Positions 1 to 52,805 of a stretch of DNA of 52,805 nt are shown one piece after another; positions within the stretch are counted from its first letter, which is position 1, and every line of letters begins with the position of its first letter. The notes under the pieces were generated by a model, which was not told the origin of the DNA, searched no databases, and saw only the letters and a list, made by a program, of their open reading frames with translations. The stretch is from Oscillospiraceae bacterium (GTDB taxonomy: Bacteria; Bacillota; Clostridia; Oscillospirales; Ruminococcaceae), in NCBI GenBank assembly GCA_017408395.1, contig JAFQUQ010000037.1, positions 1-52,805 on the forward strand. The letters run 5' to 3'. Position numbers and translations under genes: made by a program.

Positions 1-172
1 CACATTTCTTTATACTCCTTATGCTGGAGTTCTCTTTTAACTCGTTTATCTCAGTCTCGTTTCCTTAACCAAGATTCGGAATTATCTAAGGGTCTTTTGG
101 TTCGTTTCTTATCATTGTTCAATTTTCAAGGTTCTTCTTTTTTCACCGCTTCGTTTCCGAAACAGCTTAATT
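1..172 (-). promoter_or_regulatory. probable rRNA operon leader, reading off the left edge
   Basis: Read on the minus strand, this stretch follows three tandem strong promoters and contains no open frame. Around 115-130 it carries GAACCTTGAAAATTGAAC, which resembles the boxA antitermination region of Firmicutes rRNA leaders (for example GTTCTTTGAAAACTAG in Bacillus). The 16S gene itself would lie outside the window, so the call is inferred from promoter architecture and the boxA-like element. A different strongly expressed stable RNA operon would fit the same evidence. Confidence 0.55.
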
Positions 173-201
173 ATTATATCACTTTCATTTTGCTTTGTCA
201 A
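173..201 (-). promoter_or_regulatory. consensus sigma-A promoter, proximal of three tandem rRNA-type promoters
   Basis: On the minus strand TTGACA (196-201) is followed by exactly 17 nt and TATAAT (173-178), a perfect consensus on both boxes. It fires leftwards out of the window into the presumed rRNA leader. Confidence 0.85.
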
Positions 202-281
202 TTAAGAGTTTCTTAATTGTTTTTGAATGAATTGTGAATTTGATTCATTTCTGAATCATCGCTGCGTTGTGCAACTTTGTT

Positions 282-310
282 ATTATATCACACCGCCGAG
301 CGTTTGTCAA
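282..310 (-). promoter_or_regulatory. consensus sigma-A promoter, middle of three
   Basis: On the minus strand TTGACA (305-310), a 17 nt spacer and TATAAT (282-287) match the consensus perfectly. It lies about 110 nt upstream of the proximal promoter, a spacing typical of tandem rRNA promoters. Confidence 0.85.
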
Positions 311-374
311 GAGGTTTTAAGATTTTTTTTGAATTTCTTTTATTTTCTCTCTCCTGTTCGGTGACAGCTTTAAC

Positions 375-403
375 ATAATACCACATCCATTTTCTTTTGT
401 CAA
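375..403 (-). promoter_or_regulatory. near-consensus sigma-A promoter, distal of three
   Basis: On the minus strand TTGACA (398-403), 17 nt and TATTAT (375-380). It starts only about 30 nt after the terminator of the upstream small transcript, so the rRNA-type operon is insulated from that transcript. Confidence 0.8.
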
Positions 404-435
404 TACCTTTTTTGAAAAAAATATCGAAAAACGCA

Positions 436-618
436 AAAAAATATTCCGACAGTCCGTTTCCAGCCGTACTGTCGGAATCCGCACATCAGAATGCGGTATA
501 TATAAACACAGACGAAGCCCGATGTTCCTGGCACCGTGACGACTCAGCCGCCCGTCGGCATGCTGACTGCTCCGTGAGTGATTAACACTTATATAGTATC
601 CCACGTGATTTTTCTTAT
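436..618 (-). ncRNA. candidate small structured RNA with its own promoter and terminator
   Basis: A promoter-like pair (TTGAAT 647-652, 16 nt, TATAAT 625-630, minus strand) would start a transcript of about 180 nt. It ends in a perfect 11-bp hairpin (ATTCCGACAGT, 443-453 with 468-478) followed by seven U residues (435-441). Inside are possible helices: TCAGC with GCTGA, CCGCA with TGCGG, and an AU-rich closing stem joining TATATAA near the 5' end to TTATATA near the middle. I do not recognise 6S RNA, SRP RNA, tmRNA or a known riboswitch consensus. A weak frame (GTG at 604) runs through the terminator and is unlikely to be coding. Confidence 0.45.
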
Positions 619-624
619 ACTATT

Positions 625-652
625 ATTATAACAGAAAATTTATGCCATTCAA
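625..652 (-). promoter_or_regulatory. promoter for the candidate small RNA
   Basis: Minus-strand TTGAAT, 16 nt, TATAAT. The -10 box is perfect and the -35 matches 4 of 6. It is the only good promoter between the T-box promoter and the small transcript. Confidence 0.5.
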
Positions 653-724
653 CAACATATCGGTTACAATTTGTTACAAAATCGTGTCAAAAGCCCGAAA
701 AAGCTTTATTTTAAAGAAATTCCC

Positions 725-753
725 TTGACATAAGGATTTTAATATGCTAAAAT
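725..753 (+). promoter_or_regulatory. promoter of the T-box-pheST transcript
   Basis: TTGACA (725-730), 17 nt, TAAAAT (748-753). It lies just upstream of the T-box leader and gives a leader of about 315 nt. Confidence 0.8.
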
Positions 754-779
754 ATCCTTTGTCAAAGGCTATGACTGAG

Positions 780-1041
780 TAAATTTAAAACTTACAGTTT
801 AAATTTTTAAAACTTACAGTTTAAAATTAAGTAAACTGCGGATACGCTTTTCAGAGAGCGGTTCAGAAGCTGAAAGAACCGTACTGCGCCCGACGTTGAA
901 TTTCGCCTCACGAGCCGCCTGTGAAAAGCAGGATGTACGCTCTGCATTAAAGAGCAAAGAGTGGCAGTTTAAGCTTAAACTGCAATTTGAGTGGTACCAC
1001 GGATTTTATTCGTCTCATACAATAGTATGGGGCGTTTTTTT
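780..1041 (+). promoter_or_regulatory. T-box riboswitch (tRNA-Phe) controlling pheS-pheT
   Basis: The leader shows the T-box layout: an AGAGAGC-type stem I segment (853-859), a specifier region GAATTTCGCC in which UUC (902-904) would pair with the tRNA-Phe anticodon, and the T-box core GAGTGGTACCACGG (989-1002). A terminator hairpin follows (1011-1034, CGTCTCATAC with GTATGGGGCG) and then seven U residues. Uncharged tRNA-Phe is expected to stabilise the antiterminator and allow readthrough into pheS. The specifier assignment is read by eye but agrees with the downstream genes. Two copies of a 20-nt AT-rich direct repeat (784-803, 806-825) sit at the 5' side. Confidence 0.9.
1011..1041 (+). 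terminator. T-box regulatory terminator
   Basis: A 10-bp hairpin with two G-U pairs and an AATA loop is followed by a run of seven T. It overlaps the antiterminator that includes the T-box core, as expected of transcription attenuation. Confidence 0.85.
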
Positions 1042-1076
1042 ATTTAAATCTGAGGGAAAAGAAAGGACGGTCTTAA

Positions 1077-2129
1077 ATGGACGAAAAAATCACAGGTCTT
1101 AAGGCACAGCTTGAAGCTGACCTTGCAAAGATCGAAACCGCCGCTGACCTTGAAAATATCAGAGTAGCATATCTGGGCAAAAAGGGCAGCATCACTGATC
1201 TTATGAAGGGAATGAAGGATCTTTCCAACGATGAAAGAAAGGCTCTCGGTCAGAAGGTAAACGAGCTTAAAACCGAAGTTTCCGACACTATTACAGCAAA
1301 AATGGAAGAGCTTAAGCGCAAGGAGCTTGAAGCTGAGATCAACGCAATGCCCGAATTTGACGTGGCTCTCCCTGTAAATATGGACAGAGGCTCCTATCAC
1401 CCTATCACCCTTGTTCAGCGTCAGTGCGAAAGCATTTTCAGAACAATGGGCTTTACGATTGAGGATTACAGCGAGATCGTAACCGACTACGAGTGCTTCG
1501 AGGCTCTCAACATCCCTAAGCACCACCCTGCAAGAGATATGCAGGACACCTACTATCTTGAAAACGGTCAGCTGCTCAAGTCCCACACTTCCGCAGCACA
1601 GAACGCTATCTACAAGAAGTACAAGGACGCTCTCATCAACGAAGGCAAGCCTATCAAGGCTATCTTCCCCGGCAGATGCTTCCGTAACGAAGCAACCGAC
1701 GCCTGCCACGAAAACACCTTCTTCCAGATGGAAGGCGTTATGGTTGATAAGGACATCTCCATTTCAAACCTTATCTTCTTTATGAAAACAATGCTCTCCG
1801 AGGTGTTCCGCAAGGATATTAAAGTACGCCTCCGCCCCGGCTTCTTCCCATTCGTAGAACCTGGCTTCGAACTTGACATAAGCTGCCTTATCTGCGGCGG
1901 CGACGGCTGTCCTTCCTGTAAGCACAGCGGCTGGCTTGAACTCTGCCCTTGCGGAATGATCCACCCTGAAGTGCTTAAAGCAGGCGGCATTGACCCTGAA
2001 GAATACACAGGCTTTGCATTCGGTCTTGGACTGACCCGTCTTGCAATGATGAAATACGGCGTAAAGGACATCCGTGACCTTAACAGCGGCAGCCTTAAGG
2101 TTCTGTCCCAGTTTACGGACGATGAATAA
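1077..2129 (+). CDS. pheS: phenylalanine--tRNA ligase alpha subunit
   Basis: Catalytic subunit of the heterotetrameric cytosolic enzyme that charges tRNA-Phe. The 350 residues match the usual length. An N-terminal coiled coil (1-90) precedes the class II core. Motif 2 is GRCFRNEATDACHENTFF (199-216) and motif 3 is GFAFGLGLTRLAMMKYG (312-328). A Cys-rich insert (C270, C273, C278, C281, C290, C292) lies before motif 3; such Cys clusters occur in other bacterial PheS. The start is the ATG after an AAAGGA ribosome site. The gene follows the Phe T-box directly and lies 20 nt before pheT, so the two form one tRNA-controlled operon. Confidence 0.97.
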   Translation: MDEKITGLKAQLEADLAKIETAADLENIRVAYLGKKGSITDLMKGMKDLSNDERKALGQKVNELKTEVSDTITAKMEELKRKELEAEINAMPEFDVALPVNMDRGSYHPITLVQRQCESIFRTMGFTIEDYSEIVTDYECFEALNIPKHHPARDMQDTYYLENGQLLKSHTSAAQNAIYKKYKDALINEGKPIKAIFPGRCFRNEATDACHENTFFQMEGVMVDKDISISNLIFFMKTMLSEVFRKDIKVRLRPGFFPFVEPGFELDISCLICGGDGCPSCKHSGWLELCPCGMIHPEVLKAGGIDPEEYTGFAFGLGLTRLAMMKYGVKDIRDLNSGSLKVLSQFTDDE

Positions 2130-2149
2130 AAGAAGGGAGCTGCTTTAAA

Positions 2150-4510
2150 ATGTATTTATCTATGAACTGGATCTCTGATTTCGTTGACTTCACAGGACTT
2201 GACAAGGTCAAGCTCATCCATCAGTTCTCACTGTCAACAGCAGAGGTTGAAAATGAAATTTTCTTCAAGGGAAGCGATTTAAGCGGCGTAGTTGTAGCCG
2301 AGATCAAATCCGTTGAAAATCACCCCGACTCAAAGAAGCTCCACCTGCTTAAAGTTGACGCAGGCGACGCTGAACTTACAGACGTAGTATGCGGCGCACC
2401 TAACGTAAGAGTAGGTATGAAGACCGCCTTTGCAAAAATCGGCGCAAAGCTGGGCGATCTCGACATTACACCGAGAGATCTTGCAGGCTTTACTTCCTAC
2501 GGTATGTGCTGTTCCGAAAAGGAGCTTGGCATCAGCGATGACAACAGCGGTATTATGGACATCACGGAAGATGTTGCAAACGGTACCGACATCAAGGAAG
2601 TTTACGCAATCGACGATATTATCTTTGAAGTAGACAACAAGTCCCTGACAAACCGTCCTGACCTCTGGGGTCACTACGGTATCGCAAGAGAGTTTGCGGC
2701 ACTTGCAGGCAGAGAATTAAAGAAGCCCGAAATGGCTGACCTTTCCGCTTACAATAACCTGCCAAAGCTTGATATGAAGATAGAGGACCCGCTCTGCCAG
2801 AGATACTCCTGCTTACAGGTTGAAAACATCACAAAGAATGTCAGCCCTGTAAATATGAGAATAAGACTTTTCTACTGCGGTATGAGAGCAATAAACCTCC
2901 TTGCCGACCTTACAAACTATCTTATGCTTGAAATGGGACAGCCTATGCACGCATTTGACTCCCGTAAGGTAGAAAAGCTGAGAATAAAGCGCTTTGAAAA
3001 GCCTTTCACATTCCAGACCCTCGACGGCGTTGAACGCAATATCGACGAAAACACACTTATGATCTGCAACGGCGACAACCCTGTTGCGATCGCAGGTATT
3101 ATGGGCGGTCTTGACTCCGAGATCGTTGAGGATACAGCAAAGCTTACCCTTGAATCCGCAACCTTCGACGCAGTTTCCATCCGTAAGTCAACAGTTCGTC
3201 TTTCCCACCGTACCGACGCTTCAATGCGTTACGAAAAGTGCCTTGACCCTGAAATGACCGTACCTGCAATCGCACGCTTCGTTAAGCTTCTCACAGACGT
3301 TGACAGCGGCGTAAAGGTAGTTTCCGCACTTACAGACGAGTACGCATTTAAATATGACGTAATCACCCTTGATTTTGACAAGAAATTCGTTGACCGCTAC
3401 ACAGGCATTGAAATTTCCGACGAAACTATCGTAAAGACACTTGAAGCCCTCGGTTTCGGCGTAAAGCTTGACAACGGCAGCTTCAGCGTAACAGTACCAT
3501 CCTGGAGAGCAACCAAGGACGTTACAATCAAGGCGGACATCATCGAAGAAATCACCCGTATCTACGGCTACGACAACTTCGACATCCACACAGTTTCCGC
3601 ACCTCTTGCACCTGTACGTGCAGACGCTGCAAAGACCGCCGAGGACAGATTAAAGGACATCCTTGTAAAGAGATACTCCCTCCACGAGCTTCACTCCTAC
3701 GTCTGGGCATATTATGACGAGTACAAGGATCTGGGCATCGAAGTTGAGGACAACATCAAGCTTGTCAGCGCAACAAACCCCAACATTGAAACTATCCGTA
3801 AATCCATCATCCCTACACAGCTTTGCCAGATCAAGTATAACAGCCAGTACGCACCTGATTTCGGCGTATTTGAAGCAGGCAGAGTAGTAGACGGCTTAAA
3901 GGAAGACAACCTCTGCAACGAAAAGAAGATGCTTGCCGTAACACTTTTCAGCAAGACAATGACCGTTGAGCAGCTTTACTTCAAGCTTAGAGATATGCTT
4001 GCAACAGCCGTTGACGACCTCCGTCACGAAGCGCTTTCCTTTGCAAAGCTTGAAGCAACACATTCCTACCAGCACCCAAGAAACCTCAACGCAGTTATCT
4101 GTGCAGGAAAGACAATCGGTGAGATCGGCGTTGTACATCCTGTAATTTCCAAGAACATCGACAAGAAGGCGGCTATCGTTTATGCTGAAATCGACATTGC
4201 AGCCCTCTCCGCAATCGACAACGCAAGCATTTCCTACGAAGAACCGAGCCGTTTCCCTGGCATTGAAATCGACCTTTCCTTCGTAACAGAAACCTTTGCG
4301 CCTGTTTCCGAAGCTATCACAGCAGCAAACTGCCCTCTGGTGAAGAAGGTATCCGTAATCGACACCTACGCTGACGAAAACGGCAAGTCCATCACCACAA
4401 GAATCCTCTTCGCTCACCCCGAAAAGACCCTCACCCGTGAGGAAGTTATGGGCGTAGTTGATTCAATCATTGCATCCCTTGAAGCAAAGGGCATTATGCT
4501 TAAGAAGTAA
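2150..4510 (+). CDS. pheT: phenylalanine--tRNA ligase beta subunit
   Basis: Large subunit that binds tRNA-Phe and edits mischarged Tyr-tRNA. Its 786 residues are full length. An N-terminal tRNA-binding domain (about 40-150) begins VVVAEIKSVENHPDS and contains CGAPNV. The B3/B4 editing region follows (about 210-370, with MLEMGQPMHAFD). The B5 domain contains ITRIYGYDNF, and a C-terminal FDX-ACB anticodon-binding domain covers the last 95 residues (PSRFPGIEIDLSFV). The ATG is preceded by AGAAGGGAG. It is the last gene of the T-box operon; hairpins follow within 120 nt. Confidence 0.97.
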   Translation: MYLSMNWISDFVDFTGLDKVKLIHQFSLSTAEVENEIFFKGSDLSGVVVAEIKSVENHPDSKKLHLLKVDAGDAELTDVVCGAPNVRVGMKTAFAKIGAKLGDLDITPRDLAGFTSYGMCCSEKELGISDDNSGIMDITEDVANGTDIKEVYAIDDIIFEVDNKSLTNRPDLWGHYGIAREFAALAGRELKKPEMADLSAYNNLPKLDMKIEDPLCQRYSCLQVENITKNVSPVNMRIRLFYCGMRAINLLADLTNYLMLEMGQPMHAFDSRKVEKLRIKRFEKPFTFQTLDGVERNIDENTLMICNGDNPVAIAGIMGGLDSEIVEDTAKLTLESATFDAVSIRKSTVRLSHRTDASMRYEKCLDPEMTVPAIARFVKLLTDVDSGVKVVSALTDEYAFKYDVITLDFDKKFVDRYTGIEISDETIVKTLEALGFGVKLDNGSFSVTVPSWRATKDVTIKADIIEEITRIYGYDNFDIHTVSAPLAPVRADAAKTAEDRLKDILVKRYSLHELHSYVWAYYDEYKDLGIEVEDNIKLVSATNPNIETIRKSIIPTQLCQIKYNSQYAPDFGVFEAGRVVDGLKEDNLCNEKKMLAVTLFSKTMTVEQLYFKLRDMLATAVDDLRHEALSFAKLEATHSYQHPRNLNAVICAGKTIGEIGVVHPVISKNIDKKAAIVYAEIDIAALSAIDNASISYEEPSRFPGIEIDLSFVTETFAPVSEAITAANCPLVKKVSVIDTYADENGKSITTRILFAHPEKTLTREEVMGVVDSIIASLEAKGIMLKK

Positions 4511-4526
4511 AACATTATATAAACAT

Positions 4527-4558
4527 AGAAACCACCGTCTGAAAAGATGGTGGTTTCT
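4527..4558 (+). terminator. hairpin downstream of pheT
   Basis: A 10-bp stem (AGAAACCACC with GGTGGTTTCT) begins 17 nt after the pheT stop. The following T-run is poor (TTTCTG), so termination is likely but not certain. Confidence 0.6.
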
Positions 4559-4605
4559 GTATAATCACTTATTAATATTACAATTTGTATATTCAAGAAA
4601 GTGTA

Positions 4606-4632
4606 AAAAAAGCCGGACGCATCCGACTTTTT
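4606..4632. terminator. bidirectional terminator between pheT and the Abi-like gene
   Basis: AAAAAGCCGGA and TCCGACTTTTT form a hairpin with one mismatch and a CGCA loop, flanked by A-runs on one side and T-runs on the other. It can stop convergent transcripts from pheT (+) and the gene at 4708 (-). Confidence 0.75.
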
Positions 4633-4707
4633 AAGGCATAGTCCGCAGACGTCCGCCGCAATTCTATATTATAATATAGCATATTCTTAAAAATAATGCA
4701 AGTCTTT

Positions 4708-5676
4708 TTATAGTATTTTTTTCATTAAGCTCAATTTTGATTTTGTATCTGTATAAACAATTCTTGAGTAAATATTCATAGGCACTGCTTTTCTCAATTC
4801 CTCGCAGGCATTTTCAAAACAACATATAAAATTAACAATATCCGTTTTAGTGCGTTTGAACAAATACATAACAAAAGAAATAAGAATAACATAATCAACA
4901 ATTGAATTGAACGTAATATTATTTATGCCTGTTTCTGCTGTTATGTATCCTGAAATTCGCTTACTGACTGCCCCTGTCTTAAATCTGGTATCAAACACAG
5001 TGTTATTGTGTGCAACAGCATTTCTGAGATCCTTCAGAGCAAAAACTATTTTCTCAGTCATTTTTCCGTCCTGATCAAAAGAAGATTTTATTCCAACGGA
5101 CACAGAAAGCTTTTTTCTGACAACAGGGTCAAGGCAGGAAATGAAGTTTCCGAATTCTCCCAAACTGAGCAATTCAAAAATTGCCCATATAGGTATCGGA
5201 GCATCCTTGTCGTAATAATGGGTCACAATATACTTTTTACCATAGTCACGGGAAATATTACCGTAAATCTTATTGCGTACAGCCAATCGCTTTGAAACAG
5301 CATTTTTGTACAAATCGCTTCCTACCGAAAATGATTTGTAGTTTTTCATAATCTGAGAATAAATGTCCGCAAAACGGCTGCTTCCTGTTTCATTAAGTAT
5401 AATTTCCAATGCATAATTTTTCATTGCCGTTTCAAGAAACATAATCTGAGGATAAAGTGCCGCCTTTATTTTCATATCAAAATCATATACAGCCTGAAGT
5501 TCATTAAAGTTTTTATACGGCAGCAATGAATTCGGAGAATTGCAGTACCGATAACCCTTGTACCCGTGAAAATATCCCATATATCTAAGTTTCTTTTTTT
5601 GCAGACTTCCATTTATTCCGATTTTCTTCTCATCCCGCATATATATCATAAGTGAATTAATGCTTTTCGGCTTCAT
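4708..5676 (-). CDS. Abi_2 (AbiD/AbiF-like) HEPN-type abortive infection protein
   Basis: About 322 residues resembling the Abi_2 family of predicted phage-defence proteins. An N-terminal block reads KLRYMGYFHGYKGYRY and then an FNELQAVYDFDMKIK segment typical of these proteins. Near residue 230 is LKDLRNAVAHNN, an R-x4-H motif matching the catalytic motif of HEPN ribonucleases. A GTG 18 nt upstream is in frame, but it overlaps the ribosome site; GGAGGG is 6 nt before the second ATG, so the start is set at 5676. The gene is monocistronic, with two promoters upstream and a terminator downstream. RNase activity and phage defence are inferred from the family. Confidence 0.75.
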   Translation of the reverse strand: MKPKSINSLMIYMRDEKKIGINGSLQKKKLRYMGYFHGYKGYRYCNSPNSLLPYKNFNELQAVYDFDMKIKAALYPQIMFLETAMKNYALEIILNETGSSRFADIYSQIMKNYKSFSVGSDLYKNAVSKRLAVRNKIYGNISRDYGKKYIVTHYYDKDAPIPIWAIFELLSLGEFGNFISCLDPVVRKKLSVSVGIKSSFDQDGKMTEKIVFALKDLRNAVAHNNTVFDTRFKTGAVSKRISGYITAETGINNITFNSIVDYVILISFVMYLFKRTKTDIVNFICCFENACEELRKAVPMNIYSRIVYTDTKSKLSLMKKIL

Positions 5677-5700
5677 CATTATCCCTCCCGCCACGAGATA

Positions 5701-5729
5701 ATTATATCATAATATGCCAAAATCTGCAA
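5701..5729 (-). promoter_or_regulatory. promoter 1 of the Abi-like gene
   Basis: Minus-strand TTGCAG (5724-5729), 17 nt, TATAAT (5701-5706), immediately upstream of the ribosome site. The resulting leader would be very short. Confidence 0.65.
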
Positions 5730-5744
5730 CCCCGATCTGCCCCT

Positions 5745-5774
5745 ATTATACCACACCCTCAATGTAACATACAA
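5745..5774 (-). promoter_or_regulatory. promoter 2 of the Abi-like gene
   Basis: Minus-strand TTGTAT (5769-5774), 18 nt, TATAAT (5745-5750). A second start about 45 nt upstream of the first. Confidence 0.5.
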
Positions 5775-5860
5775 TAACATGTTTTTATTGCATATTCAAC
5801 AAAAAATTAAAATGTTTTTTGGTTGTTGTGTGTAAGGTTAAAATCCGCCGCAGGCGGCTT

Positions 5861-5895
5861 AAGCCCGTTTCTTTTGAAGAAAACGGGCTTTTTCT
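5861..5895. terminator. terminator-like hairpin in the intergenic region
   Basis: AAGCCCGTTT pairs with AAACGGGCTT and is followed by TTTTTC on the plus strand. The 5775-6003 gap holds this hairpin, a small CCGCC/GGCGG hairpin at 5844-5857 and AT-rich short repeats of the type AACTTACATT (5907-5980). I see no gene in the gap. Confidence 0.55.
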
Positions 5896-6003
5896 TTGTT
5901 TTACACTTAAACTTACATTACAATAACATTTGAATTTACATTTAAACTTACATTGCATTTGCATTTGCTTTTATATTTGGGTTTTTAAAAAAGCTTTTGG
6001 TTT

Positions 6004-6291
6004 TCATTTTAAGCACATATAACAAAACAGCGGGTTATCTTTTGTTGAAAACCCACTGAAAAGATGTGATGTTATGTTATATCGGGATGTGGTATAATAA
6101 AAGCCGCTAATACCGCACCAGCTTCCGGAACTGTCATATTTTTCAGGCTTTAAAAGATTCTTTACTATTTTTTCTAATTCATTACCATCTCTGCAGTCAT
6201 TATATATGTATTCATTGAATAAAACTTCATATGTTGCCCCGTTAACAAAGCCAACAACATTTGGCGGCTTTGTATTAATTTCATTACCCAT
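6004..6291 (-). CDS. small orphan protein, function unknown
   Basis: A 95-residue frame starting MGNEINTKPPNVVGFVNGAT. An AAGGTGA ribosome site lies 5 nt before this ATG. The open frame extends further upstream, but there it runs into the tRNA terminator, so this inner start is preferred. The protein has no obvious signal peptide or membrane segment. The C-terminus is rich in aromatic and Cys residues (SWCGISGFYY, FCYMCLK). I do not recognise the family. It lies downstream of tRNA-Arg on the same strand, with no clear promoter of its own. Confidence 0.45.
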   Translation of the reverse strand: MGNEINTKPPNVVGFVNGATYEVLFNEYIYNDCRDGNELEKIVKNLLKPEKYDSSGSWCGISGFYYTTSRYNITSHLFSGFSTKDNPLFCYMCLK

Positions 6292-6328
6292 TACTATCAC
6301 CTTATATCGTACCGAAGACAAATTTAAT

Positions 6329-6357
6329 AAAAAAAGCAAGCCCTCCGACTTGCTTTT
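6329..6357 (-). terminator. terminator after tRNA-Arg
   Basis: Reading leftwards, AAAAGCAAG and CTTGCTTTT form a 9-bp stem followed by seven T, directly after the tRNA CCA end. Confidence 0.85.
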
Positions 6358-6358
6358 C

Positions 6359-6435
6359 TGGCGCACCCGACAGGATTCGAACCTGCAATCTTCAGAGTCG
6401 GAGTCTGAAACTCTATCCGGTTGAGCTACGGGTGC
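6359..6435 (-). tRNA. tRNA-Arg(CCG)
   Basis: A complete cloverleaf reads on the minus strand: acceptor GCACCCG with CGGGTGC, D arm GCTC/GAGT, anticodon stem TCAGA/TCTGA with loop CTCCGAC (anticodon CCG, 6399-6401), T arm GCAGG-TTCGAAT-CCTGT, then an encoded CCA. It decodes CGG. It lies between the fliT-like terminator and its own terminator. Confidence 0.95.
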
Positions 6436-6442
6436 AAATGAA

Positions 6443-6472
6443 ACGATACCGCACCGAGAGGCACGGTACCGT
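6443..6472 (-). terminator. terminator of the flgM-to-fliT-like operon
   Basis: On the minus strand ACGGTACCGTGCC pairs with GGTGCGGTATCGT over 13 bp, including G-U pairs, just after the stop at 6480. The T-run after it is weak (TTTCATTT). Confidence 0.6.
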
Positions 6473-6479
6473 CTGAATT

Positions 6480-6947
6480 TTAATTGGAAACGTTAAATCT
6501 GGAGCCCTTGCTCACATTAACGGCTGACTGGGAGAAATACTCTGCCATCTGCTTGCTTTTAGCGGCGTTTTCAAGCTTATCCTTAAGCTCGTCACGCTCC
6601 CTGCACAAGCGTCCGATAGCACGCTCATCATTTTTAATGATCTCCTCACGAAGCTTCTGAACACGTCTTATCTTATCCTGAAGCTCCAGCATTTCGCCGT
6701 TAAGCTCGCCAATATCCTCAAAATTGAGCATAGCGTTAAGGGTATCCTGTCTTTCGATGGACTGGCTGCTTACGAACTTTTTGATGTCCATAGAAATGCC
6801 GTCCACAGCAGCTATAATTCTCTGACGCTCATCAATCAGGTCGCCTACGCTGTCGATGTCCTCGCTGATTATCTGCGAAGTAACTTCATTATAGCGTTCA
6901 AGCTGGCTGATTTTGTCGTCCATCAGATCAATAATGGGTCTGTTCAT
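6480..6947 (-). CDS. FliT/FlgN-like flagellar chaperone (putative)
   Basis: 155 residues, highly charged and predicted helical or coiled coil throughout (ISQLERYNEVTSQII, LRDELKDKL-like stretches). It has no membrane segment. It directly follows fliS, where FliT or other small export chaperones are usually found, so a chaperone role for FliD or for stator/hook proteins is plausible. Sequence similarity to FliT is too weak by eye to name it. The start ATG follows a GGGGG ribosome site. It is the last gene of the late flagellar operon. Confidence 0.6.
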   Translation of the reverse strand: MNRPIIDLMDDKISQLERYNEVTSQIISEDIDSVGDLIDERQRIIAAVDGISMDIKKFVSSQSIERQDTLNAMLNFEDIGELNGEMLELQDKIRRVQKLREEIIKNDERAIGRLCRERDELKDKLENAAKSKQMAEYFSQSAVNVSKGSRFNVSN

Positions 6948-6977
6948 ATTATACCCCCGCCTGAAATTTTATGCAAA

Positions 6978-7343
6978 TCAAATCATTTTGCTTGCCTGTT
7001 CAAAGGAGTCACGAAGCTCCTGGAAAAACGGAATAAGAGATTTAAGAATCTCAGGGTCCTTTTTGATGTTTGCCTTTATAAGCTGCTCACGGAAGAACTG
7101 GTACAAAGCGGCGAGATTTTCAGTGATCTCGTATTTTTCCTTTAAGCTTGCATCAAGAGCGTCAACTATTTCCTCCACACGCATAATGGAGTTGTGCGCC
7201 TTGGGGATATTTTTATCCTCGATATAAAGGATAGCCTTGTTCAATTCAGTGATAGCCTTATCGTAAAGAGCAAGCAGCAGCTGAGCAGGAGTCATCGTCG
7301 TGACAACCTGATTCATAAATTTCTGATAAGGATTAGGAACCAT
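6978..7343 (-). CDS. fliS: flagellar export chaperone FliS
   Basis: 121 residues, the normal FliS length. The N-terminal NPYQKFMNQVVTTMTPAQLL and following LYDKAITELNKAI are diagnostic of FliS, the four-helix chaperone that binds the C-terminus of flagellin in the cytoplasm and keeps it export-ready. The start ATG follows AGGTGG. It lies between fliD and the fliT-like gene, the standard fliD-fliS-fliT order. Its client flagellin is not in this window. Confidence 0.93.
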   Translation of the reverse strand: MVPNPYQKFMNQVVTTMTPAQLLLALYDKAITELNKAILYIEDKNIPKAHNSIMRVEEIVDALDASLKEKYEITENLAALYQFFREQLIKANIKKDPEILKSLIPFFQELRDSFEQASKMI

Positions 7344-7389
7344 TTAAAGCACCACCTGTAAAAAATCGTATCTCACAAAACCGAGCAGC

Positions 7390-9282
7390 TTACTGTGGCA
7401 TAAACATTGATGACTGGCTCTGCATTCTGCTGATATATGTTTCAAGTGCAGTAAACTTTTTCCAATGTCTTTCCATTTCGCTTTCGTATTTATCCTCAAG
7501 CTTTTCGATCATCTTCTGGAGGCTGCTGATCTCGTTATGGATCATACTTTCCTTTTCGCTGTTGGTGTTTTCGTGACCAACGAGAAGAGTGAGATAGCCT
7601 GTTGTCTTTCTGCCGTTTGAGTCTGTAGTTGTCTTTGCGATAGCCTTGTCAACCGCAGAATTTACCTTTGCAGCAAGACCCTTTTCGGTATCTGTAAAGA
7701 ACTTTGTAACCTGGTCGCTGTAGGACTTGATTGAAGATTCAAGCTTATCCTCGTCAACAATAAGCTTACCTTTGTCGTTGAGGTCCTTTGAAACGGTGAT
7801 ACCCATATCGGAAAGTGAGAAACCGTCAACGGAAGCAGTCATAGCAGTTCTGATGGAAGAAAGGAAATTCTGGATGTAGGAATCGTGGTAAAGAAGGCCC
7901 TTCTTAGCCTCTTCGTTCCACTTTTCGATCTCATCCGTTTCCATTTCGGCTTCCTGCTCCTCTGTAAGAGGGTCGTAGTAGGAGCCGCTCTTCTTAGGAC
8001 GGCTTGTATTTACTTCCTTGTAAAGGTCAGCAAGGAGAGCGTTATAATCGTCAACAAAGGATTTTACAACATCCTTGATGCTGCTTGTGTCCTTCTTTGT
8101 TTCGACGGTGATCTCCTCGACGCCTTCAACGGAAGCGTCGAAATCGCCGAGCTTGCCGATGTTTATGGTAGTGCCGTCGAATGTGTAGCTGTTTGAAGCG
8201 CTTGTGTAGGTTGTGTAGTTTACGCCGTCAGTGCTTACTTCAACAGTACCGTTTGTACCGAAAACGGAAGATGAGAAATCGGAATCGGTATTGAACAGGA
8301 CGTTGAGAAGGTTGGAGTCCTTCTGTGACATAGTGATTGAGCCTGCTGTACCTGTAACGGTAGTTTCAAGCTTGAAGGACTGTGAAACGGAGCTGAATGT
8401 CATTTTTACGCCTGCATCGGAGGAGTTGATCTTGTTGACCATAGTGCCGATGGAGGTGTTGCCGTCGAAGCTGAAGTCCACGCCGTTTATGGAGAAGTTG
8501 TACTTTCCGTTCGCGTCAGCCTTAAGCTCCTTTGCAAAAGCTATCTGACCGAGAGTAGAGCCGTTTGACATTCTGCTGGAGGCGTTGTTTTCGAGTCCCA
8601 CAGCTTCCTTGTTGTAGCCTACGTCAAATGTGTGGTAGATGCCGTCGTCTGCGTTGTTGAAGATCAGGTCGGTAGTACCTTCCTTGAATTCAAAGCCCTG
8701 GTCGGCAGTCTTGAGGTCTCTGAACATTTCGTTTGCAGCCTCAAGGAAGTTTGCCTTGGACTCTTCAGCGTCAGCGCCGCCCTCAAAAGTAACCTTGAGA
8801 GTAGTGCCGTTTAAAGTCATATTTACATCATAGCTCTTGCCTGCCTCATTGTTTGAGAAGTCAAGAGTAACCTTATCAGCGGAAACGGAGCCGCTTGAAG
8901 TGATAGTAGCCGCAGTAGCGGACTTAGCGCTTCTGATATGGTAAGTAGCAGGGATAGCTGTTGAAATTGCGGAAGAAGTAAGCTTGCTGTTTGAAGATTC
9001 AGCAACGTACTTGTTCATGACAGCGTTAGCCTTGATGGAGCTGTCGGAAGCCATAGAGAGATACTTTGTCTGGAAAGCAGAGATCTTGCTTACAACAGAG
9101 CGATAGCCCTCCTGCTGCCACTGTAAAGTCTGGAGTTTCTGTTTCTTGGCATTGAGCTTGGTTTTTGTACCCGAAGCCATAGCCTTTACGAGCTCTTCCG
9201 TGTCAAGACCTGACATAAGACCTGCCATACGGTTTGAGCTGAATAATGAACTTGAGCTTGATGCACCTGAAGTACCGGACAT
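7390..9282 (-). CDS. fliD: flagellar filament cap protein FliD
   Basis: 630 residues. The N-terminal domain begins after a Ser-rich leader with RMAGLMSGLDTEELVKAM, typical of FliD/HAP2. Long helices follow (KLNAKKQKLQTLQWQQEGYR), then a variable surface domain and a conserved helical C-terminus (EISSLQKMIEKLEDKYESEM). The protein caps the growing filament and folds flagellin. No signal peptide is present, as expected for type III export. It lies 22 nt after csrA and before fliS. Confidence 0.95.
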   Translation of the reverse strand: MSGTSGASSSSSLFSSNRMAGLMSGLDTEELVKAMASGTKTKLNAKKQKLQTLQWQQEGYRSVVSKISAFQTKYLSMASDSSIKANAVMNKYVAESSNSKLTSSAISTAIPATYHIRSAKSATAATITSSGSVSADKVTLDFSNNEAGKSYDVNMTLNGTTLKVTFEGGADAEESKANFLEAANEMFRDLKTADQGFEFKEGTTDLIFNNADDGIYHTFDVGYNKEAVGLENNASSRMSNGSTLGQIAFAKELKADANGKYNFSINGVDFSFDGNTSIGTMVNKINSSDAGVKMTFSSVSQSFKLETTVTGTAGSITMSQKDSNLLNVLFNTDSDFSSSVFGTNGTVEVSTDGVNYTTYTSASNSYTFDGTTINIGKLGDFDASVEGVEEITVETKKDTSSIKDVVKSFVDDYNALLADLYKEVNTSRPKKSGSYYDPLTEEQEAEMETDEIEKWNEEAKKGLLYHDSYIQNFLSSIRTAMTASVDGFSLSDMGITVSKDLNDKGKLIVDEDKLESSIKSYSDQVTKFFTDTEKGLAAKVNSAVDKAIAKTTTDSNGRKTTGYLTLLVGHENTNSEKESMIHNEISSLQKMIEKLEDKYESEMERHWKKFTALETYISRMQSQSSMFMPQ

Positions 9283-9304
9283 AATCTATACCGTCCTTTC
9301 CGTA

Positions 9305-9526
9305 TTATTTATTGACAAATTTAGCAAGAAAATCGGCAGACGGCTTGTTTACCGCAGCCTGCATATTGAATTTTTCGGTATCGTAAAGCTCATTTCTGAC
9401 GATTTTCACATCATTGGGAGCGTCGATTCCTATTCTGACCCTGTCCTTTGATATTTCAACGACAGTGACCTTTATTTTATCGCCGACGAGGAAGCCCTCG
9501 TCTTTTTTTCTACTAATAACCAGCAT
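9305..9526 (-). CDS. csrA: translational regulator CsrA
   Basis: 73 residues beginning MLVISRKKDEGFLVGDKIKV, the canonical CsrA opening, with RVRIGIDAPNDVKIVRNEL at the RNA-binding end. In Firmicutes CsrA blocks flagellin translation until it is titrated by FliW. The start ATG overlaps the fliW stop (TAATG), so the antagonist and CsrA are translationally coupled. Its flagellin mRNA target is not visible here. Confidence 0.95.
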   Translation of the reverse strand: MLVISRKKDEGFLVGDKIKVTVVEISKDRVRIGIDAPNDVKIVRNELYDTEKFNMQAAVNKPSADFLAKFVNK

Positions 9527-9963
9527 TATTCAATTTCCTCCTTTTTAAAGACAGGAAATTTTATCGGATAATTTTCGGGAGCAATGACCTGAGCAGCCTT
9601 GTTGTTGTCGGAGTTGACAACGATAGGACTCTTCATATTCACCGTAGAATTCACATATTCCCCCGGGATCACCGCAATAACAAGGTAATCCAGCACCGAG
9701 CCGTCATTTATTTCAATGTTTTTCACGGTTTCATCGTCGATCGTAACCGCATATCCCCCATCAAATTCAAAAGGATTGAACACAATAAAGCATACATTGG
9801 CATTATCAACGCTCTGAAGCCACATAGGGTACTTGTTCTCGCCGCAGGGAGAGAGCAGAACATATCTGTGGTCGTCCTCGAAAGCGTAAATTCCCTCAGG
9901 GAAAGTAATGATCTCATTTTCCGAAATATTAACTTCACCGAAATCTCTTGTATTAATCAGCAT
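9526..9963 (-). CDS. fliW: flagellar assembly factor FliW
   Basis: 145 residues, starting MLINTRDFGEVNISENEIITF with the family FPEGIYAFEDDHRYVLL segment. FliW binds CsrA to relieve repression and is itself released from flagellin during filament export. It is coupled to csrA by a 1-nt stop/start overlap. The order DUF6470-fliW-csrA matches Bacillus and Clostridium. Confidence 0.95.
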   Translation of the reverse strand: MLINTRDFGEVNISENEIITFPEGIYAFEDDHRYVLLSPCGENKYPMWLQSVDNANVCFIVFNPFEFDGGYAVTIDDETVKNIEINDGSVLDYLVIAVIPGEYVNSTVNMKSPIVVNSDNNKAAQVIAPENYPIKFPVFKKEEIE

Positions 9964-10000
9964 ATGGCAATCTTCCTTTTCAATTTATGAGGTCTGTTAA

Positions 10001-10597
10001 TTATGCAAAAACGTCAACTGCACCCTCGTAATTGGGGTCAGCGCTTCTTGGGAAGTAAATCGGTTCGCCAAGATATTCGATTTCAAGGTCAGGCATCTGG
10101 CTTACAACAAATTCGATGCTTCCGGGGATAAACTCGAAGCCGCTTGAGAAGTCAAGAAGCTCGGAGTCCGCTGAGCCGCCGTTGTCAACAGCATAGTTTA
10201 TGCTGAGAGTACCCTCGTTGTAGCTGATGCTGCTGTTTTTGGTCTTGGGGAGCTTGCTTAAAATTGCTTCGATGCTTCTTGAAGCGTTTCTTGCAGCAAG
10301 CTTTGTGTCGCCGCCCTGAGCAGGAGCACCGCCATCTGTGCACGCCATCTTTGCAACAGCGTCGTAAGTAAGCTTAAGACCGCTTTCCGCAACAGGCGAC
10401 TGAGTGTAGCTGTCAAATCTCTGGGCAGGAGAGGATATGTCGATAGTGTAAGGCTGAGCCGCAACCTTAACACCCTCATTGCCCTTTGAAACCTTAACGG
10501 AAGGAGCCTCTGTACCTTCCACACGCTTAAGCTGTGCTCTGGTAACATTTACTTCTATTTTAATCGGTACGTGTTTAATACTTAAAAGCTGATCCAT
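10001..10597 (-). CDS. DUF6470 (YviE-like) flagellar operon protein
   Basis: 198 residues starting MDQLLSIKHVPIKIEVNVTR. The sequence and its position between flgL and fliW match the DUF6470/YviE family of Bacillus, whose exact role is not known. A GTG four codons upstream is in frame, but it overlaps the AAAGGTGG ribosome site, so the ATG at 10597 is chosen. The protein has no signal peptide or membrane segment. The central part is low-complexity and Ala/Ser-rich; the last 70 residues (EFIPGSIEFVVSQMPDLEIEY) look most conserved. Confidence 0.8.
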   Translation of the reverse strand: MDQLLSIKHVPIKIEVNVTRAQLKRVEGTEAPSVKVSKGNEGVKVAAQPYTIDISSPAQRFDSYTQSPVAESGLKLTYDAVAKMACTDGGAPAQGGDTKLAARNASRSIEAILSKLPKTKNSSISYNEGTLSINYAVDNGGSADSELLDFSSGFEFIPGSIEFVVSQMPDLEIEYLGEPIYFPRSADPNYEGAVDVFA

Positions 10598-10630
10598 ACT
10601 ACATTCCACCTTTCCGTATCAGTAAATTTT

Positions 10631-11638
10631 TTAAATAAAGTCGAAGATACTCTTCGGAAGAATAGTGGAACTCATCTGAAGAATAGCGTTATAAGCAGCC
10701 TCTGTTGCTTCAAGGTCGATGATCTGCTGGTTCATATCGCAGCCTTCAACGTTGTTCTGTCTTTCCTTAAGTGACATTCTGTAATCGTCATTCTTTGTCA
10801 TATAGAAATCCATACTGTTCTGCTTTGAGCCGAGGGTAGTGATTTCTGTAAGAACGTGTGCGTTTGCATCATAAAATCTGTCGAGAGTAGCGTTTGCGTA
10901 CTCAACGTCACCGTTTTCAAGAGCGTGTGCAGCGTCAAATATAAGCTGAACGTAGTTCTTGCTGTAAACCTTGCCGTCGTCCCCTGTTTCCTTGCCGTAG
11001 CCTGTAAGCTCAGCACCGTTCATAGAAACGTCAACAGCAGTCTGAGGGTCGATCTCGTAATTTTCATTGTACTTGATACCGATACCGATGTCAACATAAA
11101 TAGGCTTTGAGCCGGGAACAGCGGAAACATCGGTAATATCATTTACCGCCACGCCGTTGTAGGTAACGGTTGTGGTACCGTCAGCATTTTCGATGGTCTT
11201 GAAAGGAGGTGCGGAGTTGTTTGTGCCGCCGAAGAGCTGACGCTCGGCATAGTCTGCATTAAGGGTTTCAATAGCAAAACCTGCGTAGTTTCTCAGTTCG
11301 TTTGCGAATATCTTGAGGTCGTCCTTGTTGTAGGTACCGTTGCAGGCAGTTTCAAGCTTGGTCTGAACGTCCAGATAAACGTCGTGGCCGAGAGTAGTAA
11401 GGCTTGTTTCGGCAGCAGCGAAAACGCCCTTTGCAGCCTCAAGATTTTCGTCATACATATCAAGCTCACGAAGACTTTTTCTTACCGTCATAGCACGGCT
11501 TGCATTGATAGCGTCCTCGGAAGCTCTGAGGAAGTTTTTCTGAGTCCATATTTTAGTCATGCTCTTGTTCATATTGGAGAGCAGACGGTTATTGTTTTTA
11601 AGATACGTTCTGTTGGTAAAATTCTGTGTAATTCTCAT
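10631..11638 (-). CDS. flgL: flagellar hook-filament junction protein FlgL
   Basis: 335 residues. The N-terminus MRITQNFTNRTYLKNNNRLL and a C-terminal helix with QQIIDLEATEAAYNAILQ are the D0/D1 coiled-coil ends shared by flagellin and FlgL. Length and position after flgK identify it as the hook-associated protein HAP3 rather than flagellin. It is exported and forms the second ring between hook and filament. A typical ribosome site (GGAGG) precedes the ATG. Confidence 0.93.
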   Translation of the reverse strand: MRITQNFTNRTYLKNNNRLLSNMNKSMTKIWTQKNFLRASEDAINASRAMTVRKSLRELDMYDENLEAAKGVFAAAETSLTTLGHDVYLDVQTKLETACNGTYNKDDLKIFANELRNYAGFAIETLNADYAERQLFGGTNNSAPPFKTIENADGTTTVTYNGVAVNDITDVSAVPGSKPIYVDIGIGIKYNENYEIDPQTAVDVSMNGAELTGYGKETGDDGKVYSKNYVQLIFDAAHALENGDVEYANATLDRFYDANAHVLTEITTLGSKQNSMDFYMTKNDDYRMSLKERQNNVEGCDMNQQIIDLEATEAAYNAILQMSSTILPKSIFDFI

Positions 11639-11663
11639 ATCAGTTTACCTCCGTGATTAAAGA

Positions 11664-13364
11664 TTAAAGACCGACTATACCCATACCGTTGATGATCTTG
11701 TCAAGAGCTTCGTCAAGGGTAGTAACCATTCTTGCGATAGCGTTGTACCATTTCTGATAGTTCATCATATTGATACCCTCTTCGTAGATGGAAACGCCCA
11801 TGATCTCATCACGTGTTGTGATGGAGCTTTCGAGCATGATCTCGGTTGTATTGAGGATCTTGTTGTTGCTTTCAACCTGTGTGCCGAGGTTATCTGAAAT
11901 ATGAGCAACGAAGTTTTCGAATGTAACAGCGAGAGGATCGAAGTGGTCCTTGCCGTCGGCGTCTGTGTAGCCGTACTTGAAGGAAGCCTGGATAACGCCC
12001 AGCATCTTGTTGATGTAGTCGTTATTGAGTTCGTCCATAGGATCCTCAGGGTTGTTCGGGTGCTGTTCAGGCTGAGCGATAACGGAAGGGTTATCCAGCC
12101 AGTCCTGAGAAATACGGAAGTTTCTTGCGGCGTTGTGGAATTCATCCTCTGTGATATTGCCGTCTTCATTTTCAAATGTGAATACAGTGAAGCCGAAATC
12201 TTCGTAAACAGCATTGAATTCCTCAGTCATTGTCTTTGCAAGCGAGTTGAGCATATCACGGTAATATTCGATACCCTGATAAGTGTTTCCGCCTTCGACA
12301 GCATAGATACCGTCGCCGTTGTAAACATCAAGATACGCTCTTAAGGTACCGCTCTTGAGGAGGTCTGTGCCTGTAACATCAACAGCGTTGACGTCATCTC
12401 TTACATAAACCTCTGTGCTGCCGAGCTGCTGACCGATCTTAACCCACTGGTCGCTGTTCATAAGACCTGAGTAGGTGTCGGTGTCCTTGTCGTAATTTCC
12501 TGCGTTTGTAATGCAGAAGCCCATATCGAAAGGAGCAGGGTTTACAGAAGTCATAGCCATCTGAGCGAACTTTTCGTTGTGAACAACTATCTGACCCGCA
12601 AATGAAACTGTGAATGAGCCGTTTGTCTGTTCCTCAACGTTAACGTTGCCGTACTGAGAAAGCTTGTCGATATAAACGTGCATCATATCCTTGAGCTCAA
12701 GAGGACCGTAGTCGTTGTCAACGATATAGTTACCCTTGCCTGCGGAGATATAGCCCATTGAAACGTAGCTTGTGGTGATTTTTTCGTTAAGCTCACCCAT
12801 AGCTCTGAGCAGGGTATTGATTTCGCCTACGGTAGTGTTTGCGTCTTCAAGAGTCTGCTGAGAAATATCGTCGATACGGGCATTCATATAATTAAGCTGC
12901 TGAACAACAGACTGAGCAGCCTGGATAGTAACGTTAGCGATTTCCTGTCTGTCGGAGTTGTCGCTGGAGAAGCTCTGGAGAGCCTCCTTGAACTTTGCAA
13001 GGTTTACAGCGAAGCCGTTTTCAGCAGCCTCGATATTATCAAGAGCAGTTTCAACTTCGGACATAACGGTCTTTTTCTGGGAATACTCGTTTACAGAAGT
13101 TGTGTAGCCTCTTACCTTGTCATCTATGAGAGCGTCACGGTACTGAGTGATACCAACGTTGTCAACACCCTGACCGCCCATGGAAACGCTTGTATTGTAG
13201 AAGAGGTTGTAGCCGTTGTTCTGAACGGAGCAAACGTCAACTCTCTGTCTTGAATAGCCCTCCGTAGTGGAGTTTGAAATATTGCTGCCTGTAATGTCCA
13301 GAGCCTTCTGCGCAGAAACCAGCGCTTCTCTCTGAACGTAAAGACCCATAAAACTTGAAGCCAT
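11664..13364 (-). CDS. flgK: flagellar hook-filament junction protein FlgK
   Basis: 566 residues. The N-terminus has the rod/hook signature ALVSAQKALDITGSNISNST followed by EGYSRQRVDV. The C-terminus has EEGINMMNYQKWYNAIARM. These D0 ends are typical of HAP1. It is exported and forms the first junction ring on the hook. The gene lies 25 nt before flgL and after flgN, whose product is its export chaperone. Confidence 0.95.
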   Translation of the reverse strand: MASSFMGLYVQREALVSAQKALDITGSNISNSTTEGYSRQRVDVCSVQNNGYNLFYNTSVSMGGQGVDNVGITQYRDALIDDKVRGYTTSVNEYSQKKTVMSEVETALDNIEAAENGFAVNLAKFKEALQSFSSDNSDRQEIANVTIQAAQSVVQQLNYMNARIDDISQQTLEDANTTVGEINTLLRAMGELNEKITTSYVSMGYISAGKGNYIVDNDYGPLELKDMMHVYIDKLSQYGNVNVEEQTNGSFTVSFAGQIVVHNEKFAQMAMTSVNPAPFDMGFCITNAGNYDKDTDTYSGLMNSDQWVKIGQQLGSTEVYVRDDVNAVDVTGTDLLKSGTLRAYLDVYNGDGIYAVEGGNTYQGIEYYRDMLNSLAKTMTEEFNAVYEDFGFTVFTFENEDGNITEDEFHNAARNFRISQDWLDNPSVIAQPEQHPNNPEDPMDELNNDYINKMLGVIQASFKYGYTDADGKDHFDPLAVTFENFVAHISDNLGTQVESNNKILNTTEIMLESSITTRDEIMGVSIYEEGINMMNYQKWYNAIARMVTTLDEALDKIINGMGIVGL

Positions 13365-13385
13365 AATTTATCTTCCTTTCAGTAA

Positions 13386-13838
13386 TCAAACATTTCTGAA
13401 TATAGCCGAACCCGATGCGTATTCTGTCTTTACCGCGCCCTTGCCGTTGTAGGTATCCAGCTCGGCATTTTTTCTTTCGACCCTTTTAAGTCTGCCCGAG
13501 ATGATGATATTTGACAAATCGTTTATTTCTTTAATCTTGGCGACATACTGCGAAAGCTCGTTATACTGTTCCTCCAGACGTTTTCTGCAGGACGTGGGAG
13601 CCTTTGCAATAATCTCCTTGAAGGTCAGGTCCTTTTCTTCTTCAAGAAGCTTAAGACGTCTTGCTTCAAGGGAATTCGCCTTCATGATCAGAGCCTGTTC
13701 AACCGACAGATTAGCGCTGAGCTCGGCGATTTTGTCATTATTTATCATATCAAGCTTTTTATACTCAAAATCCAGGAACTCCTTATAATGAGCAACATAC
13801 TCATTAAAGAAACGAACCAGCTTAAAATAATCAGTCAA
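13386..13838 (-). CDS. flgN: FlgN-type export chaperone for FlgK/FlgL
   Basis: 150 residues, almost entirely helical and charged (EEKDLTFKEIIAKA, EEQYNELSQYVAKIKEIND). The tail RVERKNAELDTYNGKG resembles the FlgN C-terminus. It lies between flgM and flgK exactly where flgN occurs in Bacillus, so it is called the cytoplasmic chaperone of the junction proteins. Sequence conservation in this family is low and the call relies largely on position. Confidence 0.8.
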   Translation of the reverse strand: MTDYFKLVRFFNEYVAHYKEFLDFEYKKLDMINNDKIAELSANLSVEQALIMKANSLEARRLKLLEEEKDLTFKEIIAKAPTSCRKRLEEQYNELSQYVAKIKEINDLSNIIISGRLKRVERKNAELDTYNGKGAVKTEYASGSAIFRNV

Positions 13839-13892
13839 AGAACATCATCCTTTCATAAACAGCAAACGCCGTTTTTACTAACTCCTGGCCGC

Positions 13893-14177
13893 TCAGCCTT
13901 CGAGAATAGCAGCAGCAACATTTTCGGGTGAAATATTATATGAACCGTCTGCAATTTTAGCCTTGAGAGCAGCTATCTTGTCAGCGGAAACGCCTTCATC
14001 GGCAGCCCTTGCAGCCGCAGCCTTAGCTGATTCGATATTCTGTCTTGCAGCGGAAGAAATTTCAACCGTGTCAACCTTTTTAGCGGCAGGAGCTGCTGTC
14101 TTGCTGCCTGCTGAAGACTTATAAGTGCCTATTTTTTTGTAAATACCAACAGCAGAACTTAATTTATTTATTTCCAT
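13893..14177 (-). CDS. flgM: anti-sigma-28 factor FlgM
   Basis: 94 residues. VDTVEISSAARQNIESAKAA and KIAALKAKIADGSYNISPENVA match the sigma-28-binding C-terminal half of FlgM. The protein holds FliA until the hook is complete and is then exported. It is the first gene of the late operon, behind a sigma-28 promoter, giving the standard feedback loop. The start ATG is preceded by a GGAGG-type site. Confidence 0.92.
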   Translation of the reverse strand: MEINKLSSAVGIYKKIGTYKSSAGSKTAAPAAKKVDTVEISSAARQNIESAKAAAARAADEGVSADKIAALKAKIADGSYNISPENVAAAILEG

Positions 14178-14260
14178 AAACAGCCTCCGTTCCGATATAC
14201 TATTATAAAATGTACATCTGATTTAGTTATCTGCGGACACAAAATCCGCCTCTATTTAAT

Positions 14261-14287
14261 TTATCGGCACAATCTTTAAAAACTTTA
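14261..14287 (-). promoter_or_regulatory. sigma-28 (FliA/SigD) promoter of the flgM operon
   Basis: On the minus strand TAAA (14284-14287), exactly 15 nt, GCCGATAA (14261-14268), a perfect match to the sigma-28 consensus. The transcript would start about 75 nt before flgM. A short hairpin, GCGGA with TCCGC (14233-14249), lies in the leader. The interval 14288-14441 upstream shows nothing I can assign. Confidence 0.9.
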
Positions 14288-14441
14288 GCTTTTTTTCTTA
14301 AAAAGGCGTCAGAATTACCGTAGTTTGTATACGTTGAGTGATAACAATGGATATATTACTTTTTGTAAATCAAAAACGGGGATAAACAGCGGTAAAACCG
14401 AGCAAAATGCACAAAACCCAAGCAAAAATTTCGGCACCGCC

Positions 14442-14650
14442 ATTAAAGTTTTAGGTCAAGCCTTTTTCAAAATGGCTTGAAATCAAACTGCGTTTGCTTG
14501 GGTTCAAAGGGACAGCATCCCTTGCGGGTTAAGGGCAGAGCCCTTAGCAAGTCTGAGCAAAACTAAAGCGCAATTCACCATAAAAAGCAAGGATAAGTAA
14601 AACCGTCAGGTTTATACTATCTTTAAAAGCCCGTTAATCTGAATTGCGCT
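14442..14650 (+). repeat. multi-hairpin repeat module, copy 1 (left arm of an inverted pair)
   Basis: Begins ATTAAAGTTTTAGGTCAAGCC and ends CTGAATTGCGCT. It contains the serial hairpins of the family: CAAGCC with GGCTTG, AAGGGA with TCCCTT, TAAGGGC with GCCCTTA, and an outer GCAATTCA/TGAATTGC pair enclosing an inner GATAAGTAAAACC hairpin. It is the mirror image of the module at 15081-15282. A long palindrome starts 32 nt later. Confidence 0.85.
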
Positions 14651-14682
14651 AAAATTTTAAACGGTATAAGCAAAACCAACCC

Positions 14683-14731
14683 TCATCCAACAAAGAAAAA
14701 GAGCGTAAGCGGTTTTTTCTTTGTGGGATGA
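14683..14731. repeat. long palindrome 1, downstream of repeat copy 1
   Basis: An 18-bp stem with one mismatch (TCATCC...AAAGAAAAA with its complement) around loop GAGCGTAAGCGG. The stem sequence is unlike that of the other palindromes; the loop motif is shared with palindromes 2-4. Confidence 0.85.
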
Positions 14732-14772
14732 CACCACCAATCAACTGTAAACAATTCCATACAAACTCAATC

Positions 14773-14818
14773 TCTGCTATAAAAGAAAAGAGCGAAGCGT
14801 GTTTTCTTTTATAGCAGA
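14773..14818. repeat. long palindrome 2
   Basis: A perfect 17-bp stem (TCTGCTATAAAAGAAAA) around loop GAGCGAAGCGTG. It lies 41 nt after palindrome 1 and has no multi-hairpin module of its own. Confidence 0.9.
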
Positions 14819-14913
14819 CACGGCAGGAAAGAATTACGTAGGGGAATTTTTTACACAAGCTATACAATTGGTAAATTAATTCTCTGCAAATACAAACTGT
14901 TATTTCCGTTTGT

Positions 14914-14959
14914 CACAGCCAAAAAAGAAAAATCGCTGCGCTCTTTCTTTTTTGCTGTG
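14914..14959. repeat. long palindrome 3
   Basis: CACAGC...AAAAAAGAAA pairs with TTTCTTTTTTGCTGTG with one bulged C. The loop read on the minus strand contains GAGCGCAGCG. It is nested between further inverted segments, CTCTGCAAAT (14882-14891) and ATTTGCAGAG (14967-14976). Confidence 0.8.
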
Positions 14960-15003
14960 AGATTTAATTTGCAGAGGTCTGTTTGTGATTTGGTCTGGCT
15001 TGT

Positions 15004-15047
15004 CGTTACAAATCGAAACCGCTTACGCTTGTTTTCGACTTGTAACG
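15004..15047. repeat. long palindrome 4, paired with repeat copy 2
   Basis: CGTTACAA-TCGAAAC pairs with GTTTTCGA-TTGTAACG (about 16 bp, one mismatch) around a loop that reads AAGCGTAAGCG on the minus strand. It lies 33 nt from the inner end of repeat copy 2. Confidence 0.85.
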
Positions 15048-15080
15048 AGATTTTGTTTTGCTTAAAGATGTAAGAATTTA

Positions 15081-15282
15081 GCCGCAATTCAGATTGACGG
15101 GCTTTTTTAGATAGTATAAACCTGATGGTTTTACTTATCTTTGCCTTTTACGCTGAATTGCGGCTTTTTTTGCTTTTTGTTTTGCTTGGGTTTGCTAAGG
15201 GCTCCTCGCCCTTAACCTCGCCAAAGGCTCTGCCTTTGGATTCCGCAAGCCTTTTGAAAAAGGCTTGACCTAAAACTTTAAT
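15081..15282 (-). repeat. multi-hairpin repeat module, copy 2 (right arm of the inverted pair)
   Basis: Read on the minus strand it runs from ATTAAAGTTTTAGGTCAAGC to CTGAATTGCGGC. Hairpins in order: CAAGCC/GGCTTG, CCAAAGGC/GCCTTTGG, TAAGGGC/GCCCTTA, then the outer GCCGCAATTCAG/CTGAATTGCGGC pair enclosing an inner AGATA...TATCT hairpin. It shares long blocks with copy 1 in reverse orientation, including TAAAACC-TCAGGTTTATAC. After it, 15288-15324 holds a run of short ATTCCGAATTCCG-type repeats up to the next stop codon. Confidence 0.88.
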
Positions 15283-15325
15283 GTCGGCTCAATTCCGAAT
15301 TCCGCATTCCGAATTCCGAATTGGT

Positions 15326-15607
15326 TTAAATCTGTTTTTTGGCAATCTGAAGCACCTGCACATAAATTCCTGCTACTATCTGATAAAGCTCAGGGGGTAC
15401 ACCCTGCCCTACGTTGAGCATTGTAAGCATAGCCGCTGTGGAGTCGTCCCTGAACACAGGCACGCCGTTTTCATCTGCAAGATTTATGATTCTTTCAGCT
15501 ACCTTGCCGTGTCCCGAAGCGACAACAACAGGGCTGTAATCCTGCTGGGGATTGTATTTGAGAGCAACTGCCGCATTGCTTGCCGAGGCGTTTTTATATC
15601 TTGACAT
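15326..15607 (-). CDS. YlqH-like protein, FlhB C-terminal domain homologue
   Basis: 93 residues, starting MSRYKNASASNAAVALKYNP. The KVAERIINLADENGVPVFRDD and PPELYQIVAGIYVQVL segments mirror the cytoplasmic C-terminal domain of FlhB downstream of its cleavage site. Stand-alone proteins of this kind (YlqH in Bacillus) are known and can partly substitute for that FlhB domain in export switching. There is no NPTH cleavage motif. The start follows AAAGGAG, and its 14-nt overlap with the upstream gene's end implies coupled translation. The order ylqG-like/ylqH-like matches Bacillus. Confidence 0.82.
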   Translation of the reverse strand: MSRYKNASASNAAVALKYNPQQDYSPVVVASGHGKVAERIINLADENGVPVFRDDSTAAMLTMLNVGQGVPPELYQIVAGIYVQVLQIAKKQI

Positions 15608-17711
15608 TAAGACCACTCCTTTTATCCTGAATTTTCGGGAATACCTGTGTAAGGTCACGGCGTTTTACAACCGTACCCACCCTTGTATCCTCTGCCGTGT
15701 AGCCGTTAGCCGCCGCGATCTGCGGAATACTGGTTTTAAGTGGCTGGAAAAGCTTTTCCGTGCCCGACGGACAAAGCAGCTGCACCTGTAATTTTCTGTC
15801 CTGAGTCTGAAGGTCAAGCTCAAAATATCCTACATTTTCCACATCAAAGCAAAGGAACAGGTGCTTTGATTCGATACTGCCGTTGCGGTTTTCTGCGTCA
15901 GGGTCAGCCCACAGCTCACCGAATGCTTTAAGCGCACCGTCCTGTATCGGAACAAGGTAGTGCAGAAGCGGCGTAAACACGCCGGGGGATGTAAGAAGCC
16001 CCTGCATAATATCCGACCTGCTCATTGAAGAAAGCGATTTGAGAGAAGGGTCGTTTATGTTTTTGGCAAGGAAATCCATAAGGTTTGCCATTGAAGTAGG
16101 CGGCTTGTAGTTTATGCCCTCCGCCTGTGCAAGATTACCAAGAATTTCATTCATACTCTGTGCGAGGATAATTTTCTTTTCCATATTCTGCACGGAATTA
16201 AGAGTAATGCTGAGGTTGTCTATAAGCTTGTTAAGGTCGCCCGTGGCGTTGAAGCGTCTTAAAATAAGGTTGAGCTCGCCCATTGAATTCTGTGGCAGGA
16301 GCGCCTCAAAGGCACTTCTTATTGAAGCCGCACCGTTTTCCGTGTTAAGACCGCTTAAAAGGTTTGTCAGCTGCTGTGCAGACATTTTGTTCACCGAGTC
16401 GTTGAGCGTACTGCCCAGCTCCTTTGAAAGCATCGTAAGGGACTGCTGGTCCAGTATGGAGTCGGACGCAAAGGACACGTCCTTTTCAAGGAAGGGGATG
16501 TTGCCGAGAATTTCGTTGATTTTCCCTGCAAGCATTGTTTTAAGCTCCATATCGTCCACGGAATTTATCATAATGCTTAATCTGTCAATGAGAGAGGAAA
16601 TATTTCCCGTTGACTCGTAGCTTTTTAAAATGTTGTTCAGAGCACCGTTCATTGTCTGCGGAAGCATAAACAGAAGCGAGTCACGGATAGCCTCCAGACC
16701 CCCTGCGGAGTTTACGCTGTTTAAACCCGAAGCAAGATTTTCCGCCGTGATGAAGCTGTTGTTCATAGCCGCACCGAGCTTTTCCGAAAGCAGGGAAAGG
16801 GAGCTTGTCGAGGAAGCCGAGCCTTGAACGATACAGCTTAAAGCGCCTAAACGGATGTCCGCAGGCAGGTCGGCATTTTCTATGTACTGCGTAAACATCG
16901 CCCTGAGCATATCCGCCTGCTCCTGACTGGACGCCATATCGAGAATTGCGTTGAAGCTTTCGCCGAGAGCCGTGGTACTGCCGTTGTATCTTGACATATT
17001 GTAAACCACAAGGGAAATGAGATTTTTGGTGTTGTCGTTCATAAGCAGGCTGTTCTGGAGATTATCCAATAAAGATAGTATAGTGCCCTTCATTTCGCCG
17101 AAAGTCTCGCCGTTAAGATTGTCCGCCGCCTGCATAAGCATATTTTCAAACTCTCTTGAAGGAGCCGCTTCCTGAGCAAGAAAACGCAGATTTGAGGAAA
17201 GAGAAGTCAGAATATCGTCTCTTGCCGAAGCATCGGCCGCCGCCTTTGTAAACTGGAGAATAGCCTCTCCCATATCGTCCGAGCCTGTAAACAAGGCGTT
17301 TTTAAGCTCATTCCATATAGGGTCGCTGTAAATTGTGGCCTCTTTTTCCTGAGCGACCATATCGGAAACCAGTCCCGACGGTCTGAGCATTACCTCGTTT
17401 GCAAATTCCGTCACCTTATTTAAAATGTCAGCGTTGCCTTCCGCACCGAGAGCCGCCGCCGCATTGCTTCCAACGATTGAACGGAGCACGCTCATAGCGG
17501 TGGTAGGATTTTTCGCAACGGATACCTGGACGTTGAAGCCGCCGTCCTTGTTGTCCCTGTTGGTATATTCTTCCGTCCGCTCGGTAGGCTTCTGGACCCT
17601 GCTGGTGTCACCGAGGTTAAAAACCTGATCTGTCTGGGGCTGCTGGGTCTTATTGGCAAATTCATATCCTTTAGGAGCAACAGGGGTGGTCACGTTGAGA
17701 AGATTTGGCAT
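15594..17711 (-). CDS. large YlqG-like protein with a FliK-type C-terminal domain
   Basis: 705 residues without signal peptide or membrane segment. The last 110 residues (FDVENVGYFELDLQTQDRK, then LFQPLKTSIPQIAAANGYT) resemble the C-terminal domain of FliK hook-length proteins. The middle is helical and contains an internal duplication: about 305-407 and 427-528 share patterns such as SLIDRLSIMINSVDDME versus KLIDNLSITLNSVQNME, each ending EILGN. It lies before a YlqH-like gene, as YlqG does in Bacillus. A role in export-substrate control is inferred; the repeats and large size are unusual. Confidence 0.65.
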   Translation of the reverse strand: MPNLLNVTTPVAPKGYEFANKTQQPQTDQVFNLGDTSRVQKPTERTEEYTNRDNKDGGFNVQVSVAKNPTTAMSVLRSIVGSNAAAALGAEGNADILNKVTEFANEVMLRPSGLVSDMVAQEKEATIYSDPIWNELKNALFTGSDDMGEAILQFTKAAADASARDDILTSLSSNLRFLAQEAAPSREFENMLMQAADNLNGETFGEMKGTILSLLDNLQNSLLMNDNTKNLISLVVYNMSRYNGSTTALGESFNAILDMASSQEQADMLRAMFTQYIENADLPADIRLGALSCIVQGSASSTSSLSLLSEKLGAAMNNSFITAENLASGLNSVNSAGGLEAIRDSLLFMLPQTMNGALNNILKSYESTGNISSLIDRLSIMINSVDDMELKTMLAGKINEILGNIPFLEKDVSFASDSILDQQSLTMLSKELGSTLNDSVNKMSAQQLTNLLSGLNTENGAASIRSAFEALLPQNSMGELNLILRRFNATGDLNKLIDNLSITLNSVQNMEKKIILAQSMNEILGNLAQAEGINYKPPTSMANLMDFLAKNINDPSLKSLSSMSRSDIMQGLLTSPGVFTPLLHYLVPIQDGALKAFGELWADPDAENRNGSIESKHLFLCFDVENVGYFELDLQTQDRKLQVQLLCPSGTEKLFQPLKTSIPQIAAANGYTAEDTRVGTVVKRRDLTQVFPKIQDKRSGLNVKI

Positions 17712-17846
17712 TTCATCACTTCCTTTTTATGTTAAAAAGTTCCTTACTACTAAATTATACTCTGTTTTTCAGTCATTTTTGTTAATTATTAACGAAAATT
17801 CGCTTTAAATTTTTTTGCCTTAATCCTATTATATTTCATTTTTGAC

Positions 17847-17875
17847 TTGTAGTAAAGAGTTTTTTATAGTATAAT
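17847..17875 (+). promoter_or_regulatory. possible sigma-A promoter for cheA
   Basis: TTGTAG (17847-17852), 17 nt, TATAAT (17870-17875). The -10 is perfect and the -35 weak. No sigma-28 consensus is seen. The divergent interval 17712-17987 is very AT-rich; a TATAAT at 17754-17759 on the minus strand could serve the ylqG-like gene but has no good -35. Confidence 0.4.
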
Positions 17876-17987
17876 ATAAATAAATATATTAATGTATTTT
17901 GGTATAGGTCTGCCGTATGGTAAATTATGCCTTACAATATATTAAAAACACTATTAAATATTTTAATGCGATAGGTAGGTGCTTTCT

Positions 17988-20375
17988 ATGGCAAAATTCG
18001 AAGCCGGTATGGAATCAATGGTTGATATGTACATATTTGAAACCACATCTCTGCTGGAACAATTGGATCAGATCCTGATGAAAACCGAAAATCAGAGCAG
18101 CTTCTCCTCTGAGGAGATCAACGAGATTTTCAGAATAATGCACACCCTCAAGGGTTCATCTGCTATGATGGGACTTGAAAATATGTCCAAGCTCTCTCAC
18201 AGCATCGAGGACATGTTCTTTATCATCAGAGAAGAAAATCCTGTTATCAGCGATATGCGCAGTCTTTACGACCTGCTTTTCAATGCCTCCGACCTGCTCA
18301 AGGAAGAAATTGAGCTTATCCAGGAGGATGAATACACGGCAACAGACTTCAGCGAAGCAATGGGCAAGATCAAGTCCTTTGCGGCAGTATTGAAGGGCGG
18401 AGCTCCCGCAGCAGAAGCTGCACCATCCGCACCTGCTGCAGCACAGCCTGCACAGGCAGCTGCTCCTGCGGCACAGGCACAGGCATCACAGAACGACCTT
18501 ACAACAGTAAGAGTAAGCTTCGACGACGACTGCAAGATGGAAAATCTCCGTGCGCTGCTTGTTATCAACAAGATCAGCGAGGAATGCGAAAAGCTTGAGT
18601 ATACCCCTGCCGATATTGAAAACAACCCCGAAACTGCAAAGGAGATTATTGAAAACGGCTTTATCGTAAAATTCAAGCCATCCTCCGATACAGATATAGA
18701 CACTGTTCTTTCAATAATCGCAGACACCTCCAACGTTAAGTCCTACGAAGTCCTTGAAATGGGTCACGTTATCGAGCTTGTAGGCACTATCAACGTAAAG
18801 GTTACATTTGAAGAAGAGTGCAAGATGGAAAATCTTCGTGCACTTATCGTAGTAAACAACATCAAGGAAAAGTGCAAGACCATCAGCTATGAGCCTGCGG
18901 ACATCGAAGGCAACACAGCTTCCGCACAGACGATCATAGACAACGGTTTCATCATTCACTTCACAGCAGACGACCCTAAGGGGGTTATTAGAATGATCAA
19001 TGCAAGCCCTAACGTAAAAATGTGCGAGATCCTCTCAGCAGGCGACGCAGCTCCTGCGGCTCCTGTTCAGACAGCGGCTCCTGCAGCTCAGGCAGCAGCT
19101 CCGGCACAGACAGCGGCTCCTGCTCAGGCTGCACAGGAAGCTCCTGCACAGAAGTCCGTTGAACAGATCAACAATATGCTCGGAAACAAGGGCGGCGCTA
19201 AGCAGTCACTCATTTCCGTAAACCTCAACAAGCTTGATACGCTCCTTGACCTTGTAGGTGAAATTGTTATCACAGAAGCAATGGTAACCTCCAACCCTGA
19301 CCTTAAGGGTCTGCGTCTGGACAACTTCCAGAAGGCAGCAAGACAGCTCCGCAAGCTTAATTCCGAACTTCAGGATACGGTAATGTCCATCCGAATGGTG
19401 CCTATCTCAGGTGCGTTCAATAAGATGACCCGTATCGTAAGAGATATGAAGGTCAAGCTCAATAAGGACGTAGACCTTATCTTTGAAGGCGAAGAAACAG
19501 AAGTTGACAAGTCCATCATCGACCAGCTCAATGACCCTCTCATGCACATGGTAAGAAACTCTATGGACCACGGCATCGAGGATACAGCTGAAGAAAGAAT
19601 TGCAAAGGGCAAGCCCCCTAAGGGCAAGCTTACCCTTTCCGCATACAACTCCTCAGGTGAGGTTATTATCGTAATCGCTGACGACGGCGCAGGCATCAAC
19701 AGCCAGAAGGTAATCGAAAAGGCTGAAAGAAACGGCCTCCTTACAAAGCCAATGAGCGAGTACAGCGAGAAGGAAATCTTCAATATGATTATGCTCCCCG
19801 GCTTCTCTACCAATGAGCAGGTAACTGAATTCTCAGGCAGAGGCGTTGGTATGGACGTTGTACGTAAGAACATCGAAAAGATCGGCGGCAGCGTATCCGT
19901 AGACTCCAAGTGGGGCGAGGGCACAAGCTTCATCATCAAGATTCCTCTCTCACTCTCCATCGTAGACGGTATGGAAGTATCCGTAGGCCAGTCCATCTTC
20001 ACAATTCCTATCAGCTACATCAGAGAATCCTTCAAGGTTAAGCCAAGCCAGCTTGTAAAGGATACTGACGGCAGCGAAATGATAATGATCCGAGGCGAGT
20101 GCTTCCCACTCATCAGACTTTACGAGCTTTACGACCTTGAACCGGGTATCAGCGACCTTTATGAAGGTATCGTTATCCTTGTTGAAGCTGAAGGCAAGTG
20201 CGCATGCATCTTTGCAGACGAGCTTATCGGCGAACAGCAGGTAGTAGTAAAGCCATTCTCCTCACTGCTTAACAACTTCAACGTGAAGCAGCACGGTATG
20301 GCTGGCTGCTCCATCCTTGGTGACGGTTCTATTACAATCATTCTTGACATCGGCAATATTATCGGTGATTTCTGA
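17988..20375 (+). CDS. cheA: chemotaxis histidine kinase CheA with two P2-type domains
   Basis: 795 residues. P1 (1-130) has FRIMHTLKGSSAMMGL with phospho-acceptor H52. Two similar alpha/beta domains follow (about 172-258 and 268-351, each with CKMENLRAL and NGFI), separated from P1 and P3 by Ala/Pro/Gln linkers. P3 dimerises; P4 (about 480-655) has the ATP-binding HMVRNSMDHGI, ADDGAGIN and GRGVGMDVV boxes; P5 is CheW-like. A GTG three codons upstream is in frame, but GGTAGGTG is the ribosome site, so the ATG is chosen. The kinase phosphorylates CheY and CheB. It heads cheA-W-R-B. Confidence 0.95.
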   Translation: MAKFEAGMESMVDMYIFETTSLLEQLDQILMKTENQSSFSSEEINEIFRIMHTLKGSSAMMGLENMSKLSHSIEDMFFIIREENPVISDMRSLYDLLFNASDLLKEEIELIQEDEYTATDFSEAMGKIKSFAAVLKGGAPAAEAAPSAPAAAQPAQAAAPAAQAQASQNDLTTVRVSFDDDCKMENLRALLVINKISEECEKLEYTPADIENNPETAKEIIENGFIVKFKPSSDTDIDTVLSIIADTSNVKSYEVLEMGHVIELVGTINVKVTFEEECKMENLRALIVVNNIKEKCKTISYEPADIEGNTASAQTIIDNGFIIHFTADDPKGVIRMINASPNVKMCEILSAGDAAPAAPVQTAAPAAQAAAPAQTAAPAQAAQEAPAQKSVEQINNMLGNKGGAKQSLISVNLNKLDTLLDLVGEIVITEAMVTSNPDLKGLRLDNFQKAARQLRKLNSELQDTVMSIRMVPISGAFNKMTRIVRDMKVKLNKDVDLIFEGEETEVDKSIIDQLNDPLMHMVRNSMDHGIEDTAEERIAKGKPPKGKLTLSAYNSSGEVIIVIADDGAGINSQKVIEKAERNGLLTKPMSEYSEKEIFNMIMLPGFSTNEQVTEFSGRGVGMDVVRKNIEKIGGSVSVDSKWGEGTSFIIKIPLSLSIVDGMEVSVGQSIFTIPISYIRESFKVKPSQLVKDTDGSEMIMIRGECFPLIRLYELYDLEPGISDLYEGIVILVEAEGKCACIFADELIGEQQVVVKPFSSLLNNFNVKQHGMAGCSILGDGSITIILDIGNIIGDF

Positions 20376-20399
20376 TTAACGGAAAGGAAGTTGTGTTAA

Positions 20400-20876
20400 A
20401 TGAGCGAAGCAATTTATACTGCCGAAAACAAAAAAACCTTTGCAGCTGACGGTATCGAAATTCTTTTCTTCACCATCGGCGACAAGACATACGGCATTGA
20501 GATCAAATATGTAAATGAAATTATCGGAATCGAACAGATCACGGTAGTTCCTAAAATTCCTGATTATATCAAGGGCGTAATCAATATCCGAGGCAAGGTA
20601 GTTCCCGTAATCAGCGTGAGAAAGCGCTTCGGAATGGAAGAGATCCCTTATGACGACAGAACCTGTATCATCGTGCTTGAATTTGAAAACGGCACACAGG
20701 TAGGCGTTATCGTAGACAGAGTACAGGAAGTAGTTGTTGTTGACAAGGCAACCGTCAGCAAGGTTCCTGACTGCAAGAACGTAAACGCAAACAAGTACAT
20801 CAAGAGCATTATAAACTCCGCAGACGACATCAAGCTTCTCCTTGACTGCGACAAGCTTATTATGAGTGAAACCTAA
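20400..20876 (+). CDS. cheW: chemotaxis coupling protein CheW
   Basis: 158 residues forming a single CheW domain. Characteristic segments are GDKTYGIEIKYVNEIIG, VPKIPDYIKGVINIRGKVVP and VGVIVDRVQEVV. It links chemoreceptors to CheA at the membrane-associated array. It lies 24 nt after cheA with GGAAAGGAAG as ribosome site. No receptor gene is present in the window. Confidence 0.95.
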   Translation: MSEAIYTAENKKTFAADGIEILFFTIGDKTYGIEIKYVNEIIGIEQITVVPKIPDYIKGVINIRGKVVPVISVRKRFGMEEIPYDDRTCIIVLEFENGTQVGVIVDRVQEVVVVDKATVSKVPDCKNVNANKYIKSIINSADDIKLLLDCDKLIMSET

Positions 20877-20890
20877 AACAAGCCAGGCAC

Positions 20891-20917
20891 CGCCCCGTTG
20901 GAAAAACTGATGGGGCG
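20891..20917 (+). terminator. hairpin between cheW and cheR (possible attenuator)
   Basis: CGCCCCGT pairs with ATGGGGCG over 8 bp with an 11-nt loop. No T-run follows. It sits between cheW and the chosen cheR start and may trim or attenuate the transcript; its role is a guess. Confidence 0.35.
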
Positions 20918-20944
20918 ATGTCGTTATTTAAACGGAGTAAACCT

Positions 20945-21808
20945 ATGCTTAAACTTACAGACAACGATTTTAACAGGCTCGTAGCCTATATGAAAACAAA
21001 CTACGGCATAAATCTGGAAAAAAAGCGTATCCTTATAGAAGGCCGCCTTTCAAATATGGTAACACAGCGCGGCTTCAAGGATTTCAAGGAATTTCTCGAT
21101 TTTGCCTTTGCCGATAAAACAGGCAACGAAACAATGCAGCTTGTAAACAAGCTCACCACCAACCACACCTATTTTTTAAGAGAGCCTGAGCATTTTGAAT
21201 ATCTTAAAACGGTGGTGCTTCCGTATCTGGAGCAGACCGTTACCGACCATGATATGCGTATCTGGTGCGCCGCTTCCTCAACAGGACAGGAGCCGTACAC
21301 CATCGTAATGACAATGGACGAATATTTCGGTGCAAAGGCGTCGGCGTGGAATCTTAAAATTCTTGCAACCGACCTTGATACAGACGTGCTGAAGAAGGCA
21401 AAAGCAGGAATTTACACCGCTGAAATGGTGAAGGACGTTCCTGCCGAGTGGCTGAGAAAATATTTTAACCGTATTGATAACAATACCTATCAGGTAATTG
21501 ACAGAATACGCAATATGGTCGAATTCAGACAGTTCAACCTTATGGATAAAATTGTGTGCAGAAAGCCTTATCACCTGATAAGCTGCCGCAATGTTATGAT
21601 TTACTTTGAAATGGAAACCAAGAACGCACTTGTTGAGCGTTTTTACGATGTAACCCAGGAGGGCGGATACCTTTTCATCGGACACGCAGAAAGCGTAGGC
21701 AAAAACACACGTTATACCTATGTAAAACCTGCCGTTTACCGCAGATTAAGCGAAAAGGACAAGGAAGCCGCTGAAAAAAGCAGATTCAGGAGATATAAGA
21801 CTGATTGA
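20945..21808 (+). CDS. cheR: chemoreceptor methyltransferase CheR
   Basis: 287 residues from the ATG at 20945, which follows CGGAG by 7 nt; an in-frame ATG at 20918 has a poorer site inside the upstream hairpin. An N-terminal helical domain (LTDNDFNRLVAYMKTNYGI) precedes a SAM-binding fold with TTNHTYFLREPEHFEYL, WCAASSTGQEPYTI and ISCRNVMIYFE. It methylates receptor glutamates using S-adenosylmethionine, opposing CheB. Its stop lies 2 nt before the cheB ATG, so translation is coupled. Confidence 0.95.
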   Translation: MLKLTDNDFNRLVAYMKTNYGINLEKKRILIEGRLSNMVTQRGFKDFKEFLDFAFADKTGNETMQLVNKLTTNHTYFLREPEHFEYLKTVVLPYLEQTVTDHDMRIWCAASSTGQEPYTIVMTMDEYFGAKASAWNLKILATDLDTDVLKKAKAGIYTAEMVKDVPAEWLRKYFNRIDNNTYQVIDRIRNMVEFRQFNLMDKIVCRKPYHLISCRNVMIYFEMETKNALVERFYDVTQEGGYLFIGHAESVGKNTRYTYVKPAVYRRLSEKDKEAAEKSRFRRYKTD

Positions 21809-21810
21809 GT

Positions 21811-22941
21811 ATGGCACGAAATAAGATTAAATTACTTGTGGTTGACGACTCCAGAATGTTCAGGGAGTCCTTGAAAAGCAACCTGGAAAATGACAATATA
21901 ACAGTAGTCGGAACAGCCAGCGACGCATTTGAAGCAAAGGATATGATAATGGAGCTGTCCCCCGATGTAATGGTGCTGGATATACAGATGCCGAAAATGG
22001 ACGGCATAACCTTCCTGCGCCGTTTGATGGAGCAGTATCCCCTCCCCTGCATAATGATAACCTCATCCACCATTGATGAGCGTGAGGTCGTGGACGCAGG
22101 TGCGGCAGGTTTTATGCGCAAACCTAAAACTCCGCAGGAAATGCACACCTTCTGCAGCGTTCTCGGAACAAAAATCATCATTGCCGCTTCAAACAAAATG
22201 CGCTATACACGCAAGCAAAGCTCTTCTCCCGACACAAGCGTTGACGGCGTAGCATCACTTCCCGGCACCCTGCCTAAAGTAAAATACACCCCCGAGCTTC
22301 CTACAAAAGAAGCGGCGGCAGGTGCAGCTGCAAAGGGCAGAGAGGGATTTGTTGTTGCTTTGGGAGCATCAACAGGCGGAACGGACGCCCTTGAATGTGT
22401 AATCAAGGCGTTTCCTGCCGATATGCCCCCCGTTGTGGTTGTACAGCATATGCCGCCTGTGTTTACAAAAATGTATGCCGAGCGGCTTAACAAGAGCTGT
22501 GCTGTAAACGTAAGGGAAGCTGTGAACGGTGACAGGCTGAAATGCGGCGACTGCATAATCGGCGCAGGCGGTTATCACCTTGAGCTTAAAAAGGATGCAA
22601 ACGGCTACTATATAAGCAGTAAGCTGGGCGAAAAAGTATCGGGACACTGCCCGTCAGTAGACGTACTTTTCTCAAGCGTTGCCGATACAGCAGGCAAAAA
22701 AGCCATCGGAGCACTTTTAACAGGTATGGGTGCAGACGGTGCAAAGGGGCTGCTTAAAATGCATAAAGCAGGTGCATACACAATCGGACAGAACAAGGAA
22801 ACCTGCATAGTTTACGGTATGCCGATGGAAGCATACAAGCTTGGAGCGTGTGCGGAACAGCAGGCGCTTGACAAGGTAGGCGAAACCATCTGCCGCAGAC
22901 TTGCCGCAGGCTGGACGGATAAAGACCTGAATAATAAGTAA
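21811..22941 (+). CDS. cheB: chemotaxis response regulator methylesterase CheB
   Basis: 376 residues. An N-terminal receiver (LLVVDDSRMFRESL, phospho-Asp in VMVLDIQMPKMDG, MITSSTIDE) is joined by a linker to the esterase domain, whose triad lies in ALGASTGGTDALE (Ser), VVQHMPPVFTKMYAERL (His) and LLTGMGADGAKGLL (Asp). CheA phosphorylates it, and it demethylates or deamidates chemoreceptors. The start ATG is 2 nt after the cheR stop; an in-frame TTG two codons earlier overlaps that stop. It ends the cheAWRB operon; the repeat element begins 18 nt later. Confidence 0.95.
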   Translation: MARNKIKLLVVDDSRMFRESLKSNLENDNITVVGTASDAFEAKDMIMELSPDVMVLDIQMPKMDGITFLRRLMEQYPLPCIMITSSTIDEREVVDAGAAGFMRKPKTPQEMHTFCSVLGTKIIIAASNKMRYTRKQSSSPDTSVDGVASLPGTLPKVKYTPELPTKEAAAGAAAKGREGFVVALGASTGGTDALECVIKAFPADMPPVVVVQHMPPVFTKMYAERLNKSCAVNVREAVNGDRLKCGDCIIGAGGYHLELKKDANGYYISSKLGEKVSGHCPSVDVLFSSVADTAGKKAIGALLTGMGADGAKGLLKMHKAGAYTIGQNKETCIVYGMPMEAYKLGACAEQQALDKVGETICRRLAAGWTDKDLNNK

Positions 22942-22959
22942 CAAAAGCTATGTACGGAC

Positions 22960-23125
22960 ATTAAAGTTTTAGGTCAAGCCTTTTTCAAAAGGCTTGCGAG
23001 GTTAAGGGCGAGGAGCCCTTAGCAAATCCAAGCAAAACAAAGCCGCAATTCAGAATGTAAGGCAAAGATCAGAGAATTATATGTTTTTTCTGATCTTACG
23101 TAACCTGATATTCTGAATTGCGGCT
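22960..23125 (+). repeat. multi-hairpin repeat module, copy 3
   Basis: From ATTAAAGTTTTAGGTCAAGC to CTGAATTGCGGCT. Hairpins: CAAGCC/GGCTTG, TAAGGGC/GCCCTTA, and outer GCCGCAATTCAG/CTGAATTGCGGC enclosing a perfect inner AAGATCAGA/TCTGATCTT hairpin. The CCAAAGGC hairpin of copies 2 and 4 is missing. It lies between convergent cheB and cheD. A long palindrome starts 29 nt later. Confidence 0.88.
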
Positions 23126-23154
23126 AATTTTTGTGTTCAAAACAATTTATGCCT

Positions 23155-23193
23155 CATTATCATAAGAAAACATAAAGTTTTCTTATGATAATG
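23155..23193. repeat. long palindrome following repeat copy 3
   Basis: A perfect 17-bp stem, CATTATCATAAGAAAAC with its complement, around ATAAA. The stem sequence is unrelated to the palindromes at other copies. It has no T-run, so it is not an ordinary terminator. Confidence 0.9.
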
Positions 23194-23254
23194 ACATAAA
23201 AGTCAATCATTTTTATGCCAACAATTTTCATACACCTCTATACCCGACTCATTG

Positions 23255-23285
23255 AAAAAAATCGCCCCGATAACGGAGCGATTTT
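23255..23285 (-). terminator. terminator of the early flagellar operon after cheD
   Basis: On the minus strand AAAATCGCTCCG pairs with CGGGGCGATTTT (one G-U) around TTAT and is followed by T-rich sequence. It begins about 6 nt after the cheD stop and should end the 26-kb operon. Confidence 0.88.
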
Positions 23286-23290
23286 ATTTA

Positions 23291-23773
23291 TTAAACCTTA
23301 ATTATAGGTTTTGTTGCGGAACGTACTTCCATAATTCCGCTGTCGGGATGGAAAAACACGGTTCTGCCGAAGTTTTCACCGGTTTCCTCAGCGATAATTC
23401 TTATTTTATAAGCCGCAAGGATTTTCTTTACAGCCGCAACGTTTCTTTCACCGATATTGAACACCGAGGAAGTGGTGTTGAACATCTGAGCGCCCCCTGC
23501 AATTTTAGCAACAAGCCTTGAAGGTGTCGCACCTGCCAGAGACATAGTCTGAATAAGCTCTGTAATGCCCGTATCAGCGTAACGGCGTCTGTTGTCCGCA
23601 CCGCCGTTTACAGCGTCCTTGCTTAAAGGGAGCATAATGTGAGCCAGACCTGCAATTTTCTTTTCAGGGTCATAAAGACAAATGCCGACGCAGGACCCCA
23701 GCGCATAGGTAGCCAGAACATCAGGCTCTTTAGCAATGTTAAGGTCAGCAATTCCAACAGTAATCATACCCAT
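23291..23773 (-). CDS. cheD: chemoreceptor glutamine deamidase CheD
   Basis: About 160 residues. ATYALGSCVGICLYDP holds the catalytic Cys and AGLAHIMLP the catalytic His of CheD. It deamidates receptor glutamines and forms a complex with CheC. The frame is open further upstream, but the ATG at 23773, one base after the cheC stop, fits translational coupling; the next ATG two codons on is equally possible. It is the last gene of the early operon, directly after cheC. Confidence 0.93.
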   Translation of the reverse strand: MGMITVGIADLNIAKEPDVLATYALGSCVGICLYDPEKKIAGLAHIMLPLSKDAVNGGADNRRRYADTGITELIQTMSLAGATPSRLVAKIAGGAQMFNTTSSVFNIGERNVAAVKKILAAYKIRIIAEETGENFGRTVFFHPDSGIMEVRSATKPIIKV

Positions 23774-23774
23774 A

Positions 23775-24398
23775 TCAGATACCCACTCCCAATCTGTTAA
23801 AGAGGAACTCAAGCGAACTCATTTCGGGAACAAGAATCATATTGCTCTTTACCTCACAGCCTCCGATAACAAAGCTGTCGTCAATAAACAAAACCTTGTT
23901 GCCTACCTGTGCAAACTGAACAGCAGGAACGCTTAAAATAGCGCCCACCATATCAACGCACATCTGCGGTACAGAAATATCAATCGTCAGTCCTGTAAGC
24001 GAAGCGATAGCGTTTATATAGGAAGCAGACATAATGTTGCCCACCTCTGCAATAAATGATCTTTCCATCTCATTCATATTTGCAAGGTCCTCGATCTCGC
24101 TGCCGAAAATGGCGCTTGTCATCTGGCTTGCGCAGGAGTGCTGAAGAACATACAGCATCATACCGTTAATGTCCTCTGTAAGGTTGACCAGCATACCGAT
24201 AGCAATATTTTCGGGACCGCCGAGAAAGTTTACAGCGTCAGAGAAGTCAAGCAGCTTAACATTAGGTACGGAAATATCCGTTTCGCAGTTAAGCATAGTA
24301 GAAAGCGCACTTGCAGCATTACCGGAACCGATATTGCCGATTTCCTTGAGAACGTCCAGGTGCATATCCTGAAGCTCTTCAACATTTCTGATACCCAT
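23775..24398 (-). CDS. cheC: CheY-P phosphatase CheC
   Basis: 207 residues with two phosphatase-type repeats: LKEIGNIGSGNAASALSTML (N-terminal) and FIAEVGNIMSASYINAIASL (central), each carrying the E-x2-N active-site pattern. CheC removes phosphate from CheY-P and is stimulated by CheD. It precedes cheD with a 1-nt gap. FliY in the same operon carries a related domain, so there are at least two candidate CheY-P phosphatases. Confidence 0.94.
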   Translation of the reverse strand: MGIRNVEELQDMHLDVLKEIGNIGSGNAASALSTMLNCETDISVPNVKLLDFSDAVNFLGGPENIAIGMLVNLTEDINGMMLYVLQHSCASQMTSAIFGSEIEDLANMNEMERSFIAEVGNIMSASYINAIASLTGLTIDISVPQMCVDMVGAILSVPAVQFAQVGNKVLFIDDSFVIGGCEVKSNMILVPEMSSLEFLFNRLGVGI

Positions 24399-24417
24399 TA
24401 AAATTCAAACCTTTCTG

Positions 24418-25149
24418 TTAATTTCTGAGGTTGTTCACGATGTTTTCCAATTCGTTATGTGTCTTTACCATATTGATATTGAGCTGGAAAGCTCTCTGAT
24501 ATTCGATGACCTTTGACATTTCGTTTGCAACGCTTGTGGAAGAAGCCTCAAGGTAGCCTGTCTTTTTCTTTACCGTAGGGTCAGCCACAGCCGCACCGCT
24601 TGAAAGGTTAGCCTGATAGTAGTTGTTGCCCACCTGGTCAAGGCCGTAAGGATTTTCAAATTTATAAGTACCCACCAGAGCAGTAAGTGCGTCGTAATCA
24701 ATATCGGATGTATCGCCGATAAACGGAACTGTAATTCTGTTGCCCTCGTAGTCGAGCACAAAGCCGCCTGCGGAATTACAGAGAGTATAAGTACCGTCCA
24801 GATTATTGCTTAAATAGAAAGCTCCGTCCTTTGTGTACTGAACATCGCCGTTTACAGTCTCAACAGCGAAGAAGCCCTCGTCAAGAGCTACAAAGTCAAG
24901 CTTTCTGCCTGTATCACGAAGCTGTGACTGTTCAAACATAAGGTCTGTCTTGTCAACTCTTACGCCGTGACCGAACTGCACCTCTTCATTGTTAGTATTA
25001 CGCTTTGTATAAATAAGATCCGCAAAGGAAGGTCTTGAAGCCTTGAAGCCGTAAGTGTTTACGTTGGCAAGGTTATTGGCGGTAATATCCATAGCCGCCT
25101 GATAGCTCATAACGCCCGAAGCGGCGGTATGGTAGCCGACTTTACTCAT
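24418..25149 (-). CDS. flagellar rod protein, FlgG/FlhP type
   Basis: 243 residues. The N-terminus YHTAASGVMSYQAAMDITANN leading into LANVNTYGFKASRP is the rod/hook signature. The C-terminus has VIEYQRAFQLNINMVKTHNEL. The size matches FlgG-class distal rod proteins; in Bacillus the comparable pair near sigD-type genes is flhO-flhP. It is exported and forms the rod through the cell wall. FlgG is the best guess but FlgF cannot be excluded. It lies 24 nt after the other rod gene and before cheC. Confidence 0.85.
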   Translation of the reverse strand: MSKVGYHTAASGVMSYQAAMDITANNLANVNTYGFKASRPSFADLIYTKRNTNNEEVQFGHGVRVDKTDLMFEQSQLRDTGRKLDFVALDEGFFAVETVNGDVQYTKDGAFYLSNNLDGTYTLCNSAGGFVLDYEGNRITVPFIGDTSDIDYDALTALVGTYKFENPYGLDQVGNNYYQANLSSGAAVADPTVKKKTGYLEASSTSVANEMSKVIEYQRAFQLNINMVKTHNELENIVNNLRN

Positions 25150-25172
25150 TTAAATCATCCTTTCGGTAAAAA

Positions 25173-25928
25173 TCAGTTTATTCTGGCAAGATCGTTTGCA
25201 GCGATCTGGTTTATGCTGTTCATAATTTTAAGTGCGGTACTGCAGGCTGTGAAAACGTTCTGAGCGTCCATAGCCTTGATAGTTTCATCCGCAACGTTAA
25301 CGTTTGAGCGTTCGTAGCTGCCCTGAAGCACCTCGTACACAGCGTCAGCAGGGATATTTCCCATCCGGATATTCTCATACGGACGGAACATATTGTCATC
25401 CACTCTTTCAACATCAGTGCCGCCCTCGATATAGGTTAAGCCGAGAGTGTAGACTCTGCCGTCGTCAACAGTGATAACGCCGTCTCTTGAAACGGTGAAA
25501 TCGGCAGTACCCAGAGCGATAGGATTACCGTTTTCGTCAAGGATACGTCCTGAAGGACCCAGAGCAAGATAGCCCTCAGCGTCGATATTGAACTGACCGT
25601 TGCGTGTGAGGAGAGTCTCCCCTGTCTTACGCTCCTGAATATTGAAATAAACATTACCCACCAGCGCCATATCAAGACGTGAGCCTGTCTGCTCGAAGGA
25701 GCCCTGTTCAAGGTCGGTAAATGTCATATCAAGTGTTCTGTAACGGATAGTACCTGTTCTACTGTGCTCTCCGTTTATAAGGAGAAGCTCTTCCGCAAAG
25801 GTGGTAGGGATAGCCATATCAGCCTTATAGCCTGCCGTTTTTGCGTTGGCCATATTATTTGTGATAACATTAAGAATACGCTGTTCGTTAATAATACCGT
25901 TTGCAGCGGTGTAATAACCTCTGAGCAT
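25173..25928 (-). CDS. flagellar rod protein, FlgF/FlhO type
   Basis: 251 residues. The opening MLRGYYTAANGIINEQRILN and NMANAKTAGYKADM form a diverged rod signature, and the C-terminus has ETIKAMDAQNVFTACSTALKIM. It is more diverged from FlgG than its neighbour, favouring an FlgF or FlhO role in the proximal rod. It follows fliA (17 nt apart) and precedes the FlgG-like gene, forming the usual paralogous pair. Confidence 0.83.
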   Translation of the reverse strand: MLRGYYTAANGIINEQRILNVITNNMANAKTAGYKADMAIPTTFAEELLLINGEHSRTGTIRYRTLDMTFTDLEQGSFEQTGSRLDMALVGNVYFNIQERKTGETLLTRNGQFNIDAEGYLALGPSGRILDENGNPIALGTADFTVSRDGVITVDDGRVYTLGLTYIEGGTDVERVDDNMFRPYENIRMGNIPADAVYEVLQGSYERSNVNVADETIKAMDAQNVFTACSTALKIMNSINQIAANDLARIN

Positions 25929-25945
25929 ATTGACCTGCCTTTCTT

Positions 25946-26713
25946 TTAACGGTAATCCGCCATAAATCTTTTCATCTTGGCAACAGCCTGTGAATGGATC
26001 TGGCAGACTCTCGATTCGGATACATCTATAACCTTTCCGATGTCGGAAAATTTAAGCTTTTCGTAGTAATAAAGGGTGATAACGAGCCGTTCCTTTTCTT
26101 TAAGTGAAGCGATGGCCTGTGCAAGATATTTAAGCTTTTCCTCTCTGTAAACGGAAGCCTCAGCCGCCCACACACCGTCCTCGGAAACGTCGTCCGACAT
26201 ATCGAAGTTGTTGTTGAAGACCAGATCCTCAAAGGAGAGGGTCTGTGCGGAAGCCGCCTTTGCAACGCAGCTTTCAAACTTGCTTTTGGTCAGCTTCATA
26301 TGTGAAGCAAGCTCATCATCGGTAGGCTCTCTGTCAAGCCTTGCGTAAAGCTCACCATAAGCGGCGTCGTACTCTCTTGCGAAGCGGCGGACAGTTCTTG
26401 GAACGATGTCCTGCTTTCGTATGTAGTCGATAACGGCACCTCTTACCTTAATTGAAGCATAGGTTTCAAATTTTACATTCTTTGAAATATCAAAGCTGTC
26501 AATCGCCGCCATAAGAGCGATAGTCGCCTCATTGACAATATCCTCGGTGTCGGCATACTTTGAATACATATTTCTTGTAGAAACAGCAGCGTAGTTTACG
26601 ATATTCATATACGCCATAACCACGCTGTTGCGGAGAGTTTTGTCGCCTGTTTCCTTGTAACGTCTTAAAAGCTCCGCCTTTTCGGCAGCATTCATCTCAG
26701 CCACAAAACTCAC
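25946..26713 (-). CDS. fliA: flagellar sigma factor sigma-28
   Basis: 255 residues. Region 2 reads YADTEDIVNEATIALMAAID and FETYASIKVRGAVIDYIRKQD, region 3 DIVPRTVRRFAREYDAAYGEL, and region 4 has a helix-turn-helix in KFSDIGKVIDVSESRVCQIH. This is the FliA/SigD/WhiG type. It should read the promoter at 14261-14287 and flagellin and motility genes elsewhere, and be held by FlgM. It lies late in the early operon, 11 nt after flhA, so it is made only once transcription has passed most structural genes. Confidence 0.96.
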   Translation of the reverse strand: MSFVAEMNAAEKAELLRRYKETGDKTLRNSVVMAYMNIVNYAAVSTRNMYSKYADTEDIVNEATIALMAAIDSFDISKNVKFETYASIKVRGAVIDYIRKQDIVPRTVRRFAREYDAAYGELYARLDREPTDDELASHMKLTKSKFESCVAKAASAQTLSFEDLVFNNNFDMSDDVSEDGVWAAEASVYREEKLKYLAQAIASLKEKERLVITLYYYEKLKFSDIGKVIDVSESRVCQIHSQAVAKMKRFMADYR

Positions 26714-26724
26714 TCCTCTCCTGC

Positions 26725-28797
26725 TCAGCCGTTCTGTGCAACCGCAACGTTGCCGACTGCCTGAATCTGAACGGAGTTATCTATCTCGCTGAAGGACAGC
26801 ACCGTCACATTAGGTATGAACTGGTCTACGAGCTTTTTGAAATAAATTCTGACGATAGGAGATGTCAGAACGATAGGCATAGGGATAACATCCTTAACTC
26901 TGTCGATCTGCTCATTAAGGGAAGCAATGAGCAGCTGTATAGTCTGGGGATCCATAGCAAGGTAAGAGCCCTGGTCGGACTTCTTGACCGCCGCCACGAT
27001 CTTGTTTTCTGTTTCTGTATCAAGTGTAAGCACACGGATCTGACCGCCGTCTGCAAAGCGTCGTGTAATTGTACGCTTAAGAGCCTGACGGACATATTCC
27101 GCCGTAATGTCAACATCCTTCATAGTGTGCTGATTATCAGCAATTGTTTCCAGCACCGTCTGAAGGTCACGGATAGGAACACCCTCTTTAAGCAGCAGGC
27201 AGAGCACCTTCTGCAGATAAGCAGGGGTAACAATACTTGGAACTATGTCATCAACGATAACAGGGTTTGTCTGTTTAAGCTTGTCAAGCATTGTCTTCAC
27301 ATCCTGACGGGAGAGCAGCTCATGAGCATGAGCCTTGATGATTTCCGACAGGTGGGTAATAATAACGGAAGTAGGGTCGATAAGCGTGTAGCCCGCAACC
27401 TCGGCACGGAGCTTATCCTGCTCAGGCACCCATTTTGCAGGGATATTGAAAGCAGGCTCGATAGTGTCGATGCCGTCGATCTCGTGAGTAACGCTTCCGC
27501 TGTCCAGTGCAAGGTAGTGGTCCATAAGGATCTCCGCCTGAGCAACGACCTCGCCCTTTATTTTAATAACATACTGGTTAGGGTTGATATGCTGGTTGTC
27601 CCTCATTCTTACCGACGGGAAGACCATACCCATATCCACCGCAAACTGTTTTCTGAAAATGACCACACGTTCAATAAGCGTACCGCCTGCGCTTTCATCC
27701 GCAAGAGGGATAAGGCTGTAACCAAACTCCATTTCGATGGGCTCGACCTCAAGGAGCTTATAAACGTTGTCAATGTCCTTGTAATATTCCATCTCGGAAA
27801 GGGCTTCCTTGTTTTCCGCCATTTCCTGAGCCGCATTTATATTTTCAAGGGCAGCCTGCGACTGGCTTCTGTTAAGCACTATACCAAGAGCAAGCAGGCC
27901 TGCACCCAGTACCATAAGCTGGATTTTAGGGAATCCCGGAATAAGCATCATCACAAACATTATTGCGCCTGCAATGATAAGCACTCTCGGCTGTGAGGAG
28001 AACTGTCCCTTGATGTCGTTATTGAGGGTGCTTTCCGAAGCGGAACGGGTAACTATCATACCCATTGCAGTGGAAATAAGGAGAGCAGGAACCTGTGAAC
28101 ACAGACCGTCACCAACGGTAGCAAGCGTGTAGGTTGAAAGCACGGACATAAAATCCATACCCTCAAACACAAGACCCATAACGATACCGCCCACAAGGTT
28201 TACAACAGCGGCAACGATAGAGAACGTAGCGTCACCCTTAACGAACTTGGAAGCACCGTCCATAGCGCCGAAGAAGTCGGACTCACGCTGTATTTTGGCA
28301 CGTCTTATCTTAGCCTCGTCCTCGGTGATGATACCTGAGTTAAGGTCAGCGTCAATAGCCATCTGTTTACCGGGCATAGCGTCCAGAGTAAAACGGGCAG
28401 TAACTTCAGCAACACGTTCCGCGCCCTTTGTAACGACCAGCATCTGCACAACGGTAATAAGTATAAATACAATAAAACCGATTACCGCATTGCCTCGCAT
28501 AACGAAGTTACCGAAGGCGGCGACTATCTGACCGGCGTCGCCCTGCTGGAAGAGAATAAGTCTTGTTGAAGAAATATTCAGACCCAGTCGGAAAATAGTA
28601 GTAATAAGGAGCAGCGACGGGAAGATAGAAAATTCGAGAGGTTCCTTGATATACATTGTCATCAGCAGGATAACCAGCGACATAGCAATGTTTACAACGA
28701 ACAGCATATCCAGCAGCCAGGTAGGAAGCGGGATAATGATAAGGAATATGGCAAGTATTACAAATACCGTAACGGCATTATCAAGATATTTTTTCAC
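26725..28797 (-). CDS. flhA: flagellar export gate protein FlhA
   Basis: 690 residues, full length. About eight N-terminal membrane segments (1-310) include the FHIPEP region RVAEVTARFTLDAMPGKQMA followed by DADLNSG. The cytoplasmic C-domain (about 350-690) contains IDPTSVIITHLSEIIK and LLKEGVPIRDLQTVLETIAD. It forms the nonameric ring of the type III export gate that docks chaperone-substrate complexes. flhF and flhG, usually between flhA and the sigma gene in clostridia, are absent. Confidence 0.97.
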   Translation of the reverse strand: MKKYLDNAVTVFVILAIFLIIIPLPTWLLDMLFVVNIAMSLVILLMTMYIKEPLEFSIFPSLLLITTIFRLGLNISSTRLILFQQGDAGQIVAAFGNFVMRGNAVIGFIVFILITVVQMLVVTKGAERVAEVTARFTLDAMPGKQMAIDADLNSGIITEDEAKIRRAKIQRESDFFGAMDGASKFVKGDATFSIVAAVVNLVGGIVMGLVFEGMDFMSVLSTYTLATVGDGLCSQVPALLISTAMGMIVTRSASESTLNNDIKGQFSSQPRVLIIAGAIMFVMMLIPGFPKIQLMVLGAGLLALGIVLNRSQSQAALENINAAQEMAENKEALSEMEYYKDIDNVYKLLEVEPIEMEFGYSLIPLADESAGGTLIERVVIFRKQFAVDMGMVFPSVRMRDNQHINPNQYVIKIKGEVVAQAEILMDHYLALDSGSVTHEIDGIDTIEPAFNIPAKWVPEQDKLRAEVAGYTLIDPTSVIITHLSEIIKAHAHELLSRQDVKTMLDKLKQTNPVIVDDIVPSIVTPAYLQKVLCLLLKEGVPIRDLQTVLETIADNQHTMKDVDITAEYVRQALKRTITRRFADGGQIRVLTLDTETENKIVAAVKKSDQGSYLAMDPQTIQLLIASLNEQIDRVKDVIPMPIVLTSPIVRIYFKKLVDQFIPNVTVLSFSEIDNSVQIQAVGNVAVAQNG

Positions 28798-28836
28798 TTA
28801 ACGGTAACACTGCCTTTCTGAAATCTGAATGGTTTA

Positions 28837-29946
28837 TCAATAGAAATTCGGCGGCGGCTCTCCGGGCTTCTGCCCTCTCAGGCCGTAAACAAACGCAAGC
28901 ACCTCCGCAACGGCGTGGTAAAAATCGGGAGGAATTTCCCTGCCGACTTCCACCGCATCGTAAAGGCTTCTTGCCAGCGGCTTGTTTTCCACCATGGTAA
29001 TATTGTTTTTTTCTGCTATGTTAACAATACGCATCGCCATATTGTCCGCACCCTTGGCGAGAACAACAGGAGCGTTATTCTTATATTCGTCGTATTTTAC
29101 AGCGACCGCAAAATGGGTAGGATTTCTGATAATAACGTCTGCATCGGGCACCGCCTGCATCATACGGCTCATAGCCATCTGACGCTGTATCTGACGTCTT
29201 TTGCCCTTGACCTGGGGGTCGCCTTCCAGGCTCTTGTATTCTTCCTTGACCTCCTGCTTGGTCATCTTCATATCCTTTTCAAACTTATACCACTGGAAAA
29301 GGACGTCAACTACCGCAATCGCAACGAACACCAGCGCAACCTTCATAACTATCGCATAAGTAGCGTCAGCCATATACACCAGCCCGTTGAGCAGCTCCAT
29401 ATCAAAGAGCTTTGCGAATTCGGGAATTCTTTTTTCGATCTCGCCGTAAACGACAACCGTCAGCACGACAAGCTTCAGCAGGGATTTAAACAGCTCAAAC
29501 GCAGAGCTGAGGGAAAACATCTTCTTAATACCGTTAACGGGATTAAGCTTGTCTAATTTAAACTTTATCTGTTCCGTAGAGAACAGGAATTTTGTCTGAG
29601 CGCCTGTTCCGACAATAGTAACCAGCATCGAAACGAGAAGCAGCGGACCCGCCGTAATGACAATGACCTTGCCGCACTCCAGCACAAGCTTTGCATAAAT
29701 CTGCATACCTTCGATGGTAGTACCGTCATCGCCCAGCCCCTTGCCTGCAATGGACATCCAGTAAGCAACGGAGCTTTCCGCAGTATTGAGCATCGTCTGC
29801 GCCATAATTCTCAGCACACCGAACACAACCAGAATAAAGGCCGCCGTAACCACGTCCTTACTCTGCATGACGTTACCTTTTTTTCGTTCCTCACGCCGTT
29901 TATGGTCGGTGGCCTTTTCGGTCTTTTCGCCTGCGCTTTCAGCCAT
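28837..29946 (-). CDS. flhB: flagellar export switch protein FlhB
   Basis: 369 residues. Four membrane segments (about 33-210) precede a cytoplasmic domain with the autocleavage site N275-P-T-H278 in VIIRNPTHFAVAVKYDEYKN. The tail AMRIVNIAEKNNITMVENKP and PPDFYHAVAEVLAFVY is paralogous to the YlqH-like protein at 15326. Cleavage changes export specificity from rod/hook to filament substrates. The gene lies between fliR and flhA. Confidence 0.96.
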   Translation of the reverse strand: MAESAGEKTEKATDHKRREERKKGNVMQSKDVVTAAFILVVFGVLRIMAQTMLNTAESSVAYWMSIAGKGLGDDGTTIEGMQIYAKLVLECGKVIVITAGPLLLVSMLVTIVGTGAQTKFLFSTEQIKFKLDKLNPVNGIKKMFSLSSAFELFKSLLKLVVLTVVVYGEIEKRIPEFAKLFDMELLNGLVYMADATYAIVMKVALVFVAIAVVDVLFQWYKFEKDMKMTKQEVKEEYKSLEGDPQVKGKRRQIQRQMAMSRMMQAVPDADVIIRNPTHFAVAVKYDEYKNNAPVVLAKGADNMAMRIVNIAEKNNITMVENKPLARSLYDAVEVGREIPPDFYHAVAEVLAFVYGLRGQKPGEPPPNFY

Positions 29947-29999
29947 TCAAACCACCGTCCTTTAAAATCCCGTAAGACCCTCGGCAGGGGTCAGACAGT

Positions 30000-30782
30000 T
30001 TAAGCAGGGATAAGCGGCAGCAGCCCTTCAAGGGTAGCAAGCCATGTATCCATAAATTTATCGATAAAATTTGCAAGCGGAGCCGCCAGCAGAAACAGCA
30101 CCAGGAAGCCCATACCAACCTTAAGCTGGATGCTGACAACCATGATCTGGATCTGAGGAACGGATTTCATAAGAATACCCTCGCAGAACTGGGTAATCAT
30201 TTCCGCAACCGTGATCGGCATAGCAAGCTTTATAACAAGCGTAAGTATTACAGTAAAATACTCAATTATGACCATACCGAGATTTTCGTTGAACTCCCCC
30301 GTCCCCAGCGGAATAATGTCGAAGGAACGGACAAAAAGCTCAATATATGTCAGATGTGCGTTAGTCACGAAGAAATAGAGGTACATCATAAAGCTGACGA
30401 AAGAGCCCATGATTGACATCTGGACATTGGTTTCGGGGTCAAAGACCTTCGCCATACCCAGACCTGCCTGCATATCCATAATTTCGCCGCTCATCTGAAC
30501 GCTGTAAAAGAACATATCGGTAACAAACCCGATAACAACACCGATAAAGGTTTCACGGAGTATCATCATCAGATAGACGCCTGCCGCCGTGCTTTCTTCA
30601 ATCGGCTTAGGCTGTTCCACCATAATGACAACAGCCGTAATAAAAATACAGGTTATCACCTTCACCATCGACGGGATATTTCTTCTCGACAGAATTGGGT
30701 TGAAGGCAAAAATACCAAGAACTCTTGAAAAAACCAGAAGATTTGCTTCAAGATTATCGATCAGGACGGAGTAATAATCCAA
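30000..30782 (-). CDS. fliR: flagellar export channel protein FliR
   Basis: 260 residues with about six membrane segments. LLVFSRVLGIFAFNPILSRR at the N-terminus and QMSGEIMDMQAGLGMAKVFD in the first third are typical of FliR. With FliP and FliQ it builds the export channel. It lies in the canonical fliO-P-Q-R-flhB-flhA string, 13 nt after fliQ. Confidence 0.95.
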   Translation of the reverse strand: MDYYSVLIDNLEANLLVFSRVLGIFAFNPILSRRNIPSMVKVITCIFITAVVIMVEQPKPIEESTAAGVYLMMILRETFIGVVIGFVTDMFFYSVQMSGEIMDMQAGLGMAKVFDPETNVQMSIMGSFVSFMMYLYFFVTNAHLTYIELFVRSFDIIPLGTGEFNENLGMVIIEYFTVILTLVIKLAMPITVAEMITQFCEGILMKSVPQIQIMVVSIQLKVGMGFLVLFLLAAPLANFIDKFMDTWLATLEGLLPLIPA

Positions 30783-30795
30783 TTCAAACCCTCCA

Positions 30796-31077
30796 TCACA
30801 TTACATTATGCTGACTTATCTGACCGATAATTTCAAAAATCTCCAGCAGAAAATCATTCATGGTTGCGATCATCATGGGCGCCATAAGCAGCAGCAGCAC
30901 ACCGATAGTGAGCACCTTCGGAACAAAGGAGAGAGTCTGCTCGTGGACCTGAGTAGCAGCCTGAAGAATGGAAATAACCAGACCGACAAGCATACTTATC
31001 AGCAGCAGCGGACCGCCCAGCTTGATGGAAACCATAAGGGATTCTCTGAAAATGTGAAGAACAAGCTCCTCAGTCAA
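30796..31077 (-). CDS. fliQ: flagellar export channel protein FliQ
   Basis: 93 residues with two membrane hairpin segments. GGPLLLISMLVGLVISILQA followed by ATQVHEQTLSFVPKVL is the family signature. Four copies wrap the FliP-FliR channel. It starts 17 nt after the fliP stop. Confidence 0.95.
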   Translation of the reverse strand: MTEELVLHIFRESLMVSIKLGGPLLLISMLVGLVISILQAATQVHEQTLSFVPKVLTIGVLLLLMAPMMIATMNDFLLEIFEIIGQISQHNVM

Positions 31078-31094
31078 TCAGTCCACCGTCCCTT

Positions 31095-32048
31095 CTAAAC
31101 CCAGTTGAAGCCTTCGACAAGAGAGCCGATAAGCAGCGTCCAGCCGTCAGCAAGAACGAACAGCAGGATTTTGAACGGGATGGAAATAGTAGTCGGCGGA
31201 AGCATCATCATACCCATTGACATAAGTATCGTCGAAACGATAATATCAATTATCAGGAACGGTATGTAGAGCAGGAAGCCGATCTGGAAACCGATTTTTA
31301 TCTCGCTTAAAATAAAAGCGGGAACTACCGTAAAGAAGCTTACCTCTTCAAGGAACTGTTCCTCTGTTTCGGCTTCGATTTCTTCGCCTGCAAGGTCGAG
31401 GAAAAAATCCATGGTTTCGCCTGAGGTATTGCGGAGCATCCATTCCTTAAGCGGACCTGACGCAGCCTTTATAGCCTCGGTTGAAGTATATTCGCCGTTT
31501 TTGTACGGCACATATGCCACCTCGTTCATTTCTGAAAGAACGGGGGACATAATAAACATAGTAAGAAAAAGTGCCAGACCTATCATAACCTGGTTAGGCG
31601 GCGTCTGCTGCACACCCATAGCGTTTCTCAGCAGCGAGAAGGAGATGACTATTCTTGTAAAGCAGGTCATCATCACCAGTATCGACGGTGCAAGAGAAAG
31701 TATGGTAATCAGAATAATAAGGTCAATAGTATTTGAGCTTTCGTTAAGATTGAGAGCGTCCAGCAGATTCTGGACTTCATCATCCCCGTCAGTAACAGGC
31801 TCCACGTAAGGCAGTTCATTTTCCTCCGCCTCCTGAAGCTGAAGGTCGGGGTCCTGAATGGCCTGAGTAGTCTGAGGAACGGAGGTTTCAACATTAGGAA
31901 TAGTCGTAACTATCCCCGTGTTGTCTTCCGCAATGGCGTCCACCGCAGAAAAAGTCATCACACCGGCAAAAACAATACCGACAGCCGCAGCCGCACACGC
32001 AGCCTTGCGTATAAGCGCAGCACCCTTTTTAAAAATCGTCGTTTTCAT
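31095..32048 (-). CDS. fliP: flagellar export channel protein FliP with signal peptide
   Basis: 317 residues from MKTTIFKKGAALIRK. A signal peptide (about 1-45, ACAAAAVGIVFAGVMTFSA) and an acidic, outward-facing stretch precede the core, which has LAPSILVMMTCFTRIVISFS and ALGV-type RNAMGVQQTPPNQVMIGLAL, typical of FliP. The last segments include MLPPTTISIPFKILLFVLAD. Five copies form the export channel with FliQ and FliR. Its start overlaps the end of fliO by about 20 nt; in-frame codons upstream lie within fliO. Confidence 0.95.
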   Translation of the reverse strand: MKTTIFKKGAALIRKAACAAAAVGIVFAGVMTFSAVDAIAEDNTGIVTTIPNVETSVPQTTQAIQDPDLQLQEAEENELPYVEPVTDGDDEVQNLLDALNLNESSNTIDLIILITILSLAPSILVMMTCFTRIVISFSLLRNAMGVQQTPPNQVMIGLALFLTMFIMSPVLSEMNEVAYVPYKNGEYTSTEAIKAASGPLKEWMLRNTSGETMDFFLDLAGEEIEAETEEQFLEEVSFFTVVPAFILSEIKIGFQIGFLLYIPFLIIDIIVSTILMSMGMMMLPPTTISIPFKILLFVLADGWTLLIGSLVEGFNWV

Positions 32049-32448
32049 TTCTACCGTAATCTTCCTCCTGTTTTGCGTCCGCATTTTCGTTATAAGCGGA
32101 ACCGTTCCTGCCTGCAACGGCACTTTTTAGATTATCAATAAAGCTTGTCGAGCCGTTTTCAGCGGCATTCTGTTCAAGCAGAGCAATATCCCCGTCGTCA
32201 AGGTCGGAAAGCTTAGTGACAGAAGCGGGAGTCACCCCAAGAAGCATAGATTTATTACCCACCTTAACAACGAGGAGCTGTTTATCCTGAGCAATACCCA
32301 TACATTCAACAATTTTTATGCCGTTCCGTCCGCCGTTCCAACCGCCGCTGCGCATTTTCTTATTAAGCCATTTCGTAGCATAAGCGGTCAGAAAAAGCAG
32401 TCCCACCACGCCCAGCAGCGCAGCTATAACCATAAAAATATCAGACAC
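32029..32448 (-). CDS. fliO: flagellar biosynthesis protein FliO
   Basis: 139 residues. One N-terminal membrane segment (DIFMVIAALLGVVGLLFLTA) is followed by a small beta-rich domain (IKIVECMGIAQDKQLLVVKV) and an acidic tail. FliO helps assemble the FliP ring. It is poorly conserved; the identification relies on this topology plus its place directly before fliP, which it overlaps. Confidence 0.88.
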   Translation of the reverse strand: MSDIFMVIAALLGVVGLLFLTAYATKWLNKKMRSGGWNGGRNGIKIVECMGIAQDKQLLVVKVGNKSMLLGVTPASVTKLSDLDDGDIALLEQNAAENGSTSFIDNLKSAVAGRNGSAYNENADAKQEEDYGRNENDDF

Positions 32449-32474
32449 ATTAACCTCCGTAACGGGAAAAGGGA

Positions 32475-32837
32475 TTAACCGAGAACCTTCTGAACTGTCT
32501 GAAGGATTCTGTCAGGCTTGAAAGGCTTAACGATAAAGTCGAGAGCGCCGAGCTTGATAGCTTCAACAACCATTGATTCCTGACCCATAGCGGAGCACAT
32601 AACAACCTTAGCACCCGGGTCACTTGCCTTGATGTCTCTGAGAGCTTCGATACCTGTCTTGTTAGGCATAGTGATGTCCATGATTACAAGGTCAGGCTTT
32701 TCAGTAGCGTATGTATTGCAAGCAATTTCGCCGTCAGCGGCTTCAATAATGTTGGTGTAGCCGTTCTTTGTAAGAGCGTCCTTGATCATCATTCTCATGA
32801 AAGCAGCGTCGTCAACAAGCATAATCTTCTTATCCAT
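32475..32837 (-). CDS. cheY: chemotaxis response regulator CheY
   Basis: 120 residues forming a single receiver. Acidic pair D9-D10 (MLVDDAAFMRMMI), phospho-acceptor D54 in VIMDITMPNKTG, S82 and K104 (FIVKPFKP) are all present. CheA-P phosphorylates it; CheY-P binds FliM/FliY at the C-ring. It lies between fliY and fliO, as in Bacillus, with 6 nt between the fliY stop and the cheY ribosome site region. Confidence 0.95.
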   Translation of the reverse strand: MDKKIMLVDDAAFMRMMIKDALTKNGYTNIIEAADGEIACNTYATEKPDLVIMDITMPNKTGIEALRDIKASDPGAKVVMCSAMGQESMVVEAIKLGALDFIVKPFKPDRILQTVQKVLG

Positions 32838-32843
32838 AGTATT

Positions 32844-34142
32844 TTACTCCTTACCTAAATTATCTAAAAATTTTGATTTTACAATTTCTGTTATTCTGAC
32901 AGCAAAGTTGTCATCAATAACAACAACGTCACCCTTGGCAACAAGGTTTCCGTTAACCACGATGTCTACCGGAGCACCAGCCTGTCTTTCAAGCTCAATA
33001 ATCGTACCCTGTGTAAATTCGAGGATCTCCTTTACCTTCTTTGTAGTTGAGCCGATCTCGACAGTAACATCGAGAGGAACGCCCATAAGAAGCTTAAGGT
33101 TATCGTTCTGTTCCTGGGAAAGACTACTGTTATTGTAAGAGGCAAAGCTCTGAAGCTGAGCAGGCTGAATATTCATCTGCGGCTGCGGAGCGTAGCCGTA
33201 AGGCTGCTGATACATATTATTCGGCATCTGCTGAGGATATCCCTGCTGCGGATACATACCGTAAGGCGGCATACCCTGCTGCATATTGGGATCGTAGCCA
33301 TACTGAGGAGGCATACCGTTTGGCATCTGCGGAGGAGCACCTGCGGGCATCTGCATAGCAGGCGCAGTAGCAGGAACAGGTTCGGGAGCAGGAGCAGGAG
33401 CTGAAGCACCGCCGCCGCCCAGAAGCTTTTCAATTTCCTCCTGTGAAAGAGTGCCGCCCGAAGAAGCTGCGGGAGCAGGCTCGGGAGCAGGAGCAGAGAT
33501 AGGTTCAGGGTCCGAATCTCCCATAGCGCCGTAGCTTGCCATCATCTTCTGAGCCATTTCCTTGGCAAGATTAATAGTAAGAACGGAAATAAATTCCGAG
33601 TTGATAACGCCGTCGATTGTAAGGTTGAACTTAACGCTTACAACATATTCCTCGCCTGCAACATCGTACATAGTTTCCTTAACGTCACTCTGCTGCACGA
33701 TAGCCTCAGGTGTGGAAATATCAACCGTAGTATCAATAATTTCAGAAAGTGCAGTAGCGGAAGCACCCATCATCTGGTTCATAACTTCGCAGACTGCGGA
33801 AATATTCATTTCATCGAACTCAAAATCATCAGTGACCTCAAGGGGCAGACCCATCAGCTGATTAAGGATAAGCTGAACGTCATTCTGTTTAAGAACGAGA
33901 ACGTTCTGACCGTCAACGCCCTGAGTATATTTGATTCTGACCATAATAGAGGGTTCGAGTTCGGGGAATGAAAGCTCTTTAGTACCGACGACGGTTACGG
34001 TCGGTGTAGTGATCCAGACCTTGGCGGAGAGCATATTGGAAACCGCCGTAGCCGCAGAGCCCATGGTGATATTCATTATCTCACCGATGGCGTCCCTCTC
34101 GACATCACCGAAACCGTCGATGACAACTTTTTCATCGCTCAT
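32844..34142 (-). CDS. fliY: C-ring protein FliY (CheC-like domain fused to FliN domain)
   Basis: 432 residues. The N-terminal half has two CheC-type phosphatase segments, IGEIMNITMGSAATAVSNML and VCEVMNQMMGASATALSEII, each keeping E and N. A Pro/Ala then Met/Gln/Tyr-rich linker spans about 215-340. The C-terminal SpoA/FliN domain starts near LLMGVPLDVTVEIGSTTKKV. It forms the lower C-ring and hydrolyses CheY-P. There is no separate fliN gene here, so FliY likely takes both roles. It follows fliM by 8 nt. Confidence 0.93.
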   Translation of the reverse strand: MSDEKVVIDGFGDVERDAIGEIMNITMGSAATAVSNMLSAKVWITTPTVTVVGTKELSFPELEPSIMVRIKYTQGVDGQNVLVLKQNDVQLILNQLMGLPLEVTDDFEFDEMNISAVCEVMNQMMGASATALSEIIDTTVDISTPEAIVQQSDVKETMYDVAGEEYVVSVKFNLTIDGVINSEFISVLTINLAKEMAQKMMASYGAMGDSDPEPISAPAPEPAPAASSGGTLSQEEIEKLLGGGGASAPAPAPEPVPATAPAMQMPAGAPPQMPNGMPPQYGYDPNMQQGMPPYGMYPQQGYPQQMPNNMYQQPYGYAPQPQMNIQPAQLQSFASYNNSSLSQEQNDNLKLLMGVPLDVTVEIGSTTKKVKEILEFTQGTIIELERQAGAPVDIVVNGNLVAKGDVVVIDDNFAVRITEIVKSKFLDNLGKE

Positions 34143-34150
34143 TGTTACTG

Positions 34151-35158
34151 TTACCTCAATTCTTTATATATATTATCGATTCTGACAGCCTTCTTGTTGT
34201 TTTTAATACCCAGTTTGCCGTCAAACCAGATGTGTTCACCGATTTTAACAATTACATTACTGTCAATCGGCATATTAAGCGGAATCACATCACCGGGCTG
34301 CATAGTCAGAACATCATAAAGGTCAAGCTCGGTTTCGTCAAGAACAGCGCTGATTTTAAGGTCGGAATCCTTGATAGCGTCCATAAGCGAGAGCTTACGC
34401 TCATTTTCACGCTTCGGATCAAGCTTCTTGGTAGTTCTCGACCATCTGTCGCCGAATTTAGTCATAATTGATTCGAGTCCCAGAGCAGGGATACAAATCG
34501 ACAGCGTGTTCTTAATATCTCTTATTTCCATTTCCAGCATTACGATAATAACGACCTCATCGGGAGGGATCGTCTGCATAACTCTTGAGTTTGTTTCAAT
34601 GGTGGTAAGAGTCGGGTTAATGTCAATGTAATTTCCCCATGGTTCCTTAAGCAGAGCAGACATTTTCTTGAGAACACCCGTCATAAGACCGACCTCAATT
34701 TCAGTAAAGTCCCTGCTGTTTTCGGTATAAGACCCCACACCGCCCATAAGCCTGTCCATCATCGTATACGAGATAGGATTTGACAATTCAAGAATACAGT
34801 TCGTTTCAAGCACGTCATCGTCATTGATGCCCATATTTACCATAGCCATCATAACGTAATCCGGCAAAGCGTTATTAAATTCGTAATAAAGCTGTTCCTC
34901 TATCTGAAGAACCTCAACCTTACAATAAACTCTCAGAAGACCCGTAAGGTATGAAGAAAGCACACGCGAATAGTTTTCAAAGATACCGTCAATTACCTTA
35001 AGCTGTTCCTTGGTAAACTTTTTAGGCATCTTAAAGTCATAGTTCTTGACCTTTTTTTCGCTGGCCTGTTCTTCGATTTCGTCCAAAGCCTTGGTACCCT
35101 CTGCCGAAAAGCTGTTCAGCAGGGCGTCGATCTGGCTTTGTGACAATACGTCAGCCAT
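34151..35158 (-). CDS. fliM: flagellar motor switch protein FliM
   Basis: 335 residues. The N-terminal CheY-P-binding peptide is LSQSQIDALL (5-14). The central CheC-like domain includes NPISYTMMDRLMGGVGSY, and the C-terminal SpoA domain includes LYDVLTMQPGDVIPLNMPID. It forms the middle C-ring between FliG and FliY. It follows motB directly; the usual fliL between motB and fliM is missing. Confidence 0.96.
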   Translation of the reverse strand: MADVLSQSQIDALLNSFSAEGTKALDEIEEQASEKKVKNYDFKMPKKFTKEQLKVIDGIFENYSRVLSSYLTGLLRVYCKVEVLQIEEQLYYEFNNALPDYVMMAMVNMGINDDDVLETNCILELSNPISYTMMDRLMGGVGSYTENSRDFTEIEVGLMTGVLKKMSALLKEPWGNYIDINPTLTTIETNSRVMQTIPPDEVVIIVMLEMEIRDIKNTLSICIPALGLESIMTKFGDRWSRTTKKLDPKRENERKLSLMDAIKDSDLKISAVLDETELDLYDVLTMQPGDVIPLNMPIDSNVIVKIGEHIWFDGKLGIKNNKKAVRIDNIYKELR

Positions 35159-35234
35159 ATGTACCGATCATTCCTTTCCTAAAGGTATATTCCGTCACCT
35201 TGTCTACACATTGTAAACTATCTTATCTGTCCTT

Positions 35235-36164
35235 TTATTCTGTAATACTATTGATCATATCTTCCTTGGAGACATATTCTCTGTCAGGAACGCTGTGGAG
35301 GTCCTCAGCAGGAACATCAGCAGGCTCTGTCGTTTGCTCCATAGAATTACCTTCAGCGTCGGTATAACTCAGGAAGTTCTTGCCGAATTCCAGCTCCATA
35401 ATTTCCTTAATGACCTCGCTGTCGGTAAAGTCAACATCATTTCTGATAAATACGATTTCAACACGTCGGTTCTGACGTCTTCCTTCTTCCGTGTCATTGT
35501 CTTCAAGAGGTCTGTTTTTACCGTAACCTGCGGAGGAGAATTTTTCCGACTCGCAGGCGTCAAGCCCGATCATATAATTGATAACCGAATTTGCACGGCC
35601 AGAAGAAAGATCCCATTCATTAACATCGGAGGTTGAGCTTGCAGCGGTGTGACCGCTTACCTTAATAGCAAAAACACGCTCATTTACGGCTTTAATACCG
35701 TCCGAAATTATATCGAGGATATATTTACCCTCATCCAGGAGCACATCGCTGTCTCCCGCAAAGAAAACATTATCACGGAATCGCATATACACGCCCGTGC
35801 TGGACATTTCAACGCTTACGCTATCCTGAAGCTCGTTGGTAACAACGACCTCCTTAAGATACATAAAGAAGTCCTCGAAGTCAACTATCTGTTCTTCTTC
35901 CTCTTCGATTTCGGGGACTGTATCGTCATAAACAGCAGTAGGGTCATTTTCGGGATTAGGCTTTGCGACCTCAGGGACCTCGACTCTTGAGTCGATCTTA
36001 CCCTTTGAGAAAGCCTCCGCAATGTACTGCCACTTTGTCTGGTCCATAGATGACATTGAATAAAGCAGAACGAAGAATGTAAGAACCAGCGTGATCATGT
36101 CACCATAGGTGTCCATCCAGTTAGCGCCGCCGTCCTCATCGCCGCCCCTGCGTTTTCTTGCCAC
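35235..36164 (-). CDS. motB: flagellar stator protein MotB
   Basis: 309 residues. A charged N-terminus precedes one membrane segment, DMITLVLTFFVLLYSMSSM, with the proton-carrying Asp (D22 of the chosen frame). An acidic linker is followed by a C-terminal OmpA-type peptidoglycan-binding domain (IKVSGHTAAS, LSSGRANSVINYMI, NRRVEIVF). A GTG three codons upstream overlaps GAGGTG, so the GTG at 36164, 6 nt after that site, is preferred. It forms the stator with MotA; 108 nt separate the two genes. Confidence 0.94.
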   Translation of the reverse strand: MARKRRGGDEDGGANWMDTYGDMITLVLTFFVLLYSMSSMDQTKWQYIAEAFSKGKIDSRVEVPEVAKPNPENDPTAVYDDTVPEIEEEEEQIVDFEDFFMYLKEVVVTNELQDSVSVEMSSTGVYMRFRDNVFFAGDSDVLLDEGKYILDIISDGIKAVNERVFAIKVSGHTAASSTSDVNEWDLSSGRANSVINYMIGLDACESEKFSSAGYGKNRPLEDNDTEEGRRQNRRVEIVFIRNDVDFTDSEVIKEIMELEFGKNFLSYTDAEGNSMEQTTEPADVPAEDLHSVPDREYVSKEDMINSITE

Positions 36165-36272
36165 AATAATCACCTCACAAAGTCTGTCTAAATATTATAT
36201 CATAAAACAAACCGAATTTCTATACTTATTCTTAAATTTCTCAAAAAATATTAAATTTTCAGGGTATTACTC

Positions 36273-37067
36273 TTATTCTTCAGCCTTAGCAGCCTTTTTC
36301 TTTGTCTTGACATTCTGCGGGAGCATCATTCTGAGCTTTTCTTCAACGTAACGTGGGTTAGCACCTGAAATAATAGCCAGTGTACCCTCTTCTATTATCT
36401 GAAGGCAGAGGATTTCCTGATTGTGGTTGTATTTACACAGGTTGCCGATAGGAGTAAAGATAACGTGAGCAAGGATACAACCATAGAATGTTGTAACAAG
36501 CGCTGTGGACATTGAAGCACCGAGGCTTGCAGCAGAGCTTGAATTTGTAGGGTCAAGGGTTGCAAGCATGTTGATAAGACCAACCAGTGTACCGATCATA
36601 CCCATTGCAGGAGCAACAGCAGCCGCCTTGCCCCAGAGAGCGAAGTTGTTTTCGTGTCTTTCACACATAAAATCAATTGAGTCATCAAGCATTGACTTAA
36701 CCTTATCGGAGTCGTTAGCGTCAACGATAAGCATAAGTGAAGACTTCATGAACGGGTCTGTACAAGCGTTTGCGCTTTCTTCAAGAGCAAGGATACCCTT
36801 CATACGGGCAGTTTTACAATGGTCAACCATTTCCATAATGTACTTTTCCGGGTCGTACTTTTTAGGTACAAACGCAATTTTAAGCATTTTAGGAACTGTT
36901 TTGAGAACGGAGAACGGGAAGTTGAAGATTACCGCACCGATAGTACCGCCCACAACGATAAGGATTGACGCAGCGTCATAGAAATTCATTATCTGACCGC
37001 CCGACATAATACCGTAAATAATAAGTCCGAAGGCAATCAGAAGACCTATAAGTCCTGAAATATTCAT
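36273..37067 (-). CDS. motA: flagellar stator protein MotA
   Basis: 264 residues with four membrane segments. IGLLIAFGLIIYGIMSGGQI opens the protein, GGTIGAVIFNFPFSVLKTVP follows, and the conserved PAMGMIGTLVGLINML and TTFYGCILAHVIFTPIGNLC lie in the C-terminal half. It forms the rotating pentamer around MotB. AGGAGG lies 10 nt before the ATG. It follows flbD in the flgE-flbD-motA-motB string. Confidence 0.96.
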   Translation of the reverse strand: MNISGLIGLLIAFGLIIYGIMSGGQIMNFYDAASILIVVGGTIGAVIFNFPFSVLKTVPKMLKIAFVPKKYDPEKYIMEMVDHCKTARMKGILALEESANACTDPFMKSSLMLIVDANDSDKVKSMLDDSIDFMCERHENNFALWGKAAAVAPAMGMIGTLVGLINMLATLDPTNSSSAASLGASMSTALVTTFYGCILAHVIFTPIGNLCKYNHNQEILCLQIIEEGTLAIISGANPRYVEEKLRMMLPQNVKTKKKAAKAEE

Positions 37068-37118
37068 ATATGTATTTCCTCCTGAATATTGTTTGATCTA
37101 TAAAAAAGGTATCTGACC

Positions 37119-37313
37119 TTAATTTTCCTTGTCAGTAACGTTTTGTCTGCGGTAAGCAGCCGCCATAGCAATAATATCCTCAAGCTTTTCCTGAACAATG
37201 TATCTGTGGCCGTTCTGCATAGTAACAACAGTATCGGGAGTTTCCTCAGCCATTTCGATAAAATTTTCATTAAGCATAATAGTAGTGCCGTTGCATCTTG
37301 TTAAAATAATCAT
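37119..37313 (-). CDS. flbD: FlbD-type small flagellar protein
   Basis: 64 residues. MIILTRCNGTTIMLNENFIE and DTVVTMQNGHRYIVQEKLED match the small FlbD/SwrD family found between flgE and fliL or motA in Firmicutes; in Bacillus SwrD raises motor torque. The operon position is exactly as expected. Confidence 0.93.
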   Translation of the reverse strand: MIILTRCNGTTIMLNENFIEMAEETPDTVVTMQNGHRYIVQEKLEDIIAMAAAYRRQNVTDKEN

Positions 37314-37425
37314 AACTATTTTCCTCTCTGTACCCCGTCAGCCAAACGGAGCGTCGTCGGTTTTCACCATAATACTGCCCGAGGGCAGCCCTGCTTAAGC
37401 AGAGCCGCACTCACGCAGAAAAAAG

Positions 37426-38613
37426 TTATCTCTTGAGGTTTACGAGTTCTTCAAGCATGGAGTCGGAAGTTGTGATAATTCTTGCGTTAGCCTGGAAGCC
37501 TCTCTGTGTAACGATCATATCGGAGAATTCCTGAGCGAGGTTAACGTTGGACATTTCCAGCTTGTTTGTAGCAACAGTACCTGCACCCTGGTCGCCTGCC
37601 TTCTTGACCTTGCCTGCACCTGAAGCAGCTGTTTCTGTGTAAGCTGTTTCGCCGTTTTCGATAAGACCCTCAGGGTTGTCGAAAACAGTAATTTCGATAC
37701 GGCCGATAGCCTTCATCTGATTGTTGTATGTAGTTGTGATAACACCGTCCGAACCGATAGTGAAAGCGGAAAGGTCAGAGTATGTGAACTCACCTACGAT
37801 ACCGCCCTTTTCAACAGCAGCCTCTGTTGTGTCTTCAGGGGCGAAAGTGATAGGAGCACCGGTATCATCAAGGATAGGCTCGCCCTTGATGTTACAGAGA
37901 ACAGGAGTATCCTTTGTAAAAACAGGAGGATCCTGTGTTGTGTCAACCTTGTAATTGGAATATGTGTAAAGAATACCGTTATCGCCTGTGTAAATATTGT
38001 AAGCCTTCTGAATGAGGTCGTTTACGTTAAGAGTATTGCCGTAAACGTAGTCGGAAGAATTGAGAAGGCCGTCGCCGTTGTTGTCGCCGAGCTCAACAGC
38101 AAGGAGAGCCTGAGCACTCTTGTCGCCTGTTGAAAGAAGGCCCTCATCGGAGTTTCTTGAACCGAGAACGAAGCGGTTGTTGTTGGAAACGATGTTGCCT
38201 GCGCTGTCGATACCGAAGTTACCCATTCTTGTGTAAGTGATGGAGTCAGGGCTTGTAGTATCGGAAGGCATTGAGCCGTCCTTTTCGGAAGAGAAGTTAG
38301 CAGTAGCGAAGAAGCCGTCGCCGCTGATAGCAAGGTCCATAGTTCTGTTTGTGGACTGGAAGGATGACTGTGACATATCCTTGTCGATAGAAGCAACCTG
38401 AACGCCGTAACCTACTGTTGAAGGGTTGTTACCTGCAAAAGTAGCGGTACCTGCGGAAGCGTTAGCGATAGACTGATAGTAAATATCGCTGAAAGAAGTT
38501 CTTGAAGATTTGAAGCCGTATGTATTAACGTTAGCGATGTTGTTACCGATAACGTCCATCTTGGTCTGATGGGAAGTAAGACCTGATACGCCGGAATATA
38601 ATGATCTGATCAT
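37426..38613 (-). CDS. flgE: flagellar hook protein FlgE
   Basis: 395 residues. The N-terminus MIRSLYSGVSGLTSHQTKMD and NNIANVNTYGFKSSRTSF is the hook signature; the C-terminus EFSDMIVTQRGFQANARIIT is the matching end helix. The middle is the variable hook surface domain. It is exported and polymerises under the FlgD cap. It follows the TIGR02530-like gene after a 111-nt gap. Confidence 0.95.
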   Translation of the reverse strand: MIRSLYSGVSGLTSHQTKMDVIGNNIANVNTYGFKSSRTSFSDIYYQSIANASAGTATFAGNNPSTVGYGVQVASIDKDMSQSSFQSTNRTMDLAISGDGFFATANFSSEKDGSMPSDTTSPDSITYTRMGNFGIDSAGNIVSNNNRFVLGSRNSDEGLLSTGDKSAQALLAVELGDNNGDGLLNSSDYVYGNTLNVNDLIQKAYNIYTGDNGILYTYSNYKVDTTQDPPVFTKDTPVLCNIKGEPILDDTGAPITFAPEDTTEAAVEKGGIVGEFTYSDLSAFTIGSDGVITTTYNNQMKAIGRIEITVFDNPEGLIENGETAYTETAASGAGKVKKAGDQGAGTVATNKLEMSNVNLAQEFSDMIVTQRGFQANARIITTSDSMLEELVNLKR

Positions 38614-38724
38614 AATTGATAAACTCCTTTATAAATTTTATTTTAAAAGGCAGCCTCCGTCCGTCAAGTCGTTCGGGACGGAATGATTTCCGTTAGGTCC
38701 AATCACTTTAAGCCGCCGTTCCGC

Positions 38725-39150
38725 TTACATAATGACAGTGGAATCAATATTTGTGAAAATATTGCCCTGCATATCGTTTGCGGATAAAGTTGTGATAACC
38801 TTGTTGTTCTTGACGCTTACGATAAAAGCGTTTGAATCGATCATAACAAGAGCGTCGCTGGAGCCTTTTTCGCCCGCAAGCTCAACAGCCCTGTTAAGCC
38901 TTTCGAGAGTATCGCCCGAATCGAGATCAATCTGTCTTTCGGAGATACGCTCCATAGCGTGTCTGGAAAATTCCACGCCCTGACCGTTTTTTTTCTGTTC
39001 TGCAAGCTGAGATTGCAGTTCCTTTGCAAATCCGCTGTTTTCGGGGGACTGTATGGTATTGCCGTCCCTGGCCGTACCCGTAGTGAAGCCTGTGACGTTT
39101 CCCGTAGTAACCGACACATTGCGCATCTGCAGATATTCGCTGATCAACAT
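38725..39150 (-). CDS. TIGR02530-type flagellar operon protein
   Basis: 141 residues from MLISEYLQMRN. The second half, VEFSRHAMERISERQIDLDS, and MIDSNAFIVSVKNNKVIT match the small family found between flgD and flgE in many Firmicutes. The molecular role is not known; a hook-assembly function is inferred from position. AGGTG lies 6 nt before this ATG; a GTG three codons earlier is part of that site. Confidence 0.85.
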   Translation of the reverse strand: MLISEYLQMRNVSVTTGNVTGFTTGTARDGNTIQSPENSGFAKELQSQLAEQKKNGQGVEFSRHAMERISERQIDLDSGDTLERLNRAVELAGEKGSSDALVMIDSNAFIVSVKNNKVITTLSANDMQGNIFTNIDSTVIM

Positions 39151-39174
39151 ATGCCGCACCTGCCCTCTGCAATA

Positions 39175-40800
39175 TTATTCTACAGTAACCCCCATAGCCT
39201 GAAGCTTGGAAATGAAATCATTCATAGTAGCATAATCATTTTCAGTAAGCTCTCTTGAATAGTTTCTGATAGCCTTTTCAAACGGAGTAAACTTGCCTGC
39301 GTAAGTACCGGGAGCAACATTGAAGTTGCAGATCTCATCAAGAGTGTAGTTGCCTGATGTTTCGAGCCAGCAGGAGTGACCGTTCTTAAGCATGATCTCA
39401 ACTCTCTGAGTACCGTCCTTGAAAGTAACTACCTCGCCAAGCATACCGACGCCGCTGAAACCAATTTCAGTAACCTCTCTGCCTGTAAGTGTTCTGCCGA
39501 TAACTCTGGAAGTATCGATTCTGGAAGTGATAGCATTATTGTGGATGTACTTGATGTCGTACATTCTTGTGCCGAGAGCGTCTGCAAGAGCAGCTTCAGC
39601 GGGATAAAGATCAGCCTGATGTCTGTGAGGAACGCAGTCGGAATTTGAGATACCCGGCTTTGAATCGGAGTAAGCCTCAAGACCGTAGCGTGTGCTGTAT
39701 CTTGTTTCGTATTCACCGCTTACAAGGAGTCTGTAAACTTCTTCGTTTGTAAGAGTAGAGGAAATTCTTTCATCACTTTCAGCAGCTGCTAAAGTGTAAA
39801 GATTTGAAGTTGTGAGCACCTGATCGAAAGTGCCTCTCTGAAGACCGATAGTGTTTGATGTTTCAGCATTGTAGCTGTATGTTTCAACTGAATCCGCATT
39901 GCGGCTGAGAGTTTCGAGAGTCTCATCTGTTGAAGCAAATACACCTGCGGCATATTCAGGAATTTCGAGGTTTCTTACAGTAACGACTTCGTAGCCTTCG
40001 AGATTAGGAACAAGCTCCGGTTCTTCATCTGCAGCAGCTTCTACGGAAGTATTGTTGCTGATAGCGTCGATAGTGCTCATAAGGTCGTCAAAAAGAGCAG
40101 CCGACTGAGCAGCATAGCCTGCCTGAACCTGTGTGTCTTCAACGTTGCCGTAAGCAGTAACGTTGTCGGAATTTTCCTCTGTGCCTTCGGAGCCTTCCGC
40201 TGCCTTGACCTTGATATCGCTGAGGCTGAACACCTTTTCGCCGTCGAGAATAACGTAACCCTCGCCGCCGAGAATAAGAATGTTTGTAACCTTGCCCTCT
40301 GTTGTTGTTTCGGTACCGTCTTCGTTTGCTGTCTTGGCTTCAACAGTATGACCGAGAAGGGAAGAAAGCTTGTTGTACATATCCTGGCTGGAGATGTCGG
40401 AAATAGTTTCAACGCCGTAACGGCTGCCGTTTACAATAAGGTAAGGTGTGGAATTTTCAACGATAATGGAGTCAACAACGCCTGTATCGTAATTTGTACC
40501 GTCATTAACGGTTACAGCCTTTCCTACGAGAGAGGAAGCATAGCTGATATTTGACTGTGCAGTCATATTCTTGATACCCTCAAGCATAGAGTACTGTGAC
40601 ATCTGGCTGAGGACTTCGGTATCGCTCATGGGGTCGTTGAAATCCTGATTCTGCATCTTTGAAACAAGAAGCTTAAGATAGCTGTCGAAATCAAGATAAC
40701 CCGTTTCGTCTTCACTTACAGTGCTTACGGTTTTGCCGCTGTACTTTGAGTACGCACCGCCAAGCGCTTCAAGTGAAAGACCGCTTAAGCTGTCGCCCAT
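39175..40800 (-). CDS. flgD: hook-capping protein FlgD with a very long C-terminal extension
   Basis: 541 residues, against about 140-230 usually. Residues 30-80 carry the FlgD signature (YLKLLVSKMQNQDFNDPM, SQMSQYSMLEGIKNM). Two tudor-like beta segments follow (SLVGKAVTVNDG, SLLGHTVEAKT), and a third similar one near 430-480 (VIGRTLTGREV, GEVVTFKDGTQ). The region from about 215 on has no match I recognise. It caps the growing hook. It overlaps the fliK end by 16 nt. Confidence 0.88.
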   Translation of the reverse strand: MGDSLSGLSLEALGGAYSKYSGKTVSTVSEDETGYLDFDSYLKLLVSKMQNQDFNDPMSDTEVLSQMSQYSMLEGIKNMTAQSNISYASSLVGKAVTVNDGTNYDTGVVDSIIVENSTPYLIVNGSRYGVETISDISSQDMYNKLSSLLGHTVEAKTANEDGTETTTEGKVTNILILGGEGYVILDGEKVFSLSDIKVKAAEGSEGTEENSDNVTAYGNVEDTQVQAGYAAQSAALFDDLMSTIDAISNNTSVEAAADEEPELVPNLEGYEVVTVRNLEIPEYAAGVFASTDETLETLSRNADSVETYSYNAETSNTIGLQRGTFDQVLTTSNLYTLAAAESDERISSTLTNEEVYRLLVSGEYETRYSTRYGLEAYSDSKPGISNSDCVPHRHQADLYPAEAALADALGTRMYDIKYIHNNAITSRIDTSRVIGRTLTGREVTEIGFSGVGMLGEVVTFKDGTQRVEIMLKNGHSCWLETSGNYTLDEICNFNVAPGTYAGKFTPFEKAIRNYSRELTENDYATMNDFISKLQAMGVTVE

Positions 40801-42308
40801 AATTTAGCCTCCTTTAATAATTTCTGTGCTCTGATTTCATCTGCGGCTTCGAGTTCACCTATGGCATTTACGCCATTTCTGCCGCTGTAATTTTCGCTCT
40901 GGGAGCTGCCGTCGTTGTCGTTTCTGCGGTTAAAGCCCTGGTTTGTGAAGTCAAGACCCATATAAGAGCTTGCCTCGCTTGGGTTAACGACATTTACTTC
41001 ATCGACGTGTACATTCTGCTTTGCAAGGCTTTCCATAAGAGCCGCCGTATTTTCGGATACCGCCTTGTTTACTTCAGGATTTGAAGCGGCAAGGATAAGA
41101 GAAACGACGCCGTTTTCGTCAGCAGTAATCTTCACAGCTACCTCGCCCAGACTTTCGGGCTTAAGCACAACTGTAAGCTCCTTAACATTGAAAGCAGCTT
41201 CTGTTTTAACCTCTTCGGCAATTCTTTCAGTAAGCTGAACATTTACAAATTCAGCAAGCTCCTTGTAAACTGTGGTTTCGGGAGCAGCACTTTCGGTAAC
41301 GGGGGTCTCAACTCTGAAAACATTCTGTTCGGCAGTTATCTGAACCGTGATCTCATCGGACTTTTCCTCGGTCTTGAGTTCGGGTCTGATGCTTTCGATC
41401 TGATCCTGCACATTGTTGATACGGAGCGTATTTACAGGATTATTCATCATATCCTTAAAATTCACACCGCTCTGGGTCTGCATAAAATCAATGATCTCGA
41501 TAACCTCGTCGTTTGCGTTTTCAGTGCCTGCATTGCCTGTGATGATGTTTTCGATTCTGGAAGATGAGTTGTCAAAAAGCTCGTGGGTGTCGGAAATGAC
41601 CTCGGAAATACCTGCCAGCTTTGTAACTGCCTCAGCCGTAACGGTATTGCCGCTTAACATAACGTCAAAGCTTTCGCTGTTCACATCCGTGCCTGAAAGC
41701 ATACAGAGCACCGTCATAACAGCTTCCGCAAGAGTAGTGCCGTCATATTCGGTAGAATCATCTGCCATAAGCACCGTTTTAAGCTCCTCAACGATTGCCG
41801 CCGTGTCAAGACCTTCCTTTGTACCTGTTTCGATAAGGTGTGAGATCTTGCCGAAAAGCATAGCCAGCGCGTCGTTGGTTTCATCATCGTCCTTATTTTC
41901 GGACACGATACCAAGCATAGCACCGAACACATCCGTAACAGCAGTACCCGTCTCGGTTTCAGCGTTGATTTCGGGAAGCTCCCCTGTACCGAACAGCTTT
42001 TCAACCGCCTTGCCTACCGACTGAAGAAGCTTTACAGCAGCAACGATAACGTCAGCCCCTGCGTTTGCAACGTCCTCGGAAAGATCCGTCGTCAGCTGTG
42101 AAAAGGTAACAGGCTCTTCTTCGAGAATTTCGCCGTCCTCAATGATACCCTCCTCAGTGACCATACCGTCCTCAGTGACTATCTCACCCTCAGCAGTACC
42201 GTTCACCTGATTAAGCACATCATTAAAGCTTACGCCGCCTGTCTCGCTGAACATATCCTTGCCTGCAAGCTCGCTGATACCCTTCATTCCCAGAGTAACA
42301 TTAAGCAT
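40785..42308 (-). CDS. fliK: hook-length control protein FliK
   Basis: 507 residues. A long, acidic, low-conservation N-terminal ruler part is followed by the FliK C-terminal domain with LTVVLKPESLGEVAVKITAD and LMESLAKQNVHVDEVNV. It is exported during hook growth and makes FlhB switch specificity. A GTG four codons upstream overlaps GAGGTG; the ATG at 42308, 8 nt after it, is preferred. It lies between fliJ and flgD. Confidence 0.92.
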   Translation of the reverse strand: MLNVTLGMKGISELAGKDMFSETGGVSFNDVLNQVNGTAEGEIVTEDGMVTEEGIIEDGEILEEEPVTFSQLTTDLSEDVANAGADVIVAAVKLLQSVGKAVEKLFGTGELPEINAETETGTAVTDVFGAMLGIVSENKDDDETNDALAMLFGKISHLIETGTKEGLDTAAIVEELKTVLMADDSTEYDGTTLAEAVMTVLCMLSGTDVNSESFDVMLSGNTVTAEAVTKLAGISEVISDTHELFDNSSSRIENIITGNAGTENANDEVIEIIDFMQTQSGVNFKDMMNNPVNTLRINNVQDQIESIRPELKTEEKSDEITVQITAEQNVFRVETPVTESAAPETTVYKELAEFVNVQLTERIAEEVKTEAAFNVKELTVVLKPESLGEVAVKITADENGVVSLILAASNPEVNKAVSENTAALMESLAKQNVHVDEVNVVNPSEASSYMGLDFTNQGFNRRNDNDGSSQSENYSGRNGVNAIGELEAADEIRAQKLLKEAKLWATA

Positions 42309-42380
42309 ATTCACATTCACCTCATTCGCACCTCCTTTCGGTTTGTACTATTATATATGTATAAGCTTTCGCCTTATACC

Positions 42381-42818
42381 TTATTTATAAATGCTGTTGG
42401 TAACATAGTCTGCAATAAACTGTTCCTCAGCCTTTGCCGCCTGGAAGTTGTAGGCCTCCAGCTGTTTTTCCTCAAGCTTTTCCAGCGAGGAAACCTCTTT
42501 CGTAGCCTCCACCACAACATTAAGCTGCTTCTGGACCCTTGTCTCCATCTTTTCGATGGACTCCTCCAGCTCCTTGATCTGCTGTGAAAGTGACTGGTGG
42601 TAGCCCTTGAACATTGTGATCTGGAGCACCGTCATCCCCTGTCCCGACTTTTCGCAGAACTCCTCATTTGAACGGCGCAGCGTCTCTTCAAGCTGAGCCT
42701 TTTCGTCCATCATAGTCTGCTGCTGGGCCCTGAGATGAGCAAGGTCATTTTTTTCCTTGTCCAGGATCTGTTCCTTGTAGCCTTTTAATTTGTCAAGTGA
42801 AAACTGAAAACGCTTCAT
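42381..42818 (-). CDS. fliJ: export ATPase central stalk FliJ
   Basis: 145 residues from MKRFQFSLDKLKGYKEQILD, nearly all coiled coil (LRAQQQTMMDEKAQLEETLR, EESIEKMETRVQKQL). FliJ sits in the FliI hexamer and touches FlhA. GGAGGTG lies 6 nt before this ATG. It follows fliI in the fliF-G-H-I-J-K series. Confidence 0.9.
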   Translation of the reverse strand: MKRFQFSLDKLKGYKEQILDKEKNDLAHLRAQQQTMMDEKAQLEETLRRSNEEFCEKSGQGMTVLQITMFKGYHQSLSQQIKELEESIEKMETRVQKQLNVVVEATKEVSSLEKLEEKQLEAYNFQAAKAEEQFIADYVTNSIYK

Positions 42819-42863
42819 CGGAAGCACCTCCGAAAGCTAAGACGGCTTAAACCGCCCTAAGGG

Positions 42864-44168
42864 TTACTTTACCGCATCCTTAAGCATTTGTACCGTTTCC
42901 TCAAAGGAGAAGGCCTCATCGGTAGCCTGCTGTAAGAAAGCGTTGATTTTGTCTATTTTTCTCAAAGCCTCGTCCAGCGCAGGGTTTGTACCCTTTTTGT
43001 AAGCGCCGATAGAAACGAGGTCGTAGTTGGCATTGTAAACCGACAGCAGATTACGCAGCTTGGCCGCCGCCGCCTTGTGCTCCTTGTCGGCAATTTCCGA
43101 CATAAGTCGTGATACCGACTCCAGAGTTTCGATAGCAGGGTAATGATTTTTCGCCGCAACCTTTCTTGAAAGGATAATGTGGCCGTCGATAATTCCTCGC
43201 ACGGTATCTGAAATAGGCTCATTGGTGTCGTCACCCTCAACAAGAACGGTGTAAATACCTGTAATAGAGCCGTTTTCAAAGTTACCCGCACGTTCAAGCA
43301 GCTTAGGCATTGCCGTGTAAATTGACGGCGTGTAGCCTCTTGCGATAGGAGCCTCGCCCGTAGCAAGACCTATCTCACGCTGAGCCATAGCATAACGTGT
43401 AAGGGAGTCCATCATCAGCAGGACGTTTTTGCCCTGATCCTTGAAATACTCCGCAATCGCCGTAGCCGTCATGGGGCACTTGTTTCTCATCATAGAGGGC
43501 TGGTCGGAAGTAGCGACAACGAGAACTGAACGAGCCATACCCTTTGGACCAAGGTCACGCTCAATAAACTCAAGAACCTCTCGTCCTCGTTCACCTACCA
43601 GAGCGATAACATTGATGTCAGCCTGAACCTCTCTTGCGATCATACCAAGAAGTGTGGATTTACCTACACCCGAGCCTGCGAAAATACCCATACGCTGACC
43701 TCTGCCTATTGTAAGCAGACCGTCGATAGCCTTTACGCCGAACGGGATAATATCGTCAATTCTCGGTCTTGTAAGAGGATTTACAGGCTCACCCACGATG
43801 GAGTATTTTCCCGTGGTTTCAATGGGACCCTTGCCGTCGATAGGCTCACCGATGGCATTGATAATTCTTCCCACCAGATTTTCGCCCACCCCGACTTCAA
43901 GCTGTCTGCCCGTGTTGTCAACGATCGAGCCGGGACCGATACCCTCGATGTCGGTGTAAGGCATAAGCATAACTCTGCCCTGATTGAAGCCTACAACCTC
44001 ACCGTAGATAAAGTCCTCGGAGCCTTTGCGGAAAATGCGGCACACATCACCGATGTTACATTCGGGACCCGTTGCCTGAATAGTCATACCGACAATTTTT
44101 TCGATTTTACCCTGATGTCTGTAAATATCAGCATTTTTAATTGTCTCACGTATTGACTGAAAATTCAT
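42864..44168 (-). CDS. fliI: flagellum-specific export ATPase FliI
   Basis: 434 residues. Walker A is GSGVGKST (165-172) and Walker B lies in VLLMMDSLTRYAMAQREIGL. ERGREVLEFIERDLG and GYTPSIYTAMPKLLERAG are typical of the FliI/F1-beta-like family. It powers or primes unfolding and entry of export substrates. The C-terminal part carries the expected helical domain. Confidence 0.97.
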   Translation of the reverse strand: MNFQSIRETIKNADIYRHQGKIEKIVGMTIQATGPECNIGDVCRIFRKGSEDFIYGEVVGFNQGRVMLMPYTDIEGIGPGSIVDNTGRQLEVGVGENLVGRIINAIGEPIDGKGPIETTGKYSIVGEPVNPLTRPRIDDIIPFGVKAIDGLLTIGRGQRMGIFAGSGVGKSTLLGMIAREVQADINVIALVGERGREVLEFIERDLGPKGMARSVLVVATSDQPSMMRNKCPMTATAIAEYFKDQGKNVLLMMDSLTRYAMAQREIGLATGEAPIARGYTPSIYTAMPKLLERAGNFENGSITGIYTVLVEGDDTNEPISDTVRGIIDGHIILSRKVAAKNHYPAIETLESVSRLMSEIADKEHKAAAAKLRNLLSVYNANYDLVSIGAYKKGTNPALDEALRKIDKINAFLQQATDEAFSFEETVQMLKDAVK

Positions 44169-44223
44169 TGCACATCTCCGCAGTTTATAACAAAAATTAA
44201 CATTAAATCAAATCAGCTGCCGT

Positions 44224-45078
44224 TTAATCGGCATTCTCCCCTCTTGAATTTCTCAGGATCTCCTGTAAGAATTCAAGCTGGGTCGGCACGGAAGCGTCCA
44301 CGATTTCCTCATCGTTGTCCAGAATTACCGTACCCTCCTCTGCGTCACGGAGAATTTCAATTTCAATATCCTTAATATAAGGGATAAGCTGTTTAATGAG
44401 CTTTTCGTCCGTCTTAAGCTTTCTTGAAACCTCTCCGTCAGCAAGAGAAATTTTAATATAATCGGAATTACGGAAGCCCTTTGCAGCGTCGGCGATTATT
44501 CTTTCGATAACCTCAGGCGCCGTTTCAAGCTCTGCCTTGACGATTTTCTCCACCATAAGGAACATCGTATCCTTAAGCTCGCCCTCATTTGAGAGGTAGT
44601 AAGCTTCCTTATGGGAGTTTATATCTGCAAGGAGCTGAGCGGAAGCGTCAACATACTTGGTGCATTTTTCGATGGACTGTCTTTTGCCCTCGTCAAATCC
44701 TTCCTTGAAGCCCTCCGCCTTAGCCTTTTCCTTAAGAATGGCACATTCCTTGTTTGCACGTTCAAGAACGGCAGCCGTAGCAGCCTTGGCGTCGTCGGTC
44801 ATGCCCTTTGCGGCAGCTCTTGCGGCGTCAATAATTCTTGCACGCTCCTGTTCGATTTCGTTGCGTCTTGCCTCGATAATACGGCTCACCTCAGAGTCAA
44901 CGGAGTCACGGAATCTTTTTTCCTCCGCCTCTTTTTCCGCCTGTCTTTTACGGGCGATCTCCTCTTCGGAAAGCTCCTCCTCGGTTTCATCCTCAGGGAC
45001 TATGATGGTATTATCGATCTTGACAGGCTCGCAGTTACCGTAAAAACAGGGCTGGGATCTGAAAAGTTTATTATGCAA
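44224..45078 (-). CDS. fliH: flagellar export stator FliH
   Basis: 284 residues. After an acidic N-terminal part (PEDETEEELSEEEIARKRQA) comes a long Ala/Glu coiled coil and a C-terminal domain (FLMVEKIVKAELETAPEVIE, then IKISLADGEVSRKL). The family links FliI to the C-ring. It overlaps the fliG end by 8 nt, so translation is coupled. Confidence 0.92.
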   Translation of the reverse strand: MHNKLFRSQPCFYGNCEPVKIDNTIIVPEDETEEELSEEEIARKRQAEKEAEEKRFRDSVDSEVSRIIEARRNEIEQERARIIDAARAAAKGMTDDAKAATAAVLERANKECAILKEKAKAEGFKEGFDEGKRQSIEKCTKYVDASAQLLADINSHKEAYYLSNEGELKDTMFLMVEKIVKAELETAPEVIERIIADAAKGFRNSDYIKISLADGEVSRKLKTDEKLIKQLIPYIKDIEIEILRDAEEGTVILDNDEEIVDASVPTQLEFLQEILRNSRGENAD

Positions 45079-46081
45079 TTATCTCGTCCTCTCCGCCCTT
45101 GCCGATAACAAGCTCTCCTTCTTCCTCAAGATGTCTGATTATGCCGACGATTCTCTGCTGAGCGTCGTCAACGTCACGCATACGAATATTGTGGAGATAC
45201 TCGATTTCCTGCTGAATAGTTTCCTGCATTCTCTGCGGCATATTTGCGTAGAGGGTTGCGGCAACTTCGGCATTGGAGCCCTTGATAGCAATAGCAAGAT
45301 CCTTTGTTTCCACGTCTCTGATGAAACGCTGGATAGACATAGAATCCAGTCCGAGGATATCCTCGAATACGAACATCTTCTTCTTGATCTCGTCCACGAG
45401 AGCGGGATCTCTTGTAGAGAGCTCGTCGAAGATGTGTTTTTCCGTACCTCTGTCAACCTTGTTGAGGACATCTGCAACGAAGTTGATACCGCCGACCTCT
45501 GCAAGGTCCATAGAAACAACAGCGGCAAACTTTCTTTCCAGAGTGCTCTCGATAGATTTGATGGTTTCAGGGGAAGCGGATTCCATTTTAGCGATTCTCT
45601 CAACGACCTCTGTACGTTTTTCCTTAGGCAGCTCCTGAAGAACAAGGGAAGCCTGTTCGGAGCGCACATAGGAAAGAACGAGAGCGATGGTCTGAGGATT
45701 TTCGTTCTGAATAATAGCAAGCAGATTCTTGTAGTCGGACTTTCTGACAAACTCGAAAGCCTTTGTCTGCATTGATTTTGAAACCTTTTCCATAAGCATT
45801 CTTGCGGTATCTGGACCGTAAGCCTTTTCGAGAACGGATCTTGCGTAGTCGATACCGCCCTCGGTGATAACCTTCTGGGTAAGGCAAAGCTCATAGAATT
45901 CATTTAAAACTGAGTCAACCGTAGAAACGTCAAGGTAAGGAAGGCTGGAAATTTCCAGCGTAAGCTTTTCAACGTCATCATCATTGAGTCTTTTGTAAAC
46001 ATACGCCGCATTTTCCGCACCGATGGAGGTAATAACGATAGCAGCCTTCTGAACAGGTGTAAGTTCTGAAATATCAGGCAT
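45071..46081 (-). CDS. fliG: flagellar motor switch protein FliG
   Basis: 336 residues. LTPVQKAAIVITSIGAENAA opens the N-domain; ENPQTIALVLSYVRSEQASL marks the middle domain; FVFEDILGLDSMSIQRFIRD and the charged C-terminal helices form the torque-generating face that meets MotA. It couples FliF to FliM. It lies 3 nt after fliF. Confidence 0.97.
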   Translation of the reverse strand: MPDISELTPVQKAAIVITSIGAENAAYVYKRLNDDDVEKLTLEISSLPYLDVSTVDSVLNEFYELCLTQKVITEGGIDYARSVLEKAYGPDTARMLMEKVSKSMQTKAFEFVRKSDYKNLLAIIQNENPQTIALVLSYVRSEQASLVLQELPKEKRTEVVERIAKMESASPETIKSIESTLERKFAAVVSMDLAEVGGINFVADVLNKVDRGTEKHIFDELSTRDPALVDEIKKKMFVFEDILGLDSMSIQRFIRDVETKDLAIAIKGSNAEVAATLYANMPQRMQETIQQEIEYLHNIRMRDVDDAQQRIVGIIRHLEEEGELVIGKGGEDEIIA

Positions 46082-46084
46082 AGA

Positions 46085-47710
46085 TTATTCCTCCTCTTCC
46101 TTCATCCAGCTCTTAAGCAGCTGAGCCACAACATCCGGGCTGTTCTTTGCAAAATCGCCGATTTCTCTTCTGATAACAAGCTCCTTGGAGTCCTCAACAT
46201 CATCGAGAAGGCTCGGAACTTCGGTAGTTTCGCCGTCAAGATTAAGCACAAAGGTATCCACGATCTCGCCGGATTCGCCTTCCTCTGTTGCACTTGCAGC
46301 AAGAACCTGCTGTTCGAACTTCTTTCTCTTGATCTTCGCACTCTGGGAAGTGATAACCAGAACAACGATAAGTATGATAAGCAGGATAAGCAGAATAGCA
46401 CCTGCAATAACAAGCTGATTGAATGTAAGACCGAACAGGTATACAGGTGAAGTTTCCTCGCCCAGGATATTATCTTCAAATCTCGGGAAGCCCACAACAG
46501 AAACAAGCTCCTCCGCCCTGTCGGAAATAACGCCGCCCGCTGTTGCAACAGCCTTTACAAGAGCAAGTCTGTCAGCGTCGGAGAGATAGTCCGTGTAAAT
46601 GATAACGGAAATTGAAAGTCCCTCGATGTCATAGCCCATATTTTCAACCTGCTCCTTATATGTATCAACAAGGTAGGTGTTTGAAAGTGATGATTCGGAC
46701 CATGCGCCGTTTCCGTTCGTATCGCCTGTTGGGTAGGTATCGTCAGCATTTCTCTCAACGCCTACAATACCGCCGTCAACGGTTGTACTTCCGCTTGCGT
46801 CGGTAGCGTCAGCGTGCTGAAGAACGCCCGTATTTGCATTTCCGTCAGCGGAATAGTCGGTAGTTTCGGACACCTTTTTATCGAAGTCCAGCACCATATT
46901 TACCGCAACCGAAACGCCGTCCTCGGAATAAACAGGCACCAGCAGTTCAAGAATTTTATTCTTGATGGAATTTTCAAGAGTAGTCTTGAACGCAAGCTTT
47001 CTTGTAACGTCAGCCACAACGTCGATTGTAGTTTCCTCAACCACCTGAAGAACACCGTCGCCGTCAACAATGGAGATATTTTCCTCCTTCATATTGCCGT
47101 GGCTCTTCATAACGATGTGGGTGATACCCTCTATCTGCTCATTTGAGAGCTTGTAGTTCTTTTCAAGATAAACCACAACAGAAGCGGTTACATCCTTTAT
47201 GTAGCTTTTGATGACCGCATTGTTTTCCTGCGGGATATAAAGCGTTACCGTAGCCTTTTCAACACCGTCAAGAGAGCCTACAATTGCGCTCAGGCGGCTT
47301 TCCAGAGCCATTCTCGCGTATTCACGCTTTTCCGCCTCCGTAGAGAAAAGGTCGATGTTGCTTGTATAAAGGTCGTAAGTAAGATTGCTCTTAGGGTAGC
47401 CCTGCTGAGCAAGCTCCATCGTAAGGGTATCCTCCGTGCCTGCCAGTACCATTACCGTACCGTCCTTACCGAGAGAAACTTCGTACCCCTGCTCCTGAAC
47501 AAGCGCAACGATCTCAGCCGCTTCGCCCGTTTCCAGGCCCTCGTACAAAACAACGTATTCCTTTTTATTAAGGATGATCGCAATAATCACGGCGATCAGA
47601 AGAATTGCCACAATTATCGCAATGTAAGCAATTTTTCTTTTCCTTTCCTGAGCTTCCCAGAACTGTCTGAAGGACGTAGTAACCTTGGAAAGCTGTTCTT
47701 TCATATCCAT
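46085..47710 (-). CDS. fliF: MS-ring protein FliF
   Basis: 541 residues. Membrane segment 1 is at about 27-48 (IAYIAIIVAILLIAVIIAII) and segment 2 near 432-455 (LVIAGAILLILLIILIVVLV). The periplasmic-side ring domains include VVLYEGLETGEAAEIVALVQ and LESRLSAIVGSLDGVEKATV. The acidic C-terminal tail binds FliG. It nucleates basal-body assembly in the membrane. Confidence 0.96.
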   Translation of the reverse strand: MDMKEQLSKVTTSFRQFWEAQERKRKIAYIAIIVAILLIAVIIAIILNKKEYVVLYEGLETGEAAEIVALVQEQGYEVSLGKDGTVMVLAGTEDTLTMELAQQGYPKSNLTYDLYTSNIDLFSTEAEKREYARMALESRLSAIVGSLDGVEKATVTLYIPQENNAVIKSYIKDVTASVVVYLEKNYKLSNEQIEGITHIVMKSHGNMKEENISIVDGDGVLQVVEETTIDVVADVTRKLAFKTTLENSIKNKILELLVPVYSEDGVSVAVNMVLDFDKKVSETTDYSADGNANTGVLQHADATDASGSTTVDGGIVGVERNADDTYPTGDTNGNGAWSESSLSNTYLVDTYKEQVENMGYDIEGLSISVIIYTDYLSDADRLALVKAVATAGGVISDRAEELVSVVGFPRFEDNILGEETSPVYLFGLTFNQLVIAGAILLILLIILIVVLVITSQSAKIKRKKFEQQVLAASATEEGESGEIVDTFVLNLDGETTEVPSLLDDVEDSKELVIRREIGDFAKNSPDVVAQLLKSWMKEEEE

Positions 47711-47769
47711 CCTGTGAATTTTCCTTCCCGAATATAAGTTAAACTAAGCGGCGCATACCGCAGACCCCG

Positions 47770-48078
47770 TTACATTGTAATCTGGAGCACCTGATTGTAA
47801 GCGTCAACAGCGGCATTCTTAACCGCAACAAAGGTTTCGACCGCAACCGCAGCCTTGGTCATATTGTTGTAAATTGTGTGAAGGTCGTCGATGTCGCCCT
47901 GAATAAGTCTTACAGCGTCAACCTGGGTCTGAGCCTGAGTAGCCTCGACCTCCTTGAAAATATCCTTGAAAACGTCGGAAAAGGTAGCTGTTTCCTCAAC
48001 CTTTTCGTTAGTCTGGAGTTCCTTGTCAAAAAGCGATTCCACAGGTGAAATCGAGCCTGAAATAGGTACAATAAACAT
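47770..48078 (-). CDS. fliE: rod-MS ring junction protein FliE
   Basis: 102 residues. FSDVFKDIFKEVEATQAQTQ followed by LIQGDIDDLHTIYNNMTKAA and a C-terminal helix ending NQVLQITM match FliE. It is exported first and joins rod to MS ring. It lies between flgC and fliF as usual. Confidence 0.93.
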   Translation of the reverse strand: MFIVPISGSISPVESLFDKELQTNEKVEETATFSDVFKDIFKEVEATQAQTQVDAVRLIQGDIDDLHTIYNNMTKAAVAVETFVAVKNAAVDAYNQVLQITM

Positions 48079-48102
48079 TTCTCTTTACCTTTCTGTTTTA
48101 AA

Positions 48103-48591
48103 TTATCTTCCGTTAAGCGACATAGCCTTTGTAAGCATAGCCTTTACCGCAGCGACAGCGGAAGCGTTAGCCTCATAATTACGCTGTGCAGCAAGGAGGT
48201 CGATCTGCTCCTTGGTGTTGTCAACATTGCTTTTGTAGATGTAGCCGTCCTCGTCAGCGAGGGGGTTATCGGGGTCATAGACAGGAACAAACGGAGCGTC
48301 GTCCTCAATGACCTCGGCAACAGTAACGCCTGCATAAGCGTATTTGCTTCTGTTGCTTAAATAATATGTACCTCTGTGGTATCTTGGACCGTCCTGATTT
48401 GCGTATTTGTTAAGCACCTGGCTGAATCTTTTCTTTTCGGAGAAGACAACCAGCTGTCTGCAATAGGGGTCAGCGCCCACAGCGGTGTTGTATGTTTCCT
48501 GATTGGCGATATTCTGAGAGATGATGTCCATTCTCAGACGCTGTGCCGAAAGAGCAGAGCCGCCGATGTCAAGAGAGCTTAAAAATGACAT
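48103..48591 (-). CDS. flgC: flagellar rod protein FlgC
   Basis: 162 residues. SLDIGGSALSAQRLRMDIIS and QNIANQETYNTAVG at the start, and QIDLLAAQRNYEANASAVAA near the end, are typical of FlgC. It is an exported proximal rod subunit. It follows flgB by 12 nt. Confidence 0.95.
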   Translation of the reverse strand: MSFLSSLDIGGSALSAQRLRMDIISQNIANQETYNTAVGADPYCRQLVVFSEKKRFSQVLNKYANQDGPRYHRGTYYLSNRSKYAYAGVTVAEVIEDDAPFVPVYDPDNPLADEDGYIYKSNVDNTKEQIDLLAAQRNYEANASAVAAVKAMLTKAMSLNGR

Positions 48592-48603
48592 TTACGCCCC
48601 TCC

Positions 48604-48981
48604 TTATCTTGTGATAGCGGAACGGATGACAGCGTAATTATGGTTGAGATGGTCCATCAGAGCGCTGTACTGATACTGAGCGTCCGCAAGAGCGAGAGCT
48701 TCCTTTTCCTGGTCAACGTTATTTCCGTTGAGAAGCAGGTCCGTATCCGTTTCCTGAGTGGTCACCACAGAAAGAGTAAGCTTGCTGTCGGTGTCCTCAT
48801 CGGGAGTATGGTATTTACATTTGCATTTTTCCTTGAGAATGAGTCCGAACTCCACGGTTTTTGCTTTATAGTCGGGAGTCGAAGCATTAGCGATATTATT
48901 TGAAATCACCTGCTGTTTGTACCAGGTTGCGTCAAGAGCCTGTTCTGAAAGGTTATGGATTGCACCGTCAAAAAGTCCCAT
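48604..48981 (-). CDS. flgB: flagellar rod protein FlgB
   Basis: 125 residues from MGLFDGAIHNLSEQALDATW; QQVISNNIANASTPDYKAKT is the rod signature. CGGAGG lies 5 nt before this ATG; an upstream in-frame extension has no ribosome site and is left out. It heads the 26-kb early operon (fla/che type). Confidence 0.95.
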   Translation of the reverse strand: MGLFDGAIHNLSEQALDATWYKQQVISNNIANASTPDYKAKTVEFGLILKEKCKCKYHTPDEDTDSKLTLSVVTTQETDTDLLLNGNNVDQEKEALALADAQYQYSALMDHLNHNYAVIRSAITR

Positions 48982-49093
48982 AGCGGCCTCCGTTTCTTGA
49001 TATGGTAAAATATACCGTTGACATTTAACAAAATGCTGATAAATCAGCGTAAAAAACACTTCACCTTAAAAAAGGGGGCAGTTACCCGATAAT

Positions 49094-49122
49094 ATTATAG
49101 CATATTTTAACACAATTCACAA
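49094..49122 (-). promoter_or_regulatory. sigma-A promoter of the early flagellar operon
   Basis: Minus-strand TTGTGA (49117-49122), 17 nt, TATAAT (49094-49099), with TGC just before the -10. The leader to flgB is about 105 nt and contains a small GCTGA/TCAGC hairpin (49034-49047). No c-di-GMP riboswitch is seen. The rest of 49123-49354 is AT-rich with no gene. Confidence 0.7.
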
Positions 49123-49354
49123 GGGCGTATCAGCAATTTTGCTACTAAACATCTAACAATTTTTTTTAAAGATTTCTATGAATTTTTTCTAAATTCAGCA
49201 CTCTTAGTTACGATATACCATAACCGCAACGAATTTGAGGGGGTATTTTTGTTTAATTTTCACAATAGACAGTATTGATATACTCAAAGAATAACTCTCT
49301 CGAATTATACCATTTGTTTATATTTCACATTGATATTTTCACAAATATCCATCA

Positions 49355-49402
49355 TAAAAAAACAAACACACAGAAATTTTATTAACAAAATTTACTGTGT
49401 GT
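49355..49402 (-). terminator. terminator of the PilZ-ParA-ComFB-like operon
   Basis: On the minus strand ACACACAG pairs with CTGTGTGT (49366-49402), with inner TAAATTTT/AAAATTT pairing, followed by TTGTTTTTTT. It begins about 15 nt after the stop at 49418. Confidence 0.85.
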
Positions 49403-49417
49403 TCATAATTTGTGTTA

Positions 49418-49831
49418 TTATTTTATATCGTGTCTTTCCAGACCTCTTCTTGAAATCACCAGTCTGATAATGCTGCGCATAACGTCACGTCGGGAGCGTT
49501 TTTTCAGCTCCTTCGCACGCTTCATATCCTCGTCATTATTGACATTTATCGTTATATACGGCACGCAGTCCAGAGCGTCCGCCATTGCCGAAGCAAAGCA
49601 CCTGTCGCAGCTGCAGCAGTTGAAGCGTTTGAGTGCAACGGGCAGAATTTCCGTTATAAGCTCGGAGCTTATGCAGATTTCAGTAGGCTTGACCGCCTTT
49701 GGTTCAGTCTTTTTCTTTTCTATCACCGACTCCTTGAAGTCCTGGTCAACCATAGGGTTTACCGCAGGCTTGCCGCCCGTAAGCAGCTTCATCACTGCGT
49801 CGGTTTTATGTGAAGTAACTCTTGACGCCAA
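49418..49831 (-). CDS. ComFB-like protein
   Basis: 137 residues. The C-terminal half contains ELITEILPVALKRF, a Cys cluster (C72, C73, C75, C78 in NCCSCDRCFASAMADALDC) and VPYITINVN, a pattern like the late-competence ComFB family. ComFB relatives have been reported to bind cyclic dinucleotides; whether this one does is unknown. The N-terminus is charged and probably disordered. The apparent start is TTG, 6 nt after AAGGAAGGA. It follows the ParA gene by 17 nt. Confidence 0.7.
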   Translation of the reverse strand: MASRVTSHKTDAVMKLLTGGKPAVNPMVDQDFKESVIEKKKTEPKAVKPTEICISSELITEILPVALKRFNCCSCDRCFASAMADALDCVPYITINVNNDEDMKRAKELKKRSRRDVMRSIIRLVISRRGLERHDIK

Positions 49832-49848
49832 CGTCTATCCTTCCTTCT

Positions 49849-50628
49849 TTAATATCTGCCTCTTCTGATCGTCCCGATTTCGGGATAGAGGCTTTCGCAC
49901 ACTCTTACATAATCCTTTGAAGCCTTGCAGTTAGGGGAATAATTTATCAGCGTTTCCTGATGTGCAGGCGCTTCCGCAACCGCAACCGATACGGAGATCT
50001 TATTCTCCAGCACCCTTGTCCCAAGCTGCTGTGCAACTATTTCAACCATTTCGCCTACTTCAACGGCAAGCTTCTGCTTTGCAACATACTTTGTCAGCAG
50101 AATTCCCCTTACGTCCAGAGCCTTGTTGTAATATTTCTTTACCGCAAGAATTGTTTCTCTCAGCTGGGCGATACCCTGCAATGAAAGGATTTCGGGAGTC
50201 ATAGGGATGATAAGGTCATCCGCCGCCGTGTATGCGTTTATTGTAAGCACGGAAAGAGCAGGAGGCGTGTCTATAATGATATAATCGTACCTGTCCTTGA
50301 CCGTTTCAAGAATATCCTTAAGAATAAACTCTCTCCTTTTTGAAGTAAGCTCAAGCTCACTGCCTGACAGCAGGATGTTTGAGGTAATGACATCGCAGAT
50401 GTGGGTAGTCTTTATTGCGTCATTTATGCTGCATTTGCCCGTCATTACATCGTGTATCGTAAACCCTCTGTCCTCAGTGCCCAGAGAAAAGGAAAGGTTG
50501 CCCTGAGGGTCCATATCTATCGCAAGGACAGACTTGCCCCTGCTTCTGAAAATACCTGTAAAAGCGGCACAGGTTGTAGTTTTGCCCACGCCGCCCTTCT
50601 GATTTGTAACAACAATTACCTTAGCCAT
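49849..50628 (-). CDS. ParA/Soj-type ATPase
   Basis: 259 residues. The deviant Walker A is KGGVGKTTT (11-19), preceded by VVTNQ; Walker A' is VLAIDMDPQGNLSFSLG and Walker B YIIIDTPPALSVLTINA. The sequence is of the Soj/ParA type rather than FlhG/MinD (no C-terminal amphipathic targeting helix is obvious). There is no ParB next to it. Flanked by PilZ and ComFB-like genes, it may position a signalling or motility structure rather than a chromosome; this is inference. GGAGATAAT precedes the ATG. Confidence 0.88.
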   Translation of the reverse strand: MAKVIVVTNQKGGVGKTTTCAAFTGIFRSRGKSVLAIDMDPQGNLSFSLGTEDRGFTIHDVMTGKCSINDAIKTTHICDVITSNILLSGSELELTSKRREFILKDILETVKDRYDYIIIDTPPALSVLTINAYTAADDLIIPMTPEILSLQGIAQLRETILAVKKYYNKALDVRGILLTKYVAKQKLAVEVGEMVEIVAQQLGTRVLENKISVSVAVAEAPAHQETLINYSPNCKASKDYVRVCESLYPEIGTIRRGRY

Positions 50629-50662
50629 ATTATCTCCATTTCAGCAGAGTCTTCCTGTCGGC

Positions 50663-51331
50663 TCAAAGCTCGGAATCACGGTTCTTAAGATTTCTGCGTC
50701 TGTCACGTTCAGCGACCTGACACTCGAAAATAAACCTTGCCAGCTGTTCCTCCTGATTAGGAGAAACGTTAAGGAAGCGGCAGCCGTAGCCGTCAATCTC
50801 GCCTGTTCCCTGCTTGGTCTGAACTCTGAGAACGTCGGAAAGGAACTCCATTTTGCCCTCAAGGAAGCTGAGCATAATCTGGTCGCCCGGCTCGAAAGCA
50901 AATTCCGACCTGAAATAAACGCCGCCCAGATTGATATTTACAAGCTCCACCTCGATAGGCTCATCGAATGTAAACATTTCCTCATTACGCATATAGAACG
51001 ACACAGAGCCGACCATTTCAACATTGACCTTGAAGGAACGGCGTCTTTCTTCCAGAGCAACACCGTCGCCCACGTGGAAATTCATCTGATACTCCGTGCA
51101 CAGGTCAACAGAAGTCTTGTACTTCATTCTTGTGCCGTTTATATATTCAAAAATTACTTCAATAAAGTCATTTCTTGAAACAGGAGGAAAGCCTGCCCCT
51201 TTAAGCATAACAAGGTCCTTGCCCTTTATACCGAAAAAGTCTCTTGGAAAAGACACAGATTTAGTTTTTATAAGCAGCTTGCCTTCGGCGTCATAAACAA
51301 GAACGCTGCTGATTTTGTCTTTATTTATCAT
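50663..51331 (-). CDS. PilZ-domain (YcgR-like) c-di-GMP receptor
   Basis: 222 residues from MINKDKISSV. An N-terminal YcgR-N-like barrel (1-90) is followed by a PilZ domain: ERRRSFKVNVEMVGSV (95-110) supplies the Arg motif and VNINLGGVYF (131-140) the (D/N)-x-S-x-x-G-like motif, here with N in place of S. Proteins of this type brake the motor or adjust export when c-di-GMP is bound. Loss of the Ser may weaken binding. The start ATG follows GGAGGAG. It heads the PilZ-ParA-ComFB-like operon. Confidence 0.85.
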   Translation of the reverse strand: MINKDKISSVLVYDAEGKLLIKTKSVSFPRDFFGIKGKDLVMLKGAGFPPVSRNDFIEVIFEYINGTRMKYKTSVDLCTEYQMNFHVGDGVALEERRRSFKVNVEMVGSVSFYMRNEEMFTFDEPIEVELVNINLGGVYFRSEFAFEPGDQIMLSFLEGKMEFLSDVLRVQTKQGTGEIDGYGCRFLNVSPNQEEQLARFIFECQVAERDRRRNLKNRDSEL

Positions 51332-51403
51332 TCGGTAATCTCCTCCGATAAAAACTGTATCCCCACGCCCGTCCGACAGGCGCAATAAAGGAAATATATT
51401 ATT

Positions 51404-51432
51404 ATTATAGCTAAAAATCAACCATTTTGCAA
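51404..51432 (-). promoter_or_regulatory. sigma-A promoter of the PilZ-ParA-ComFB-like operon
   Basis: Minus-strand TTGCAA (51427-51432), 17 nt, TATAAT (51404-51409). It lies about 75 nt upstream of the PilZ start, in the divergent interval 51332-51561. Confidence 0.75.
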
Positions 51433-51512
51433 CACTATTCTCAAATGTTGTACAATAATATGCAAACAAAAAAAGATTTTTGTACATTTAACATAAAACG
51501 GACAAACTCCAC

Positions 51513-51541
51513 TGTACAATCGGCGGCGGCTGGGTTATAAT
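51513..51541 (+). promoter_or_regulatory. possible promoter of the membrane protein gene
   Basis: TGTACA (51513-51518), 17 nt, TATAAT (51536-51541). The -10 is good and the -35 weak. Just downstream is a hairpin, GGTGCAAAG with CTTTACACC (51561-51586), then AAAGGAGG. Confidence 0.5.
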
Positions 51542-51561
51542 TAAGTGTATAAACACATAGG

Positions 51562-52350
51562 GTGCAAAGTGTACAGGCTTTACACCTTAAGCAAAGGAGG
51601 GCGGAGAAAATCAGAAAGACCATACATTCAGACAGGAAGCGCATTTCAGCCAAATACAACCACCGTCTTTTTCTGCTTAATCTGCCGTCTGTGGCGGTGT
51701 TTATCTCGGCATTTGCGATTGCCGCAATTTTTTTCTACATAGCAGACGACGGCAGTAATGTACCCTCTGTAATATTCACCACGTTGTTTTACTGCCTGTA
51801 TTTTGCATCGCTGTACAGCTTCATCGTTTGCCTTATCGGCTCCATAATTTCCCACATCTTCTTAAAAGCCCACAGCGAGCATACCTACATTGAAATTTCC
51901 GACTCCTATCTGGTAATTTCCCAGCACGACCAGACCGTTTTCAACGAAGGCAGATTCCGCAGCTACAAAAAGCTGTGGATAATCCACCTTAAAGACGTTG
52001 AACAGGTGGAATGTATAAAAAACCATATCATCGTCACCGCAAAAGCACGTTATTTCAACGAGGACGCCGAATGGCTCCGCTATGAACGAGGCGAGGACGG
52101 CGTTGACTTTGACAACTGGTGGTATAACAAAAACGGCGGAAAAGATGTACAATCCGTAGAAATCACCGATTTTTATACCCACGGTGAACGCATTGTCAAG
52201 CGTATACTCTTCTGTTCAAATAAGGTAATCGACCGTACACAGCGCCGTGAGCGTTTCAGACAGGAAATGCTTGAAATCGCACGTAACACCCAAAAAAGAA
52301 AGGGCATCTCCGACAAATACGAGCCGCCGAAATACCGCACATTCAGATAA
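51562..52350 (+). CDS. membrane protein of unknown function (YcxB-like topology)
   Basis: Up to 262 residues. Two hydrophobic hairpin segments (about 36-60, SVAVFISAFAIAAIFFYIA; 72-101, YCLYFASLYSFIVCLIGSII) are followed by a soluble domain with YLVISQHDQTVF, WIIHLKDVEQVECIKNHII and a basic tail. This layout resembles YcxB-like proteins but I cannot name it. The first start codon in frame is GTG at 51562, inside a hairpin and without a ribosome site. AAAGGAGGGCGGAG (51593-51606) lies ahead of an ATC, with no ATG, GTG or TTG in range, so the true start is unclear. Confidence 0.65.
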   Translation: MQSVQALHLKQRRAEKIRKTIHSDRKRISAKYNHRLFLLNLPSVAVFISAFAIAAIFFYIADDGSNVPSVIFTTLFYCLYFASLYSFIVCLIGSIISHIFLKAHSEHTYIEISDSYLVISQHDQTVFNEGRFRSYKKLWIIHLKDVEQVECIKNHIIVTAKARYFNEDAEWLRYERGEDGVDFDNWWYNKNGGKDVQSVEITDFYTHGERIVKRILFCSNKVIDRTQRRERFRQEMLEIARNTQKRKGISDKYEPPKYRTFR

Positions 52351-52359
52351 AATCCGATG

Positions 52360-52545
52360 TTAAAGTTTAGGTCAACCCTTTTCAAAGGGTTGCGGTTTCC
52401 AAAGGCAGAGCCTTTGGCGAGGTTAAGGGCGAGAAGCCCTTAGCATCCCCAACAAAACCAAGCCGCAATTCAGCAGATACGGTAAAGATAAGAGAACTAT
52501 CCGTTTTCAGCTATCTTCAAAAGCCCGATAATCTGAATTGCGGCT
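52360..52545 (+). repeat. multi-hairpin repeat module, copy 4
   Basis: From GTTAAAGTTTAGGTCAACCC to CTGAATTGCGGCT. Hairpins: CAACCC/GGGTTG (both sides changed relative to CAAGCC/GGCTTG in copies 2 and 3), CCAAAGGC/GCCTTTGG, TAAGGGC/GCCCTTA, and outer GCCGCAATTCAG with an inner AAGATA/TATCTT hairpin. A long palindrome starts 31 nt later. Confidence 0.88.
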
Positions 52546-52576
52546 GAATTTCTTACATATCAGACAAAACTCCCCT

Positions 52577-52614
52577 CAGTACTTGAAGGAAAATTATATT
52601 TCCTTCAAGTACTG
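52577..52614. repeat. long palindrome following repeat copy 4
   Basis: A perfect 16-bp stem, CAGTACTTGAAGGAAA with its complement, around ATTATA. Its stem is unrelated to the other palindromes of the family and there is no T-run. Confidence 0.9.
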
Positions 52615-52632
52615 ACGAACAGATTACAAACA

Positions 52633-52667
52633 TAAAAATGTCCGCACAGCAACCCGTGCGGACATTT
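52633..52667 (-). terminator. terminator for a minus-strand gene beyond the right edge
   Basis: AAATGTCCGCAC and GTGCGGACATTT form a perfect 12-bp stem. The T-run (TTTTTA) follows on the minus-strand side, so it probably ends a gene located to the right of the window. Confidence 0.65.
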
Positions 52668-52715
52668 CAGTCTGTCGAAAAAGATATAGCTATATGTAAT
52701 AATGCACAAACTTTA

Positions 52716-52744
52716 GGGGACGCCCTCTCTTGCAGGGCGTCCCC
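52716..52744. repeat. GC-rich hairpin
   Basis: GGGGACGCCCT with AGGGCGTCCCC, a perfect 11-bp stem with a 7-nt loop. There is no T-run; it resembles a dispersed intergenic palindrome. 52668-52715 shows nothing else. Confidence 0.7.
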
Positions 52745-52746
52745 TC

Positions 52747-52777
52747 TTCAAAAACAGTCCACTGGACTGTTTTTGAA
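52747..52777. repeat. palindrome at the right edge
   Basis: TTCAAAAACAGTCC with GGACTGTTTTTGAA, a perfect 14-bp stem with an ACT loop, 2 nt after the GC-rich hairpin. The remaining bases to 52805 hold no assignable feature. Confidence 0.7.
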
Positions 52778-52805
52778 TTCACCCCTTGCGGAGCGCCTCT
52801 AAGGC

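Follow-up and report, generated by a model that had tools for sequence, protein, structure and literature searches.

What kind of element places, at several points of one stretch of bacterial DNA, a conserved string of hairpins followed at a fixed distance by a long palindrome? The question is raised by a 52,805-nucleotide contig of an Oscillospiraceae bacterium (the whole stretch analyzed; here, the window), in which a preliminary description recognized four such modules. All four are present at the positions given there, and the palindromes, described as 16 to 18 bp long, have 18, 16, 18, and 17 pairs, which is beyond chance by shuffle z-scores. The four modules had been taken as separate copies; the third and fourth are indeed single halves, whereas the first and second are the inverted ends of one element, the module at 15081-15282 being real but reading on the minus strand as the partner of that at 14442-14650. 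The parts in the window are as follows.

14437..15287, no strand assigned: full two-ended element with inverted halves and four internal long hairpins, near-palindromic, about 850 bp
14437..14563, plus strand: outer part of the left half (end plus short-hairpin string), from alignment
14564..14653, plus strand: left half, core hairpin (R2 match, 66 bits)
14683..14731, plus strand: variable hairpin next to the left-half core, with 18 pairs and one A-G mismatch
14773..14818, no strand assigned: inner hairpin H2
14913..14960, no strand assigned: inner hairpin H3 (ends set by eye; computed trimmed stem, 14920-14954)
15003..15048, minus strand: variable hairpin next to the right-half core, with 16 pairs, of which one is G-U when read on the minus strand
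15078..15167, minus strand: right half, core hairpin (R2 match, 73.9 bits)
15168..15287, minus strand: outer part of the right half (short-hairpin string plus end), from alignment
22957..23038, plus strand: outer part of a single half (end plus hairpin string), between cheB and cheD
23039..23127, plus strand: single half, core hairpin (R2 match, 77.7 bits)
23154..23194, plus strand: variable hairpin of this single half; its 18 pairs are all Watson-Crick
52355..52458, plus strand: outer part of a single half (end plus hairpin string), directly past the stop at 52350
52459..52547, plus strand: single half, core hairpin (R2 match, 65.1 bits)
52576..52615, plus strand: variable hairpin of this single half; its 17 pairs are all Watson-Crick

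Over 760 nt, the full element is 82% identical to positions 1171-1926 of contig C25 in the draft genome G000, and its right half (15168-15287) lies about 40 nt past the stop of an flhB-like gene. The modules share a set of blocks in general, but at 52360 the CAAGCC hairpin reads CAACCC, and the module at 22960 lacks the CCAAAGGC hairpin. Measured from the end of the core, the palindromes begin after 32, 32, 29, and 31 nt, against the 32, 33, 29, and 31 nt first reported. The single half at 22957-23205 is predicted to fold at -103.2 kcal/mol (z = -14.6 against 200 shuffles), and its reverse complement likewise folds strongly (z = -11.6); for 52355-52625, z is -9.5. A fifth R2 match in the window, at 49107-49188, is weak (19.9 bits; E = 0.09) and was taken as chance.

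Along the RNA, a half of about 250 nt consists of a string of short hairpins, a core hairpin closed by a long stem, a linker of about 30 nt, and a variable hairpin with a stem of 16 to 20 bp whose middle is free to vary; the full element is two such halves face to face, with the inner hairpins joining them. In G000, a long hairpin stands 29 to 33 nt past 38 of the 39 cores, the sole core without one being C31:8840. The stems of these palindromes had been considered unrelated in sequence; they belong to a single family in which the ends are fixed and the middle varies with compensating changes. Its members start with TC(A/G), or in a few cases with TT, have about six freely varying pairs and an A-rich inner stem, and end on the 3' side with the complement of the start, before a C. 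The loop is of the GCGnnAGCG type in most paired halves, and single halves have a short AT loop. Although such kinship among the stems had been set against the idea of a constant module with a variable arm, that layout holds, because free variation is limited to the middle of the stem.

The G000 draft contains 39 cores and 62 DNA matches. Its two-ended copies, 11 full and 4 shorter, carry inverted terminal repeats, and single halves occur without a second end. With many dispersed intergenic copies, and with inverted terminal repeats in the two-ended ones, the element behaves as a small interspersed repeat. To this extent the proposal of a non-autonomous element ending in a palindrome stands; in two-ended copies, however, the palindrome lies inside the element, whose ends consist of the TTAAAGTTTAGGTCAAGCC hairpin string. 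Covariance models found the core in three of five congeners and in none of 390 genomes from other genera of the same family. The element occurs in four species; its copies resemble one another more within a species than across species, and their number depends on the species, three of the drafts (G000, G001, and G002) being only 71 to 81% complete (G000, 71%). To see whether the core is widespread, we scanned a contig collection that may leave out G000 and its near kin for the exact pattern; this gave one Humibacter stretch, matched on both strands at one place, which we read as a chance palindrome. Literature searches found no published description of this repeat.

A constant module and, at a set spacing behind it, a variable hairpin recall the msr/msd layout of a retron, one of the options first listed. 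Such a locus, or any other reverse-transcriptase element, is hardly credible here: RVT_1 (PF00078) matched nothing in G000 and five congeners, six genomes in all (G000, G001, and G002 being incomplete as given above), and a single draft holding some 39 cores and many inverted pairs fits a retron locus poorly. Nor does an element driven by a Y1 transposase find backing, with no match to Y1_Tnp (PF01797) in G000, the only genome searched (71% complete). A known Rfam RNA family was rejected as well, the window giving one tRNA only and six other copy-bearing loci giving nothing; at E values up to 5, the region 14200-15500 yielded four weak matches, far under the gathering score.

The halves have a marked position relative to genes. 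In 28 of 36 assessed halves, a co-directional stop codon lies within 40 nt upstream of the start of the half; seven face the start side of a gene, among them the left half at 14437 in the window, and one is far from a stop. Placement after stop codons would suit an ordinary or bidirectional family of transcription terminators, and pneumococcal SPRITE repeats at such places resemble terminators (available portion of PMC3049150). We nevertheless consider a terminator family improbable. Our own detector found a terminator-like GC-rich hairpin with a U-tract in none of 38 halves, compared with 9 of 15 orthologous gene ends free of the element; among 10 full elements it found one, located at an inner hairpin. 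No U-tract follows the variable hairpin, and a separate terminator-like hairpin lies downstream, on the sense strand, at four of eight single halves. A tool-based terminator scan (loops of 3 to 8) gave one minus-strand site, 52592-52570, which overlaps part of the variable hairpin; within 22900-23340 it listed none, and there our own detector, which allows loops of up to 20, placed one near 23257, past the downstream end of the half.

The imperfect base pairs of the hairpins are polarized. Read on the module strand (inward from the outer end), the adjacent hairpins contain, among 663 pairs, 31 G-U, no A-C, and 2 other imperfect pairs. On the plus strand of two-ended elements, left halves have 11 G-U to 1 A-C and right halves 2 G-U to 19 A-C; in each half, then, G-U is in excess on that half's own strand. 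The core hairpin has 19 G-U versus 6 A-C, and the inner hairpins H2 and H3 show no polarity (3 versus 3, by hand tally). In congeners, distinct hairpins give G-U to A-C ratios of 23:2, 3:0, and 1:0, counted on the 41 of 122 strand rows of cores that passed the hairpin filter; four of the seven cores of G004 are, by eye, without such a hairpin. Distinct contexts pooled over three species give 20:2 (p = 1.2e-4), which represents few independent events because the copies are related. Across 51 core stem sequences from four species, there are 51 double-change cells versus 18.1 in shuffles, none of 500 shuffles being as high; two of the covariation measures show no excess over shuffles. Sense versus antisense folding energy was discarded as a test of polarity: the sense strand was favored in 29 of 38 cases, but in 26 of 38 with the reversed-sequence control (congeners, 25 of 46). 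Constant spacing, compensated stems, and wobble polarity back the initial option of a structured RNA with a variable arm, and the base-pairing errors that are tolerated suggest that each half works as RNA. The G-U excess could come partly from strand-biased mutation of transcribed DNA.

It is this opposite polarity of the two halves that would be unexpected if the repeat were a purely selfish, MITE-like element of double-stranded DNA, with hairpins used as DNA by a trans-acting transposase, no RNA role, and clustering behind stop codons as the least harmful insertion. Because G-T is the milder mismatch in single-stranded DNA too, a single-stranded DNA form would still be compatible with the counts. 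The inverted ends, the variation of copy number between species, and the lack of the element at most orthologous gene ends (it is present at 4 of 12, 2 of 12, and 2 of 10) are what a selfish element would show, and in pneumococcus the enrichment of repeats between convergent genes has been read as tolerance (available portion of PMC3049150). No transposase was found, the search covering PF01797 in G000, and no target-site duplication, the element-free orthologous gene ends of congeners being too diverged to align for a duplication or an empty site. On balance we regard the purely selfish reading as unlikely.

The explanation that we favor, to which the sequence comparisons give in our judgment slightly better than an even chance, is a modular small interspersed repeat, found here in one genus, whose halves of about 250 nt would be selected as the 3'-untranslated-region RNA of the preceding gene. 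The mRNA of that gene would run past the stop codon into the half, and the folded half would determine or protect the 3' end of that message, either substituting for an intrinsic terminator or lying upstream of one. The long hairpin may be cut by an RNase III-type enzyme, and copies may be spread or homogenized by a putative transposase or by recombination. Much more tentatively, a mobile or self-homogenizing mRNA 3'-end module might replace intrinsic terminators, one half per gene, with convergent genes sharing mirror-image RNA 3' ends as a unit of non-U-tract termination, processing, and insulation. If the favored explanation is right, the wobble polarity would show selection for RNA acting on a near-palindromic repeat from its two sides, separately on the strand of each half. 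The element would then be informative about the origin of mRNA 3' ends from interspersed repeats, and about the termination of transcription at sites with no visible U-tract terminator. Counting G-U against A-C per strand is applicable to other repeat families.

REPs are 20 to 40 bp long. The present element differs from REP/BIME (REP/RAYT) in this and in that no Y1 (RAYT) transposase match was obtained in G000 (71% complete). The likeness lies in extragenic palindromes, often as inverted pairs (see PMC3733652). The available portion of PMC3049150 describes two pneumococcal families for comparison. SPRITE is an 18-bp duplex repeat near gene 3' ends, between convergent genes, and has a U-rich terminator-like tract that the present element lacks. 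BOX of Streptococcus pneumoniae is modular (boxA, n boxB, boxC), with predicted RNA structure and some expressed copies; it is enriched between convergent genes and homogeneous to a narrow species group. By description, the element resembles BOX as a modular interspersed repeat with predicted RNA structure in a narrow group of species, and differs by its inward-facing halves of opposite wobble polarity and by the variable-middle hairpin at fixed spacing; wobble polarity is absent from the available text of PMC3049150, in which the word "wobble" does not occur. The bcr1-bcr18 repeats of the Bacillus cereus group, likewise compared by description, are interspersed and linked to untranslated regions, many being transcribed within 5' or 3' UTRs and some having conserved RNA structure; they belong to other organisms, and only bcr3 is correlated with mRNA decay (available portion of PMC3446304).

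Promoter-like sites numbered 4 in one stretch and 1 in another, versus shuffle means of 3.3 and 1.3. At 52300-52805 there were 3 such sites, versus a shuffle mean of 0.6.

The four conserved modules reported in the preliminary description (14442 to 14650, 15081 to 15282, 22960 to 23125, and 52360 to 52545) were found at these positions by sequence reading and alignment, that at 15081 to 15282 being on the minus strand. The first two form the inverted ends of one element of about 850 bp, with four long hairpins between its two cores, and the copies starting at 22957 and 52355 are single halves, each with one long hairpin. A half (about 250 nt) consists of an outer end with a string of short hairpins, a core hairpin, a linker of about 30 nt, and a variable adjacent hairpin; in a full element, two inward-facing halves are joined by inner hairpins (H2 and H3). 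Two copies lie among flagellar and chemotaxis genes, as follows.

14437 to 15287, full element, with the 3' end of an flhB-like gene on one side and the 5' end of flgM on the other
from 22957, single half, between cheB and cheD

Because its neighbor on the flgM side is a gene start, the left half of the full element follows no codirectional gene. The window encodes CheA-like, CheR, CheB, CheD, FlgM, and FlhB-like proteins (17979 to 23812, 13893 to 14177, and 15326 to 15658), and thus the organism is probably motile. A weak minus-strand match at 49107 to 49188 (19.9 bits, E = 0.09) to R2, a covariance model of the core built from four species, is, after reading of the sequence, probably due to chance. 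The palindromes that follow the modules had been described as unrelated in their stems, which holds for the stem middle only; the stem ends and an A-rich inner stem are shared. The palindromes are one family in which about six middle pairs vary freely through joint changes in the two arms; most paired halves have a GCGnnAGCG-type loop, and single halves have a short, AT-rich one.

A DNA search of the draft genome in which the window is contig C15 (G000; 1.85 Mb, 61 contigs, 71% complete) gave 62 matches, and reading of the matched regions yielded 39 cores. By our own grouping, 11 copies are two-ended at full spacing, 4 are two-ended at shorter spacing, 8 are single halves, and 1 is cut off by a contig end. 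A hairpin of 16 to 20 pairs starts 29 to 33 nt past the core in 38 of the 39 cores; the remaining one (C31:8840) has lost it. At C25:15278, C25:18389, C32:13367, and C8:4889, an additional incomplete copy of the terminal sequence, TAAAGTTTAGGTCAAGCC, lies in tandem beyond the end of the element. In the element of C25c (locus L060, about 1740 to 2000), the middle is replaced, by eye, by an apparent 20-residue reading frame with promoter-like boxes, a ribosome-binding site, and a terminator alongside.

Imperfect pairs in the adjacent hairpins show a marked polarity. When the module strand is followed inward from the outer end, the 38 hairpins of G000 (663 pairs) contain 31 G-U, no A-C, and 2 other imperfect pairs (25, 0, and 2 in the 32 distinct hairpins). 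On the plus strand, stems scoring at least 9 in the 15 two-ended elements have 11 G-U and 1 A-C in left halves and 2 G-U and 19 A-C in right halves; this opposite bias indicates that the constraint on each half acts on that half's own strand. As an internal comparison, H2 and H3 show no polarity in half orientation (3 G-U and 3 A-C by our own tally). The core hairpin has 19 G-U, 6 A-C, and 17 others among 683 pairs. With three species pooled and only distinct sequence contexts counted, 20 G-U stand against 2 A-C (binomial P = 1.2e-4). Strand-biased mutation of transcribed DNA could explain part of the G-U excess, though it would itself be a sign that the strand in question is transcribed. A test of polarity by folding energy failed: the sense strand was more stable in 29 of 38 cases (P = 0.002), yet also in 26 of 38 reversed-sequence controls, and in 25 of 46 congener copies.

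In a gene-end survey of 36 of the 39 halves, with genes taken as long open frames and distances counted from 12 nt inside the end, 28 have a codirectional frame whose end is no more than 40 nt from the outer end or slightly inside it; 7 are turned toward the 5' end of a gene, and 1 lies farther off. Six of the 8 single halves have a converging gene on the other side, one has none, and one is too near a contig end. A single detector, used for all terminator counts, found no terminator-like hairpin in 38 half stretches (each running from 170 nt ahead of the core through the variable hairpin) and found one at 9 of 15 orthologous element-free gene ends (6/11 in congener G003 and 3/4 in G005); some of the six gene ends without one run directly into the next gene. 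Within 170 nt past the 8 single halves, such hairpins occur on the sense strand in 4 cases and on the other strand in 5, and the 10 full elements contain one, at an inner hairpin. By these counts, the element sits between stop codon and terminator or at the place expected for a terminator. At L202 (G005:C101), a gene end orthologous to a G000 element site, an intrinsic terminator is followed by a decayed-looking piece of the G005 element.

Alongside the observed architecture, spacing, compensation, polarity, frequent post-stop location, and absence of a terminator-like hairpin from the half, we propose that transcription of the upstream gene would run into the half, which, once folded, would set or protect the mRNA 3' end. 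This might happen through cutting of the long hairpin by an enzyme of the RNase III type, and a pair of halves may act as a two-way insulator.

A covariance model built from 38 cores (R1) matched 4 of 396 genomes of the family, all of the same genus (G000 and congeners G002, G004, and G005); under strict filters, no match came from two congeners or from the 390 genomes belonging to other genera. When only the five congeners were scanned, R1 matches numbered 47 in G002, 18 in G004, and 77 in G005, some being both strands of one site counted twice, with none in G001 and G003. R2 recovers the same four genomes. The order of parts is kept in most congener copies, with differing letters (mean core identity to G000, 0.53 to 0.54). 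In the 41 of 122 strand rows whose hairpin passed the filter, it starts 28 to 33 nt past the core, and the distinct hairpins have G-U:A-C counts of 23:2 in G005, 3:0 in G002, and 1:0 in G004. Visual inspection shows a bulged hairpin, missed by the filter, in several G002 copies and no adjacent hairpin in four of the seven displayed G004 cores. Across 51 sequences of four species, the core stem is 93.7% paired, with 51 double-change cells versus 18.1 in shuffles (0/500 as high); the numbers of pairs with a double change (5 versus 4.1) and of pair types (10 versus 9.7) do not exceed shuffles, and covariation inside G000 is carried by two neighboring pairs. A further short inverted repeat, TACTAAACACCA...TGGTGTTTAGTA or one closely related to it, is found within or next to congener copies at L112, L110, L146, and L148.

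Among 15 flanking-gene pieces searched, 12 had matches in G005, 12 in G004, and 10 in G002; of these, 4, 2, and 2, respectively, have a core no more than 0.3 kb downstream (one G002 case being called on the opposite strand). Thus, species share some, though not most, of the positions. Copies at shared positions are 0.52 to 0.66 identical (five comparisons), close to the core averages between the same species pairs (0.53 to 0.63) and below those within species (0.70 to 0.83), although pairwise alignment of the former, against averages from one alignment, slightly favors the shared-position values. On these alignments, homogenization inside genomes or repeated replacement would fit. No match to RVT_1 was found in six genomes of the genus, including G000, or to Y1_Tnp, one transposase family, in G000, the sole genome searched.

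The element has no match in Rfam; at gathering score, the window gives a single tRNA, and six other loci with copies give nothing. Compared by description, the element resembles BOX and SPRITE (PMC3049150) and bcr repeats (PMC3446304), small interspersed repeats that come to lie in untranslated regions. Unusual features are the inward-facing halves of opposite wobble polarity, a hairpin at fixed distance whose middle varies, and a structure without a U-tract in the place of a terminator.

Judged from sequence matches, the outer hairpin string predates the rest of the element and has a wider distribution: the full element gives some match in 20 of 149 relatives (G000 included), mostly to this string, and an exact 32-mer of the outer hairpin occurs in three viral (IMG/VR) contigs (L100, L101, and L102). 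A second dispersed hairpin string, at 52673 to 52805 of the window and at the ends of contigs C1, C7, C21, C30, C34, and C40 (L049 to L054), has the outer TTAAAGTTTAGGTCAAGCC hairpin in common, followed by GTGAATT...AACAGTCC...GGGGACGCCCT hairpins and TGTCGA(t/a)AAAG-like ends; contigs break within it. Other genera of the family carry strings similar to this second one, with different stems.
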